Assembly: GCA_964019135.1 (NCBI GenBank)
Contig: OZ025265.1
Location: 21,985,143 to 22,049,142, forward strand
Direction: 5' to 3'
From: Arenicola marina
Lineage: Eukaryota; Annelida; Polychaeta; Arenicolidae
DNA: 64,000 nucleotides
The notes beneath the pieces are model-generated. The model searched no databases. It had not been told where the DNA came from and saw only the letters and a program-made list of their open reading frames with translations. How positions within the stretch are numbered: position 1 is the first letter of the stretch; every line of letters begins with the position of its first letter. Positions 1 through 64,000 of this stretch are shown piece by piece. The position numbers and the translations under genes were made by a program.

Positions 1-645
1 GTCCTAAACATTGTAAGCCAATAGCGAATGTTGACATTAATACCAAAGTAATCGGACAAATCGCATTGCAAATATACCACAGGCGGAAGCTAATTAAATT
101 CAAAGCCCTAAACGATAATTTCATTTTATTACATTCCAGTTTACACCTTGGTGCAGCAATTTTTTACGCCAACATCATAAAGCCCCACGCATACAATCTG
201 CGATCAATCGGAACATACTAAAACAGATTTGGGGCCGGCTTGTGGCATATTAACGCCAGCCCAAAACAACGGATTGAGGTCAGATGGAGAAAGGAAGCCA
301 GGTCCGTTGAGACTTTGTTGTTGACTCAGTCGCGTGTACCCACAACCATCCTATGGAAACCATGTCCGCCATCAAACACATAACATTTATACCGGAATCT
401 TGTACGAAGCCATGAAAGTCCACATCAAGGTGAAGATAAATCTAGGCATTCTATTGGCTGCTTATCTAATGCTACGAGTATGACATTTTGTAGCCACTAT
501 ATAGGGGCAAACTTCATTGCTGTCTTATATCGCACTGCCTCGTAATTCATTCGCTGGTGTTGGATTTAAACGCCGCTGAACGTCGAATAACAACATGGAA
601 TAACGTTCTGTATTGTGGTATACTTGGTGTTATTATCGCATGACA
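1..645 (+). promoter_or_regulatory. Promoter and leader of gene I-1 (reference subfamily I promoter)
   Basis: The window opens in spacer upstream of I-1. In order: GAAGCCA at 294-300, an AP-1-like TGACTCA at 322-328, GAAACCA (GAAGCCA in sister copies) at 356-362, GAAGCCA at 406-412, inverted CCAAT (ATTGG) at 453-457 and TATATAG at 498-504. A start site near 530 would give a leader of about 115 bases. The boxes are 62 and 50 bases apart, the same spacing as in the promoters of I-3 and I-10. Motifs are seen directly; promoter function is inferred from position and conservation. Confidence 0.7.
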
Positions 646-1023
646 ATGCCGTCATCACTGGTACTAGGAGACCGCCAGTTGGCAGCAGACCTCGTTCATT
701 TTTACCAGAAGCTGCATTCCAAGTTCCTTCGCGCCTGTCACCAAGTTCGCCTTCTCGATAACGGAATATATGACCTTCAGATGCGCTACGATCGCGCCGG
801 GGTGGCCAATCAGCGCTCCGTTCGCTATTCACTGCGCCTCAAGCTGGCTACGCTAGAAGGAGTGCGCGACATGTTCTTTGAGTACGCCAATCAACGCGGC
901 AACGACTTGGTTACATTTCAAGAGCGATTCGTCTTTGTGGAACTCGCTCCGGGCGAGACGGACTTGGTTGCCGACATGGAACGGGGACTGAGCGATTCGG
1001 AGGGAGCTTACCTAGCCTCCTAG
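646..1023 (+). CDS. I-1, subfamily I RYDRA-core protein, intact
   Basis: Unrecognised 125-residue protein and the reference for subfamily I. It has a variable N-terminus (DRQLAADL at 9-16, FYQKLHSKF at 19-27), Cys31, then the family core at 36-82: DNGIYDLQ, RYDRA at 47-51, NQRSVRYSLRL at 55-65, TLEGVRDMFFEYAN at 69-82. An acidic tail ends SDSEGAYLAS. Residues 34, 37, 41, 44, 48 and 51 are hydrophobic or small and spaced 3-4 apart, so a short coiled coil or amphipathic helix is plausible. No signal peptide or membrane segment is visible. ATG 646 is preferred over the in-frame ATG at 640 because I-2, I-6 and I-10 keep only the inner one. There is no intron; AATAAA lies at 1212-1217. Residue 52 is Gly where nearly all other copies have Val. 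Its twin in copy B is I-5. Confidence 0.82.
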   Translation: MPSSLVLGDRQLAADLVHFYQKLHSKFLRACHQVRLLDNGIYDLQMRYDRAGVANQRSVRYSLRLKLATLEGVRDMFFEYANQRGNDLVTFQERFVFVELAPGETDLVADMERGLSDSEGAYLAS

Positions 1024-1748
1024 GATGCCGGCTCAGCTGTACATCCACCATGGATGGTGCGTGTGTCTGGGACATGCTTCATCCAATACACGCCGATCTC
1101 CTACGAACAATTAGGATGCTGAGTAACGCTGATAACTGTCATTAAATGATTTAATGAGCTATTGGTCCTTTGCCATAAACGTTTCGCATCCGTGTCATTA
1201 TCTGATTTCTTAATAAAACTCGCATAAAATACAAAGTAACATTGTATTTCTTTTACTTCTTACTATTTAGATGCACTTCATAATTACTTATGCCGCCGAC
1301 AACACACCCTGTGTTCGCATTTTTTCTGGAACGCATGCTCGCTTTTCGTCAATATCTAATCCTTTATATTGGTAACACATGTGCGTGAGCAATGGGCAAG
1401 TAAACCACAAGTTTCTAACATCTTGGCTTACCACTTGCCAACTAATTGGATCTGCCGCTTTTTGGTAAATAACGACGCATAATTCATCGTTATAACGGCG
1501 TTTGGCGCTTGGCAAATTAAAGATAATTTTATATCGATTATATCAAAATGACTTATACATGTATTTGAACATAAATTTTATGAATGTGACACATTGTCAA
1601 ATAAAACGAAAACTGCGCCTGCCGAGTTAGTATGTTTTGTCACTAATTATAATTCCGAAAACAACAGAATAATTTTCGCACCTGACTATTATTATTCGAC
1701 GAGAAAGATATAAAATCCCCGCACACAGGAGGGCATTCGCAGGTTCAC
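1024..1748. other. Convergent 3' spacer between I-1 and II-1
   Basis: It holds the I-1 3' UTR with AATAAA at 1212-1217, then spacer shared with 12872-14119, 34505-35282 and 53611-54857. Copy B has about 53 bases that are missing here near 1411. No gene is seen; the open frame at 1288-1515 on the - strand is not kept in the sister copies. Confidence 0.6.
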
Positions 1749-2090
1749 CTATGACTTTCCCGCGCCGTCTTCCGCAGCTTGTAGTTGAGCCAAGGGGTTG
1801 AACACCGAGGTCTGTAGAGTGTCTAACTCGTCTCCTCTTCGACAGACGTATTCACAGAACACGTGACGCAGCTCATCTAGTGTGACCAACTCTAGACGCA
1901 GCGAGTGTCGAAAGAAACGCTGGTCGGCCACCACGGCGCGATCATAGCGCCTCTGAAGGTCGTCAATACGGTTGTTGAGCGGAGTGATCTGGTGACAGGC
2001 CGCTTGGTACTTGTTGTACTTCCGATTGTAAAACGCCAACATGGCGTCCGGCGTCTCAAATCCCATCATCGCCAATTCTGACGTCATCAT
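1749..2090 (-). CDS. II-1, subfamily II RYDRA-core protein, intact
   Basis: 113 residues and the reference for subfamily II. It starts with two Met codons; counting from the second, Cys31 and RYDRA 47-51 fall exactly where they do in subfamilies I, III and V, so the second Met is probably the ancestral start. The N-terminus (MTSELAMMGFETPDAML, then YNKYQAACHQI) differs fully from subfamily I. The core reads PLNNRIDDLQRRYDRAVVADQRFFRHSLRLEL. The C-terminus LDELRHVFCEYVCRRGDELDTLQ and a short polar end GAGKS replace the acidic tail of type I. A CRE-like TGACGTCA overlaps codons 2-4. It is convergent with I-1. The sister copies have Ser and Tyr where this one has Phe and His in the RFFRH stretch. 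Confidence 0.8.
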   Translation of the reverse strand: MMTSELAMMGFETPDAMLAFYNRKYNKYQAACHQITPLNNRIDDLQRRYDRAVVADQRFFRHSLRLELVTLDELRHVFCEYVCRRGDELDTLQTSVFNPLAQLQAAEDGAGKS

Positions 2091-3554
2091 ACAGTGATGC
2101 TACCGTTCCCCTTGGGAATGACTGTTTTTGACGCCTAGAAGATATGCTACCAAGTCCCTTTGCTCTATCACAGAAACAATACTTTTCTGTTCATTAATAC
2201 CCAGCAAACCCTCTTGATAAAACACAAATGTTCATTATGCGGTCAGCTTGTGACCGCTGACTAACCAATCAGAATCTTCGTGACACAACACCCATCATCA
2301 AACACCCTCATATTTAAGATTCGTTACGTAATTGGAATTCCTGCCACATAATTTCCGCGCCGTAAAACAGTCACCTGGCTTAACCGATAACACGAGAAGG
2401 AAACTAAGAATGCGATCATATTGTTTGCGCTATGATCAAATTGACAAATAGCAAAAAAAATATACGACGGACTGATAAAAAGAGAATTCAAGTAATTTAA
2501 GGCAGAAAGTACAAGCATTAAACATCGGAAATATCAGCAATTCATATTTTCACATTACCATATGACACAAGACATACATCTGTGTAAGATGTGCATATTT
2601 TCGTCATAAAAGGTGACCAATATCAATCGCGCGTAAATGTCTTAAACTTAGAATTGGTGGATTGGTGGATTGACCAATGCACAGCATTTTAAGATATCAT
2701 GACGTAACAGTTTTAAGACAAGCTTAGATTGAAAGGCGTAATTTAAATGCTGAAATCATACTTTGATGTAAATGCGGTTAAACGGCGGTGGCAAACGGTA
2801 CAACGTTCATAAAATAATACAAGTAACATTGCCGAAATATTACTATTTCAGCAGCCGCGAATATCAAATTGGCAATCGATTGTTAGAGATGTCGTAAGAA
2901 TCAAACTAATAATTGTTGCAGCTTATTGCAGCCCCTACCCGTCCCCGTTCACTGTTCTGTTGGCCAGCATTACGGTCTGTCTAAAGTCATCGCGTTGCGA
3001 TTGTTAACAATTCTTTGCTTTAATTGCAATTGCATTGATATCTATTTGCTTTAAAAAAATTATCAGCAGAAACAGTGTTCTAGGAATAAGTGTTAACATA
3101 TTAGCTGGCGCTCACCTGACTGTTTGTGTCCAACAATTAGCTAACATAAATTAAGACTTCTTTGCGGACAGTTACTTTGATATTTTTCGATGGCACACGG
3201 CTACATTCATACGGTCACGGTGCTTGTCTTGTTTAGCACAATGCTTGGACAAATGTCTGAAAAAGTTTCTGAGATATAACCAACCCTCTTGATAACAGTG
3301 CCCCAACAAATGCATATAATGCAAAGGCGCAGTCGGCTGAAAGCTTGCTAACTGATTAGATCTGCCTTCCCTTCCTCAATAACGACGTATAATTCTTCAC
3401 ATAATTATACGATATTAACTGATTATGCATAACTTGTTGATAGAGTTTGGCAGATCAAGGATAATAGAAATCGATTATATAAACATGATTTATATTATCA
3501 GATGAGAAAGACATACGATCAACGCACACATTGCACATAGGTTTGCGGGTTAAG
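2091..3554. other. II-1 promoter region and spacer up to II-2
   Basis: Just above II-1 (- strand) the TATA position near 2217 reads TTTATC on the coding strand, weaker than in sister copies. CCAAT lies near 2266 and a decayed GAAGCCA-type box near 2377. From about 2540 the DNA is family spacer: the stretch near 2780 (ggcggtggcaaacggtacaa) recurs near 19730, 30430, 36320, 45990 and 51960. No gene is seen; the 64-residue - strand frame at 2324-2518 is promoter DNA. Confidence 0.5.
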
Positions 3555-3893
3555 CTATGACTTGCTTGTGCTGTGTTCTGCAGCTTGTAGTTGAGCCAAG
3601 GCGATGACCACCGAGGTCTGTAGATTGTCTAACTAGTCTGCCCTCCGACAGACGTATGCACAGAACACATGACGCATCTCATCTAATGTGACCAGCTCCA
3701 GACCGAGCGAGTAGCGGAAGGAGCGCTGGTGGGCCACCACGGCGCGATCATAGCGCCTCTGGAGGTCGTCAACACGGTTGTTGAGTAGAGTGATCTGGTG
3801 ACAGGCCGCTTGGTACTTGTTGTACTTCTGGTTGTAAAACACCAACATGTCCTCCGGTGTCTCAAATCCCATCATCGCCGATTCTGACGTCAT
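3555..3893 (-). pseudogene. II-2, subfamily II copy with premature stop
   Basis: The ATG (MTSESAMMGFETPEDM) opens an 86-residue frame that stops after VCRRAD at 3633-3635. Beyond the stop the same frame continues as a recognisable subfamily II end to the normal stop at 3555-3557. The core (NNRVDDLQRRYDRAVVAHQRSFRYSLGLEL) is whole. The same stop is present in copy B (II-6), so it arose before the duplication. Because the core stayed open in both copies, a truncated functional product cannot be excluded. Confidence 0.7.
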
Positions 3894-5013
3894 TATACAG
3901 TGGTGCTTCCGTTTATCTTGCTAATGACTGTTTAGAGAAGCAACAGGTTCCAATGCCTAATAGATATGCTATCAAGTCGCTTTGCTCTATCACAGAAGCA
4001 ATACTTCGGTGTTCATTAATACCCCGCCAATCCTTTTTATAAGACACAAACGCACATTATGCGGTCGGCTTGTGACCGCTGACTAAAGAAACCAGAATCC
4101 TCTTGATACAACACCCATTATCAAATACCCACACCTTTAGGATTCATTACGAATTTGTTAATCCTGTCCGCATGGCTTCCTCGCCACAAAACAGTCATCT
4201 GGCTTCACCGATAACGCGAGAAAGGAAAGTAGAGATGCGATCATGTTGTTTGCGCCATGATCAAATCGACAAATAGCGAAATTATACGACAGAGTGAAAA
4301 ATAAAAATTCCAGCAAATTAATGCAGGACGCAATGGGACATTATAGGGATGGAACGTCGGAAAGACTAGAGTTATATTTTCACACGACCATATGCCAGAA
4401 GACACACATCTATGTAAGATGTGCAGATTTTTGCCATACTCATGGTATCGTCAGCCACTCATATAACATCGCCCACCCAAGCCCTCATACAGCATGTTCA
4501 AGCATGATTGCCATTTTCAATCAGTGGTGCGCCTAATATCATATCCATTTCATTATCTTTTCTTTTAGCACGATCACGCCCCCCATCACGCGCTATCACA
4601 CTAGTGCTTTGCCTCTTTTCTCAAAATGACAACCATCACTTAAACTAATCTTTTGGCTGTAGCATGAAGTGACAGGCAAGAAACCAGCCCGATTGCGTCT
4701 TTAAAGTAAACGGGGTCGTCGGCCAGAAGTAAAGCCAGGTGTTGGTTGGATCAATTAACATCGCGCGTCATTTGTGGTCGACTTAAGCAGCCAAGAAGCC
4801 AATCGTCATAATATCACTTTGTGAGAAATATTTCTTTGATTCCGATTTGTTAATATGTTTCCAACCTTTCCCTATTGGTTGTGAATGTTTAGTACGCCAA
4901 AGGACAAAGCGGCATAGATAACAAGCCAAGGGTCTTACCGCGATTCTTCCGGTACCAATATTGTTGGAGACCAGCCAAAGCCTCATTGGCGCGGTCACTT
5001 CAATCTTGTAAAT
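3894..5013. promoter_or_regulatory. Divergent promoter region of II-2 (-) and III-1 (+)
   Basis: Left half (- strand): TATAAAA near 4034-4041, then GAAGCCA-type boxes in - orientation near 4068 (CGGCTTG), 4173 and 4192. Right half (+ strand): box variants AAACCA near 4680 and TAAAGCCA near 4732, GAAGCCA near 4796 and ATTGG near 4876. The III-1 leader carries about one and a third of the 45-base leader repeat (near 4945-4990). Part of this stretch (4294-4536) is open but is not conserved as protein. Confidence 0.6.
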
Positions 5014-5394
5014 ATGACGTCATCGACGAAAATGTTAGAGCGGCAGATCATCCAAGAACTCGTCGACTCGCACCAGATGATTCATTCCAAGTTCCGTTAT
5101 TCCTGTCGCCAGATCCAGATGCTCAACATTCGTATAGATGACCTCCTGAGGCGCTACGATCGCGCCTTGGTGGCCGACCATCGCTCCTTCCGCTACGCTC
5201 TGCGTCTGGAGTTGGCTACGCTAGCAGGTGTACGCGACATGTTCTTCATGTAGGCCAATCGGTGCGAGAACCACATGGCCGCCCTTGAGGATCGAGTATT
5301 CATCGTAGAACTGATGGCTGTGCTGGAGGTGGGAGAGGCTGTGAGCGAGATCGATGGCGAGGAAGTGGGTAATGATGCCACAATCAACACGTAG
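5014..5394 (+). pseudogene. III-1, subfamily III copy with premature stop
   Basis: The ATG in TGACGTCA opens MTSSTKMLERQIIQELVDSH, Cys31, then an altered core (NIRIDDLLRRYDRALVADHRSFRYALRL). A TAT-to-TAG change at 5251-5253 stops the frame after FFM at residue 79; the remaining codons run on to the normal end NDATINT with a stop at 5392-5394. The twin in copy B, III-4, has TAT here and is open, so this loss followed the duplication. AATAAA lies at 5506-5511. Confidence 0.75.
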
Positions 5395-7485
5395 CAGCGT
5401 CAGTGAGAGAGAAATTCCCATTCGACAGTTTGCCTTGAACAATTTGCGTCGTGTTGACCACGACTATATTCCAAGGCTTCTCTAGCGATATTGCTAAGGG
5501 CCATTAATAAACTTCAAACTTTTTGTGAATCCATTTATCCCATTTTATGTTGCTTTTAATAAAACGGAACTAAATGCATATATTATTTTATCTTATACAA
5601 ACATGCTCATTTACGCTGTGGCACATACAAACGGGATCATGCATTTAGTACTAACAATATTAATACGGAACAAATCAGTAACACAACTTACTTTTTTATA
5701 CATATCGTGACTTAACTGACGCAATATAAGTATAATTGATCAATACTGTTGTTTATTGCGTCCAGAATGCATTTCGGCTCAAATCATTACCAACTAACCA
5801 CGAACCCTTGCGAATAATTATATAAAACGAGCGGTTTCTTGCAATGGCAGCAACATGTTGGAAATGGAAAACATATTGGTTAATTTGTGGGAACATACGG
5901 CTATTTGGGCTTAAGATCAGCTTCGCAATGTTGGTTTGCTTGGCGATGACGGAATTATATGTGGCGGATATGGGATGCATAGGTCTGATTAACAGATATC
6001 ATGGGATCCAATCGCTTTTCATAGCAGCACTATCAGCTGCATCGTTAGCCAACCAAAAGAATTCTGGTCAATAAGGAAAATGGATCAGCAATCCTGGCTT
6101 CCCTCCCTGTTATTTCGCCAGTTTCCTTCACATGTCTTCACCATCTTACACCAGCGACTGGCCATATCGATAATAGACATCAGACAACCGGCGATCCGAG
6201 CAAACCTATAATTCTGATATTTTGGGGGACAACAGTTAGTTTTCACAGCTTCAAATCGTATATTATCAATTTGAACGATTGATTTCTAGTATTATTTATA
6301 TTATGTGACAATAAGTCATACTACTTAAAGGAAATGATGGTACACGTTTGCAATCACAGGCCGTTGAATTGCAATGCGCCTCATTAGTTAGCGTTATGTT
6401 TTCTCTGCCGCAGAGAAATGCGCATCAATTAAGCCGTTGCCTTTTGTGGCCCCGTTAATGAATTTCTTAATTCAGTACAAAATCATTTAAACAATTTAAT
6501 TGCGTCATTTTGACGAATAAACCGTTGAGATTACATGCCAGTTCTGATTGTAACAACGGTGTAACATCTTCATAATATTGGCAATGCGACATTTTGGTCT
6601 TGTTTCCGTTTTACGGTGTAATGCGTTATCTTAAGTGATTAAGACAGTTTCCAGCTTTTTTATCCCTCTGAGTCTAATTACTATCTCACGGCCACTCTGC
6701 TTTTCTCTCGTCCATCAGCCATGCTATGCAATAACTGTACATTTGATACGCGACGCACACTGCCAATGTAGCTTTAATAATCCTGCGCTAGTAATCTCAC
6801 TTCACGATTGCTCGGATAGACAGTACGTCCTAGATAATGTGAACCAATAGCGAATTTTGACATTAATACCAAAGTAATCGGACAAATCGCATTGCAAACA
6901 TATCACAGCCGGAAGCTCATTACGTTGAAAGCCCTAAACGATAACTTTATTTCATTCCATTCCAGTTTACACCTTGGTGCAGCAAACTCTTACGCCAACA
7001 TTATCAAGACCTGACGCACACAATCTGCGGGCAATCGGAACATACTTAAACAGATTTAGGGCCGGCTTGTGGCAAATTCACGCCAGCCCAAAACAACGGG
7101 TTGAGGTATGATTGAGAAAGGAAGCCATGGCCGTCGAGACTTTGTTGTTGACTCAGTCGCGCCTACCCACAACCATCCTATGGAAGCCATGTCAGCTATC
7201 AAACACCATTTAGAACGGGATGATGTACGAAGCCATTAAAGTCCACACCAAGGTGATGATAAATCTAAGCATTTCTATTGGCTGTTTATTTAATGCTACG
7301 AGTACGATATTTTTCAGCCACTATATAAGGGACAAACATCGTTGCTGCGTTACATCACACTGGTAGATCATTCGCTGGTGTTGGACTTTAAACGAGAACC
7401 CGTTATTCACGGAACGCCGCTTATCGTCGAATAACATCACTGAATATCTTAATTGCGATATACTTGTCGTTATTATCGCCTAACA
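5395..7485. other. Spacer between III-1 and I-2, including the I-2 promoter
   Basis: 5395-5560 is the III-1 3' UTR. A dispersed block of about 100 bases (CCTGGCTTCC...) lies near 6085-6175; it is the distal part of subfamily V promoters found here without a V gene. From 6840 the sequence is unit-start spacer homologous to 11860-12493 and 31096-31740. The I-2 promoter has GAAGCCA boxes near 7121, 7182 and 7230, TGACTCA near 7149 and TATATAAG near 7322. No other gene is supported. Confidence 0.5.
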
Positions 7486-7848
7486 ATGCCGTCATCCGTG
7501 GTATTGGAAGACAGCCAGTTGGCAGCAGACCTCGTCCATTATTATCAGAAGCTCCATTATAAGTTCCTCCGCGCTTGTCACCAAGTTCGCCTTCTCGACA
7601 ATGGAATATATGACCTCCAGAGGCGCTACGATCGCGCCGTCGTGACCAATCAGCGATCCTTTCGCTATTCGCTACGCCTCAAGCTTGCAACGCTAGAAGG
7701 AGTGCGCGACATGTTCTGCGAGTACGCCAATCAACGTGGGAACGACTTGGTGACATTTCAATAGCGATTCGTCTTCGTAGAATTCATGACCATTCCAGAC
7801 GAGAAACAAAACCTGTGGGATTCGGGAGGAGCTTCCTCGGCCTGCTAG
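7486..7848 (+). pseudogene. I-2, subfamily I copy with premature stop
   Basis: It begins MPSSVVLEDSQLAADLVHYY and has a whole core, then TAG at 7762-7764 where sister copies have GAG (VTFQ-stop instead of VTFQER). The frame behind continues to a subfamily I variant tail (DSGGASSAC) and stops at 7846-7848. The B twin I-6 reads GAG and is open. The stop removes only the C-terminal third, so a 92-residue product with the full core remains possible. Confidence 0.75.
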
Positions 7849-8712
7849 GTTGCAGGTTGAGCCGCGTGTGAACAGATCATCCTCCATCCAATACACTTTG
7901 CTCTCCCATGAGCAATTAGGACGCTGAGTAATGTCGGCACCCGCCAGTTATTAAGTCTTTTATATCCGCAAGTGCTTTGTGACCTTTGTTGTTTCTTTTC
8001 CGGCAAACTTTGGCAACAGCGAATTAGTCCGCTTTGTTAATAAAATTAAAATCCAACTTAATCAATATCGTTCTTTTCTGTTTCTTCTTTCTAATATTTG
8101 AATTGTATGATCATTTAGGTCGCCGACAACGCATTCCCTTATCGCGTTTTGTTGAAGAACATGGTCTAGCAACCGATATTAATTCCCTTGAATATTAATT
8201 ATTGTTTGCCAGGTTTTCATCTATATTTTATTTTTTATATTGGCGGCGAGACCACTTGAACAGCATTTTGATATATAATAATGTTACAGGCGAGAATAGA
8301 TTGTGAGTCTTTTTTAAGGGCTACAATTATACATTAGTATCAGTGTGATTAAACGACGAGACCAAATAGCAAAGGGTAGATAAGATATGTGAAAACGTCA
8401 TAACTGAAATGCAATTATTGCACCTGTCTCCTATATGAATTGTAGCAATCGATTATTAGGGATAATTATTCCGGCCTATTGCGGCCCGCCACACTTCTCG
8501 GTTCACTGTTCAAAACGCCATCAGTACGTTTTTGCTCGAACGATCGCGTCGTGATTGTTATTAATCGTTCGCACTAGTTGCAATTATACTGATATCTAAT
8601 TACTTCGCCCAATTATTTTTTATGAAGCTTTATTTCAAAAAGAACATGCAACAATACGAGAGTACAAATGAAGCCAGATCAACGCACTCGTTGCACACAG
8701 TTGCAGGTTCAG
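7849..8712. other. Convergent 3' spacer between I-2 and II-3
   Basis: It contains the I-2 poly(A) signal near 8038-8043 and two family spacer motifs: the block ccggcctattgcggcc near 8472 and the block ttattaatcgttcgcac near 8560, both recurring in at least seven other spacers. No gene is seen. Confidence 0.5.
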
Positions 8713-8855
8713 CTGTGACTTTCCGGCGCCGTCTTCTGTGGCTGGTAGTTGAGCCAAGGCGATGAACACCGAGATCTGTAGAGTGTCAAACTCGTCTGCT
8801 CTCCCACAGACGTATTCACAGAACACACTGACGCAGCTCGTCCTGCGTGACGACG
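8713..8855 (-). pseudogene. II-3, C-terminal remnant of a subfamily II gene
   Basis: Only the last 45 codons or so remain: VFCEYVCGRADEFDTLQ and ALAQL, ATEDGAGKS. The normal stop position 8713-8715 reads CAG, and homology ends near 8855 inside the LDELR stretch, where the frame is also shifted. There is no core and no start. The copy B equivalent is II-7. Confidence 0.7.
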
Positions 8856-9410
8856 GCAAAATTGATATATTCGAATGCATTTTATGCAACCGTTTCACTT
8901 GAAAGCTTTTTACAATAACCTAAACAACTATCTTTTTTTAAGCTTATCGACAGACACCCATTCCTGTGCTCATCGTCTAACACGTAACATTGCAACAACT
9001 TTCCGCGGCCAAACCTTGTGCTGTTGGCCTTTGAAGTCGACTAGCTCGTCGCGAGAATGTGAATCCATGTGTTGGGCTCATAGATTAACGCTGCACGCCT
9101 TTGCTTAAAGCGGTAATGAAGCCAGGGAGCCGACTATGCATCAGATAGAAGCGCTATCCCGTTTCTAATTGGGGAAGGCATATTGAGCCTCTTTCTCATT
9201 TGTCATTTTCTAAGCAAGGCTTCACGCAGAGAATGTGAGTTAGACAATCTATTCGCTTATAAAGGTTAAACAAGTTGTTGACAAGTTATATTCAGCTAGG
9301 AGCTGTACTGTCGTTAATTGTTACAACGTACTCCTGGTCTATAAGGTAGGAACGGGGTAACAACAGGAATAAAATACAACTGTTCGGTTTATTTCCTGAT
9401 ATTGACGCCA
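8856..9410 (+). promoter_or_regulatory. Promoter and leader of IV-1 (decayed)
   Basis: Subfamily IV promoter with weakened boxes: GAATCCA near 9061 and GAAGCCA near 9118; the first box reads CAAACC near 9012. TATAAAG is at 9258-9264. It starts directly at the truncated II-3, so the divergent II/IV arrangement has lost most of the II side. Confidence 0.5.
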
Positions 9411-9700
9411 ATGACGGCTATGGCGTGGCGACAATTCGTGGACAACCTCATGGACTCTTACCAGACAGCGTCCGTCCAGACAGCAGTTCCATCTTTGCTG
9501 TCGCCAGATCCAGATGCTCAACAATCGCATAATCCACCTCCAGAGGCGCTACGATCGCGCCGTGGTGGCCGACCAGCCCTCCTTCCGTTACTCGCTGCAC
9601 CTGGAGCTTATGGCTACGCTGAAAGGAATACGCGGCATGTTCTTTACGTAAGTACGCCCATTGGTGCGGGAATCACATGGACGCCCTTGAGGATCGAGTA
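9411..9700 (+). pseudogene. IV-1, frameshifted and 3'-truncated subfamily IV copy
   Basis: The ATG at 9411 opens MTAMAWRQFVDNLMDSYQTA, then a small internal duplication (the stretch gtccagacagca) throws the frame off. The core DNA (cgctacgatcgcgccgtggt) is present but read in another frame. There is a further insertion near 9648, and homology stops at 9700, where the sequence joins V-gene 3' flank. A 109-residue open frame across it is a by-product. Confidence 0.75.
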
Positions 9701-9789
9701 TTCCTTTACCCTTTGTCAGGAAGTGAAATAAGCGAGCGCCCTGTAGTCTTTAATTTTAAAGTAAACGTGCTCGTCGGCCGGAAGGAAAG
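9701..9789. other. V-type 3' flank joined to the end of IV-1
   Basis: Short stretch matching 17400-17500, starting at the shared string tattcctttaccctttgtc. In the 17.4-kb copy the sequence to its left is unrelated to IV-1, so this join is a recombination point. Confidence 0.5.
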
Positions 9790-10265
9790 CAATGTGATGT
9801 ATATTTGCCTTTTTCAAAAATCGACGTTATCTTTGGCATACCATTTCATAATAATGTTTTGATGTACTCTCTGAATTATGTTATATTATGTGCAAAATGG
9901 TACATTTACCGTTCAAAGCTAAATGGAAGAAAACTTTATCTCTAGGAATTTTTGGTAGAACTAAAAAATCATGTTCAGACTAGAATATATTATAGAAAAA
10001 CTAAAACAGAATTATTGTGAAAATGCAATAGAGCATTTGTATCAGGCATTGTGATATATTAAGTGTTTGTTATATATTTGACAGATTTTTCATATTTCCA
10101 TAATCAAATGTTACTCATTTTAGTGAAGCTATTCCCCGGAGCACCAAAAAGTGCTGTGATTGTATGAACGCATAATCTTGTATTCATCACCTATGAAGAT
10201 GTGTGAACCTATGTACTCTGGATTGATGCAAATAAAAAATAAAAATAAAAAAAAACAATGTGATG
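9790..10265 (+). mobile_element. Poly(A)-tailed retroposed fragment with target-site duplications
   Basis: The body at 9800-10255 is AT-rich, ends in AATAAA-type signals and an A-rich tail, and is flanked by the 10-base direct repeat caatgtgatg (9790-9799 and 10256-10265). The related segment at 17505 has a single, uninterrupted site (caatgtaatg), so both filled and empty states are visible. This is the mark of LINE-driven retroposition. No long reading frame is present; it is likely a 5'-truncated LINE 3' end or the 3' UTR of a retroposed mRNA. Confidence 0.75.
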
Positions 10266-10879
10266 GGCGGACCAATTTACAATCATGCGATTCTCTATCC
10301 GATTGAAATTGGGAAGATGCATATCGCCATAATAGCAATTACGACTTGTGCAAAAAACGAAATGCATCAATTTCCTGGGCTTCCGACTTGCTATTTTGCC
10401 ACAAACCTTCCACGCATGGCTTTCATATTACTTCAGCGACTGGCTTATACGACAACAGACATACTGGAAGCATTCGTTAAGTACAGAAATACCATACTAT
10501 CTTTATTGAATGTCGGCATTTAATCATTCGACGTTGAATAATAGTCACGTCTAAAATGTTAACGAACATCATGCTTTTTAATTGAAAGTAATACAACTTT
10601 CCCAATAACCCATGAATAAGAACGACAAACAGTTCATTTCGGGAAGTGCGATTAGTCACAGAGACCCCCCAGGCAAATTGTAATGTAAGTCATGTCAGGC
10701 AATTTTAATTTTATTATATTATCCAAAACATATGGCACCAAATTATAGTCCACGTCCACGAACCACAAAAAAATGTCTTTCACAAAAGGTTTTACAGTCT
10801 GTGGCCATAAACTCCGCACATCGTAATCAGACATGTTTCCTTAAACATTGACAATACCGCCCGACGTCACAGGCGACTG
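10266..10879 (-). other. 3' flank and 3' UTR of V-1
   Basis: On the - strand this is downstream of V-1, with AATAAA (TTTATT on the + strand) near 10710. The open frame at 10652-10834 lies in this 3' UTR; its relatives at 17893, 22438, 44153 and 48694 have changed ends and starts, so I do not call it a gene. The left half contains another decayed CCTGG-GCTTCC-type block near 10370-10470. Confidence 0.55.
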
Positions 10880-11215
10880 TCACTGTTCCGCGCCAGGTTC
10901 TGTTGTCTGTTGTTGAGCCAGGATCATGAATACCGAGGTCTGTAGAGTATCTAGCTGGCCTTCTTTACGACAGACGTATTCACAGAACATGTTACACAAC
11001 TGTTGCATCGTTGTAAGCTGAAGGCGCAGCGAGTAGCGGAAGGAGCGTTGATCGGCCGCCACGGCGCGATCGTAGCGCCTCTGGAGGTCCTCTATGCGGT
11101 TGTTGAGTAGAGAGATTTGACGACATGCCACTTGGTACTTGTTGTACTGCTGAACGTAAAACCACAAAATGTCGTGAGGTGCCGTTAAACGGTCCGCTAC
11201 GCAGGCTGATGCCAT
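10880..11215 (-). CDS. V-1, subfamily V RYDRA-core protein, intact
   Basis: 111 residues and the reference for subfamily V. The N-terminus MASACVADRLTAPHDILWFY has nothing in common with other subfamilies except length: Cys31 and RYDRA 47-51 keep their positions. YNKYQVACRQI resembles subfamily II, its closest relative, and both lie on the - strand. The core is NNRIEDLQRRYDRAVAADQRSFRYSLRLQL, followed by TTMQQLCNMFCEYVCRKEGQLDTLQ and the end TTEPGAEQ. There is no acidic tail. It is convergent with IV-1 and divergent from I-3. Confidence 0.82.
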   Translation of the reverse strand: MASACVADRLTAPHDILWFYVQQYNKYQVACRQISLLNNRIEDLQRRYDRAVAADQRSFRYSLRLQLTTMQQLCNMFCEYVCRKEGQLDTLQTSVFMILAQQQTTEPGAEQ

Positions 11216-12493
11216 AGCCGAGTTGTGTAACCAGAGATAATGCGTAAAACAAGGGTTAACACTGACGCGGAATGCAATGCAGCTGTCTCCTCGTATGTAA
11301 GGTCCAATGTATGTACTGACAAGGGATGCAGAAAGTGTATCGTAAAGCCATCTTAGTCGCCTTTATACGACACCATTTCAGTATCAGCTAGCCAATGAAA
11401 TTCAAGCACAGTAACCCATAGGCCGCATAGGCTAAATATATCAGTTTTCCTGGCTTTCGACCTTGTTATTTTACCACGAGTCTTCATATCATGGCTTCCG
11501 TATTACACCAGAGACTGGCTTCGCCGATAGCCGACATCAAACAATTATTTAAATGATCTTATTGTGCCATTTCGACGAATTACGAGATTACATGCAAGTT
11601 CTAGTTGTGACAACGGTGTCACATCTTCACAATGTTTGCAATGCGACAATCTGGTCTTGTTTCCTTCTTACCGTGTAATGCGTTATCTTGAGGCATTAGG
11701 ACGTTTCCAGCTTTTTGAGTCCTGATTAAGTGCTATATGCTATAAAATAACTTAACTGTGCTTTCGATACGCGACGTACGACTGCTAATGTAGCTTCAAT
11801 AATCCGGCGCTAGTAATCTCACTTCACGATTGCTCGGATAGACAGTACGTCCTAAAGAGTGTGAACCAATAGCGAATTTTGACATTAATACCAAAGTAAT
11901 CGGACAAATCGCATTGCAATCATACCACAGGCGGAAGCTAATTAAATTCAAAGCCCTAAACGATAATTTCATTTTATTCCATTCCAGTTTACATCTTGGT
12001 GCAGCAATCTTTTACGCCAACATTATAAAGCACCACGCATACAATCTGCGATCAATCGGAACAAACTAAAACAGATTTAGGGCCGGCTTGTGGCATATTA
12101 ACGCCAGCCCGAAACAACAGTTTGAGGTCAGATGGAGAAAGCAAGCCAGGTCCGTTGAGACTTTGTTGTTGACTCAGTCGCGTCTACCCACAACCATCCT
12201 ATGGAAGCCATGTCCGCCATCAAACACACACCATTTATACCGGAATGTTGTACGAAGCCATGAAAGTCCACATCAAGGTGAAGATAAATCTAGGCATCCT
12301 ATTGGCTGCTTATCTAATGCTACGAGTATGACATTTTGTAGCCACTTTATAGGAGCAAACTTCATTGTGGTCTTATATCACACTGCCTCGTAATTCATTC
12401 GCTGGTGTTGGATTTAAACGCCGCTGAACGTCAAATAAAAACATGGAATAACGTTCCGTATTGTGATATACTTGGTGTTATTATCGTATGATA
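11216..12493. promoter_or_regulatory. Divergent promoter region of V-1 (-) and I-3 (+)
   Basis: V side (- strand): TATAAAG at 11361-11367, CCAAT at 11392-11396 (ATTGG for the gene), and boxes AAAGCCA at 11451-11457, GAAGCCA at 11492-11498 and 11516-11522. Copy A1 ends at 11541; from 11537 the DNA is unit-start spacer. I side (+ strand): CAAGCCA at 12142, GAAGCCA at 12204-12210 and 12254-12260, TGACTCA near 12172, ATTGG near 12300 and a TATA-like TTTATAG near 12346. The two promoters therefore sit on two blocks joined by recombination. Confidence 0.65.
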
Positions 12494-12871
12494 ATGCCGT
12501 TATCACTGGTACTAGAAGACCGCCAGTTGGCTGCAGACCTCGTTCAGTTTTACCAGAAGCTGCATTCCAAGTTCCTTCGCGCCTGTAACCAAGTTCGCCT
12601 TCTCGATAACGGAATATATGACCTTCAGGTGCGCTACGATCGCGCCGTGGTGGCCAATCAACGCTCCGTTCGCTATTCACTGCGCCTCAAGCTGGCTACG
12701 CTAGAAGGAGTGCGCGACATGTTCTTCGAGTACGCCAATCAACGCGGCAACGACTTGGTGACATTTCAAGAGCGATTCGTCTTTGTGGAACTCGCTCCGG
12801 GCGAGACGGACTTCGTTGCCGACATGGATCGGGAACTGAGCGATTCGGAGGGAGCTTACCTAGCCTCCTAG
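12494..12871 (+). CDS. I-3, subfamily I protein, intact
   Basis: 125 residues, MPLSLVLEDRQLAADLVQFY. It differs from I-1 at a handful of residues, including Glu8 for Gly8, Gln18 for His18, Asn32 for His32 and Val52. It has the full core and the tail SDSEGAYLAS. An in-frame ATG lies 6 bases upstream at 12488. The near-identical sister in X-B is I-8. Its poly(A) signal lies near 13071. Confidence 0.82.
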   Translation: MPLSLVLEDRQLAADLVQFYQKLHSKFLRACNQVRLLDNGIYDLQVRYDRAVVANQRSVRYSLRLKLATLEGVRDMFFEYANQRGNDLVTFQERFVFVELAPGETDFVADMDRELSDSEGAYLAS

Positions 12872-14119
12872 GATGCCGGCTCAGCTGTACATCCACCATG
12901 GATGGTGCACTGGTGCGTGTGTCTGGGACATGCTTCATCCAATACACGCCGATCTGCTTCGAACAATTAGGACGCTGAGTAACGCTGATAACTGTCAGTT
13001 ATTAAATGATTTAATGAGCTATTGGTCCTTTGTAATAAAAGTTTCGCATCCGTGTCATTATCTGATTCCTTAATAAAACTCGCATAAAATACAAATTAAC
13101 AATGTATTTCTTTTACTTCTTTCTATTTAGATGCACTTCATAATTACTTATGCCGCCAACAACACACCCTGTTATCGCGTTTTTTCTGGAACGCATGCTC
13201 GCTATTCGTCCATATCTACTCCTTTATATTTGTGACACATGTGCGTGAGCAATGCGCTTGAACAGCATTGTGATATGTTATAACATTAAAGGCTTATGAC
13301 AAGATTAGATTGAAAGTCGTTAGTTAAGCGCTAACATCTTACATTAGGGACATTATGAGACCAAATGGAACAGCGTTGATAATATAAGTGGATATACTAC
13401 AAGGGGAATATCTCTCTTATAACAACTTGAGCAATCGATCATTAGGGATGACGTATGAAGTAGACTATAATTATTCCGGCATATTGCGGGCTCCTACGCT
13501 TCTCAGTTCACCGATCAAAACGCTGGCAATACGGTCGCGTCGTAATTGTTATTAATCGTTCGTACTAATTGCAATTACACTAATCGCTTTATTTTTCCCA
13601 GTAAGCGGAATGTTTTGTTCTGAGTCTATGTTTAATATACCTTGTTGACAAAAGAACGCAATTAATCATCATATATGCCAAAACGATCTGTCGTAATCTT
13701 CTGTGTATATCAGAGAGTGAATAAATAAACCACAAGTTTCTAACATCTAAACGACCCTCTTCATAACAAAGCCACAACAAATGCATATTACTATTACTCA
13801 ATTGGCTTACTTCTTGCCAACTAATTGGACCTGCCGTTCCCTGGTAAATAACGACGCATAATTCATCGTTATAACGGCGTTTAACGCTTGGCAAATTAAA
13901 GATAATTTTATATCGATTATATAAACATGACTTATACATGTATTTGAACTTGAATTTTATGAATGTGACACATTGTCAAATGAAACGAAAACTGCGCCTG
14001 CCGACTAAGTATGTTTTGTCACTAATTATAATTCCCAAAACAACGGAGTAAGTTTCGCAACTGATTTTTATCATCCGATAAGATATAAGATCACCGCACA
14101 CACGAGGGCATTTGCAGGT
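12872..14119. other. Convergent 3' spacer between I-3 and II-4
   Basis: Same spacer type as 1024-1748 but longer, with the block attattccggcatattgcgg near 13468 and the ttattaatcgttcg block near 13550. The 116-residue - strand frame at 13589-13939 is not kept open in the homologous spacers and is not called. Confidence 0.55.
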
Positions 14120-14464
14120 TCAGCTATGACTTTCTCGTGCGTCTTCCGCAGCTTGTTGTTGAGCCAAGACGATGAACACCGAGGTCTGTAGAGTGTCTAA
14201 CTCGTCTCCCCTTCGACAGACGTATTCACAGAACACGTGACGCAGCTCATCTAGTGTGTCCAGCTCAAGACGCAGCGAGTAGCGGAAGGAGCGCTGGTCG
14301 GCCACCACGGCGCGATCGTAGCGCCTCTGGAGGTCGTCAATACGGTTGTTGAGTAGAGTGATCTGGTGACAGGCCGCTTGGTACTTGTTGTACTTCTGGT
14401 TGTCAAATGCCAACATGTCCTCCGGTGTCTCCATTCCCACCATCGCCGATTCTGACGTCATCAT
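14120..14464 (-). CDS. II-4, subfamily II protein, intact
   Basis: 114 residues: MMTSESAMVGMETPEDMLAF, then the core LLNNRIDDLQRRYDRAVVADQRSFRYSLRLELDTLDELRHVFCEYVCRRG in consensus form, end ALAQQQ-like (VLAQQQAAEDARESHS). The tail differs from II-1 through a short shift in the last codons (ARESHS instead of GAGKS). TGACGTCA overlaps the start. Its twin in X-B is II-8. Confidence 0.82.
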   Translation of the reverse strand: MMTSESAMVGMETPEDMLAFDNQKYNKYQAACHQITLLNNRIDDLQRRYDRAVVADQRSFRYSLRLELDTLDELRHVFCEYVCRRGDELDTLQTSVFIVLAQQQAAEDARESHS

Positions 14465-15691
14465 ACAGTGATGCTACCGTTCCTCTTGATAATGACTGTT
14501 CAGCGAAGCAACAGGTTCAAACGCCTCGAAGATATGATATAAAGTCGCTTTGCTGTATCACAGAACCAATGCTTGTGTGGTCATCAATACCCAGCCAACC
14601 CCCTTTATAAGGCAAAACGGCACTTGATACGGTCGGCTTGTGACCGCTGACTGACCAATCAGAATTCCTGTGACACAACACCCACTATCAAACACCCACA
14701 CCTTTTCATAACGTAATTGGAATTCCCGCTGCATGGCTTCCGCACCGCAAAAAAGTCGTCTGGCTTGATAGATAACACGAGAAGGAAAGTGGAGATGTGA
14801 TCATGTTGCTTTTGCGCCACGATACAATTTACAAAGAGCAAAAACAGAATACAGAATGAGAAATTAAAAATACGCTGCACAAATCAAACATAACATTACA
14901 AGAATAAACTGTCGATTTTATTTTTGCATTAACAGGTGACACAAGATATATGTGTTATGTACATATTGATACTGTATTCATAACATCGTCAGACACCCAA
15001 ATAACATCGCCTACCCAAAACCGTCTAACAGCATACCCATGCATGATTGTCATCTCCATGTCATTTCAGTATGGCGTCTAATATCAGATACAATCGCTAA
15101 TTTTTATTTTCATACAACGAGAACCCCGCCCCAACCACCTTCCTACCCATAACATACCTACACACGGCTATCACCTACACTAATCTTGTGCCCGTATCAT
15201 GAAGCGACGGGCCAGAAGCCAGTCCGATTGCGTCTTTCAAGTAAACAGGGTCGTCGGCCAGAAGTGAAGCCAGGTGTTGGTTGGATCAATTAACATCGCG
15301 CGTCTCTTCTCATCCACCTCAACTGTCAACAAGTCAATCGCCATAATATCATTTTGCGAAAAACAGTCTTGTGCCTCCTATTGGTTCATAAATTTCGAAC
15401 TTCTCCTCATTGGTTGTGAATGTTTTGTACGTCAAAAGCCAAAACAAAACGGATGACAAGCAGAGGGATATAAATGGTTGGGGTATTTCCTATCGAATTC
15501 ATATTTTTGGAGACGTGACTCTTAAAGCGATTCCTTGGCTGCCAATATTGTTGGAGACCAGGCGTCTCAAAGCCATTCTCTGGGTACAAATATTGTTTGA
15601 GGCCAGTCGCCTTGAGGCGATTCTTCTGGTACAACATTTTGTTGGAGACCGGCCAAAGTTGCATTGGAAAGGTCACTTCCGCCCAGTAAAT
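14465..15691. promoter_or_regulatory. Divergent promoter of II-4 (-) and III-2 (+)
   Basis: II side: TATAAAG at 14603-14609, a CGGCTTG box at 14634, CCAAT at 14655-14659, TGGCTTC at 14734-14740 and TGGCTTG at 14761. III side: GAAGCCA at 15215-15221 and 15266-15272, a decayed third box (CAAGTCA) at 15330, spacing 51 and 64; ATTGG near 15380 and 15405; TATAAAT at 15469-15475. The III leader follows. The middle (about 14880-15170) shows no clear motif. Confidence 0.65.
15507..15665 (+). repeat. 45-base leader repeats of III-2
   Basis: Three imperfect copies of a 44-46-base unit beginning ttggagac/tttgaggc and a partial fourth fill the leader between TATA and ATG. Unit number differs between subfamily III genes: about one in III-1 and III-4, about three here and in III-3 and III-5. 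The stretch is open in frame with the gene but has no upstream ATG. Confidence 0.65.
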
Positions 15692-16072
15692 ATGACGTCA
15701 TTGATGACAATGACAGAGCAGCAGATCATCCAAGAACTCGTCGACTCGCACCAGATGATTCATTCCAAGTTTCTTCTTCCCTGTCGCCAGATCCAGGTGC
15801 TCAACAACCGCATAGAAGACCTCCAGACGCGCTACGATCATGCCGTGGCGGCCGACCAGCGCTCCTTCCGCTACTCGCTGCGTCTGGAGCTGGCTACGCT
15901 GGAAGGTGTACGCGACATGTTCTTCATGTATGCCAATCAGTGCGGAAACCACATGGCCGCCCTTGAGGATCGAGTATTCATCGTGGAATTGATGGCTGTG
16001 CTTGAGGTGGGAGAGGCTGTGAGCGAGATCGATGGCGAGCAAGTATGTAATGATGCCACAATCAACACGTAG
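15692..16072 (+). CDS. III-2, subfamily III protein, intact
   Basis: 126 residues. MTSLMTMTEQQIIQELVDSH, Cys31, core LNNRIEDLQTRYDHAVAADQRSFRYSLRLELATLEGVRDMFFMYANQCGNH, then ALEDRVFIVELMAVLEVGEAVSEIDGEQ and the end NDATINT. His50 replaces Arg in the RYDRA motif, as in III-3. The frame is open to 15410, but without an upstream ATG and with TATA at 15469, so 15692 is the start. It is followed within 15 bases by a IV fragment. Confidence 0.82.
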   Translation: MTSLMTMTEQQIIQELVDSHQMIHSKFLLPCRQIQVLNNRIEDLQTRYDHAVAADQRSFRYSLRLELATLEGVRDMFFMYANQCGNHMAALEDRVFIVELMAVLEVGEAVSEIDGEQVCNDATINT

Positions 16073-16086
16073 CAGCGTCATTGAGA

Positions 16087-16269
16087 GCTACGCTGGAAGG
16101 AATACGAGGCATGTTCTTTACGTACACTAACCGGTCCGGGAATCACATAGATGCCCGTGAAGATCGAGTGTTCGTGGAATTGATGGCTGTGTTGGAGGCA
16201 GGAGAGGCTGCAGGGAAGCCGGATGTGGCGGAAGGTAGCCCTGGTGAAGCCATGAACCCATACCAGTGA
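16087..16269 (+). pseudogene. IV-2, 5'-truncated subfamily IV fragment fused behind III-2
   Basis: The III-2 3' UTR (cagcgtcattgagag) runs straight into the middle of a type IV gene at gctacgctggaagg. The rest is open: TLEGIRGMFFTYTNRSGNH, then DRVFVELMAVLEAGEAAG and a normal-looking end with a stop at 16267-16269. Start, N-terminus and RYDRA core are absent, and no promoter is near. It is a deletion join from unequal exchange. Confidence 0.75.
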
Positions 16270-17404
16270 CAACGACAGGAAGACCACGTCTTGTGGACCA
16301 AGTTAATCGTCCTGTGTGTCCGTGGTGCGTTTTATTTCCACAAAAAACTGTTTTGTGCTGCTTGATGTCGGTTCTTAATACTTTTGTACCATATCATAAT
16401 ACGTTTGAGTGCCTTAATAAAACAATATTTTAATTATATATCTGGTTCTGGATGAAACTCCATGTTACATCACGGCATATCCAGTTCATGTACGTTGTGG
16501 AGTGATATAGACTTTTCAGACAAAAGCGTTTCAATTACGGATCTTACACGCGGTGCTGACTAGAATCTCCTAACTTTGTTACAACATTCAGCCAAGCTAT
16601 CCTGGGATGAATTAATGCCAATGAAGATAGTTTATATAGACATCGCTCAAGGACTGTCTGTTAGCCCTCAATGCATCACGCACAAATGAAAAGAAAAATG
16701 CTCTAGTTGAGTTTGTAGTTTTTGTCAAGTAATTAGAATTACAAAAACGATAAATATCTTTGACATCCGTGTTTCTTTATCCGATGAGAAAGATACACAC
16801 GGATAATGCACAAATTCCACATTAGATGATGTTAGAAGTTTCTGATGAGCCCTTTATCAACTACCAACGCATTCAGGATTTCCTTCATTACATAATTGTT
16901 ATTACTGTCACATGGCTTCCCTGTAGCAAAGTGATCACACACGGTTGTATCTTCAGGACGCTTTAACCACTTTGGGCCAAAGTAGGACATGGGATCGTTA
17001 TCCTGCGACCACACAGACATGGCCACAGCGGGGATCGAACCATCGATTCACGTGGCGTTAGGCTTTCATAACCGGAGCACTCAATGCGAGCGCGTTGGCC
17101 CACTGAGCTACCGGGCCGGCCCCTGTCACACACGAAGGAGCGTGACCAAAGCCAAGGCTTTTCCCTCCGACATGATTACATGTAGCTATAAAACCAAACG
17201 ACTGATGTCAAACTTCTCATTTGCAAAGTCTCTGATGGCCAAAACTATGTAATCTATATTAGATGTATACATATCATGAGAGTTTTCGCTCATATAATAT
17301 TCGAATTTCTATTGCATCTTTACGTGATTCACCCCATTCCGTACGGCCACCCGTCTCTCCCCACCCGACACATATACATCCAGATGCCCCGCCAAACATC
17401 CTCA
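16270..17404. other. Type IV 3' flank and spacer
   Basis: 16270-16440 matches the IV-4 3' UTR (poly(A) signal near 16418). 16440-16620 matches 28990-29030 and 29730-29815, that is, the same spacer without the minisatellite and MITE seen there. It then holds decayed spacer, the SINE head at 17026-17125 and 17140-17400 with no recognised homology in the window. Confidence 0.5.
17026..17125 (-). mobile_element. tRNA-derived SINE head
   Basis: On the - strand a Pol III-type promoter is visible: an A-box-like TAGCTCAGTGG near 17097-17109 and B box GGTTCGATCCC at 17031-17041. The A-B distance is longer than in a true tRNA gene and no cloverleaf 3' half with CCA-adjacent stem can be drawn, so a SINE head is preferred over a tRNA gene. 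The body probably runs left toward about 16990; the 3' end is not clear. Confidence 0.6.
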
Positions 17405-18780
17405 CTATTCCTTTACCCTTTGTCAGGAAGCGAAATAAGCGAACACGCTGTAGTCTTTAATTTTAAAATAAACGTGCTCGTCTGCCGGAAGGAAAGCAAT
17501 GTAATGGGCGAACCAATTTACAATCATGCGATTCTCTATCCGATTGAAATTGGGAAGAAGCCAATCGCCATAATAGCAATTACGACTTGTGCCAACAACG
17601 AAATGCATCAATTTCCTAGGCTTCCGACTTGCTATTTTGCCGCAAACCTTCCACGCATGGCTTTCATATTACTTCAGCGACTGGCTTATACGACAACAGA
17701 CATACTGGAAGCATTCGTTAAGTACAGAAATACCATACTATCTTTATTGAATGTCGGCATTTAATCATTCGACGTTGAATAATAGTCACGTCTAAAATGT
17801 TAACGAACATCATGCTTTTTAATTGAAAGTAATCCAACTTTCCCAATAACCCATGAATAAGAACGACAAACAGTTCATTTCGGGAAGTGCGATTAGTCAC
17901 AGAGACCCCCCAGGCAAATTGTAATGTAAGTCATGTCAGGCAATTTTAATTTTATTATATTATCCAAAACATATGGCACCAAATTATAGTCCACGTCCAC
18001 GAACCACAAAAAAATGTCTTTCACAAAAGGTTTTACAGTCTGTGGCCATAAACTCCGCACATCGTAATCAGACATGTTTCCTTAAACATTGACAATACCG
18101 CCCGACGTCACAGGCGACTGTCACTGTTCCGCGCCAGGTTCTGTCGTCTGTTGTTGAGCCAGGATCATGAATACCGAGGTCTGTAGAGTATCTAGCTGGC
18201 CTTCTTTACGACAGACGTATTCACAGAACATGTTACACAACTGTTACATCGTTGTAAGCTGAAGGCGCAGCGAGTAGCGGAAGGAGCGTTGATCGGCCGC
18301 CACGGCGCGATCGTAGCGCCTCTGGAGGTCCTCTATGCGGTTGTTGAGTAGAGAGATTTGACGACATGCCACTTGGTACTTGTTGTACTGCTGAACGTAA
18401 AACCACAAAATGTCGTGAGGTGCCGTTAAACGGTCCGCTACGCAGGCTGATGCCATAGCCGAGTTGTGTAACCAGAGATAATGCGTAAAACAAGGGTTAA
18501 CACTGACGCGGAATGCAATGCAGCTGTCTCCTCGTATGTAAGGTCCAATGTATGTACTGACAAGGGATGCAGAAACTGTATCGTAAAGCCATCTTAGTCG
18601 CCTTTATACGACACCATTTCAGTATCAGCTAGCCAATGAAATTCAAGCACAGTAACCCATAGGCCGCATAGGCTAAATATATCAGTTTTCCTGGCTTTCG
18701 ACCTTGTTATTTTACCACGAGTCTTCATATCATGGCTTCCGTATTACACCAGTGACTGGCTTCGCCGATAGCCGACATCA
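17405..18780. repeat. Second copy of the V-gene segment (A2)
   Basis: Matches 9700-11540 nearly base for base but lacks the retroposon (single site at about 17500). It includes V 3' flank, V-2 and its promoter. It then continues into block 2 at 18781 exactly as copy B does at 45042, so this copy, not A1, is collinear with B at its right end. Confidence 0.85.
18121..18456 (-). pseudogene. V-2, subfamily V copy with premature stop
   Basis: Near-identical to V-1 across all 111 codons, but a CAA-to-TAA change at 18244-18246 ends the frame after LQLTTM (70 residues), just behind the core. The rest, including the end GAEQ, is preserved. The promoter upstream (TATAAAG near 18602, boxes near 18692, 18733 and 18757) is unchanged. 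Confidence 0.78.
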
Positions 18781-21124
18781 AAAATAACTGCCGCAACGCC
18801 ACGAACCCCGACCTAGAGACGGACGGATTGTTGGGCCACGGGGTTTGTATTCATAATCCCCTCTTAAGTTACGCACAAAACGTGCATTTTCGTCTTAGTC
18901 TCCCCAGCTTGCTGTGGTGGTGTTCATGATTAGGAAATCTCCTTCACAATTTTAACACTTTCTTAATTCAGAACAGCTACTTCTTGGGTGACTACTTATG
19001 TATTTTTAACTCGATAATCGTTCGACAAATTGTGTAAATCAGCCTTCCTGGCTTCCGACCTTGTTATTTTACCACGAGTCTTCATAGCATGGCTTCCGTA
19101 TTACAGTAGCGACTAGCTTCGCCGATAGCGATTGTAACGGTCCAATTATTATGTATTATACCAGGAAGCGCGATGTTTTCTAACAAAGCATCACGAACAA
19201 GCGATGCCGCAAACAAAGATGCGTTTACGTACTGATTTGACGGATTTATCGGCCAGGTTGCGGCTTATCAACACTAAGCAGCAAACCAGGGATTAAGGTC
19301 AGAGACACAACGGAAGCCAGGTCCGCTGGGACTGTGTTGTTGACTCAGTCGCCCCCACCGCCCCCTCACACACAACCTTCCTATGGAAGCCATATCCGTC
19401 ATCTGGTAAAGAACATTTAGACTGATGACTGATGGATGACACATAGGAAGCCATCAAAGTTCACATCAAGGTGACCAATATCAATTGCGCATAACAGTCA
19501 TTGGCTGGTGTTATTGCATTTTGTTGATTTTATTGATCGATATTTCCTTGCATATTAACGGTTGTTGGCTGGTTATTTATCAATGTCTTATCCTTAGAAC
19601 TGGTGGCGCAGTGATTGACCAATGCATAGCATTTTAAGACATTATGGCGTTACTGTCTGAAGTCAAGATTAGTTTGAAAGTCAGCATTTAAAGGCTAAAA
19701 TCTTACTTTGATGCAAGTGTGATTAAACGGCGGTGGCAAACGGTTCAACGTACACAAAATACGTGTAAGTAACATTACCGAAATATTACTAGCAGTAATA
19801 TGATTGGTAGCAGCCAATATCAAATGTGACACTCGATCATTAAAAATATAAGAATCAAACTACTGATAATTGCAGCCTTTTTGCGGCCCCTACCCTTCCC
19901 CGTTTACTGTTCTGTTTGCCAGCATTACGGTCGCGTTGCGGTCGTTTGCTTTAATTGCAATTATATTTATTGATAATCACTATCAAAAATTATCAGCAAA
20001 AAAAGTTTGCTTCCGAGACCATATTAAATATCATGAATAGACCAAAGGATTGGTTTTCATCATGATGTACACAGCAACGATCTACCATAATCTTCTCATT
20101 ATATCGAGTGAATATCAACAGAACTGAAGATTGTCATCCGGATCTCGCACAATGACAAACATTTCGACAGTCTTAACATAATAGCTGGTGCTAACGCAAT
20201 TGTTTCTGTCACACAATTAGCTCATATAAATATAGCTCTTTTCAGACAGTTAAAGTGATATTTTCCAATTGTACACGGCCACATAACACATTCATACGTC
20301 AGGGTGTGTGTCTTGTTTGGCTCAAAGCCTGAGCAAATTTTCTGATTGGTTGTTTATATGGGACGATTTAAGCAATTCTGGTCACACAGTGTCAACATGA
20401 CATACCACAGCGCGGCTCAAACCATTGATCAAGGTGCCCGTTAGGCTTACCGGCGACCCACTGAGCTGTCGGTCAGGTCCTGGTAAGTTTCTAAAGATAT
20501 CTAACAAAGATATATATAGTAACCATGATTGCATAAAGCGTTCCATAGAAAGCTAAACAGATTTTAATTGCATCATTAAGCACCTCAAAATAAATATATT
20601 AAAATGCATTTGATTAAAAAATTATCAACACCCGTAGCAGCTTGTCTTAAGCCCATCGACAGACACCTATTCCTTTTCTCATCGTCTAACACGTCTAACA
20701 TTTCAACAACTTTCGGGGGGCGAAGCCATGTTCTGTTGGCCTTTCAAGTCGACTTGCGCATCGGGCGAAAGTGAAGCCGTCTGCTTGGGCGATCCATTAC
20801 TGCTGAAAGTTTCCTATTTAAAGCTGTGGAGAAGCCAGTGAGCGGATTATGAACCAGAGCGAAGCATTATCCTGTTTCCCATTGGCTATGTTGAGCCTTG
20901 TTCTCATTGGCCATTAGCCCAACTGAACCACGCGCAGAGTGCTACTTAAATAATTCATTCGCTTATAAAGGTTAGACAAGTTGTTACCAAGTCATAATCA
21001 CCTGGGAGCTTAATTAACGATAAGCGTTACTGCGGACTTCTGGTCTACTGGAATATAAGTTTGTTATTTGCAGAAAACGGAAATAAAAACATTTTTCTTT
21101 TATTTCCTGATATTGACGCCGTCG
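18457..21124. other. Spacer between V-2 and IV-3 with two promoters
   Basis: 18457-18790: V-2 promoter. 18835-18935: one arm of the MITE-like sequence also seen at 63582. 19027-19130: repeated V-type distal block. 19310-19400: type I promoter box and TGACTCA (19337) with no I gene behind it. 20400-20490: decayed SINE. 20700-20990: IV-3 promoter with GAAGCCA near 20725, GAAGCCG near 20791, GAAGCCA near 20831, ATTGG near 20880 and 20909, TATAAAG near 20964. No reading frame in this stretch resembles a gene. Confidence 0.55.
20400..20490 (-). mobile_element. Decayed SINE head
   Basis: On the - strand it shares AGCTCAGTGGG, the segment AAGCCTAACG and a worn B box (ATGGTTTGAGCC) with the SINE at 17026-17125. 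It is present at the same place in copy B (about 46658-46745), so it predates the duplication. Confidence 0.5.
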
Positions 21125-21489
21125 ATGACAATGGCAGGACGACAATTCCTGGACAACCTCATGGACTCGTACCAGACAGCGCTTTCTAAGTTCCGTCTTT
21201 GCTGTCGCCAATCCAGATGCTCAACAACCGCATAATTGACCTACAGGGGCGCATCGATCGCGTCGTGGTGGCTGATCAAAGCTCCTTCCGTTACTCGCTG
21301 CGCCTGGGGTTGGCTACGCTGGATGGAATACGCGGCATGTTTTTTACGTACGCAAATCGGTGCGGAAATCACATGGATGTCCTTGAGGATCGAGTGTTCG
21401 TGGAATTGATGGCTGTGTTGGAGATGGGAGAGGCTGGGGCGGACCTCGAAGAGGCGGAAGGTGGCTCTGCTGTTGCCATAAACACATAG
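21125..21489 (+). pseudogene. IV-3, frameshifted subfamily IV copy
   Basis: The ATG at 21125 reads MTMAGRQFLDNLMDSYQTAL, then a one-base loss at cgccaatcc (cgccagatcc elsewhere, near 21210) shifts the frame; it ends soon after. The 3' part is open in the correct frame: LNNRIIDLQGRIDRVVVADQSSFRYSLRLGLATLDGIRGMFFTYANRCGNH and the acidic end. The core has diverged (RIDRV for RYDRA). The same loss is in IV-6, so it predates the A/B duplication. Confidence 0.75.
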
Positions 21490-22600
21490 CCACACCTTGC
21501 TTTGAACACACTACGTCGTGTTAACCGAGACTATATGAAGATGTTTCACTGGCGATATTGATCAAAGGTCACCATCACACTTGAAATCAATGCTATTTTT
21601 GAATATCTTGTCTCATTTCATCTTTGTTTGAAGTGTCATAATAAAGAAGCATTCAATTCATATATTTTTGTCTCTTAATAGCTCTGACATTCGTGAAACA
21701 TTATTCCATTGTCGCAATGGCAAATGCAAAGGGATCCTGCATTTACTAACATTGTTAATACAGAATGCATCACTTAACGGTCTCTGTAACATGAGTCGTG
21801 TTTCCTCATAAATACTGCGCTTCAAATTAATACAATATGTGCAAGTAAACAATATCGCAACTAACGGCAAATACATTTAAATATGTGCATGACACGAGCG
21901 ATTTGTGCCATGACTACAATATCGTGCGGGACAAACGATTGATTAACTTAACGGCTTCAAAGTTTAATATCAGATGTTGAAAAGGTGTTTTTGCGCGCGA
22001 CGATTACGAAATTGTATGAAGTTGATCAACTATGATTGCATCTGATAACGAAACTCTATCAACTCCTGGTTTGGTAATTGTGATCTTAAGCCAATCCCCA
22101 CGAAACTAACCAAGGCTTATTGCGCCTTGCCTTGGACCATTTTCGCTATGCGCCAACATTAATTGCGTTCATAATAATGACATCGCATGTTATTAATCGT
22201 CAAATAATGGTTGCATTTTTTATTAATTCAATATAATCAAACGTCCAATTGCCTTACATTACTTTAGAATATAAACTTTATTTCAAAAGCCCCATTCGCA
22301 AGCTCTTGTAATTCAAGCTATTCTGCAAGAATGTGACAAAATGTTGCATTCTATGGACTGTTTGTTTGTCCACATTCTCCGTTTAATGTAATAATCCCGG
22401 GGCCAATTTAGCAATTCGACATTGGTAATAATTGAAATTAATAACGTCTGGAAATTATGAATACATAGTCATAGAGAACACACATTATAATACAAGTCAT
22501 GTCAGGTAATTTCAATTTTATTATATTATCCAAAGCATATGGCACCGATTCATAATCCTCGTTGACAAACTTCCACGACGAATTGTCTTTCACAAGTGGT
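21490..22600. other. Convergent spacer between IV-3 and V-3
   Basis: IV-3 3' UTR with AATAAA near 21641, then AT-rich spacer. On the - strand the V-3 3' flank begins near 22440 with its poly(A) signal near 22520. Short open frames here differ between A and B copies and are not called. Confidence 0.5.
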
Positions 22601-22897
22601 TTAGTCGTATTCAGCCATGTTTTCTTGAGCATAGACATTATCACCCGACATAAGCGACTGTCCCTGTTCCGCGCCAGGTTCCGCCCTCTGTTGTTGAGCC
22701 AGGATCATGAATACTGAATGTAGAGTGTCTAGCTGGGCTTCCTTAAGACAGATGTATTCACAGAACATGTTAAGCAACTGTTGCAGGGTTGTAAGCTGTA
22801 GGTGCAGCGAGTAGCGGAAGGAGCGTTGGGCATCCACCACGGCGCGACGTAACGCTGGTGTTGAAAGCAATGCAGTCTCCTCGTATGTAAGGTCCAA
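22601..22897 (-). pseudogene. V-3, N-terminally deleted subfamily V copy with lost stop
   Basis: The 5' UTR string (cctcgtatgtaaggtcc) is joined directly to the core just after RYDRA: ...LRRAVVDAQRSFRYSLHLQLTTLQQLLNMFCEYICLKEAQLDTL. The open frame begins with TTG, not ATG. The normal stop codon (22661-22663) has changed to GGA, so the frame runs on into 3' UTR. Cys31 and LNNRI are absent. Unlikely to be functional. Confidence 0.7.
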
Positions 22898-24503
22898 TGC
22901 ATGTACTGATTATGAATGCGAAAACCCTATCACAAAGCCGTTTTAATTAGCTTATTATGACAGAATTGCAATGTCAGCTGTATCGCTAGCCAATAAAATT
23001 CAAGAAAAGTAGCCCATATATATCAACCTTTCTGGCTTCCAACCTTGTCACTAATTCACCACAAGACTCCCTATCATGGTTTACATAGTACATCAGCGAC
23101 TTGCTTCGTCGATAGCCAACATCAAGAAAACTGTCCGGCTATATTTTATACGTATATCATCGACAACAATAATCATTTAATTTTATTATTTTTTAAGAAA
23201 TAGCGAAATTATCCTTTAAAGGGCGAACAATTTATATCAAATGACAGTACATAATTTTTTAAGGTCACAACATCAGGGCGTTTATGCATAGATGTCTAGC
23301 TATACGTATTACTACTTAATACTGTGGCATACGTATTAATACTTAATACATATTCAGTGAATTGTAGAGAGCCTTGGCCTGTTGCAAGCATGGCAATTAT
23401 TTTATTGTTTTCTGGGTACAGTATGAATAAGGTAAATAATTTCATTCCGTTATTGACGCGAATAACATCTTGCGGATTATTTGTTGGTGATCGTTTAACT
23501 CTTTGCGTATGTTTACATGGCCAATGTATGTTTTGATCTGGGTCGTTTTAGTGCCATGCCATGTTTGGTAACAACATAGAGTTGTCGTGTGACAAAAAAC
23601 CTAATCCAACATCTTCCGTGGTTGAGATTATTAACAGACCGTTAGCTCTTCCAAGCTTTATTACTAAAAATTGATGGTATCGTTGCGGGAAACTGCAGTA
23701 TTGGGCAACTATTTGGATGGGTTCTATGTTATATTAGCTTGCAGTTTCGAAGACAAAATTACATTCAATCAATCCCAAAGATGCTGCGTAGATAGCCATA
23801 ATATAGTTTAAAACTGCCAACTCAGGTTAAACCGGATGATTATATTACGCAACTTAATATACAATGCAGGAAACTAATCACATTAAAAGCTCTAAATGAA
23901 ATGGTCATTTTATTGCCCTGCAATTTACAATTCAGTGGGAAATCCCTTTGCGCCAACGTCACAAACCCCGAAGTACACAACCGGCGGGAAATTTCAACGT
24001 ACTTATTGGCTTGGGGACACAGGGATTTATGGGCCAGGTTGGGGCTTATGTACACTAAACGGCAATGTAGAGATGGAAGTCAGAGACAGAAAGGAAGCCA
24101 GGTCCGTTGTGACTTTGTTGTTGACTCAGCCCCCCCCCCCCCCCTCCATCCTCCTTTCAATTTACACAACCACAACCATCCTGTGGGAGAGATTTCGTAA
24201 ACAAATAAACATCTTCTATGCCTGGTTGATGTAGGAATCCATGAAAGTTAGCATCAAGGTGACGATAATTCCAAACCTGCTATTTTGCTCTTTGTCTCAT
24301 CCTTTGTGAGCGCGATATTCTTCAGCCCTTACACTAGGGACCAAACTTCACAGCTGTGCCATTTTACGGTCATATCGGTCGCACGTGATAGCCTTTGGCT
24401 GGTGTTTGATTTAGTTATACGTTATTAAGTGAAGGCTGCTCAACATTAAACATCAAAATGAATATCTCCATTGTGGAATACTTGTCGTCAGTATCACGTG
24501 ATG
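22898..24503. other. Spacer between V-3 and I-4
   Basis: It contains the decayed V-3 promoter (CTGGCTTCC near 23031), about 700 bases of spacer without recognised homology outside copy B (23200-23900), then a type I promoter: GAAGCCA near 24095, TGACTCA near 24123 and a C15-18 tract directly after it where other type I promoters have cgcctctaccca. The open frames at 23896-24234 are promoter DNA. Confidence 0.5.
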
Positions 24504-24712
24504 ATGGTGTCATCCGTGGCACTAGCAGATCGCCAGTTGGCTGCAGACCTTGTTCCCTTATACCAGAAGCCAATCAACTCGGGGACGACTTGGTGACATT
24601 TCATGAGCGATTCGTCATCGTAGAATTCATGACCGCTATGGACGGGACGGGGTCGGCTGGCGACCTGGAGCAAAACGTGCGGGGTTCGGGAGGAGCTTCC
24701 TCGGTCTGCTAG
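24504..24712 (+). pseudogene. I-4, core-less subfamily I copy, frameshifted
   Basis: MVSSVALADRQLAADLV starts at 24504. Like I-7 and I-9 it lacks the whole RYDRA core, and it has lost a further stretch (ctacatcgcaagttcgacat) that puts the two halves in different frames. The tail (LGDDLVTFHERFVIVEFM, end SGGASSVC) is open in the other frame, stop at 24710-24712. Broken relative of the in-frame core-less genes. Confidence 0.7.
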
Positions 24713-26292
24713 GATGCAGGTTGAGTAACCTTTGTAACCGTTGTTGGTCCTTTGCCGGTAAACTTTGTTATCCGTGAATTAGTCCGATTTGTTGAAATTA
24801 AAAGCCAACTTTATCAATATCGTTGCACTGTTTTTTTTATGATGTTATCGTATTTTGCTAGAACTCATGGTCTAGCAATCGATATTAATTTCGTCGCATA
24901 ATAATAATTTTTTGCTTATTTATCTTTTGAATTGTTGGTGCAAGTGATGATCAATTTACTTGAACAGCAGTTTGATATATGATAACTTTACAAGCTTAAG
25001 ACAAGATAATAGTTAGAATCCTCGTTTAAGGACTAACATTAGTTAGTATCAGATGATTCAAGGACGGTACCAAATGGCATACAGTTGATCCGATATGTGG
25101 AAATGTCATAATGGAAATGAAACTATGTCAGCTGTTTCATATCCCATATGGCAGCAATCGATTTTTAAGAATGACGTATGAAGCAAATTAATAATTATTC
25201 CGGCCTATTGCGGCCTGCTACACCTCTGGCTTAAACCGAGTCGGTTCACTGTTCAAACGCCAGCATTACGGGTGTTTTCAAATGATCGCATCGTAACTGT
25301 TATTAATCGTTCGCATTAATTGCAATCATACTGATCTCTTTTTGCTTCACACCAGTACTTTATTTTTACGGAACCTTATTTCAAAAAGGACATGCAATAA
25401 TATGAGATTACAAATTACACGAGACATATAGGAAAAAAATATAACTAAATTAAAACTATGATTATTATTTAATCGAAATGAAAATCATGATGGACATCAT
25501 TCTGAAATTTGCAATTATGTTTGACCACATGGCACCTTCACATCGTCAGATAGTTTTCATCTATCTATCTGGTAAATAAAAATGTTTTGTGTTTCCCCTT
25601 CATTCGATATGTATCAATTTGATAGCAATTTGTATGTTTGGAAAGGAAGTTTGTCAACTAAAAACAAAACTACGATTATTGAGTCGGCAAGTTATTAATT
25701 AGAATTACAACAACAGAATCAGTTTCGCATCTTCATCATCCGATAAGAAAGACCAACGAAGATCAACGCACAAATTGCGCACCTCCACCCACCAATGACA
25801 TAGATACACACGCCCATGACCTACACTAGTCCTTGGCCCCTACCATAAAGAGACAGGCAAGAAGCCAGCACGATTGCGCCTTTAAAGTAAACGGCTTGCC
25901 GGCCAGAAGTGAAGCCAGGCGTTGGTTGGATCAATTAACATTGCGCGCCTCTTCTCATCGAATTAAACAGCAAAGAAGCCAATCGCCATCATATCATTTG
26001 GTGAGAAACCCTCCCTTGCCACCCATTGGTTAATAGGCTTCGAACTTCTTCCTATTGGTTGTAAATGGCAAGTACGCCAAACGCCAACACGGAACGGATG
26101 ACAAGCAGAGGGCTATAAAGGGCTGGGATATTTCCTGTCAATTCAATATTGTTGCAGACCAGCCGTCTCAAAGCGATTCTCTGGGTACAAATATTGTTTT
26201 GGGCCAATTGCCTTAAATCATTTCTTCTGGTACAACATATTGTTGGAGACCAGTCAAAGTTGCATTGAAACGGTCACTTCCGTCAAGTAAAT
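24713..26292. promoter_or_regulatory. Spacer and III-3 promoter
   Basis: 24713-25760 is I-type 3' flank and spacer (blocks ccggcctattgcggcc near 25199 and ttattaatcgttcg near 25300). The III-3 promoter is the clearest of its class: GAAGCCA at 25861, 25911 and 25975 (spacing 50 and 64), ATTGG at 26025 and 26054, TATAAAG at 26114-26120, then about three 45-base leader repeats (26140-26270). No gene is seen on the - strand where a II gene would be expected; only its distal DNA remains. Confidence 0.65.
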
Positions 26293-26673
26293 ATGACGTC
26301 ATCGATGAAAATGACAGAGCGGCAGATCATCCAAGAACTCGTCGACTCTCACAAGATGATCCATTCCAAGTTCCGTCTGTCCTGTCGCCAGATCCAGTTG
26401 CTCAACAACCGCATAGAAGACCTCCAGACGCGCTACGATCATGCCGTGGCGGCCGACCAGCGCTCCTTCCGCTACTCGCTGCGTCTGGAGCTGGCTACGC
26501 TGGAAGGTGTACGCGACATGTTCTTCATGTATGCCAATCGGTGCGGGAACCACATGGCCGCCCTAGAAGATCGAGTATTCATCGTGGAATTGATGGCTGC
26601 GCTTGAGGTGGGAGAGGCTGTGAGCGAGATCGATGGCGAAGAAGTGTGTAATGATGCCACAATCAACACGTAG
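26293..26673 (+). CDS. III-3, subfamily III protein, intact (reference)
   Basis: 126 residues: MTSSMKMTERQIIQELVDSH, HSKFRLSCRQIQ with Cys31, LLNNRIEDLQTRYDHAVAADQRSFRYSLRLELATLEGVRDMFFMYANRCGNH, ALEDRVFIVELMAALEVGEAVSEIDGEE, NDATINT. The tail holds seven Glu or Asp in 20 residues and is acidic. GC content of the core is far higher than that of the flanks. AATAAA lies near 26855. It is the only gene between I-4 and IV-4 and is transcribed in their direction. Confidence 0.83.
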   Translation: MTSSMKMTERQIIQELVDSHKMIHSKFRLSCRQIQLLNNRIEDLQTRYDHAVAADQRSFRYSLRLELATLEGVRDMFFMYANRCGNHMAALEDRVFIVELMAALEVGEAVSEIDGEEVCNDATINT

Positions 26674-28460
26674 CAGCGTCATTGAGAGAGAAATTCCCTT
26701 TCGACACTTTGCCTTGAACAATAATTTGCGTGTTGACCACGTCTATATTTCACTGTTACTCCCGCAATATCGCTACATGTCACTAGTAAACTTCAATGCA
26801 GTGCAATATTTTGTGAATACATTTGTCCCACTTCATCTTGTTTTTAAGTTTCATAATAAAACAGTATTCGTTTCATATATGGTTTTCTCGTTTGCATGTC
26901 GCTTAACTGTCTCAGTAGCATAACTACTGTTTTTTTCATACATATCGTGCGTTAACTGACGCAATATGAACATGAGTATAAGTGATCAATATTTATCGAT
27001 ATGTTTATTGTGTCTTTCCTGCTCAACTTACGCCAACTATACTTACCTGTTATTACTATATATATTATATGACCATATAACAATAGCGCAAGTTAGAGGG
27101 GCATTAGGTCATTTTATTGGAACGACTTCCGGCCTCGGGCGGATAATTGGCAGGCTGCTACAGCTTGATAAAGGGTCAATAAAATGTCTAAATCCATGCA
27201 GAACTCGCGCTACTACTATTATTAACAGTTCAATGTAAATTCAACTTCGCTTATGTACTGAGCGTTAACATGTTTCCTTGCTTCTTTGGTTTAACTTTTG
27301 CATACAACGTTCGAAATAAAATGTCTAATGCTTACAAGCCTTCTCAAATCTTCTGAGATTTATCAGCATAGCGTGCGATTTGGGTCAGATTGCACGATTT
27401 TAGCGGCCTTATGACTTAATGCCATTGTAATAGTTAACACTACCATCAACTCGTAATAATAAGCCATATTACTTAAAGGAACTGACAGCACAAGTTTACA
27501 ATAAACAGGCCGTTGATTTGCAATACTAATAATTATTTTTTATTCTTTGCCACAGAGAAGTACACATCAATTAAGCCGTTGCGTTTTTGCGACCCTGTTA
27601 AACATTTCAATATATTCAGTATTCAGTACACTATTATGTAAATGATCTCATTGTGTCATCCTGACATTCTCAAACAATCGCGAGATGATTGTTATTGATC
27701 GTTCGCACTAAATGCAATTGTACTGATCTCTTTTCTCAAACAATCGCGAGGTGATTGTTATTAATCGTTCGCACTAAGTGCAATTGGACTGATCTCTTTT
27801 TTCTTCACGCAACTAGTCTTAATTTTACCGAGTCTTATTTCAAAAAGCACATGCAATAATACGTGATTACAAATTACACCAGATATGTAGTAAAAAAAAT
27901 AATTAAACTAAATGATAGAGATAAATTTGTTATGTTTTCTCTTCATTGGACATGTATCAATATAATAGCAGTATGTATGTTTGCAATGGAAGCTTTTTAC
28001 AGAGACCCATCCCTGTTCTCATCGTCTAACATATAACATTCCAATAACTTTCGGAAAGTGAAGCCATGTTCTGTTGGCCTTTGAAGTCGACTTGCTCGTC
28101 GCGCGAATGTGAAGCCATGTGTTTGGGCGATCAGTTAATGCTGCACGCCTTTCTTCCCTGTTTAAAGCCGCGGAGAAGCCAACGAATCGATTATGCACCA
28201 GGCAGCAGCGTTATCCCGTTCTCCATTGCTCAATGCATGTTTAACCTTGTTCTCATTGGCCATTACCCCAACTGGACCACGCGCAGAGTGCTAGTTAGGT
28301 AAGTCATTCGGCTATAAAAGGTTAGCCAAGTTGTTACTAAATCATATCCAGCTAGGAGCCCGAAAAACGATCATTGTTACGGCGTCTGTCTCCTGGTACA
28401 TAATAAGCAGTACGTTATTTACGGGTTTCTTATTTCCTGATATTGACGCCATCGACGGAA
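26674..28460. other. III-3 3' flank, spacer and IV-4 promoter
   Basis: 26674-27060 is 3' UTR and flank. 27070-27240 resembles 59460-59635 closely enough to keep a similar short open frame. 27667-27798 is a 66-base tandem pair. IV-4 promoter: GAAGCCA at 28060, 28111 and 28175 (spacing 51 and 64), ATTGG at 28255-28259, TATAAAAG at 28313-28320. Confidence 0.6.
27667..27798. repeat. 66-base tandem duplication of the spacer block
   Basis: Two adjacent copies of a unit starting ttctcaaacaatcgcgag and containing gattgttatt and gttcgcacta, differing at a few bases. The unit is the spacer block that occurs singly near 8560, 13550, 25300, 42150, 54285 and 57605. Confidence 0.8.
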
Positions 28461-28820
28461 ATGACAGAGCGACAAGTGTTGGAACACCGAATGGACTCGT
28501 ACCAGACAGCGCTTTCAAAGTACCGTCTCTCTTGCTGCCAGATCGAGATGCTCAACAACCGCATATTCGACCTCCAGAGGCGCTACGATCGCGCCGTGGT
28601 GGCCGGCCAGCGCTCCTTCCGCTACTCGCTGCGTCTGGAGTTGGCTACGCTGGAAGGATTAAGAGGCATGTTCTTTACGTACGCCCATCGGTGCGGGAAT
28701 CACTTGGATGCCCTTGAGGATCGAGTGTTCGTGGAATTGATGGCTGTATTGGATGCGGGGGAGGCTGCGAGGCAGCTTGAAGTGTCGGAAGGTGGCCCTG
28801 GTGTAGCCATAAACATATAG
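28461..28820 (+). CDS. IV-4, only intact subfamily IV gene
   Basis: 119 residues from ATG 28461: MTERQVLEHRMDSYQTALSK, Cys25-Cys26, MLNNRIFDLQRRYDRAVVAGQRSFRYSLRLELATLEGLRGMFFTYAHRCGNH, ALEDRVFVELMAVLDAGEAAR and the end GGPGVAINI. The reading frame aligns with subfamily III six codons further up, but that codon is TTG and the palindrome there is TTGACGCCA, so type IV seems to have lost both the first ATG and the CRE-like site. The other five IV copies are broken. Confidence 0.8.
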   Translation: MTERQVLEHRMDSYQTALSKYRLSCCQIEMLNNRIFDLQRRYDRAVVAGQRSFRYSLRLELATLEGLRGMFFTYAHRCGNHLDALEDRVFVELMAVLDAGEAARQLEVSEGGPGVAINI

Positions 28821-29042
28821 CAGTGTACATGACAGGAACACTACGTCTTGCTGACCAAGACCATCGTGCTGTGTGTTTTATTTTCGTAAAAAAACGTCCC
28901 TTTGTGCTGCTTGATACTCGTTCTGTATAGTTTGTACCACCTCATCATACGTGTCATCGAGTGGTTTAATAAAATAGTAGTCTAATTATATATCTGATTC
29001 TGGCTGAACGTTCACTGCACAGCACGGCAGATCCCTCGTTCA
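28821..29042 (+). other. IV-4 3' UTR
   Basis: Poly(A) signal AATAAA near 28967. Homologous to 16270-16500. The minisatellite starts where that copy continues with ordinary spacer. Confidence 0.6.
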
Positions 29043-29283
29043 CTAGCAATGGCAAGACTAGCAACGCCAAGACTAGCAATGCCAAGGCTAGCAATGCCAA
29101 GACTAGCAATGCCAAGACTAGCAATGCCAAGACTAGCAATGCCAAGACTAGCAATGCCAAGACTAGCAACGCCAAGACTAGCAATGCCAAGACTAGCAAT
29201 GCCAAGACTAGCAATGCCAAGACTAGCAATGCCAAGACTAGCAATGCCAAGACTAGCAATGCCAAGACTAGCAATGCCAAGAC
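29043..29283. repeat. 15-bp minisatellite, about 16 units
   Basis: Unit gactagcaatgccaa repeated head to tail with only a few substitutions (ggcaag, caacgcc, aaggct). As 15 is a multiple of 3 and the unit has no stop in several frames, long open frames occur on both strands (LAMPR and LGIAS repeats); these are by-products. No counterpart in the homologous spacers at 16500 or 51214. Confidence 0.95.
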
Positions 29284-29354
29284 AAGGGCGAACTAGCTTA
29301 ATATTTGTCACTGACCTTCTCTCGCGGCCACCAGTATTTATCAGCTTACTTGTT

Positions 29355-29678
29355 TAAAGTTACTATTACAACAAAAAGTAAACATTCATTGTGATCCAAA
29401 TCTGGCGGAGAAAAAACGTGTGTACAGTGACGTTGATGTGCTGGTGACGTAACACGCATGAAGTAATCTCCGCCAGGGCGAGCGCCAACGACTAACTTTC
29501 CGGAAGTCACTGGTACCAACCATATATATACTAGACGTTATTGGCCAGGATTCGCGACTGGCAGCGCCTCCTTGAGGCAGAGTGTTATACAGTGTTTACA
29601 GCTGTTCCAACAGCCGCGGCGCCTCACGTGATCTGACGGAACACCCCCGCCGCAAAATTTGTTGAAATAGTAACTTTA
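29355..29678. mobile_element. MITE-like element with 21-bp inverted repeats
   Basis: TAAAGTTACTATTACAACAA at 29355 and its inverted copy ending at 29678 match at all but one of 21 positions. The homologous spacer at about 51240 runs across without it (acttgttaaataacacc), giving the empty site. The ends fit a TA target as used by Tc1/mariner-type MITEs. Inside is a second inverted pair, tctggcggag near 29401 and ctccgccag near 29467. No reading frame. Confidence 0.8.
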
Positions 29679-31740
29679 ATAACACCGATTTTCGATCATT
29701 CACGTGCTTTTTTAAGTGAGAGAAAATTCTCAGACAAATCGAGATTTCATTACGGATCTCACACGCGGTAGTCACTAGAATCTTCTAACTTTGTAATAAC
29801 ATTCAGGTAATTAAAATAAAATAATGCAAGTAACATTACCGAAATATTACTATTTCAGTAGCAGCCAATATCAGATGTGACACTCGATCATTAAAGATGA
29901 ACGAATCCAACTACTGATCGTTGCAGCCTTTTGCGGCCGTCTTAGTCGCCTTTTCTTAGACACCATTTTGGTATCAGCCGTAGCGCTAGCCAATGACATT
30001 CAAACACAGTAATCCATAGGCTGTAAATGGGAAATACATCAGCCTTCCTGGCTTCCGACCGTGTTGTTTTTCCACAAGCCTCCATAGCATGGCTTCCATA
30101 TTACACCAGCGAATGACTTTGCCGATAGCTGGCAGCAAAGATAACTGCTGGGATATATTTTGTTTCTCATATTATCGATTGCAATGGTCCAATTATTAGC
30201 TATTATACCAGAAAGCGCGATGTCTTCTAACAACAAAGCATCACGAACAAGCGACGCCGTAAACGCCGAAGCGTTAACGTACTGATTGGCTTAGGGACGG
30301 AGGGATTTATGGGCCAGGTTGCCGCCAAAGACAGGTTAAGACATTATGACGTTACTGTCTTAAGACAAGATTAGATTGAAAGTCGTCATTTAAAGGCTGA
30401 AATCCGGTGACGTAAGTGTGATTAAACGGCGGTGGCAAACGGTACAACGTCAATAAAATAATGAAAGTAATATTACCGATATATTACTATTTCAGCAGCC
30501 TCGAATATCAACTTTGGCAATCGATCATTAGAGATGTCGTACGAATCAAACTAATAGTTGTTGCTCTTGCGGCATCTTGCGGCCTCTTACACTTCCCAGT
30601 TGACCATTTTGTTTGCCAGCATAACCCTCTGTCTGAAATCGCTTTGAAAAATTATCAGCAGAAACAGTGTTTTGTGAATAAGTCTGTCGAAATATACATT
30701 TCGACATTGTTCACATATTAGGTGGCGCTCACCTGACTGTTTGTGTCACACAATTATTTAAATGATCTTCTTGTGCCATTTCGACGAATTACGAGATTAC
30801 ATACAAGTTCTAACTGTAACAACGGTGTCACATCTTCACAATGTTTGCAATGCGACAATTTGGTCTTGTTTCCTTGTTACCGTGTAATGCGTTATCTAAA
30901 GGGATTAAGACCGTTTCCAGCTTTTTTACTCCTCTAAGTCTGATTACTATCTCACGGCCGCTCTGCTTTTCCCTCGTTCATCAGCTATGCTATAAAATAA
31001 CTTATCTGTGCATTTGATACGCGACGCCCACTGCTAATGTAGCTTCAATAATCCGGCGCTAGTAATCTCACTTCACGATTGCTTGGATAGACTACGTCCT
31101 AAACATTGTAAGCCAATAGCGAATTTTGACATTAATACCAAAGTAATCGGACAAATCGCATTGCAAATATACCACAGGCGGAAGCTAATTAAATTCAAAG
31201 CCCTAAACGATAATTTCATTTTATTACATTCCAGTTTACACCTTGGTGCAGCAATTTTTTACGCCAACATCATAAAGCCCCACGCATACAATCTGCGATC
31301 AATCGGAACATACTAAAACAGATTTGGGGCCGGCTTGTGGCATATTAACGCCAGCCCAAAACAACGGATTGAGGTCAGATGGAGAAAGGAAGCCAGGTCC
31401 GTTGAGACTTTGTTGTTGACTCAGTCGCGTGTACCCACAACCATCCTATGGAAACCATGTCCGCCATCAAACACATAACATTTATACCGGAATCTTGTAC
31501 GAAGCCATGAAAGTCCACATCAAGGTGAAGATAAATCTAGGCATTCTATTGGCTGCTTATCTAATGCTACGAGTATGACATTTTGTAGCCACTATATAGG
31601 GGCAAACTTCATTGCTGTCTTATATCGCACTGCCTCGTAATTCATTCGCTGGTGTTGGATTTAAACGCCGCTGAACGTCGAATAACAACATGGAATAACG
31701 TTCTGTATTGTGGTATACTTCGTGTTATTATCGCATGACA
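29679..31740. other. Unit-start spacer and I-5 promoter
   Basis: 29679-30745 matches 51240-52285. It contains the V-type distal block near 30045-30130 (boxes TGGCTTC, no V gene). The segmental duplication resumes at 31096. The I-5 promoter repeats that of I-1: boxes near 31389, 31451 and 31501, TGACTCA near 31417, ATTGG near 31548, TATATAG near 31593. Confidence 0.6.
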
Positions 31741-31985
31741 ATGCCGTCATCACTGGTACCAGGAGACCGCCAGTTGGCAGCAGACCTCGTTCATTTTTAC
31801 CAGAAGCTGCATTCCAAGTTCCTTCGCGCCTGTCACCAAGTTCGCCTTCTCGATAACGGAATATATGACCTTCAGATGCGCTACGATCGCGCCGGGGTGG
31901 CCAATCAGCGCTCCGTTCGCTATTCACTGCGCCTCAAGCTGGCTACGCTAGAAGGAGTGCGCGACATGTTCTTTGAGTACGCCAA

Positions 31986-32128
31986 TGTAGTATTTACTAC
32001 TATAAGGTTGAGGAAGGCGGACAATCGTGGCAGTTCAGTTCAACGTTTATTTTACAACTCGCCAAGGCCGGTTCATCACGAGACGCAAGCACAAAACAGA
32101 CTGAGCATTTTGTTCTACATATACTACA
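31986..32128 (-). repeat. LTR (3' LTR of the element)
   Basis: 143 bases, TGTAGTAT...ATACTACA, identical by eye to the right LTR. The - strand contains AATAAA, suited to poly(A) addition. The purine-rich tract lies just inside it. Confidence 0.9.
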
Positions 32129-32312
32129 CCTCCTCCTTCTTAAACATAAGAAGCAGGTAGTAAGATATATTTAGAGGTGGTTCCGGCTGAAAAATAATTA
32201 GTCATTAACTACATAATTAAATCATTGAGTCAGGCAAAATAGACGAACACAAATTGTCCAGGAAGCACTAGGTCCTTAGACCCGTCCAGAAGTTAGACAT
32301 ATCCGATAGGGT

Positions 32313-32850
32313 TCAGTTCTTAGACATGCGATAGTCCTTGAACCGCTCCGGGGCGGAGCGAATCCTCGGAGGGTTGCGCCTCATGGGCACCGAGGTCACG
32401 GTTGCTGTTTCGGGAAGTTGTAAAGGTTCCGGAATAACAGTGTCCTGCTCCGTCGTCACAGTGGCGTTTTCAGGAAGTTGTGACGCTTCCGTAACGACCG
32501 CATCCTGCTGAGTGCACTCTTCACTGTCTTGAGGTGTTTCGTTTCCGGTAAAGCCTTTACGTAGTTGGTCATGATGTCGGCGTACTACAGCTTCCCCCAC
32601 TTGTACCTTAGTCGACACTGGACCAGTACGCTCGAGCACAGTTCCCGCCGACCAGCGACTATCTCCCGAGTACTTGCGTGCCAAGACGATGTCCCCGGGA
32701 ACGAATTCACGTTCCTTGGCCCCTTTGTCGTGGTCGTGTTTCTGGCGCTCCTGCGCCTGAGACACTTTCCGTTCCAAGTCCGGATGCAGCTGCGCCAGAT
32801 GACTTCGAAGCTGTCGACCCATCAGTAGTTTGGCCGGCGTCTCCCCCTTC
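32313..32850 (-). mobile_element. Integrase C-terminal part of the LTR element
   Basis: The conceptual - strand product has the gypsy integrase end signature (TPAKLLMGRQLRSHLAQL, then a GDIVLARKY stretch and a polar tail), in the normal place ahead of the polypurine tract and 3' LTR. Fossil part of a broken element. Confidence 0.75.
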
Positions 32851-34200
32851 CCAGGATAGAGGAGTTATTTGCCAAGCTGTCTGGGGGAAAGACCTTCACC
32901 GAGCTAGACTTAAGCCATGCCTATGAGCAGATGGTTTTGGATGAACAGTCACAGGAAGTGGTAACCATAAATACTCACCGCGGCCTCTTCCGGTATAAAA
33001 GACTTCCGTATGGTGTTTCATCGGCGCCAGCCATATTCCAAAGAACCCTCGAAAACCTCCTCAGGGAGATACCGTATGTCTGTGTATTCCTTGACAATAT
33101 ATTGATCACCGGCGTCGACGATGAGGATCACCTGAAAAATTTGGGTGAAGTTCTCAACCGTCTTGCTCAAGTGAATCTTCGACTCAAGATGACCAAGTGC
33201 AAGTTTATGCGGCGGGAGATTGATTGCCTGGGACACCATTTCAATGCAGAGGGTTTTCGTCCCGTGGAAGCCAAGGTGCGCGCCATCAAAGAAGCGCCTG
33301 CACCGTCCAACAAGACAGAACTAAAGTCTTTCTTGGGAACAGTGAACTTCTACGGGAAGTATCTACCAAACCTGGCTACCGTGCTAGCCCCGATGTACCG
33401 CCTGCTGGGCAAGGACGTGACGTGGAAGTGGGGCCCGGACCAAGTTGAAGCCTTCCGTATCGCGAAGAACATGCTTCTATCTTCGGAATTGTTAGTCCAC
33501 TACGATCCCGGCAAGCCGCTGATAGTGGCCGGTGATGCGTCTGCCTACGGGGTTGGCGCGGTGTTGTCACACCGAATGCCTGACGGGTCAGAAAGACCCA
33601 TAGCCTACGCTTCTAGAACCCTCACGGCGGCAGAGAAGAATTATTCCCAGCTTGACAAGGAAGCGTTAGCCATTATATTCGCAACAAAGAAGTTCAACAT
33701 GTACGTCTATGGTCGTCGGTTCACATTGTTAACCGACCACAAGGCGCTGCTGGGAATCTTCGGTCCCAATCGCGCTGTGCCGATGATGACCTCTGGAAGA
33801 ATGCAAAGGTGGATTTTGACCATGGCAAGTTATGAGTACGACTTGCAATACCGACCGGGACAACAGAACGCCAACGCCGACGGTCTTAGTCGCCTTCCAT
33901 TACCGACAAATACCACAGAACCACCACTACCTGGGGACGTCGTCTTTCTCCTAGAACAAATCAACGCCTCAGGAATGAACGTTAGGAGAATCAGAGAGAA
34001 TACGAAGAATGATCCTCTTCTGGGCCGAGTGTTACTGTGGGTGCAAAACGGATGGCCGGACAAGCCGTCGGAAGAGCCGGTACAAGCCTTCTTCAATCGC
34101 AAGGATGAACTCAGTTCACAAGACGGTTGCTTGTTGTGGGGCTCTCGTCTTGTGGTTCCCCTTGCAGCTCGGTCCGAGGTGATGGGTATATTACACGACA
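32850..34200 (+). mobile_element. Reverse transcriptase and RNase H part of the LTR element
   Basis: Gypsy-type RT signatures (FTELDLSHAYEQM, RYKRLPYGVSSAPAIFQR, FLGTVNFYGKYLPNLA) followed by RNase H (DASAYGVGAVLSH, LDKEALAIIFATKKF, LTDHKALLGIF). It lies opposite to the element's own direction. Resembles K02A2.6-like Pol proteins common in marine invertebrates. Fossil part. Confidence 0.85.
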
Positions 34201-34223
34201 CTCATCCCATCCTCGTCGCCAAA

Positions 34224-34366
34224 TGTAGTATTTACTACTATAAGGTTGAGGAAGGCGGACAATCGTGGCAGTTCAGTTCAACGTTTATTTTACAACTCGC
34301 CAAGGCCGGTTCATCACGAGACGCAAGCACAAAACAGACTGAGCATTTTGTTCTACATATACTACA
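34224..34366 (-). repeat. LTR (5' LTR of the element)
   Basis: 143 bases, same sequence as 31986-32128. The primer-binding-site-like string lies just inside it at 34204-34221 on the - strand. Confidence 0.9.
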
Positions 34367-34504
34367 GCCAATCAACGCGGCAACGACTTGGTTACATTTC
34401 AAGAGCGATTCGTCTTTGTGGAACTCGCTCCGGGCGAGACGGACTTCGTTGCCGACATGGAGCGGGGACTGAGCGATTCGGAGGGAGCTTACCTAGCCTC
34501 CTAG

Positions 34505-35282
34505 GATGCCGGCTCAGCTGTACATCCACCATGGATGGTGCGTGTGTCTGGGACATGCTTCATCCAATACACGCCGATCTCCTACGAACAATTAGGATGC
34601 TGAGTAACGCTGATAACTGTCATTAAATGATTTAATGAGCTATTGGTCCTTTGCCATAAACGTTTCGCATCCGTGTCATTATCTGATTTCTTAATAAAAC
34701 TCGCATAAAATACAAAGTAACATTGTATTTCTTTTACTTCTTACTATTTAGATGCACTTCATAATTACTTATGCCGCCGACAACACACCCTGTGATCGCA
34801 TTTTTTCTGGAACGCATGCTCGCTTTTCGTCAATATCTAATCCTTTATATTGTTAACACATGTGCGTGAGCAATGGGCAAGTAAACCACAAGTTTCTAAC
34901 ATCTAACCGACCCTCTTCATAACAAATCCACAACAAATGCTTATTACTAGGCTCAATTGGCTTACCACTTGCCAACTAATTGGATCTGCCGCTTTTTGGT
35001 AAATAACGACGCATAATTCATCGTTATAACGGCGTTTGGCGCTTGGCAAATTAAAGATAATTTTATATCGATTATATCAAAATGACTTATACATGTATTT
35101 GAACATAAATTTTATGAATGTGACACATTGTCAAATAAAACGAAAACTGCGCCTGCCGAGTTAGTATGTTTTGTCACTAATTATAATTCCGAAAACAACA
35201 GAATAATTTTCGCACCTGACTATTATTATTCGACGAGAAAGATATAAAATCCCCGCACACAGGAGGGCATTCGCAGGTTCAC
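34505..35282. other. Convergent 3' spacer between I-5 and II-5
   Basis: B copy of 1024-1748, with the extra 53 bases (accgaccctcttcataacaa region near 34910) retained here. Poly(A) signal near 34693. No gene. Confidence 0.6.
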
Positions 35283-35624
35283 CTATGACTTTCCCGCGCC
35301 GTCTTCCGCAGCTTGTAGTTGAGCCAAGGGGTTGAACACCGAGGTCTGTAGAGTGTCTAACTCGTCTCCTCTTCGACAGACGTATTCACAGAACACGTGA
35401 CGCAGCTCATCTAGTGTGACCAACTCTAGACGCAGCGAGTGTCGAAAGAAACGCTGGTCGGCCACCACTGCGCGATCATAGCGCCTCTGGAGGTCGTCAA
35501 TACGGTTGTTGAGCAGAGTGATCTGGTGACAGGCCGCTTGGTACTTGTTGTACTTCCGATTGTAAAACGCCAACATGGCGTCCGGCGTCTCAAATCCCAT
35601 CATCGCCAATTCTGACGTCATCAT
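35283..35624 (-). CDS. II-5, subfamily II protein, intact
   Basis: 113 residues, twin of II-1. The one amino-acid change I see is Leu for Pro in ITLLNNRI, which here fits the family consensus; II-1 carries the unusual Pro. RFFRHSLRL is shared with II-1, so it predates the duplication. TGACGTCA overlaps the start. Confidence 0.82.
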   Translation of the reverse strand: MMTSELAMMGFETPDAMLAFYNRKYNKYQAACHQITLLNNRIDDLQRRYDRAVVADQRFFRHSLRLELVTLDELRHVFCEYVCRRGDELDTLQTSVFNPLAQLQAAEDGAGKS

Positions 35625-37215
35625 ACAGTGATGCTACCGTTCCCCTTGGGAATGACTGTTTTTGACGCCTAGAAGATATGCTACCAAGTCCCTTTGCTCT
35701 ATCACAGAAACAATACTTTTCTGTTCATTAATACCCAGCAAACCCTCTTGATAAAACACAAATGTTCATTATGCGGTCAGCTTGTGACCGCTGACTAACC
35801 AATCAGAATCTTCGTGACACAACACCCATCATCAAACACCCTCATATTTAAGATTCGTTACGTAATTGGAATTCCTGCCACATAATTTCCGCGCCGTAAA
35901 ACTTTCACCTGGCTGAACCGATAACACGAGAAGGAAACTAAGAATGCGATCATATTGTTTGCGCTATGATCAAATTGACAAATAGCAAAAAAAATATACG
36001 ACGGACTGATACAAAGAGAATTCAAGTAATTTAAGGCAGAAAGTACAAGCATTAAACATCGGAAATATTAGCAATTCATATTTTCACATTACCATATGAC
36101 ACAAGACATACATCTGTGTAAGATGTGCATATTTTCGTCATAAAAGGTGACCAATATCAATCGCGCGTAAATGTCTTAAACTTAGAATTGGTGGATTGGT
36201 GGATTGACCAATGCACAGCATTTTAAGATATCATGACGTAACAGTTTTAAGACAAGCTTAGATTGAAAGGCGTAATTTAAATGCTGAAATCATACTTTGA
36301 TGTAAATGCGGTTAAACGGCGGTGGCAAACGGTACAACGTTCATAAAATAATACAAGTAACATTGCCGAAATATTACTATTTCAGCAGCCGCGAATATCA
36401 AATTGGCAATCGATTGTTAGAGATGTCGTAGGAATCAAACTAATAATTGTTGCAGCTTATTGCAGCCCCTACCCGTCCCCGTTCACTGTTCTGTTGGCCA
36501 GAAATACGGTCTGTCTAAAGTCATCGCGTTGCGATTGTTAACAATTCTTTGCTTTAATTGCAATTGCATTGATATCTGTTTGCTTTAAAAAAATTATCAG
36601 CAGAAACAGTGTTCTAGGAATAAGTGTGAACATATTAGCTGGCGCTCACCTGACTGTTTGTGTCCAACAATTAGCTAACATAAATTAAGACTTCTTTGCG
36701 GACAGTTACTTTGATATTTTGCGATGGCACACAGCTACATTCATACGGTCACGGTGTTTGTCTTGTTTAGCACAATGCTTGGACAAATGTCTGAAAAAGT
36801 TTCTGAGATATAACCAACCCTCTTGATAACAGTGCCCCAACAAATGCATATAATGCAAAGGCGCAGTCGGCTGAAAGCTTGCTAACTGATTAGATCTGCC
36901 TTCCCTTCCTCAATAACGACGTATAATTCTTCACATAATTATACGATATTAACTGATTATGCATAACTTGTTGATAGCGTTTGGCAGATCAAGGATAATA
37001 GAAATCGATTATATAAACATGAATTATATTTGAACATGAAGTTTAGGAATCAGACACTCTGTTAAATCAAAGTCAAACTGCGCCTGTCGAGTCGGCATGT
37101 TTTTTGTCAATAATTAGAATTACAACAACAGAATAACTCTTGCACCTGATTTATATTATCAGATGAGAAAGACATACGATCAACGCACACATTGCACATA
37201 GGTTTGCGGGTTACG
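35625..37215. other. II-5 promoter and spacer
   Basis: B copy of 2091-3554, about 127 bases longer near 37025-37150 where A has a deletion. No gene. Confidence 0.5.
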
Positions 37216-37554
37216 CTATGACTTGCTTGTGCTGTGTTCTGCAGCTTGTAGTTGAGCCAAGGCGATGAACACCGAGGTCTGTAGATTGTCTAACTAGTCT
37301 GCCCTCCGACAGACGTATTCACAGAACACATGACGCATCTCATCTAATGTGACCAGCTCCAGACCGAGCGAGTAGCGGAAGGAGCGCTGGTGGGCCACCA
37401 CGGCGCGATCGTAGCGCCTCTGGAGGTCGTCAATACGGTTGTTGAGTAGAGTGATCTGGTGACAGGCCGCTTGGTACTTGTTGTACTTCTGGTTGTAAAA
37501 CACCAACATGTCCTCCGGTGTCTCAAATCCCATCATCGCCGATTCTGACGTCAT
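37216..37554 (-). pseudogene. II-6, subfamily II copy with premature stop
   Basis: Twin of II-2: ATG at 37552-37554, frame stops after VCRRAD at 37294-37296, same stop as in A, normal end at 37216. The core has the consensus NNRIDDLQ here (NNRVDDLQ in II-2). An open extension upstream to 37614 lacks support because TGACGTCA and ATG fall at the usual place. Confidence 0.7.
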
Positions 37555-38616
37555 TATACAGTGGTGCTTCCGTTTATCTTGCCAATGACTGTTTAGAGAA
37601 GCAACAGGTTCCAATGCCTAATAGATATGCTATCAAGTTGCTTTGCTCTATCACAGAAGCAATACTTTCGTGTTCATTAATACCCCGTCTTAATAAGACA
37701 CAAACGCACATTATGCGGTCGGCTTGTGACCGCTGACTAAAGAAATCAGAATCCTCTTGATACAACACCCATTATCAAATACCCACACCTTTAGGATTCA
37801 TTACGAATTTGTTAATCCTGTCCGCATGGCTTCCTCGCCACAAAACAGTCATCTGGCTTCACCGATAACGCGAGAAAGGAAAGTAAAGATGCGATCATGT
37901 TGTTTGCGCCATGATCAAATCGACAAATAGCGAAATTATACGACAGAGTAAAAAATGAAAATTCCAGCAAATTAATGCAGGACGCAATGGGACATTATAG
38001 GGATGGAACGTCGGAAAGACTAGAGTTATATTTTCACACGATCATATGCCAGAAGACACACATCTATGTAAGATGTGCAGATTTTCGCCATACCCACGGT
38101 ATCGTCAGCCACTCATATAACATCGCCCACCCAAGCACTCATACAGCATGTTCAAGCATGATTGCCATTTTCAATCAGTGGTGCGCCTAATATCATATCC
38201 ATTTCGTTATCTTTTCTTTTGGCATGATCACGCCCCCCATCACGCCCCCCATCTTTTGGCCGTAGCATGAAGTGACAGGCAAGAAGCCAGCCCGATTGCG
38301 TCTTTAAAGTAAACGGGGTCGTCGGCCAGAAGTGAAGCCAGGTGTTGGTTGGATCAATAAACATCGCGCGTCATTTGTGGTCGACTTAAACAGCCAAGAA
38401 GCCAATCGTCATAATATCACTTTGTGAGAAATATTTCTTTGATTCCGATTTGTTAATATGTTTCCAACCTTTCCCTATTGGTTGTGAATGTTTAGTACGC
38501 CAAAGGACAAAGCGGCATAGATAACAAGCCAAGGGTCTTACCGCGATTCTTCCGGTACCAATATTGTTGGAGACCAGCCAAAGCCTCATTGGCGCGGTCA
38601 CTTCAATCTTGTAAAT
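37555..38616. promoter_or_regulatory. Divergent promoter region of II-6 and III-4
   Basis: As 3894-5013 but about 58 bases shorter near 38250. The III side has intact GAAGCCA boxes near 38284, 38333 and 38398, two of which are worn in the A copy, which may matter since III-4 is open and III-1 is not. Confidence 0.6.
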
Positions 38617-38997
38617 ATGACGTCATCGACGAAAATGTTAGAGCGGCAGATCATCCAAGAACTCGTCGACTCGCACCAGATGATTCATTCCAAGTTCCGT
38701 TATTCCTGTCGCCAGATCCAGATGCTCAACATTCGTATAGATGACCTCCTGAGGCGCTACGATCGCGCCTTGGTGGCCGACCATCGCTCCTTCCGCTACG
38801 CTCTGCGTCTGGAGTTGGCTACGCTGGAAGGTGTACGCTACATGTTCTTCATGTATGCCAATCGGTGCGAGAACCACATGGCCGCCCTTGAGGATCAAGT
38901 ATTCATCGTAGAACTGATGGCCGTGCTGGAGGTGGGAGAGGCTGTGAGCGAGATCGATGGCGAGGAAGTGGGTAATGATGCCACAATCAACACGTAG
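38617..38997 (+). CDS. III-4, subfamily III protein, intact
   Basis: 126 residues, open twin of III-1. It keeps the diverged core of that lineage: NIRIDDLLRRYDRALVADHRSFRYALRLELATLEGVRYMFFMYANRCENH (Ile39, Leu45, His55, Ala62 and Tyr75 instead of consensus). Several of these positions are otherwise invariant, so this is the most divergent open type III. The acidic tail and NDATINT are normal. Confidence 0.78.
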   Translation: MTSSTKMLERQIIQELVDSHQMIHSKFRYSCRQIQMLNIRIDDLLRRYDRALVADHRSFRYALRLELATLEGVRYMFFMYANRCENHMAALEDQVFIVELMAVLEVGEAVSEIDGEEVGNDATINT

Positions 38998-41083
38998 CAG
39001 CGTCAGTGAGAGAGAAATTCCCATTCGGCAGTTTGCCTTGAACAATTTGCGTCGTGTTGACCACGACTATATTCCAAGGCTTCTCTAGCGATATTGCTAA
39101 GGGCCATTAATAAACTTCAAACTTTTTGTGAATCCATTTATCCCATTTTATGTTGTATTTAATAAAACGGAACTAAATGCATATATTATTTTATCTTATA
39201 CAAACATGCTCATTTACGCTGTGGCACATACAAACGGGATCATGCATTTAGTACTAACAATATTAATACGGAACAAATCAGTAACACAACTTACTTTTTT
39301 ATACATATCGTGACTTATCTGACGCAATATAAGTATAATTGATCAATACTGTTGTTTATTGCGTCTAGAATGCATTTCGGCTCAAATCATTACCAACTAA
39401 CCATGAACCCTTGCGAATAATTATATAAAACGAGCGGTTTCTTGCAATGGCAGCAACATGTTTGAAAGGGCAAACATATTGGTTAATTTGTGGGAACATA
39501 CGGCTATTTGGGCTTAAGATCAGCTTCGCAATGTTGGTTTGCGTGGCGATGACGGAATTATATGTGGCGGATATGGGATGCATAGGTCTGATTAACAGAT
39601 ATCATGGGATCCAATCGCTTTTCATAGCAGCACTATCAGCTGCATCGTTAGCCAACCAAAAGAATTCTGGTCAATAAGGAAAATGGATCAGCAATCCTGG
39701 CTTCCCTCCCTGTTATTTCGCCAGTTTCCTTAACATGTCTTCACTATCTTACACCAGCGACTGGCCATATCGATAATAGACATCAGACAACCTGCGATCC
39801 GAGCAAACCTATAATTCTGATATTTTGGGGGACAACAGTTAGTTTTCACAGCTTCAAATCGTATATTATCAATTTGAACGATTGATTTCTAGTATTATTT
39901 ATATTATGTGACAATAAGTCATACTACTTAAAGGAAATGATGGTACACGTTTGCAATCACAGGCCGTTGAATTGCAATGCGCCTCATTAGTTAGCGTTAT
40001 GTTTTCTCTGCCGCAGAGAAATGCGCATCAATTAAGCCATTGCCTTTTGTGGCCCCGTTAATGAATTTCTTAATTCAGTACAAAATCATTTAAACAATTT
40101 AATTGCGTCATTTTGACGAATAACCCGTTGAGATTACATGCCAGTTCTGATTGTAACAACGGTGTAACATCTTCATAATATTGGCAATGCGACATTTTGG
40201 TCTTGTTTCCGTTTTACGGTGTAATGCGTTATCTTAAGTGATTAAGACCGTTTCCAGCTTTTTTATCCCTCTGAGTCTAATTACTATCTCACGGCCACTC
40301 TGCTTTTCTCTCGTCCATCAGCCATGCTATGCAATAACTGTACATTTGATACGCGACGCACACTGCTAATGTAGCTTTAATAATCCTGCGCTAGTAATCT
40401 CACTTCACGATTGCTCGGATAGACAGTACGTCCTAGATAATGTGAACCAATAGCGAATTTTGACATTAATACCAAAGTAATCGGACAAATCGCATTGCAA
40501 ACATATCACAGCCGGAAGGTCATTACGTTGAAAGCCCTAAACGATAACTTTATTTTATTCCATTCCAGTTTACACCTTGGTGCAGCAAACTCTTACGCCA
40601 ACATTATAAAGACCTGACGCACACAATCTGCGGGCAATCGGAACATACTTAAACAGATTTAGGGCCGGTTTGTGGCATGGCCAGCCCAAAACAACGGGTT
40701 GAGGTATGATGGAGAAAGGAAGCCAGGGCCGTTGGGACTTTGTTGTTGACTCAGTCGCGCCTACCCACAACCATCCTATGGAAGCCATGTCAGCTATCAA
40801 ACACCATTTAGAACAGGATGATGTACGAAGCCATTAAAGTCCACACCAAGGTGATGATAAATCTAAGCATTTCTATTGGCTGTTTATTTAATGCTACGAG
40901 TACGATATTTTTCAGCCACTATATAAGGGACAAACATCGTTGCTGCGTTACATCACACTGGTAGATCACTCGCTGGTGTTGGACTTTAAACGAGAACCCG
41001 TTATTCACGGAACGCCGCTTATCGTTAAATAACATCACTGAATATCTCTATTGCGATATACTTGTCGTTATTATCGCCTAACA
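38998..41083. other. Spacer between III-4 and I-6 with the I-6 promoter
   Basis: B copy of 5395-7485. I-6 promoter boxes near 40720, 40781 and 40828, TGACTCA near 40748, TATATAAG near 40920. No other gene. Confidence 0.5.
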
Positions 41084-41446
41084 ATGCCGTCATCCGTGGT
41101 ATTGGAAGACAGCCAGTTGGCAGCAGACCTCGTCCATTATTATCAGAAGCTCCATTATAAGTTACTCCGCGCTTGTCACCAAGTTCGCCTTCTCGACAAC
41201 GGAATATATGACCTCCAGAGGCGCTACGATCGCGCCGTCGTGACCAATCAGCGATCCTTTCGCTATTCGCTACGCCTCAAGCTTGCAACGCTAGAAGGAG
41301 TGCGCGACATGTTCTTTGAGTACGCCAATCAACGCGGGAACGACTTGGTGACATTTCAAGAGCGATTCGTCTTCGTAGAATTCTTGACCGTTCCAGACGA
41401 GAAACAAAACCTGTGGGATTCGGGAGGAGCTTCCTCGGCCTGCTAG
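41084..41446 (+). CDS. I-6, subfamily I protein with alternative tail, intact
   Basis: 120 residues: MPSSVVLEDSQLAADLVHYYQKLHYKL, Cys31, consensus core with RRYDRAVVTNQRSFRYSLRL, then RFVFVEFLTVPDEKQNLWDSGGASSAC. The end resembles the core-less genes I-4, I-7 and I-9 (SGGA..) rather than I-1, marking a second lineage within subfamily I. The only ATG near the start is 41084; the codons above it read TTG and CTA. Confidence 0.82.
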   Translation: MPSSVVLEDSQLAADLVHYYQKLHYKLLRACHQVRLLDNGIYDLQRRYDRAVVTNQRSFRYSLRLKLATLEGVRDMFFEYANQRGNDLVTFQERFVFVEFLTVPDEKQNLWDSGGASSAC

Positions 41447-42310
41447 GTTGCAGGTTGAGCCGCGTGTGAACAGATCATCTTCCATTCAATACACTTTGCT
41501 CTCCCATGAGCAATTAGGACGCTGAGTAATGTCGGCACCCGCCAGTTATTAAGTCTTTTATATCCGCAAGTGCTTTGTGACCTTTGTTGTTTCTTTTCCG
41601 GCAAACTTTGGCAACCGTGAATTAGTCCGCTTTGTTAATAAAATTAAAATCCAACTTAATCAATATCGTACTTTTCTGTTTCTTCTTTCTAATATTTGAA
41701 TTGTATGATCATTTAGGTCGCCGACAACGCATTCCCTTATCGCGTTTTGTTGGAGAGCATGGTCTAGCAACCGATATTAATTCCCTTGAATATTAATTAT
41801 TGTTTGCCAGGTTTTCATCTATATTTTATTTTTTATATTGGCGGCGAGACCACTTGAACAGCATTTTGATATATAATAATGTTACAGGCGAGAATAGATT
41901 GTGAGTATTTTTTAAGGGCTAAAATTATACATTAGTATCAGTGTGATTAAACGACGAGACCAAATAGCAAAGGGTGGATAAGATATGTGGAAACGTCATA
42001 ACTGAAATGCAATTATTGCAGCTGTCTCCTATATGAACTGTACCAATCGATTATTAGGGATAATTATTCCGGCCTATTGCGGCCCGCCACACCTCTCGGT
42101 TCACTGTTCAAAACGCCATCAATACGTTTTTGCTCGAACGATCGCGTCGTGATTGTTATTAATCGTTCGCACTAGTTGCAATTATACTGATATCTAATTA
42201 CTTCGCCCAATGATTTTTTATGAAGCTTTATTTCAAAAAGAACATGCAACAATACGAGAGTACAAATGAAGCCAGATCAACGCACTCGTTGCACACAGTT
42301 GCAGGTTTAG
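41447..42310. other. Convergent 3' spacer between I-6 and II-7
   Basis: B copy of 7849-8712, with AATAAA near 41636 and the two spacer blocks near 42070 and 42157. No gene. Confidence 0.5.
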
Positions 42311-42453
42311 CTGTGACTTTCCGGCGCCGTCTTCTGTGGCTGGTAGTTGAGCCAAGGCGATGAACACCGAGATCTGTAGAGTGTCAAACTCGTCTGCTCT
42401 CCCACAGACGTATTCACAAAACACACTGACGCAGCTCGTCCTGCGTGACGACG
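42311..42453 (-). pseudogene. II-7, C-terminal remnant of a subfamily II gene
   Basis: Same remnant as II-3, with the same lost stop and the same broken edge near the LDELR stretch; decay predates the duplication. Confidence 0.7.
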
Positions 42454-43008
42454 GCAAAATTGATATATTCGAATGCATTTTATGCAACCGTTTCACTTGA
42501 AAGCTTTTCACAATAACCTAAACAACTATCTTTTTTTAAGCTTATCGACAGACACCCATTCCTGTGCTCATCGTCTAACACGTAACATTGCAACAACTTT
42601 CCGCATCCAAACCTTGTGCTGTTGGCCTTTGAAGTCGACTGGCTCGTCGCGAGAATGTGAATCCATGTGTTGGGCTCATAGATTAACGCTGCACGCCTTT
42701 GCTTAAAGCGGTAATGAAGCCAGGGAGCCGACTATGCATCAGATAGAAGCGCTATCCCGTTTCTAATTGGTGAAGGCATATTGAGCCTCTTTCTCATTTG
42801 TCATTTTCTAAGCAAGGCTTCACGCAGAGAATGTGAGTTAGACAATCTATTCGCTTATAAAGGTTAAACAAGTTGTTGACAAGTTATATTCAGCTAGGAG
42901 CTGTACTGTCGTTAATTGTTACAACGTACTCCTGGTCTATAAGGTAGGAACGGGGTAACAACAGGAATAAAATACAACTGTTCGGTTTATTTCCTGATAT
43001 TGACGCCA
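42454..43008 (+). promoter_or_regulatory. Promoter and leader of IV-5 (decayed)
   Basis: B copy of 8856-9410, with TATAAAG near 42856 and worn GAAGCCA boxes (GAATCCA near 42659, GAAGCCA near 42716). Confidence 0.5.
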
Positions 43009-43291
43009 ATGACGGCTATGGCGTGGCGACAATTCGTGGACAACCTCATGGACTCTTACCAGACAGCGTCCGTCCAGACAGCAGTTCCATCTTTGCTGTC
43101 GCCAGATCCAGATGCTCAACAATCGCATAATCCACCTCCAGAGGCGCTACGATCGCGCCGTGGTGGCCGACCAGCCCTCTCTCCGTTACTCGCTGCACCT
43201 GGAGCTTATGGCTACGCTGAAAGGAATACGTTCTTTACGTAAGTACGCCCATTGGTGCGGGAATCACATGGACGCCCTTGAGGATCGAGTA
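43009..43291 (+). pseudogene. IV-5, frameshifted and truncated subfamily IV copy
   Basis: Twin of IV-1: same internal duplication and same 3' join at tattcctttaccc, plus a further 7-base loss in the cgcggcatg stretch near 43230. Core DNA is present out of frame. Confidence 0.75.
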
Positions 43292-43380
43292 TTCCTTTAC
43301 CCTTTGTCAGGAAGTGAAATAAGCGAGCGCCCTGTAGTCTTTAATTTTAAAGTAAACGTGCTCGTCGGCCGGAAGGAAAG

Positions 43381-43856
43381 CAATGTGATGTATATTTGCC
43401 TTTTTCAAAAATCGACGTTATCTTTGGCATGCCATTTCATAATAATGTTTTGATGTACTCTCTGAATTATGTTATATTATGTGCAAAATGGTACATTTAC
43501 CGTTCAAAGCTAAATGGAAGAAAACTTTATCTCTAGGAATATTTGGTAGAACTAAAAAATCATGTTCAGACTAGAATATATTATAGAAAAACTAAAACAG
43601 AATTATTGTGAAAATGCAATAGAGCATTTGTATCAGGCATTGTGATATATTAAGTGTTTGTTATATATTTGACAGATTTTTCATATTTCCATAATCAAAT
43701 GTTACTAATTTTAGTGAAGCTATTCCCCGGAGCACCAAAAAGTGCTGTGATTGTATGAACGCATAATCTTGTATTCATCACCTATGAAGATGTGTGAACC
43801 TATGTACACTGGATTGATGCAAATAAAAAACAAAAATAAAAAAAAACAATGTGATG
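43381..43856 (+). mobile_element. Poly(A)-tailed retroposed fragment, copy B
   Basis: Same insertion as 9790-10265 with the same target repeat (43381-43390 and 43847-43856), so it was in place before A1 and B separated. Confidence 0.75.
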
Positions 43857-44377
43857 GGCGGACCAATTTACAATCATGCGATTCTCTATCCGATTGAAAT
43901 TTGGAAGATGCATATCGCCATTATAGCAATTACGACTTGTGCAAAAAACGAAATGCATCCTGGAAGCATTCGTTAAGTACAGAAATATCATACTAGCTTC
44001 ATTGAAGTCGGCATTTAACCATTGGACGATGAATAATAGTCATGTCTCCAATGTTAACAAACATCATGCTTTTTAATTGAAATTAACCCAACATTGCCAA
44101 TAACCCATGAATATGAACGACAAACAGTTCATTTCGGGAAGTGCGATTACAGTCACAGAAATCCCCCGCAAATTTTAATGTAAGTCATGTCAGGCAATTT
44201 TAATTTTATTATATTATCCAAAACATATGGCACCAAATTATAGTCCACGTCCACGAACTTCCACAAAGAATTGTCTTTCACAAGAGGTTTTACAATCTGT
44301 GGCCATAAACTCCGCACATCGTATTCAGCCATGTTTCCTTGAACATTGACAATACCGCCCGACATCACAGGCGACTG
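43857..44377 (-). other. 3' flank and 3' UTR of V-4
   Basis: As 10266-10879 but about 100 bases shorter near 43962, where the worn CCTGG-GCTTCC block of A is deleted. Poly(A) signal (- strand) near 44208. The 71-residue frame at 44153-44368 is UTR. Confidence 0.5.
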
Positions 44378-44713
44378 TCACTGTTCCGCGCCAGGTTCTG
44401 TCGTCTGTTGTTGAGCCAGGATCATGAATACCGAGGTTTGTAGAGTATCTAGCTGGCCTTCTTTACGACAGACGTATTCAGAGAACATGTTACACAACTG
44501 TTGCATCGTTGTAAGCTGAAGGCGCAGCGAGTAGCGGAAGGAGCGTTGATCGGCAGCCACGGCGCGATCGTAGCGCCTCTGGAGGTCCTCTATGCGGTTG
44601 TTGAGTAGAGAGATTTGACGACATGCCACTTGGTACTTGTTGTACTGCTGAACGTAAAACAACAAAATGTCGTGAGGTGCCGTTAAACGGTCCGCCACGA
44701 AGGCTGATGCCAT
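44378..44713 (-). CDS. V-4, subfamily V protein, intact
   Basis: 111 residues, differing from V-1 at few positions (Phe5 for Cys5, Leu18 for Trp18, NMFSEY for NMFCEY). The core is identical. Together with V-1 it is one of two open V genes of five. Its promoter runs to 45040 with boxes near 44949, 44990 and 45014. Confidence 0.82.
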   Translation of the reverse strand: MASAFVADRLTAPHDILLFYVQQYNKYQVACRQISLLNNRIEDLQRRYDRAVAADQRSFRYSLRLQLTTMQQLCNMFSEYVCRKEGQLDTLQTSVFMILAQQQTTEPGAEQ

Positions 44714-47380
44714 AGCCGAGTGGTGTAACCAGAGATAATGCGTAAAACAAGGGTTAACACTGACGCGGAATGCAATGCAGCTGTCTCCTCGTATGTAAGG
44801 TCCAATGTATGTACTGACAAGGGATGCAGAAACTGTATCGTAAAGCCATCTTAGTCGCCTTTATACGACACCATTTCAGTATCAGCTAGCCAATGAAATT
44901 CAAGCACAGTAACCCATAGGCCGCATAGGCTAAATATATCAGTTTTCCTGGCTTTCGACCTTGTTATTTTACCACGAGTCTTCATATCATGGCTTCCGTA
45001 TTACACCAGAGACTGGCTTCGCCGATAGCCGACATCAAAAATAACTGCCGCAACGCCACGAACCCCGACCTAGAGACGGACGGATTGATGGACCACGGGG
45101 TTTGTATTCATAATCCCCTCTTAAGTTACGCACAAAACGTGCATTTTCGTCTTAGTCTCCCCAGCTCGCTGTGGTGGTGTTCATGAGTAGGAAATCTCCT
45201 TCACAATTTTAACACTTTCTTAATTCAGAACAGCTACTTCTTGGGTGACTACTTATGTATTTTTAACTCGATAATCGTTCGACAAATTGTGTAAATCAGC
45301 CTTCCTGGCTTCCGACCTTGTTATTTTACCACGAGTCTTCATAGCATGGCTTCCGTATTACAGCAGCGACTAGCTTCGCCGATAGCGATTGTAACGGTCC
45401 AATTATTATGTATTATACCAGGAAGTGCGATGTTTTCTAACAAAGCATCACGAACAAGCGATGCCGCAAACAAAGATGCGTTTACGTACTGATTTGATGG
45501 ATTTATCGGCCAGGTTGCGGCTTATCAACACTAAGCAGCAAACCAGGGATTAAGGTCAGAGACACAACGGAAGCCAGGTCCGCTGGGACTGTGTTGTTGA
45601 CTCAGTCGCCCCCACCGCCCCCTCACACACAACCTTCCTATGGAAGCCATATCCGTCATCTGGTAAAGAACATTTAGACTGATGACTGATGGATGACACA
45701 TAGGAAGCCATCAAAGTTCACATCAAGGTGACCAATATCAATTGCGCATAACAGTCATTGGCTGGTGTTGTTGCATTTTGTTGATATTATTGATCGATAT
45801 TTCCTTGCATATTAACGGTTGTTGGCTGGTTATTTATCAATGTCTTATCTTTGGAACTGGTGGCGCAGTGATTGACCAATGCATAGCATTTTAAGACATT
45901 ATGGCGTTACTGTCTGAAGTCAAGATTAGTTTGAAAGTCAGCATTTAAAGGCTAAAATCTTACTTTGATGCAAGTGTGATTAAACGGCGGTGGCAAACGG
46001 TTCAACGTACACAAAATACGTGTAAGTAACATTACCGAAATATTACTAGCAGTAATATCATTGGTAGCAGCCAATATCAAATGTGACACTCGATCATTAA
46101 AAATATAAGAATCAAACTACTGATAATTGCAGCCTTTTTGCGGCCCCTACCCTTCCCCGTTTACTGTTCTGTTTGCCAGTATTACGGTCGCGTTGCGGTC
46201 GTTTGCTTTAATTGCAATTATATTTATTGATAATCACTTTAAAAATTATCAGCAAAAAAAGTTTGCTTCCGAGACCATATTAAATATCATGAATAGACCA
46301 AAGGATTGGTCTTCATCATGATGTACACAGCAACGATCTACCATAATCTTCTCATAATATCGAGTGAATATCAACAGAACTGAAGATTGTCATCCGGATC
46401 TCGCACAATGACAAACATTTCGACAGTCTTAGCATAATAGCTGGTGCTAACGCAATTGTTTCTGTCCCACAATTAGCGCATATAAATATAGCTCTTTTCA
46501 GACAGTTAAAGTGATATTTTCCAATTGTACACGGCCACATAACACATTCATACGTCAGGGTGTGTGTCTTGTTTGGCTCAAAGCCTGAGCAAATTTTCTG
46601 ATTGGTTGTTTATTCGGGACGATTTAAGCAATTCTGGTCACACAGTGTCAACATGACATACCACAGCGCGGCTCAAACCATTGATCAAGGTGCCCGTTAG
46701 GCTTACCGGCGACCCACTGAGCTGTCGGTCAGGTCCTGGTAAGTTTCTAAAGATATCTAACAAAGATATATATAGTAACCATGATTGCATAAAGCGTTCC
46801 ATATAAAGCTAAACAGATTTTAATTGCATCATTAAGCACCTCAAAATAAATATATTAAAATGCATTTGATTAAAAAATTATCAACACCCGTAGCAGCTTG
46901 TCTTAAGCCCATCGACAGACACCTATTCCTTTTCTCATCGTCTAACACGTCTAACATTTCAACAACTTTCGGGGGGCGAAGCCATATTCTGTTGGCCTTT
47001 CAAGTCGACTTGCTCATCGGGCGAAAGTGAAGCCGTCTGCTTGGGCGATCCATTACTGCTGAAAGTTTCCTATTTAAAGCTGTGGAGAAGCCTGTGAGCG
47101 GATTATGAACCAGAGCGAAGCATTATCCTGTTTCCCATTGGCTATGTTGAGCCTTGTTCTCATTGGCCATTAGCCCAAATGAACCACGCGCAGAGTGCTA
47201 CTTAAATAATTCATCGGCTTATAAAGGTTAGACAAGTTGTTACCAAGTCATAATCACCTGGGAGCTTAATTAACGATAAGCGTTACTGCGGACTTCTGGT
47301 CTACTGGAATATCAGTTTGTTATTTGCAGAAAACGGAAATAAAAACATTTTTCTTTTATTTCCTGATATTGACGCCGTCG
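44714..47380. other. Spacer between V-4 and IV-6
   Basis: B copy of 18457-21124 (V promoter, MITE-like arm near 45098, type I box and TGACTCA near 45600 without a gene, decayed SINE 46658-46745, IV promoter with TATAAAG near 47220). No gene. Confidence 0.55.
46658..46745 (-). mobile_element. Decayed SINE head, copy B
   Basis: Counterpart of 20400-20490 with no clear differences. Confidence 0.5.
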
Positions 47381-47745
47381 ATGACAATGGCAGGACGACA
47401 ATTCCTGGACAACCTCATGGACTCGTACCAGACAGCGCTTTCTAAGTTCCGTCTTTGCTGTCGCCAATCCAGATGCTCAACAACCGCATAATTTACTTAC
47501 GGAGGCGCATCGATCGCGTCATGGTGGCTGATCAAAGCTCCTTCCGTTACTCGCTGCGCCTGGGGTTGGCTACGCTGGATGGAATACGCGGCATGTTCTT
47601 TACGTACGCAAATCGGTGCGGAAATCACATGGATGTCCTTGAGGATCGAGTGTTCGTGGAATTGATGGCTGTGTTAAAGATGGGAGAGGCTGGGGCGGAC
47701 CTCGAAGAGGCGGAAGGTGGCTCTGCTGTTGCCATAAACACATAG
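47381..47745 (+). pseudogene. IV-6, frameshifted subfamily IV copy
   Basis: Twin of IV-3 with the same one-base loss in the cgccaatcc stretch. Core RRRIDRVMVADQSSFRYSLRL. Its 3' half is open to the stop at 47743-47745. Confidence 0.75.
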
Positions 47746-48939
47746 CCACACCTTGCTTTGAACACACTACGTCGTGTTAACCGAGACTATATGAAGATGT
47801 TTCACTGGCGATATTGATCAAAGGTCACCATCACACTTGAAATCAATGCTATTTTTGAATATCTTGTCTCATTTCATCTCTGTTTGAAGTGTCATAATAA
47901 AGAAGCATTCAATTCATATATTTTTGTCTCTTAATAGCTCTGACATTCGTGAAACATTATTCCATTGTCGCAATGGCAAATGCAAAGGGATCCTGCATTT
48001 ACTAACATTGTTAATGCAGAATGCATCACTTAACGGTCTCTGTAACATGAGTCCTGTTTCCTCATAAATACTGTGTTTTAAATTAATACAATATGTGCAA
48101 GTAAGCAATATCGCAACTAACGGCAAATACATTTAAATATGTGCATGACACGAGCGATTTGTGCCATGACTACAATATCGTGCGGGACAAACGATTGATT
48201 AACTTAACGGCTTCAAAGTTTAATATCAGATGTTGAAAAGGTGTTTTTGCGCGCGACGATTACGGAATTGTATGAAGTTGATCAACTATGATTGCATCTG
48301 ATAACGAAACTCTATCAACTCCTGGTTTGGTAATTGTGATCTTAAGCCAATCCCCACGAAACTAACCAAGGCTTATTGCGCCTTGCCTTGGACCATTTTC
48401 GCTATGCGCCAACATTAATTGCGTTCATAATAATGACATCGCATGTTATTAATCGTCAAATAATGGTTGCATTTTTTATTAATTCAATATAATCAAACGT
48501 CCAATTGCCTTACATTACTTTAGAATATAAACTTTATTTCAAAAGCCCCATTCGCAAGCTTTTGTAATTCAAGCTATTCTGCATGAATGTGACAAAATGT
48601 TGCATTCTATGGACTGTTCGTTTTTACACATTCTCCGTTTAATGTAATAATCCTGGGGCCAATTTAGCAATTCGACATTGGTAATAATTGAAATTAATAA
48701 CGTCTGGAAATTATGAATACATAGTCATAGAGAACGCACATTATAATACAAGTCATGTCAGGTAATTTCAATTTTATTATATTATCCAAAGCATATGGCA
48801 CCGATTCATAATCCTCGTTGACAAACTTCCACGACGAATTGTCTTTCACAAGTGGTTTAGTCTGGGGCCATAACATCCACACTTCGTATTCAGCCATGTT
48901 TTCTTGAGCATAGACATTATCACCCGACATAAACGACTG
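47746..48939. other. Convergent spacer between IV-6 and V-5
   Basis: B copy of 21490-22600. The 78-residue - strand frame at 48694-48930 lies in the V-5 3' UTR (poly(A) signal near 48779) and is not called. Confidence 0.5.
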
Positions 48940-49128
48940 TCACTGTTCCGCGCCAGGTTCCGCCCTCTGTTGTTGAGCCAGGATCATGAATACTGAATGT
49001 AGAGTGTCTAGCTGGGCTTCCTTAAGACAGATGTATTCACAGAACATGTTAAGCAACTGTTGCAGGTTGTAAGCTGTAGGCGCAGCGAGTAGCGGAAGGA
49101 GCGTTGGGCATCCACCACGGCGCGACGT
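48940..49128 (-). pseudogene. V-5, N-terminally deleted subfamily V copy
   Basis: Twin of V-3 with the same 5' deletion join. Here the normal stop TGA is kept (48940-48942), but one base is missing from a G run near 49065, so the frame is broken in a different way from V-3. Confidence 0.7.
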
Positions 49129-50793
49129 AACGCTGGTGTTGAAAGCAATGCAGTCTCCTCGTATGTAAGGTCCAATGCATGTACTGATTATGAATGTGAA
49201 AACCCTATCACAAAGCCGTTTTAATTAGCTTATTATGACAGAATTGCAATGTCAGCTGTATCGCTAGCCAATAAAATTCAAGAAAAGTAACCCATATATA
49301 TCAACCTTTCTGGCTTCCAACCTTGTCACTAATTCACCACAAGACTCCCTATCATGGTTTACATAGTACATCAGCGACTTGCTTCGTCGATAGCCAACAT
49401 CAAGAAAACTGTCCGGCTATATTTTATACGTATATCATCGACAACAATAATCATTTAATTTTATTATTTTTTAAGAAATAGCGAAATTATCCTTTAAAGG
49501 GCGAACAATTTATATCAAATGACAGTACATAATTTTGTCACAATGTCGCGACATGGTGTCACAACATCAGGGCGTTGATACATAAATGTCTAGCTATACG
49601 TATTACTACTTAATACTGTGGCATACGTATTAATACTTAATACATATTCAGTGAATTGTAGAGAGCCTTGGCCTGTTGCAAGCATGCCAATTATTTTATT
49701 GTTTTCTGGGTACAGTATGAATAAGGTAAATAATTTCATTCCGTTATTGACGCCAATAACATCTTGCGGATTATTTGTTGGTGATCGTTTAACTTTTTGC
49801 GTATGTTTACATGGCCAATGTATGTTTTGATCTGGGTCGTTTTAGTGCCATGCCATGTTTGGTAACAACATAGAGTTGTCGTGTGACAAAAAACCTAATC
49901 CAACATCTTCCCTGATTGAGATTATTAACAGACCGTTAGCTCTTCCAAGCTTTATTACTAAAAATTGATGGTATCGTTGCGGGAAACTGCAGTATTGGGC
50001 AACATTTTGGATGGGTTCTATGTTATATTAGCTTGCAGTTTCGAAGAAACAATTACATTCAATCAATCCCAAAGATGCTGCGTAGATAGCCATAATACAG
50101 TTTAAAACTGCCAACTCAGGTTAAACCGGATGATTATATTACGCAAATTAATATAAAACGCAGGAAACTAATCACATTAAAAGCTCTAAATGAAATGGTC
50201 ATTTTATTGCCCTGCAATTTACAATTCAGTGGGAAATCCCTTTGCGCCCACGTCACAAACCCCGAAGCACACAACCGGCGGGAAATTTCAACGTACTTAT
50301 TGGCTTGGGGACACAGGGATTTATGGGCCAGGTTGGGGCTTATGTACACTAAACCGCAATGCAGAGATGGAAGTCAGAGACAGAAAGGGGGCCAGGTCCG
50401 TTGTGACTTTGTTGTTGACTCAGCCCCCCCCCCCCTCCATCCTCCTTTCAATTTACACAACCACAACCATCCTGTGGGAGAGATTTCGTAAACAAATAAA
50501 CATCTTCTATGCCTGGTTGATGTAGGAATCCATGAAAGTTAACATCAAGGTGACGATAATTCTAAACCTGCTATTTGCTCTTTGTCTCATCCTTTGTGAG
50601 CGCGATATTCTTCAGCCCTTACACTAGGGACCAAACTTCACTGTTGTGCCATTTTGCGCTCATATCGGTCGCACGTAATAGCCTTTGGCTGGTGTTTGAT
50701 TTAGTTATACGTTATTAAGTGAAGGCTGCTCAACATTAAAAATCAAAATGAATATCTCCATTGTGGAATACTTGTCGTCAGAATCACATGACG
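49129..50793. other. Spacer and I-7 promoter
   Basis: B copy of 22898-24503. Between 49535 and 49560 B has acaatgtcgcgacatggtgt, which A lacks. The promoter has TGACTCA near 50417, followed by a C tract; the first GAAGCCA box reads GGGGCCA near 50389. Confidence 0.5.
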
Positions 50794-51033
50794 ATGGTGT
50801 CATCCGTGGCACTAGCAGATCGCCAGTTGGCTGCAGACCTTGTTCACTTTTACCAGAAGCTACATCGCAAGTTCGACATGTTCGAGTACGCCAATCAACT
50901 CGGGGACGACTTGGTGACGTTTCATGAGCGATTCGTCATCGTAGAATTCATGACCACTATAGACGAGACGGGGTCGATTGGCGACATGGAGCAAGACGTG
51001 CGGGGTTCGGGAGGAGCTTACTCGGACTGCTAA
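50794..51033 (+). CDS. I-7, core-less subfamily I protein, in frame
   Basis: 79 residues: MVSSVALADRQLAADLVHFYQKLHRKF joined directly to DMFEYANQLGDDLVTFHERFVIVEFM, then DETGSIGDMEQDV and SGGAYSDC. Compared with I-1 it lacks 47 codons from residue 28 to 74 (Cys31, RYDRA and the SLRL helix) and one Phe, and the frame is kept. If translated it would retain both ends but not the conserved centre: a possible decoy, or simply a decaying copy. An upstream in-frame ATG lies at 50788. Nearly identical to I-9. Confidence 0.6.
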   Translation: MVSSVALADRQLAADLVHFYQKLHRKFDMFEYANQLGDDLVTFHERFVIVEFMTTIDETGSIGDMEQDVRGSGGAYSDC

Positions 51034-53232
51034 GATGCAGGTTGAGTAACCGTTGTAACCGTTGTTGATCCTTTGCCGGTAAACTTTGTTATCCGCGAAA
51101 TAGTCCGATTTGTTGAAATTAAAAGCCAACTTTATCAATATCGTTACACTCGTTTTTCTTCATTCTATTCGTTGTCATGATCATTTTTGACTGCGACAAC
51201 ACGTGATGTTATCGGTATTTATCGGCTTACTTGTTAAATAACACCGATGTTCAATCGTTCACCTGTTTTTTTAAGTGAGAGAAAATTGTCAGACAAATCG
51301 AGTTTTCATTACGGATCTCACACGCGGCAGTCACTAGAATCTTCTAACTTTGTAATAACATTCAGGTAATTAAAATAAGATAATGCAAGCAACATTACCG
51401 AAATATTACTATTTCAGTAGCAGCCAATATCAGATGTGACACTCGATCAATAAAGATGAACGAATTAAACTACTGATCGTTGCAGCCTTTTGCGGCCGTC
51501 TTAGTCGCCTTTTCTTAGACACCATTTCGGTATCAGCCGTAGCGCTAGCCAATGACATTCAAACACAGTAATCTATAAGCCGTAAATGGGAAATACATCA
51601 GCCTTCCTGGCTTCCGACCTTGTTGTGTTACCATTAGCCTCCATAGCATGGCTTCCAAATTACACAAGCGAATGACTTTGCCGATAGCTTACATGAAAGG
51701 TAACTGCTGGGATATATTTTATTTCTTATATTATCGATTGCAACGGTCCAATTATTAGGTATTATACCAGAAAGCGCGATGTATTCTAACAACAAAGCAT
51801 CACGAACAAGCGACGCCGCAAACCCCGAAGCGTTAACGTACTGATTGGCTTAGGGACGGACGGATTTATGGGCCAGGTTGACGTTACTGTCTTAAGACAA
51901 GATTAGATTGAATGTCGTCATTTAAAGGCTGAAATCCTACTGTGATGTAAGTGTGATTAAAGGGCGGTGGCAAACGGTACAACGTAAATAAAATAATGCA
52001 AGTAACATTTCCGGTATATTACTATTTCGGCAGCCTCGAATATCAACTTTGGCAATCGATCATTAGAGATGTCGTACGAATGAAACTAATAGTTGTTGCC
52101 CTTGCGGCCTTTTACGGCCTCTTACCATTCCCAGTTCACAATGTTTGTCAGCATTACGGTCTGTCTGAAATCGTCGTGTTGCGATTGTTAGCAATCGTTT
52201 TGCTTTAATTGCAAGTACATTGATATCTAATCGCTTTGAAAAATTATCAGCAGTAACAGTGTTTTGCGCTCACGTGACTGTTTGTGTCAAACAATTATTT
52301 AAATGATCTTATTGTGCCATTTCGACGAATTACGAGATTACATGCAAGTTCTAGTTGTGACAACGGTGTCACATCTTCACAATGTTTGCAATGCGACAAT
52401 CTGGTCTTGTTTCCTTCTTACCGAGTAATGCGTTATCTTGAGGCATTAGGACGTTTCCAGCTTTTTGAGTCCTGATTAAGTGCTATATGCTATAAAATAA
52501 CTTAACTGTGCTTTCGATACGCGACGTACGACTGCTAATGTAGCTTCAATAATCCGGCGCTAGTAATCTCACTTCACGATTGCTCGGATAGACAGTACGT
52601 CCTAAAGAGTGTGAACCAATAGCGAATTTTGACATTAATACCAAAGTAATCGGACAAATCGCATTGCAATCATACCACAGGCGGAAGCTAATTAAATTCA
52701 AAGCCCTAAACGATAATTTCATTTTATTCCATTCCAGTTTACATCTTGGTGCAGCAATCTTTTACGCCAACATTATAAAGCACCACGCATACAATCTGCG
52801 ATCAATCGGAACAAACTAAAACAGATTTAGGGCCGGCTTGTGGCATATTAACGCCAGCCCGAAACAACGGTTTGAGGTCAGATGGAGAAAGCAAGCAGGT
52901 CCGTTGAGACTTTGTTGTTGACTCAGTCGCGTCTACCAACAACCATCCTATGGAAGCCATGTCCGCCATCAAACACACACCATTTATACCGGAATGTTGT
53001 ACGAAGCCACATCAAGGTGAAGATAAATCTAGACATTCTATTGGCTGCTTATCTAATGCTACGAGTATGACATTTTGTAGCCACTATATAGGGGCAAACT
53101 TCATTGCTGTCTTATATCACACTGCTTCGTAATTCATTCGCTGGTGTTGGATTTAAACACCGCTGAACGTCAAATAAAAACATGGAATAACGTTCTGTAT
53201 TGTGATGTACTTGGTGTTATTATCGTATGATA
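51034..53232. other. I-7 3' flank, junction and unit-start spacer with I-8 promoter
   Basis: At 51214 the 3' flank switches to spacer homologous to 29330 (without the MITE), which runs to 52286; X-B starts at 52287. The I-8 promoter repeats that of I-3 with boxes near 52894 (CAAGCA), 52952 and 53001, TGACTCA near 52919, TATATAG near 53085. About 9 bases are lost beside the third box. No gene. Confidence 0.55.
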
Positions 53233-53610
53233 ATGCCGTTATCACTGGTACTAGAAGACCGCCAGTTGGCTGCAGACCTCGTTCATTTTTACCAGAAGCT
53301 GCATTCCAAGTTCATTCGCGCCTGTCACCAAGTTCGCCTTCTCGACAACGGAATATATGACCTTCAGGTGCGCTACGATCGCGCCGTGGTGGCCAATCAA
53401 CGCTCCGTTCGCTATTCACTGCGCCTCAAGCTGGCTACGCTAGAAGGAGTGCGCGACATGTTCTTCGAGTACGCCAATCAACGCGGCAACGACTTGGTGA
53501 CATTTCAAGAGCGATTCGTCTTTGTGGAACTCGCTCCGGGCGAGACGGACTTGGTTGCCGACATGGATCGGGAACTGAGCGATTCGGAGGGAGCTTACCT
53601 AGCCTCCTAG
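53233..53610 (+). CDS. I-8, subfamily I protein, intact
   Basis: 125 residues, sister of I-3 with consensus His18, Ile28 and His32. The full core has RYDRAVVANQRSVRYSLRL and the tail SDSEGAYLAS. An in-frame ATG also lies at 53227. The poly(A) signal position near 53811 reads AATGAA rather than AATAAA. Confidence 0.82.
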   Translation: MPLSLVLEDRQLAADLVHFYQKLHSKFIRACHQVRLLDNGIYDLQVRYDRAVVANQRSVRYSLRLKLATLEGVRDMFFEYANQRGNDLVTFQERFVFVELAPGETDLVADMDRELSDSEGAYLAS

Positions 53611-54857
53611 GATGCCGGCTCAGCTGTACATCCACCATGGATGGTGCACTGGTGCGTGTGTCTGGGACATGCTTCATCCAATACACGCCGATCTGCTTCG
53701 AACAATTAGGACGCTGAGTAACTCTGATAACTGTCAGTTATTAAATGATTTAATGAGCTATTGGTCCTTTGTAATAAAAGTTTCGCATCCGTGTCATTAT
53801 CTGATTCCTTAATGAAACTCGCATAAAATACAAATTAACAATGTATTTCTTTTACTTCTTTCTATTTACATGCACTTCATAATTACTTACGCCGCCGACA
53901 ACACACCCTGTTATCGCGTTTTTTCTGGAACGCATGCTCGCTATTCGTCAATATCTACTCCTTTATATTGGTGACACATGTGCGTGAGCAATGCGCTTGA
54001 ACAGCATTGTGATATGTTATAACATTAAAGGCTTATGACAAGATTAGATTGAAAGTCGTTAGTTAAGAGCTAACATCTTACATTATGGACATTATGGGAC
54101 CAAATGGAACAGCGTTGATAACATAAGTGGATATACTACAAGGGGAATATCTCTCTTATAACAACTTGAGCAATCGATCATTAGAGATGACGTATGAAGT
54201 AGACTATAATTATTCCGGCATATTGCGGTCTCCTACGCTTCTCAGTTCACCGACCAAAACGCTGGCAATACGGTCGCGTCGTAATTGTTATTAATCGTTC
54301 GCACTAATTGCAATTACACTAATCGCTGTATTTTTCCCAGTAAGCGGAATGTTTTGTTCTGAGTCTATGTTTAATATACCTTGTGGACAAAAGAACGCAA
54401 TTAATCATAATATATGCCAAAACGATCTATCGTAATCTTCTGTGTATATCAGAGAGTGAATAAATAAACCACAAGTTTCTAACATCTAACCGACCCTCTT
54501 GCTAACAAAACCACATCAAATGCATATTACTAGGCTCAATTGGCCTACCTCTTGCCAACTAATTGGATCTGCCGTTTCTTGGTAAATAACGACGCATAAT
54601 TAATCGTTATAACGGCGTTTAACGCTTGGCAAATTAAAGATAATTTTATATCGATTGTATAAACACGACTTATACATGTATTTGAACATGAATTTTATGA
54701 ATGTGACACATTGTCAAATAAAACGAAAACTGCGCCTGCCGAGTAAGTATGTTTTGTCACTAATTATAATTCCAAAAACATCGGAGTAAGTTTCGCACCT
54801 GATTTTTATTATCCGATAAGATATAAGATCACCGCACACACCAGGGCATTCGCAGGT
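53611..54857. other. Convergent 3' spacer between I-8 and II-8
   Basis: As 12872-14119. Spacer blocks near 54210 and 54285. No gene. Confidence 0.5.
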
Positions 54858-55202
54858 TCAGCTATGACTTTCTCGCGCGTCTTCCGCAGCTTGTTGTTGA
54901 GCCAAGACGATGAACACCGAGGTCTGTAGAGTGTCTAACTCGTCTCCCCTCCGACAGACGTATTCACAGAACACGTGACGCAGCTCATCTAGTGTGTCCA
55001 GCTCAAGACGCAGCGAGTAGCGGAAGGAGCGCTGGTCGGCCACCACGGCGCGATCGTAACGCCTCTGGAGGTCGTCAATACGGTTGTTGAGTAGAGTGAT
55101 CTGGCGATAGGCCGATTGGTACTTGTTGTACTTCTGGTTGTAAAATGCCAACATGTCCTCCGGTGTCTCCATTCCCACCATCGCCGATTCTGACGTCATC
55201 AT
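54858..55202 (-). CDS. II-8, subfamily II protein, intact
   Basis: 114 residues, sister of II-4. Differences sit mainly before the core (Tyr for Asp in LAFYNQ, SAYRQI for AACHQI). The second removes the otherwise invariant Cys31, replaced by Tyr; this is the only open full-length copy without it. TGACGTCA overlaps the start. Confidence 0.8.
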   Translation of the reverse strand: MMTSESAMVGMETPEDMLAFYNQKYNKYQSAYRQITLLNNRIDDLQRRYDRAVVADQRSFRYSLRLELDTLDELRHVFCEYVCRRGDELDTLQTSVFIVLAQQQAAEDARESHS

Positions 55203-56348
55203 ACAGTGATGCTAGCTCTTGACAATGACTGTTCAATGAAGCAAGCAACAGGTTCCAACGCCTAGAAGATATGATATAACGTCGCTCTGCTGTATCACAG
55301 AACCAATGCTTGTGTGGTCATCAATACCCAGCCAACCCCTTTTATAAGGCAAAAAGGCACTTGATACGGTCGGCTTGTGACCGCTGACTAACCAATCAGA
55401 ATTCCTGTGACACAACACCCACTAACAAACACCCACACCTTTAGGATTCATAACCGTAATTGGAATTCCTGCTGCATGGCTTCCGCACCGCAAAAAAGTC
55501 GTCTGGCTTTATAGATAACACGAGAAGGAAAGTGGAGATGTGATCATGTTGCTTTTGCGCCACGATACAATTTACAAATAGCAAAAACAGAATACAGAAT
55601 GAGAAATTAAAAATACGCTGCACAAATCAAACATAACATTACAAGAATAAAATGTCGATTTTATTTTCGCATTAACAGGTGCCACAAGATATATATGTTA
55701 TGTATATATTGTTGCTGTACTCATAACATCGTCAGACACCCAAATAACATCGCCTACCCAAAACGTCAAATAGCATGCCCATGCATGATTGTCATCTCCA
55801 TGTCATTTCAGTATTGTGTCTAATATCAGATCCAATCGCTAATTTTTAATTTCACACAGCGAGAAGCCCGCCCGAACCACCTTCCCACCCATAACATACA
55901 TACACACGCCTATCACCTACACTAATCTTGTGCCCATATCATGAAGCGACAGGCCAGAAGCCAGCCCGATTGCGTCTTTCGAGTAAACAGAGTCGTCGGC
56001 CAGAAGTGAAGTCAGGTGTTGGTTAGATCAATTAACATCGCGCGTCTCTTCTCATCGACTTAAACAGCCAAGAAGCCAATCGCCATAATATCATTTTGCG
56101 AGAAACAATCTTGTGCCTCCTATTGGTTCATCAATTTTGAACTTCTCCTCATTGGTTATGAATGTTTTATACGTCAGAAGCCAAAACGAAACGGATGACA
56201 AGCAGAAGGATATAAATGGTTGGGGTATTTCCTATCGAATTCATATTTTTGGAGACCTGCCGTCTTAAAGCGATTCCTTGGCTGCCAATATTGTTGGAGA
56301 CCAGGCGTCTCAAAGCCATTCTCTGGGTCCAAATATTGTTTGAGGCCA
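55203..56348. promoter_or_regulatory. Divergent II-8 promoter with an orphan III promoter and leader
   Basis: II side: TATAAAA near 55341, CCAAT near 55392, boxes near 55371, 55478 and 55503. III side is complete (GAAGCCA near 55957, a second box GAAGTCA near 56008, GAAGCCA near 56071, ATTGG near 56120 and 56152, TATAAAT near 56209 and two and a half leader repeats to 56348) but has no III gene behind it. The next + strand gene is I-9 at 56733. Confidence 0.65.
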
Positions 56349-56732
56349 TTTATAGCCCCCGCCCCCCCCCCCCCACTCCACTCCTTTCAATTCACACAAC
56401 CACAACCATCCTGTAGGAGAGATTTCGTAAACAAATAGACATCTTCTATGCCGGGTTGATGTAGGAACCCATGAAAGTTAACATCAAGGTGACGATAATT
56501 CTAAACCTGCTATTTGCTCTTTGTCTCATCCTTTGTGAGCGCGATATTCTTCAGCCCTGACACTAGGGACCAAACTTCACAGCTGTGCCAGTTTGCGCTC
56601 ATATCGGTCGCACGTAATAGCCTTTGGCTGGTGTTTGATTTAGCTATACGTTATTAAGTGAAGGCTGCTCAACATTAAAAATCAAAATGAATATCTCCAT
56701 TGTGGAATACTTGTCGTCAGAATCACATGACG
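56349..56732 (+). promoter_or_regulatory. I-9 proximal promoter, truncated
   Basis: Homologous to 50424-50793 from the C tract onward. The GAAGCCA box and TGACTCA upstream of the C tract are cut off by the junction at 56348. No clear TATA box is seen in this core-less promoter type. Confidence 0.5.
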
Positions 56733-56972
56733 ATGGTGTCATCCGTGGCACTAGCAGATGGCCAGTTGGCTGCAGACCTTGTTCATTTTTACCAGAAGCT
56801 ACATCGCAAGTTCGACATGTTCGAGTACGCCAATCAACTCGGGGACGACTTGGTGACGTTTCATGAGCGATTCGTCATCGTAGAATTCATGACCACTATG
56901 GACGAGACGGGGTCGATTGGCGACATGGAGCAAGACGTGCAGGGTTCGGGAGGAGCTTACGCGGACTGCTAG
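56733..56972 (+). CDS. I-9, core-less subfamily I protein, in frame
   Basis: 79 residues, differing from I-7 at a few positions (Gly for Arg in ADGQLAAD, Met for Ile, Gln for Arg, Ala for Ser near the end). It shares exactly the same loss of the core. It lies 385 bases downstream of an orphan type III promoter, so it may be driven by foreign regulatory DNA. Open, but function doubtful. Confidence 0.6.
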   Translation: MVSSVALADGQLAADLVHFYQKLHRKFDMFEYANQLGDDLVTFHERFVIVEFMTTMDETGSIGDMEQDVQGSGGAYADC

Positions 56973-58679
56973 GATGCAGGTTGAGTAACCGTTGTAACCG
57001 TTGTTGGTCCTTTGCCGGTAAACTTTGTTATCCGCGAAATAGTCCGATTTGTTGAAATTAAAAGCCAACGTTATCAATATCGTTGCACTCGTTTTTCTTC
57101 ATTCTATTCCTTGTCATGATCATTTTTGACTGCGACAACACGTGATGTTATCGCATTTTGCTAGAACTCATGGTCTAGCAATCGATATTAATTTCGTCGC
57201 ATAATAATTATTTTTTGCTTATTTATCTTTTGAATTGTTGGCGCAAGTGGTGATCAATGTACTTGAGCAGCAGTTTGATATATCATAACTTTACAAGCTT
57301 AAGACAAGATAATATTGAGAGTCCTCGTTTAAGGACTAACATTAGTTAATATCAGTATTATTCAACGACGGGACCAAATGGCATACAGTTGATCCGATAT
57401 GTGGAAATGTCATAATGGAAATGAAACTATGTCAGCCGTTTCATATCCCATATGGCAACAATCGATCTTTAAGGATGACGTATGAAGCAAGTTAATAATT
57501 ATTCCGGCCTATTGCGGTCAGCTACACCTCTGGGTTAAACCGAGTCGGTTCACTGTTCAAACGCCAGCATTACGGGTGTTTTAAAATGATCGCGTCGTAA
57601 CTGTTATTAATCGTTCGCACTAATTGCAATTATACTGATCACTTTTTTGCTTCACACCAGTATTTTATTTTTACAGAACCTTATTTCAAAAAGGATATGC
57701 AATTATATGAGATTACAAATTACACAAGACATATAGTAACAAATTATAACTAAATTAAAACTAAAAAAAAAATATCATTTAATAGAAATGAAATTCATGA
57801 TGAACATCATGTCTGACTTTTTGCAATTATGTTTGACCACATGGCACCTTCACATCGTCAGATAGTTTTCATCTATCTATCTGGTAAATAAAAATGCTTT
57901 GTGTTTCCCTTCATTCGACATGTATCAATTTGATAGCAATATTAATGTTTGGAACGGAAGCTTGTCAACTAAAACCAAAACTACGATTATCGAGTCGGCA
58001 AGTTATTAATTAAAATTACAACAAGAGAATCAGTTTCGCACCCAATCTTTATCATCCGATAGAAAGACAAACGAAGATCAACGCACAAATTGCGCACATC
58101 AGGGTATTTGCAGGTTCAACTATGATTTTCTATATATTATTTTATTTCACACAGCAACCTCGCCCACAACCACCACCCACCAATGACATAGATACACACG
58201 CCCATGACCTACACTAGTTCTTGGCCCCTACCATAAAGAGACAGGCAAGAAGCCAGCACGATTGCGTCTTTAAATAAACGGCTTGCCGGCCAGAAGTGAA
58301 GCCAGGTGTTGGTTGGATCAATTAACATTGCGCGTCTCTTCTCATCGACTTAAGCAGCAAAGAAGCCAATCGTCATCATATCATTTGGTGAGAAACCCTC
58401 CCTTGCCACCCATTGGTTAATAGGCTTCGAACCTCTCCCTATTGGTGGTAAATGGCAAGTACGCCAAACGCCAACACGGAACGGATGACAAGCAGAGGGC
58501 TATATAGCGTTAGGATATTTCCTGTCAATTCAATATTGTTGCAGACCAGGTGTCTCAAAGCGATTCTCTGGGTACAAATGTTGTTTTAGGCCAATCGCCT
58601 TGAATCATTTCTTCTGGTACAACATATTGTTGGAGACCAGTCAAAACTGCATTGAAACGGTCACTTCCGTCAAGTAAAT
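56973..58679. promoter_or_regulatory. Spacer and III-5 promoter
   Basis: Homologous to 24713-26292. Near 58100-58130 a scrap of a II gene 3' end (gcaggttcaactatgatttt) survives, absent from the A version. III-5 promoter: GAAGCCA at 58249, 58298 and 58362 (spacing 49 and 64), ATTGG near 58411 and 58440, TATATAG near 58502, about three leader repeats. Confidence 0.6.
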
Positions 58680-59060
58680 ATGACGTCATCGATGAAAATA
58701 ACAGAGCGGCAGATCATCCAAGAACTCGTCGACTCTCAACAGATGATTCATTCTAAGTTCCGTCTGTCCTGTCGCCAGATCCAGTTGCTCAACAATCGCA
58801 TAGACGACCTCCAGGCGCGCTACGATCGTGCCGTGGCGGCCGACCAGCGCTCCTTCCGCTACTCACTGCGTCTGGAGTTGGCTACGCTGGAAGGTGTACG
58901 CGACATGTTCTTCATGTATGCCAATCGGTGCGGGAGTCACATGGCCGCCCTTGAGGATCGAGTATTCATCGAGGAACTGATGGCTGTGCTAGAGGTGGGC
59001 GAGGCTGTGAGCGAGATCGATGGCGAGGAAGTCTGTAATGATGCCACAATCAACACGTAG
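58680..59060 (+). CDS. III-5, subfamily III protein, intact
   Basis: 126 residues: MTSSMKITERQIIQELVDSQ, Cys31, LLNNRIDDLQARYDRAVAADQRSFRYSLRLELATLEGVRDMFFMYANRCGSH, ALEDRVFIEELMAVLEVGEAVSEIDGEE, NDATINT. It has consensus RYDRA where III-2 and III-3 have RYDHA. AATAAA lies near 59171. Confidence 0.83.
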   Translation: MTSSMKITERQIIQELVDSQQMIHSKFRLSCRQIQLLNNRIDDLQARYDRAVAADQRSFRYSLRLELATLEGVRDMFFMYANRCGSHMAALEDRVFIEELMAVLEVGEAVSEIDGEEVCNDATINT

Positions 59061-60947
59061 CAGCGTCATTAAGAGGGAAATTTCCCTTTGACACTTCGCT
59101 TTTAACATTTTTTGCGTGTTGACCACGTCTATATGCCCCTGTTCCTCTTGCGATATTGATAAATGTCACTAATAAACTTCAATGCAGTACAATGCATTGA
59201 ATACATTTGTCCCATTTCATCTTTCAGGTTTCATAATAAAAGCCTATGCGCTTCCTATATGTTTTTCTTGTGAAGCATATCCGTGCCCGCCATGGCGTGC
59301 CGTCAATACGGAACAAATCGCTTAACTATTTGTTTCTTTATACATATCGTGCGTTAACTGACGCAATACGAACATGAGTGTAAGTGATCAATATTTTTGT
59401 TTATTGCGTCATTCCAGCTCAAAGGATATTATTAGTTATTACTATTGATATCATATGGCAATATAACAATAGCGCCAGTTAGAGGGGGGTTAGGCAATTT
59501 TATTGGCTCGATTTGCGGCCTCGGGCTGATAATGAAAATTGGCAGGCTGCTACAACCTGACGAAAGGTCAGTAAAATGCCTAACGCCATGCAGAACTCAC
59601 GCTACTACTATTATTAGGAGAAAATTCACATTTTCCTCGCTTATGTGTTGAGCGTTAACATGTTTCCTTGCTTCTTTGGTTTAACTTTCGCATACAACGT
59701 TCGAAATAACATGTCTAGCGCTTACAAGCCTTCCCACATCTTGTGGGAATCTTGTGAGCCAGTCGCCTTCTTTACACCATAGCAGTATGTATCAGCATAG
59801 TGTGACCAAGAAACGTAGCACACACACCTAGGCAGTTGGTCAGATAGGCGGTCCATTTAAATTTATAACCACAATTATTTTTGCCTGACTTCACGATTGA
59901 CTATGGAAGGGTTCACAGATCGATTTGCCATTGTACTAGTTAACATGACCATCAATTCTTAATGACAAGCCATACTACTTAAACGAACTCCCAGTACAAG
60001 TTTACAATAAACAGGCCGTCGATTTGCAAGAAGCCTCCTTATTTTTATTTTCCTCTGCCACAGAGAAGTACACATCAATTCAGCCGTTGCCTCTTTGCGA
60101 CCCTGCTCAACTTTTCAATGTATTCTTAATCCAGTACAATATTATGTAAATGATTTTATTGTGTCATTCTGACGAATAAACTGAGATTACATGCAGGTTC
60201 TAATTGTAGTAACAGTTTCACATCTTCAGGACGCTTGCAATGCGACAGTTTGGCCTTGTTTCCGTGTACCCGTGTAATGCGTTATCTCAAGTGATTAAGA
60301 CCGTTGCCCTCTATTTCGCCCCTCTAAGTCTAATTACTATCTCACGGCCACTGGTTTTCTTTTGTTCAGCGGCAATGCCATAAAATAACTGTCCATTTGA
60401 TCCCCGCGGCCCACCGCTAATGTAGCTTCAGTACGTCCTAATCAGTGTGAACCAATAGCTGAGTTTGACATTAATACCAAAGTAATCGGACAAATCGCAT
60501 TGCAAATATGTCACCTGCGGAACCTAAACACATTGAAAGCCCTAAAGGATAATTTCATTTTATTCCAATGCAGTTTACACCTTGCTGCAATAATCTTTTA
60601 CGCCAGCATCACAAATCCCGACGCTTACAATCTGCGGGTAATCGGAACATACTAAAACAGATTTGGCGGTTCACGCCAGCCAACATAACGGGCTGAGGTC
60701 AGATGGAGAAAGGAAGCCAGGTCCGTTGAGACTTTGTTGTTGACTCAGTCGCCTCTACCCACAACCATCCTATGGAAGCCATGTCCGTCATCAAACACAT
60801 ACCATTTATACCGGAATGTTGTACGAAGCCATTAAAATCCACATCAAGGTGAAGATAAATCTAGGCATTCTATTGGCTGCTTATCTAATGCTACGAGTAG
60901 GACATTTTGTAGCCACTATATAGGGGCAAACTTCATTGCTGTCTTAT
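59061..60947. other. III-5 3' flank, spacer and upstream half of the I-10 promoter
   Basis: 59445-59640 shares a short conserved stretch with 27060-27240. From 60440 unit-start spacer. I-10 promoter: GAAGCCA at 60713, 60775 and 60825 (spacing 62 and 50), TGACTCA near 60741, ATTGG near 60873, TATATAG at 60917-60923. No gene in this stretch. Confidence 0.6.
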
Positions 60948-62216
60948 TACAGCAGGGTCTGGTCGGCAGTGACAGGCATAAGGAAATTCCCGTCGCCTTA
61001 AAAGACCCCCCCACGTGGCGCCTGAGCCCGTCTAAACTAAAATATCTATAGGCTAAACGGCCCAATCGACAAAAACCCCTCGGCCCGCCCCGACCTCAAT
61101 CTAAAACCGCTATCCCTCTCCCACCCTCCCTCCAGTCCACTCCCCCCTCCTGGTCCAACTAACAAATGAGCTGGGGACCCGGTCGGATGGATGGCAAAGC
61201 GCGATTTTTCGGAGAAATCCGGCTGTATCCCTTGGGGAACAGCTTGGAAATAATATGTTGCATTAACCCATCAATACTTCAGCCACCATCCACCCTGCTG
61301 TCCGGACGACCACGCCCCCCAAATGACAGAAGCTGGAAGGCCGATCAGCCTCGCTCCAGGAACTTGACCCGGAACCCCCCCCCCCCCACCATTCAGCAGT
61401 ACATGTATATATTGTATATAATTACTATTTATTTTACTCTGCCTCCTTGTCACTGATTTTACAATGATTTTACGTATACACTCGCATGACCTGGTAAATC
61501 TATTTCTAGACTCACTTGAATAATCACCGACAAAATAACAATGGTATATTACATATTCATTGATACAGACTAAGTCATCTGCAGCACGCTGCAGTTTTTA
61601 TGTCTAACTCTACCATTTTTATTTAAGGGAAAAAGAACCGTTGTGTGGGAAACCGGCGGGGCAAGTAACGCCCTGCTTGGTGGTGGGGTGCTTGGTCAAA
61701 ACCGCTCTGCTCGTTGCTACTCGTTACCGGTGTGCTTGGTCAAAAACCGCTTTCTATGCAAAGCAAAATGAACGGCACGTTATGCTGTGTGCATAACGTT
61801 TTAAACACCCCTATTTTTACTCCTCCTGCGCTCACATCAACCATAAGAGAAGGCCCATAAACCTGCTTCGGCGCCTTGTGGATGTGGATGCTGTGGCTCC
61901 GAATTACCGCTTTCTACGCAAAGCAAATGGAACGGCACGTTATGCTGTGTGCATAACTTTTTAAACACTTTTATTTTTACTCCTCCTGCGCTCTCATTAA
62001 CCATAAGAGAAGGCCCATAAAGCCACCGATCCCCCCTGGACGCGGCCGCGGGCGGATAAGGAAACTCCCATCACCACTCACAAAATCGAGGGTCTGAAGA
62101 GGTCTGGGTCCTTGCGCCCCAGTACCTGATACTGACTCACCCCTCTCCCCACCTTTCGAACGATAGTCAACATTTTCTTGCACCCCCCCCCCCCCCTGCC
62201 ACATACCGTGTCTTAT
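60940..62216. mobile_element. 1.26-kb insertion with 8-bp target duplication, hAT-like
   Basis: The body at 60948-62208 is flanked by tgtcttat on both sides (60940-60947, 62209-62216); other type I genes have this string once (521-528 in I-1). The ends (TACAGCAGGG and, inverted, GTGGCAGGGG) are only weakly inverted, so hAT membership rests mainly on the 8-base duplication. Contents: C-rich tracts near 61375 and 62183, a 160-base tandem pair, and ataaggaa-type direct repeats near 60979 and 62056. No transposase is seen, so it is non-autonomous. Confidence 0.65.
61737..62021. repeat. 160-base tandem pair with a hairpin in each unit
   Basis: ccgctttctatgcaaagc at 61747 and ccgctttctacgcaaagc at 61907 start matching stretches that both run through ctcctcctgcgct to gagaaggcccataaa. 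The first unit contains a 9-base stem with a 5-base loop (acgttatgc-tgtgt-gcataacgt). Confidence 0.8.
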
Positions 62217-62337
62217 ATCACACTGCCTCGTAATTCATTCGCTGGTGTTGGATTTAAACGCCGCTGAGCGTCAAATAACAACATCGAATAACATGTATAA
62301 TGTATTCTGATATACTTGGTGTTATTATCGCATCACA
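62209..62337 (+). other. I-10 leader, separated from its TATA box
   Basis: Homologous to 521-645 of the I-1 leader. The TATA box now lies 1.29 kb upstream on the other side of the insertion. Confidence 0.6.
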
Positions 62338-62715
62338 ATGCCGTCATCAGTGATACTAGAAGACCGCCAGTTGGCAACAGACCTCGTTCATTTTTACCAG
62401 AAGCTGCATTCCAAGTTCATCCGCGCCTGTCACCAAGTTCGCTTTCTCCACAACGGAATATATGACCTCCAGCTGCGCTACGATCGCGCTGTGGTAACCA
62501 ATCAACGCTCCGTTCGCTATTCACTGCGCCTCAAGCTGGCTACGCTGGAAGGAGTGCGCGACATGTTCTTCGAGTACGCCAATCAACGCGGGAACGACTT
62601 GGTGACATTTCAGGAGCGATTCGTCTTTGTGGAACTCGCTCCGGGCGAGACGGACTTGGTTGCCGACATGGAGCGGGAACTGAGCGATTCGGAGGGAGCT
62701 TACCTAGCCTCCTAA
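62338..62715 (+). CDS. I-10, subfamily I protein, intact
   Basis: 125 residues: MPSSVILEDRQLATDLVHFY, Cys31, FLHNGIYDLQLRYDRAVVTNQRSVRYSLRL, tail SDSEGAYLAS. The codon 6 bases upstream reads ATC (ATG in I-1), which fixes 62338 as the start. It is the most divergent of the long-tailed I genes, in keeping with its place outside the A/B duplication. AATAAA lies near 62922. Confidence 0.82.
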   Translation: MPSSVILEDRQLATDLVHFYQKLHSKFIRACHQVRFLHNGIYDLQLRYDRAVVTNQRSVRYSLRLKLATLEGVRDMFFEYANQRGNDLVTFQERFVFVELAPGETDLVADMERELSDSEGAYLAS

Positions 62716-63581
62716 GATGCAGGCTCAGCTGTACATCCACCATGGATGGTGCACTGCTCCGTGTATCTGGGCCATGCTTCATCCAATACACGTCGATCTC
62801 ATGTGAGCGATTAGGAAGCTGAGTAACGCTGAGAACTGTCAGTTATATCCGCAAGTGCTATGGAACCGTTGTTGGTCCTGGACCGGAAAAAATTCGAATC
62901 CGTGTAATTGTCTGATTTCTTAATAAAACTCGGATAAAATACAACTTAATATTGTTGTATTTGTTTCACTGCTGTCTAATAGATGCACTTCATAATCACT
63001 TATGCCGCCGACAACACTTCTTGTTATCGCATTTTGTTAGACAGCAAATCTATATTTACTTGCATATTAATGATTGTGTGTTCGTTATACATTTTTCTTT
63101 CGGTTCACTTTTCTTTTCGCCAGAATTACGGTATTTCGAAAGTCGTGGCGCCGTGATTGTTATTAACGTTCGCTCAAATTGCAATTACACTAATGGCTAT
63201 ATTTTTCCCAATAAGACCTTGCAGAAGGCGATACAAATAGTTTGCGTAACTGCATACGCGTTGCAAGAGATGACGATGCCGACCGGAAACAGGGGAACTG
63301 CCGTCGACCTTAAAGATGATTGTTGGCGGACTGTCGTGGCAGTGTCATCATCGACGAACGGAGATATCGCCCTAATACAAAGGGGCGGCTCCGGGCCGAG
63401 CTTCATTAGCTCTAACGACGTACCACTGTAGCGCCCAATACTCCGAAGCGCTCGTGGGCCGTCGCCTATCCTGAAGTAGTCTGCCGACTCCGATGTGGAT
63501 GCTGTATTTATACCGAGGGCCATTCCCACGATAAACGCACCATCGACCGCACTGAGCTAATCAACAATGGCTGCTGCGAAC
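62716..63581. other. I-10 3' flank and an unrecognised GC-richer stretch
   Basis: 62716-63200 is type I 3' UTR and spacer. 63210-63560 has higher GC and no homology elsewhere in the window. It is open in two opposite frames (62952-63431 + and 63197-63529 -), neither recognised. A strong hairpin (cggag and cgccc paired with ggggcg and ctccg) lies near 63358-63392, and near 63548-63562 the - strand has an A-box-like TAGCTCAGTGCGG. It may be a SINE-like or structured-RNA insertion. Confidence 0.35.
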
Positions 63582-63885
63582 CTGGAGCCGTATTTATGAT
63601 CTCCTCTTAAGTTACGCACGAAAAGTGCATTTTCATCTTAACCTCACCAGCTCCTTGTGGTGGTGCTCATGATTAAGGAATTATCTTCAACATAATTTTT
63701 GCCCCTTCTTAATTCAGAAAATGCACTTCTTGGGTGACTACTGCTCTCAACCTGAGGCCTTGAAGCAAAATAATAGAGTTCTGTTCATACTTATAGATTT
63801 TGAACCAGATAATCGCTTGACAAATCTTTCACTTAGCGCTAATTCTAGTGGCGTGGCCTAAGTGGCGATTATGAATACGGCCCCT
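63582..63885. mobile_element. MITE-like element with inverted ends
   Basis: Left end ctggagccgtatttatgat and right end, inverted, caggggccgtattcataat match at most positions. The inside (ctcttaagttacgcac...gtggtggtgctcatgatta) matches 18850-18935 and 45108-45190, where one arm survives in worn form. No reading frame. Target duplication not clear. Confidence 0.6.
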
Positions 63886-64000
63886 GGCCGTTACCAGAAT
63901 GACTCAACCGAAACGAGTAAATGAACGATCACTGCTAAAAAAGATTGAGACAGTCACATTACAAGTGAAACTCCCATTACATGCGAAGCAGACTGATAAC
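63886..64000. other. Window end, nothing recognised
   Basis: About 115 bases without homology in the window or an open frame. Confidence 0.4.

Follow-up and report, generated by a model that had tools for sequence, protein, structure and literature searches.

What are the small, similar genes that crowd a 64,000-nt stretch of the Arenicola marina genome (the window; contig OZ025265.1)? An initial annotation, made from the letters alone, had proposed an unrecognised multigene family. We think it likely that the genes belong to a lineage-restricted family of helical proteins, known here from one genome, of which one branch would have its messages finished at the 3′ end in the histone manner, probably during S phase or in the early embryo. 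To our knowledge, a hairpin, non-polyadenylated 3′ end is regarded as exclusive to histone mRNAs in animals.

Results

Family members in the window

Window copies were collected by tblastn with six window representatives as queries, the matching stretches were merged, and full-length open copies were told from broken ones by inspecting frames by eye. This returned the 34 copies or pieces, 16 of them open, and the five subfamilies of the initial annotation (Table 1), with matches reaching E 1e-80. By eye, the open copies divide into VHF (five), VDS and LAF (four each), QQY (two) and MDS (one). The remaining 18 rows are broken or partial, so that about half of the window copies are damaged; rows 31735 and 34367 are two halves of one copy, separated by insertion of an LTR element. 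With so many copies broken, the window shows birth-and-death turnover. Family genes are small and seemingly single-exon (about 104–150 aa), and most copies examined have kept a TATA-like box and their own signals for the 3′ end.

No gaps are needed to align the 16 open copies up to about residue 96, in keeping with the gapless core described earlier, although some N-termini carry one or two additional residues. Of the two features described as fixed in position, Cys31 is present in 15 of 16 open copies, and RYDRA is found in 14 and reads RYDHA in the other two. The same alignment bears out termini specific to each subfamily.

Table 1 Family copies and pieces in the window. Broken and partial rows give the method by which they were found.
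Feature	Position	Strand	Remarks
Open copy, VHF, 125 aa	646..1023	+	AATAAA 188 nt past stop
Open copy, LAF, 113 aa	1749..2090	-	No AATAAA within 300 nt
Broken copy (LAF), single in-frame stop	3558..3896	-	tblastn, frame inspection
Broken copy (VDS), single in-frame stop	5014..5391	+	tblastn, genome-wide search, frame inspection
Broken copy (VHF), single in-frame stop	7486..7833	+	tblastn, frame inspection
3′ fragment	8716..8829	-	tblastn
Broken copy, frame shifts	9402..9715	+	tblastn, frame inspection
Open copy, QQY, 111 aa	10880..11215	-	AATAAA present
Open copy, VHF, 127 aa	12488..12871	+	AATAAA present
Open copy, LAF, 114 aa	14120..14464	-	No AATAAA within 300 nt
Open copy, VDS, 126 aa	15692..16072	+	No AATAAA within 300 nt; partial second copy follows, to 16257
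Broken copy (QQY), single in-frame stop	18097..18456	-	tblastn, frame inspection
Broken copy (MDS-like), 5′ part off frame	21113..21486	+	tblastn, frame inspection
Partial copy (QQY-like), without 5′ part	22634..22846	-	tblastn, frame inspection
Fragment (VHF-like)	24504..24697	+	tblastn, frame inspection
Open copy, VDS, 126 aa	26293..26673	+	AATAAA present
Open copy, MDS, 125 aa	28443..28820	+	AATAAA present
VHF copy, 5′ part, cut by LTR retroelement	31735..31986	+	tblastn, frame inspection
3′ part of VHF copy begun at 31735, past retroelement	34367..34501	+	tblastn, frame inspection
Open copy, LAF, 113 aa	35283..35624	-	No AATAAA within 300 nt
Broken copy (LAF), single in-frame stop	37219..37557	-	tblastn, frame inspection
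Open copy, VDS, 126 aa	38617..38997	+	AATAAA present
Open copy, VHF, 120 aa	41084..41446	+	AATAAA present
3′ fragment	42314..42427	-	tblastn
Broken copy, frame shifts	43000..43327	+	tblastn, frame inspection
Open copy, QQY, 111 aa	44378..44713	-	AATAAA present
Broken copy (MDS-like)	47369..47742	+	tblastn, frame inspection
Broken copy (QQY-like)	48943..49124	-	tblastn, frame inspection
Internally deleted copy (VHF-like)	50794..51021	+	tblastn, frame inspection
Open copy, VHF, 127 aa	53227..53610	+	AATAAA present
Open copy, LAF, 114 aa	54858..55202	-	AATAAA present
Internally deleted copy (VHF-like)	56733..56960	+	tblastn, frame inspection
Open copy, VDS, 126 aa	58680..59060	+	AATAAA; TATA-like box 179 nt before ATG; structure modelled
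Open copy, VHF, 125 aa	62338..62715	+	AATAAA present

Genome-wide distribution

Across the genome, clusters lie on contigs C5, C7, C17 and C20 (two), and lone copies on C9 (two) and C14. A clustered family had been proposed, and this is borne out. Judged by sequence similarity, the window's copies are one branch of this genome-wide family. Chance is ruled out as the source of the likeness because of the E values, which, besides those in the window, run from 2.6e-76 to 5.7e-15 among the 150 scored genome-wide matches. The genome contains 431 occurrences of one particular 30-base 3′ end, of which the 100 listed all fall within a tandem array on C7 with a repeat unit of about 1,328 bp. The C7 units are near-identical and have therefore been homogenised recently. 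An array at C7:12.30–12.43 Mb contains 66 sites carrying a similar 3′ signal. An early motif pattern, tried as a member count (723 and 401 against 197 and 214 in controls), was too loose and was discarded. As for the animal itself, its mitochondrial gene order, set beside published orders (PMC521484), points to an annelid, and an initial guess of a sea urchin was rejected; a bindin search found nothing, in itself no argument either way.

Selection and relatives of the protein

For estimates of omega, 47 of 118 matching ORFs were dropped as duplicate loci, as too short or for want of the anchor motif, a rule that also removed a few intact copies; nine of the 63 distinct sequences, with broken ends, were then removed to give 54. 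GY omega was 0.198 over all 54 sequences (2ΔlnL against omega = 1: 373), 0.268 over the 28 of the window's cluster (103) and 0.262 over 14 from C5 and C17 (39.5). The family core is under purifying selection. Protein-level selection had been predicted, and the core values (0.27 in the window's cluster, 0.20 overall) are well below 1; the value near 1 named beforehand as contrary evidence was not seen.

A Pfam scan of 14 members, read as far as E 1, found neither a histone family nor an ESCRT-III (Snf7/CHMP) match. Pfam, NCBIfam and PHROGs together gave weak rows only (best E 0.0042), none common to more than two of the 14 members, and a PDB sequence search gave nothing convincing. A herpesvirus Pfam model matched one member at E 0.03, below the model's cut-off. 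The core of one window member (the VDS copy at 58680..59060) was modelled as an all-helical two-helix hairpin, and some branches of the family have an acidic tail. This helical-hairpin shape is like that of ESCRT-III cores (CHMP3, Snf7), Rad50 hairpins and prefoldin (query-normalised TM about 0.6–0.75), a likeness of generic shape for which Foldseek gave no match at E 0.001 or better (best ESCRT-III, E 0.15). The earlier view that no domain matches is supported: profile and sequence searches gave no curated family match. A transposon or viral match, which was to count against the family, is likewise absent from the sequence searches and from Foldseek at E 0.001. The family is seemingly undescribed: searches of open-licence literature listed no report of it, or of non-histone genes with a histone-type 3′ end.

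Histone-type 3′ ends outside the window

Copies on C5, C7 and C17, and one on C9, carry a histone-type stem–loop 20–40 nt past the stop codon. By pattern, the stem–loop is present in 14 of 20 copies fetched from outside the window, and a purine-rich downstream element follows in 12 of these 14 under a lenient pattern. The Rfam model RF00032 matches 8 of the 20 fetched loci, seven with E values between 3.4e-5 and 6.9e-4 and the eighth with 0.64; the scores (19.3–30.7 bits) lie under the Rfam gathering score of 34. The remaining Rfam rows are all below their own cut-offs. A search of 867 Mb for the sequence AGCTCTTTTCAGAGCT gives 45 sites (reversed-pattern control, 0), each of them inside a family cluster on C5, C17 or C7 or about 5 kb away from one, and 36 of the 45 sites lie 60–138 bp beyond a listed family match on the same strand. 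The very divergent copy C9:18.988 also has hairpin and purine element, and shares TCCAAAAAGAAAAC in the latter with local histones. One fetched C5 copy (L044) has one stem pair mispaired; neither type of 3′ end signal, histone-type or AATAAA, is present at C9:15.087 or in the C14 copy, which groups inside the hairpin branch. The C5/C7/C17/C9:18.988 branch thus carries, by sequence, the stem–loop and purine element expected of a replication-dependent histone-type 3′ end.

The family stem (AGCTCT/AGAGCT) differs in its letters from the local histone stem (GGTCTT/AAGACC). The two covary: in family and histone stems together, 100% of cells are paired and the covariation score is reached by 0 of 500 shuffles. 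Against this, the count of pairs altered on both sides is equalled in 88 of the 500 shuffles, and the count of pair types in all 500.

In the window, the stem–loop pattern (6-bp stem, 4-nt loop) is found in 0 of 16 open copies, RF00032 has no match at E up to 10, and the purine-rich element is missing from this branch. AATAAA instead lies within 300 nt in 12 of the 16. A short inverted stretch after gene 58680, picked out by eye, is not of histone type. Lacking the hairpin and mostly having AATAAA, the window's branch is probably transcribed into ordinary poly(A) mRNA, much as replication-independent histone variants are.

Discussion

Could the histone-type end have been captured? A gene beside a histone array might have taken its 3′ end by recombination and been amplified by unequal crossing-over with no S-phase dosage need. 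The C5 cluster does directly adjoin a core-histone array, where a truncated H2B is followed about 450 bp further by a damaged family copy (altered C-terminal end, first stem pair mispaired); a further histone array has a broken family copy about 2.5 kb away, at C5:43.5826 Mb, and the homogenised C7 units fit amplification. Paired changes, however, separate the family stems from the local histone stems, so that the former are not recent copies of the latter; hairpin and purine element recur in the very divergent C9:18.988 on another contig, and coding selection is clear. We regard capture as unlikely. Still less probable is a fast-evolving family of immune or effector type, in which window turnover would be diversification and the histone-type end incidental in some members: the turnover, the many broken copies and the subfamily-specific termini suit it, but a core omega of 0.2–0.27 and near-identical C7 copies do not. 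That the gene belongs to a mobile element or virus, whether domesticated or still active, is very improbable, since despite the high copy number and the LTR element inside one window copy neither sequence searches nor Foldseek at E 0.001 gave a viral relative, the window has no inverted repeat of at least 300 bp, and most examined copies keep their own TATA-like and 3′ end signals.

Under the preferred reading, a lineage-restricted helical family with one histone-type branch, tandem duplication would have spread the genes into several clusters and purifying selection retained them. Hairpin-branch transcripts would be cut by the SLBP and U7 machinery without poly(A), with synthesis during S phase or storage in the oocyte; hundreds of gene copies may supply dosage, as with histones. 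An SLBP gene is present in the genome; the U7 Rfam model found no match in it, in a search without any positive-control match. Histone-type message ends suggest that the protein is produced in bulk as DNA is replicated. We give even odds to the fuller proposal of a non-histone class using the histone-specific 3′ pathway at histone-like dosage (one type with about 431 copies, and dozens of others), replication-coupled or egg-stored, whose product would be a chromosomal protein or a factor that sets dosage in the embryo. A nuclear or chromatin-handling role for this helical protein, required in DNA-scaled amounts, is a tentative guess drawn from this expression logic, the fold matches being generic helical hairpins. 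If a non-histone family does bear histone 3′ signals, the rules of the pathway become testable beyond histones, supply of this protein would be coupled to DNA replication, and such genes would be overlooked by poly(A)-selected RNA-seq and by homology-based annotation.

Replication-dependent histone arrays (H4-H3-H2A-H2B repeats, H1) share with the family short open genes, a TATA-like box and tandem arrangement, and with its hairpin branch the stem–loop and downstream purine element. In contrast, the family has no histone Pfam match, its modelled member is a long two-helix hairpin rather than a histone fold, and part of it ends with AATAAA. Replication-independent histone variants have poly(A) ends, and the family is similarly split into hairpin and AATAAA 3′ ends; unlike those variants, the AATAAA-type members here are, just as the hairpin-type ones, open within a single exon and clustered.

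A clustered gene family

Within the window, tblastn with six representatives as queries gave 34 merged family stretches. Inspection of the three reading frames by eye shows 16 that are open at full length; the other 18 are broken or partial, two of the latter being halves of a single VHF copy with an LTR element between them. The proteins of the 16 open copies form an ungapped alignment up to about residue 96 and fall into five groups (VDS, four; MDS, one; VHF, five; LAF, four; QQY, two), and these counts agree with the initial annotation of 34 copies or pieces, 16 of them open, in five subfamilies. Cys31 is present in 15 of the 16, and the motif reads RYDRA in 14 and RYDHA in two. Judging from the open frames, the genes are probably single-exon. 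A short-period repeat with low-complexity ORFs on both strands occupies window positions 28966–29357.

The family extends across the 867-Mb assembly (762 contigs, numbered here with the prefix C; the window lies in C20). One window protein as query gave at least 150 matches genome-wide (the best 150 of 718 candidates scored), and the most divergent member, C9:18.988, gave identical places minus the C5:43.58 outlier (best 150 of 709 candidates). Among the matches listed for the latter query, the C7 copies form a regular tandem array and no C7 row contains an internal stop. The genome contains 431 copies of a 30-mer that spans the C7 3′ end, all on a single strand (reversed-pattern control, 0); the first 100 places listed all lie at C7:3.88–4.02 Mb, spaced mostly 1,327–1,328 bp apart, and at the first of them (locus L094) an in-frame stop breaks the copy. 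Mean column identity among four C7 units compared is 97%.

Features of the family and its genomic surroundings
Feature	Position	Basis or remark
Family cluster around the window	C20:21.89–22.10 Mb	Window-protein search, among matches listed
Second C20 family cluster	C20:25.38–25.40 Mb	Window-protein search, among matches listed
C5 family cluster	C5:44.69–44.82 Mb	Window-protein search, among matches listed
Broken outlying family copy	C5:43.58 Mb (43.5826)	Window-protein search, among matches listed
C7 family cluster	C7:3.96–4.31 Mb	Window-protein search, among matches listed
C17 family cluster	C17:19.83 Mb	Window-protein search, among matches listed
Family members on C9	C9:15.087 and C9:18.988 Mb	Window-protein search, among matches listed
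Family member on C14	C14:9.34 Mb	Window-protein search, among matches listed
LTR retroelement inside VHF copy	window 31990–34366	Similar frames at both element ends
Reverse-transcriptase/RNase H-like ORF of the LTR retroelement	window 32931–34472	Recognised by eye
Second C7 tandem array	C7:12.300–12.430 Mb (12300721–12429857)	66 pattern sites, about 1,280 bp apart
Linker histone H1-like genes with histone stem-loops	C9:15.570–15.594 Mb; C13:39.47–39.89 Mb	By eye
Truncated H2B, end of C5 histone repeat	C5:44,693,707–44,693,982	
Damaged family copy next to truncated H2B	C5:44,694,437–44,694,697	Same strand as H2B
Open family copy with good hairpin, next after the damaged one	C5:44,696.2–44,696.5 kb	

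Protein fold and selection

Family members match no Pfam or NCBIfam model at its cut-off, which bears out the earlier impression that no known domain matches. PHROGs gave only weak rows, no weak match in the three collections is common to more than two of 14 members, and a PDB sequence search gave no convincing relative (best, ribosomal protein uS15, E 0.034). AlphaFold2, run on the window alignment, places helices at residues 3–53 and 57–114 (mean pLDDT 79.5, 96–98 in the block of residues 31–80; pTM 0.58). All Foldseek matches are helical hairpins of a generic kind (ESCRT-III and Rad50, for example), and no match reaches E 0.001. Pattern-based scans found no prokaryotic relatives. A viral-protein match, named beforehand as counter-evidence, appeared neither in those scans nor at Foldseek E 0.001 in viral models. 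The four C20:25.38 copies and C9:15.087 carry long acidic tails (pI 4.2–4.4); pI is 6.0–6.8 in C5, C17 and C7 copies, 7.7 in the C14 copy, 4.8–7.6 across eight window copies, and 10.5 in the basic C9:18.988 protein. Our guess is that this helical protein is nuclear or chromatin-related and made in bulk.

The proposed protein-level selection, with dN/dS below 1, held for distinct, unbroken 80-codon cores. Under the GY codon model, omega is 0.198 for all 54 cores (a set for which IQ-TREE warned that parameters outnumber sites), 0.268 for 28 from the window's cluster and 0.262 for 14 from C5/C17. With omega held at 1 and the trees unchanged, the fit is worse in all three sets (2ΔlnL 373, 103 and 39.5, respectively). 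The best of five kappa values was kept; for the window set it is the top of the grid. Between-cluster ratios are rough because dS is often near saturation. Inside groups, mean pN/pS is 0.18–0.53 (seven groups with a value), with the highest value in the C7 set, whose members are nearly identical.

Two kinds of 3′ end

Family genes end in two ways. Among 20 copies outside the window, 14 carry a stem-loop 20–40 nt past the stop (seven C5, two C17, four C7 and C9:18.988), by a pattern that tolerates small variation (one stem pair is mispaired in locus L044). A purine-rich element accompanies the stem-loop in 12 of these 14, and AATAAA occurs within 300 nt in two. In place of the stem-loop, the four C20:25.38 copies carry AATAAA; C9:15.087 and C14 show neither the pattern nor AATAAA within 300 nt. 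The 16 open window copies all lack the stem-loop pattern and 12 have AATAAA at most 300 nt past the stop; a strict stem-loop rule found no match over the whole 64 kb. At four C5 and C17 loci (L041, L042, L043, L048), another hairpin-like stretch, AGCTCTATTTTGAGCC or a near match to it, lies between stem-loop and purine element.

The Rfam histone 3′ stem-loop model, RF00032, matches downstream of family genes in eight of 20 loci, all on C5, C7 and C17, at 19.3–30.7 bits, under the gathering score of 34 (E between 3.4e-5 and 6.9e-4 for seven and 0.64 for the eighth). Genome-wide, 75 of 108,735 RF00032 candidates were scored and 72 matches are listed; these are either close to histone-family matches or situated at C9:15.57–15.59 and C13, and the family's own hairpins are absent among them. 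Three of the C9/C13 sites (L096, L097, L098) are linker H1-like genes by eye, one frame-broken; spacing of the C9 sites is mostly about 2.14 kb.

A genome-wide count for the family's hairpin sequence, AGCTCTTTTCAGAGCT, gives 45 sites (C5 cluster, 39; C7 array, one; C17:19.825–19.838 Mb, five; reversed pattern, 0), all of them inside or within about 5 kb of family matches listed. Thirty-six sites lie 60–138 bp beyond the end of a same-strand family match; nine have none among the 150 matches listed, possibly since only the best 150 are included. Local histone stems read GGTCTT/AAGACC or GGTCCT/AGGACC and family stems AGCTCT/AGAGCT; C9:18.988 has GGTTCT/AGAGCC followed by TCCAAAAAGAAAAC, an element also found at local histones. 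We aligned 15 stems (seven histone, eight family; 12 distinct), among them the hairpins that follow H4 and the truncated H2B. All cells are paired (100%), and both sides changed in four of six pairs. The covariation score was reached in none of 500 shuffles, with rows hand-picked and the mispaired L044 and array-edge C5 copy left out, a bias towards a positive result; shuffles matched the changed-pair number in 88 of 500 and the pair-type number in 500 of 500.

A pattern of the loop, the 3′ stem half and the purine element, with the 5′ half outside it, has 93 sites (none for the reversed control). Of these, 25 fall within the C5 cluster, C17 and C9:18.988 have one each, and the remaining 66 belong to a further C7 array. 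This array has no histone-family match among matches listed, and may hold another family branch, linker histones or another gene with a histone-type 3′ end. If it holds such another gene, the signal would extend beyond histones and the family.

In a protein tree of 52 sequences, C5, C17, C7 and C14 form a strongly supported group (99.7/100), which C9:18.988 joins with weak support (51.7/80), and the window's cluster is one group (95.3/98). This grouping allows two histories: the hairpin may have been gained early in the C5/C17/C7/C14 branch and lost in C14, or it may be older and lost in other members. We predict histone-type 3′ processing and replication-coupled or maternal expression for the C5/C7/C17 branch, and ordinary poly(A) mRNAs for the window's branch.

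Histone neighbourhood and putative promoters

On C5 the family adjoins a histone repeat. The array-edge family copy encodes 86 aa with an altered C-terminal end, and its first stem pair is mispaired; a different histone array lies some 2.5 kb from the broken copy at C5:43.5826. The C5 core-histone order, H2B(−) H2A(+) H3(−) H4(−), matches the annelid unit described in PMC12153100; with the mitochondrial gene order given below, it points to an annelid as the most probable host. The genome contains an SLBP gene; a U7 model, for which there was no working control, gave no match in the genome.

TATA-like boxes lie 56–103 nt upstream of the ATG in all seven C5/C7/C17 copies examined. Six of eight window copies have one 130–179 nt upstream, and in C9:18.988 the 300 nt before the ATG contain none. 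In five of six C5/C17 copies (among L041–L048), CACGTGAC precedes the TATA box; of eight window copies, at least five have ATTGG close to the TATA position or upstream of it.

The mitochondrial contig (table 5, genes named by eye from translations) reads nad1-nad3-nad2-cox1-cox2-cox3-nad6-cob-atp6-nad5 on one strand; cox3-nad6-cob-atp6-nad5 and nad1-nad3 are common to Urechis, Lumbricus and Platynereis, according to PMC521484.
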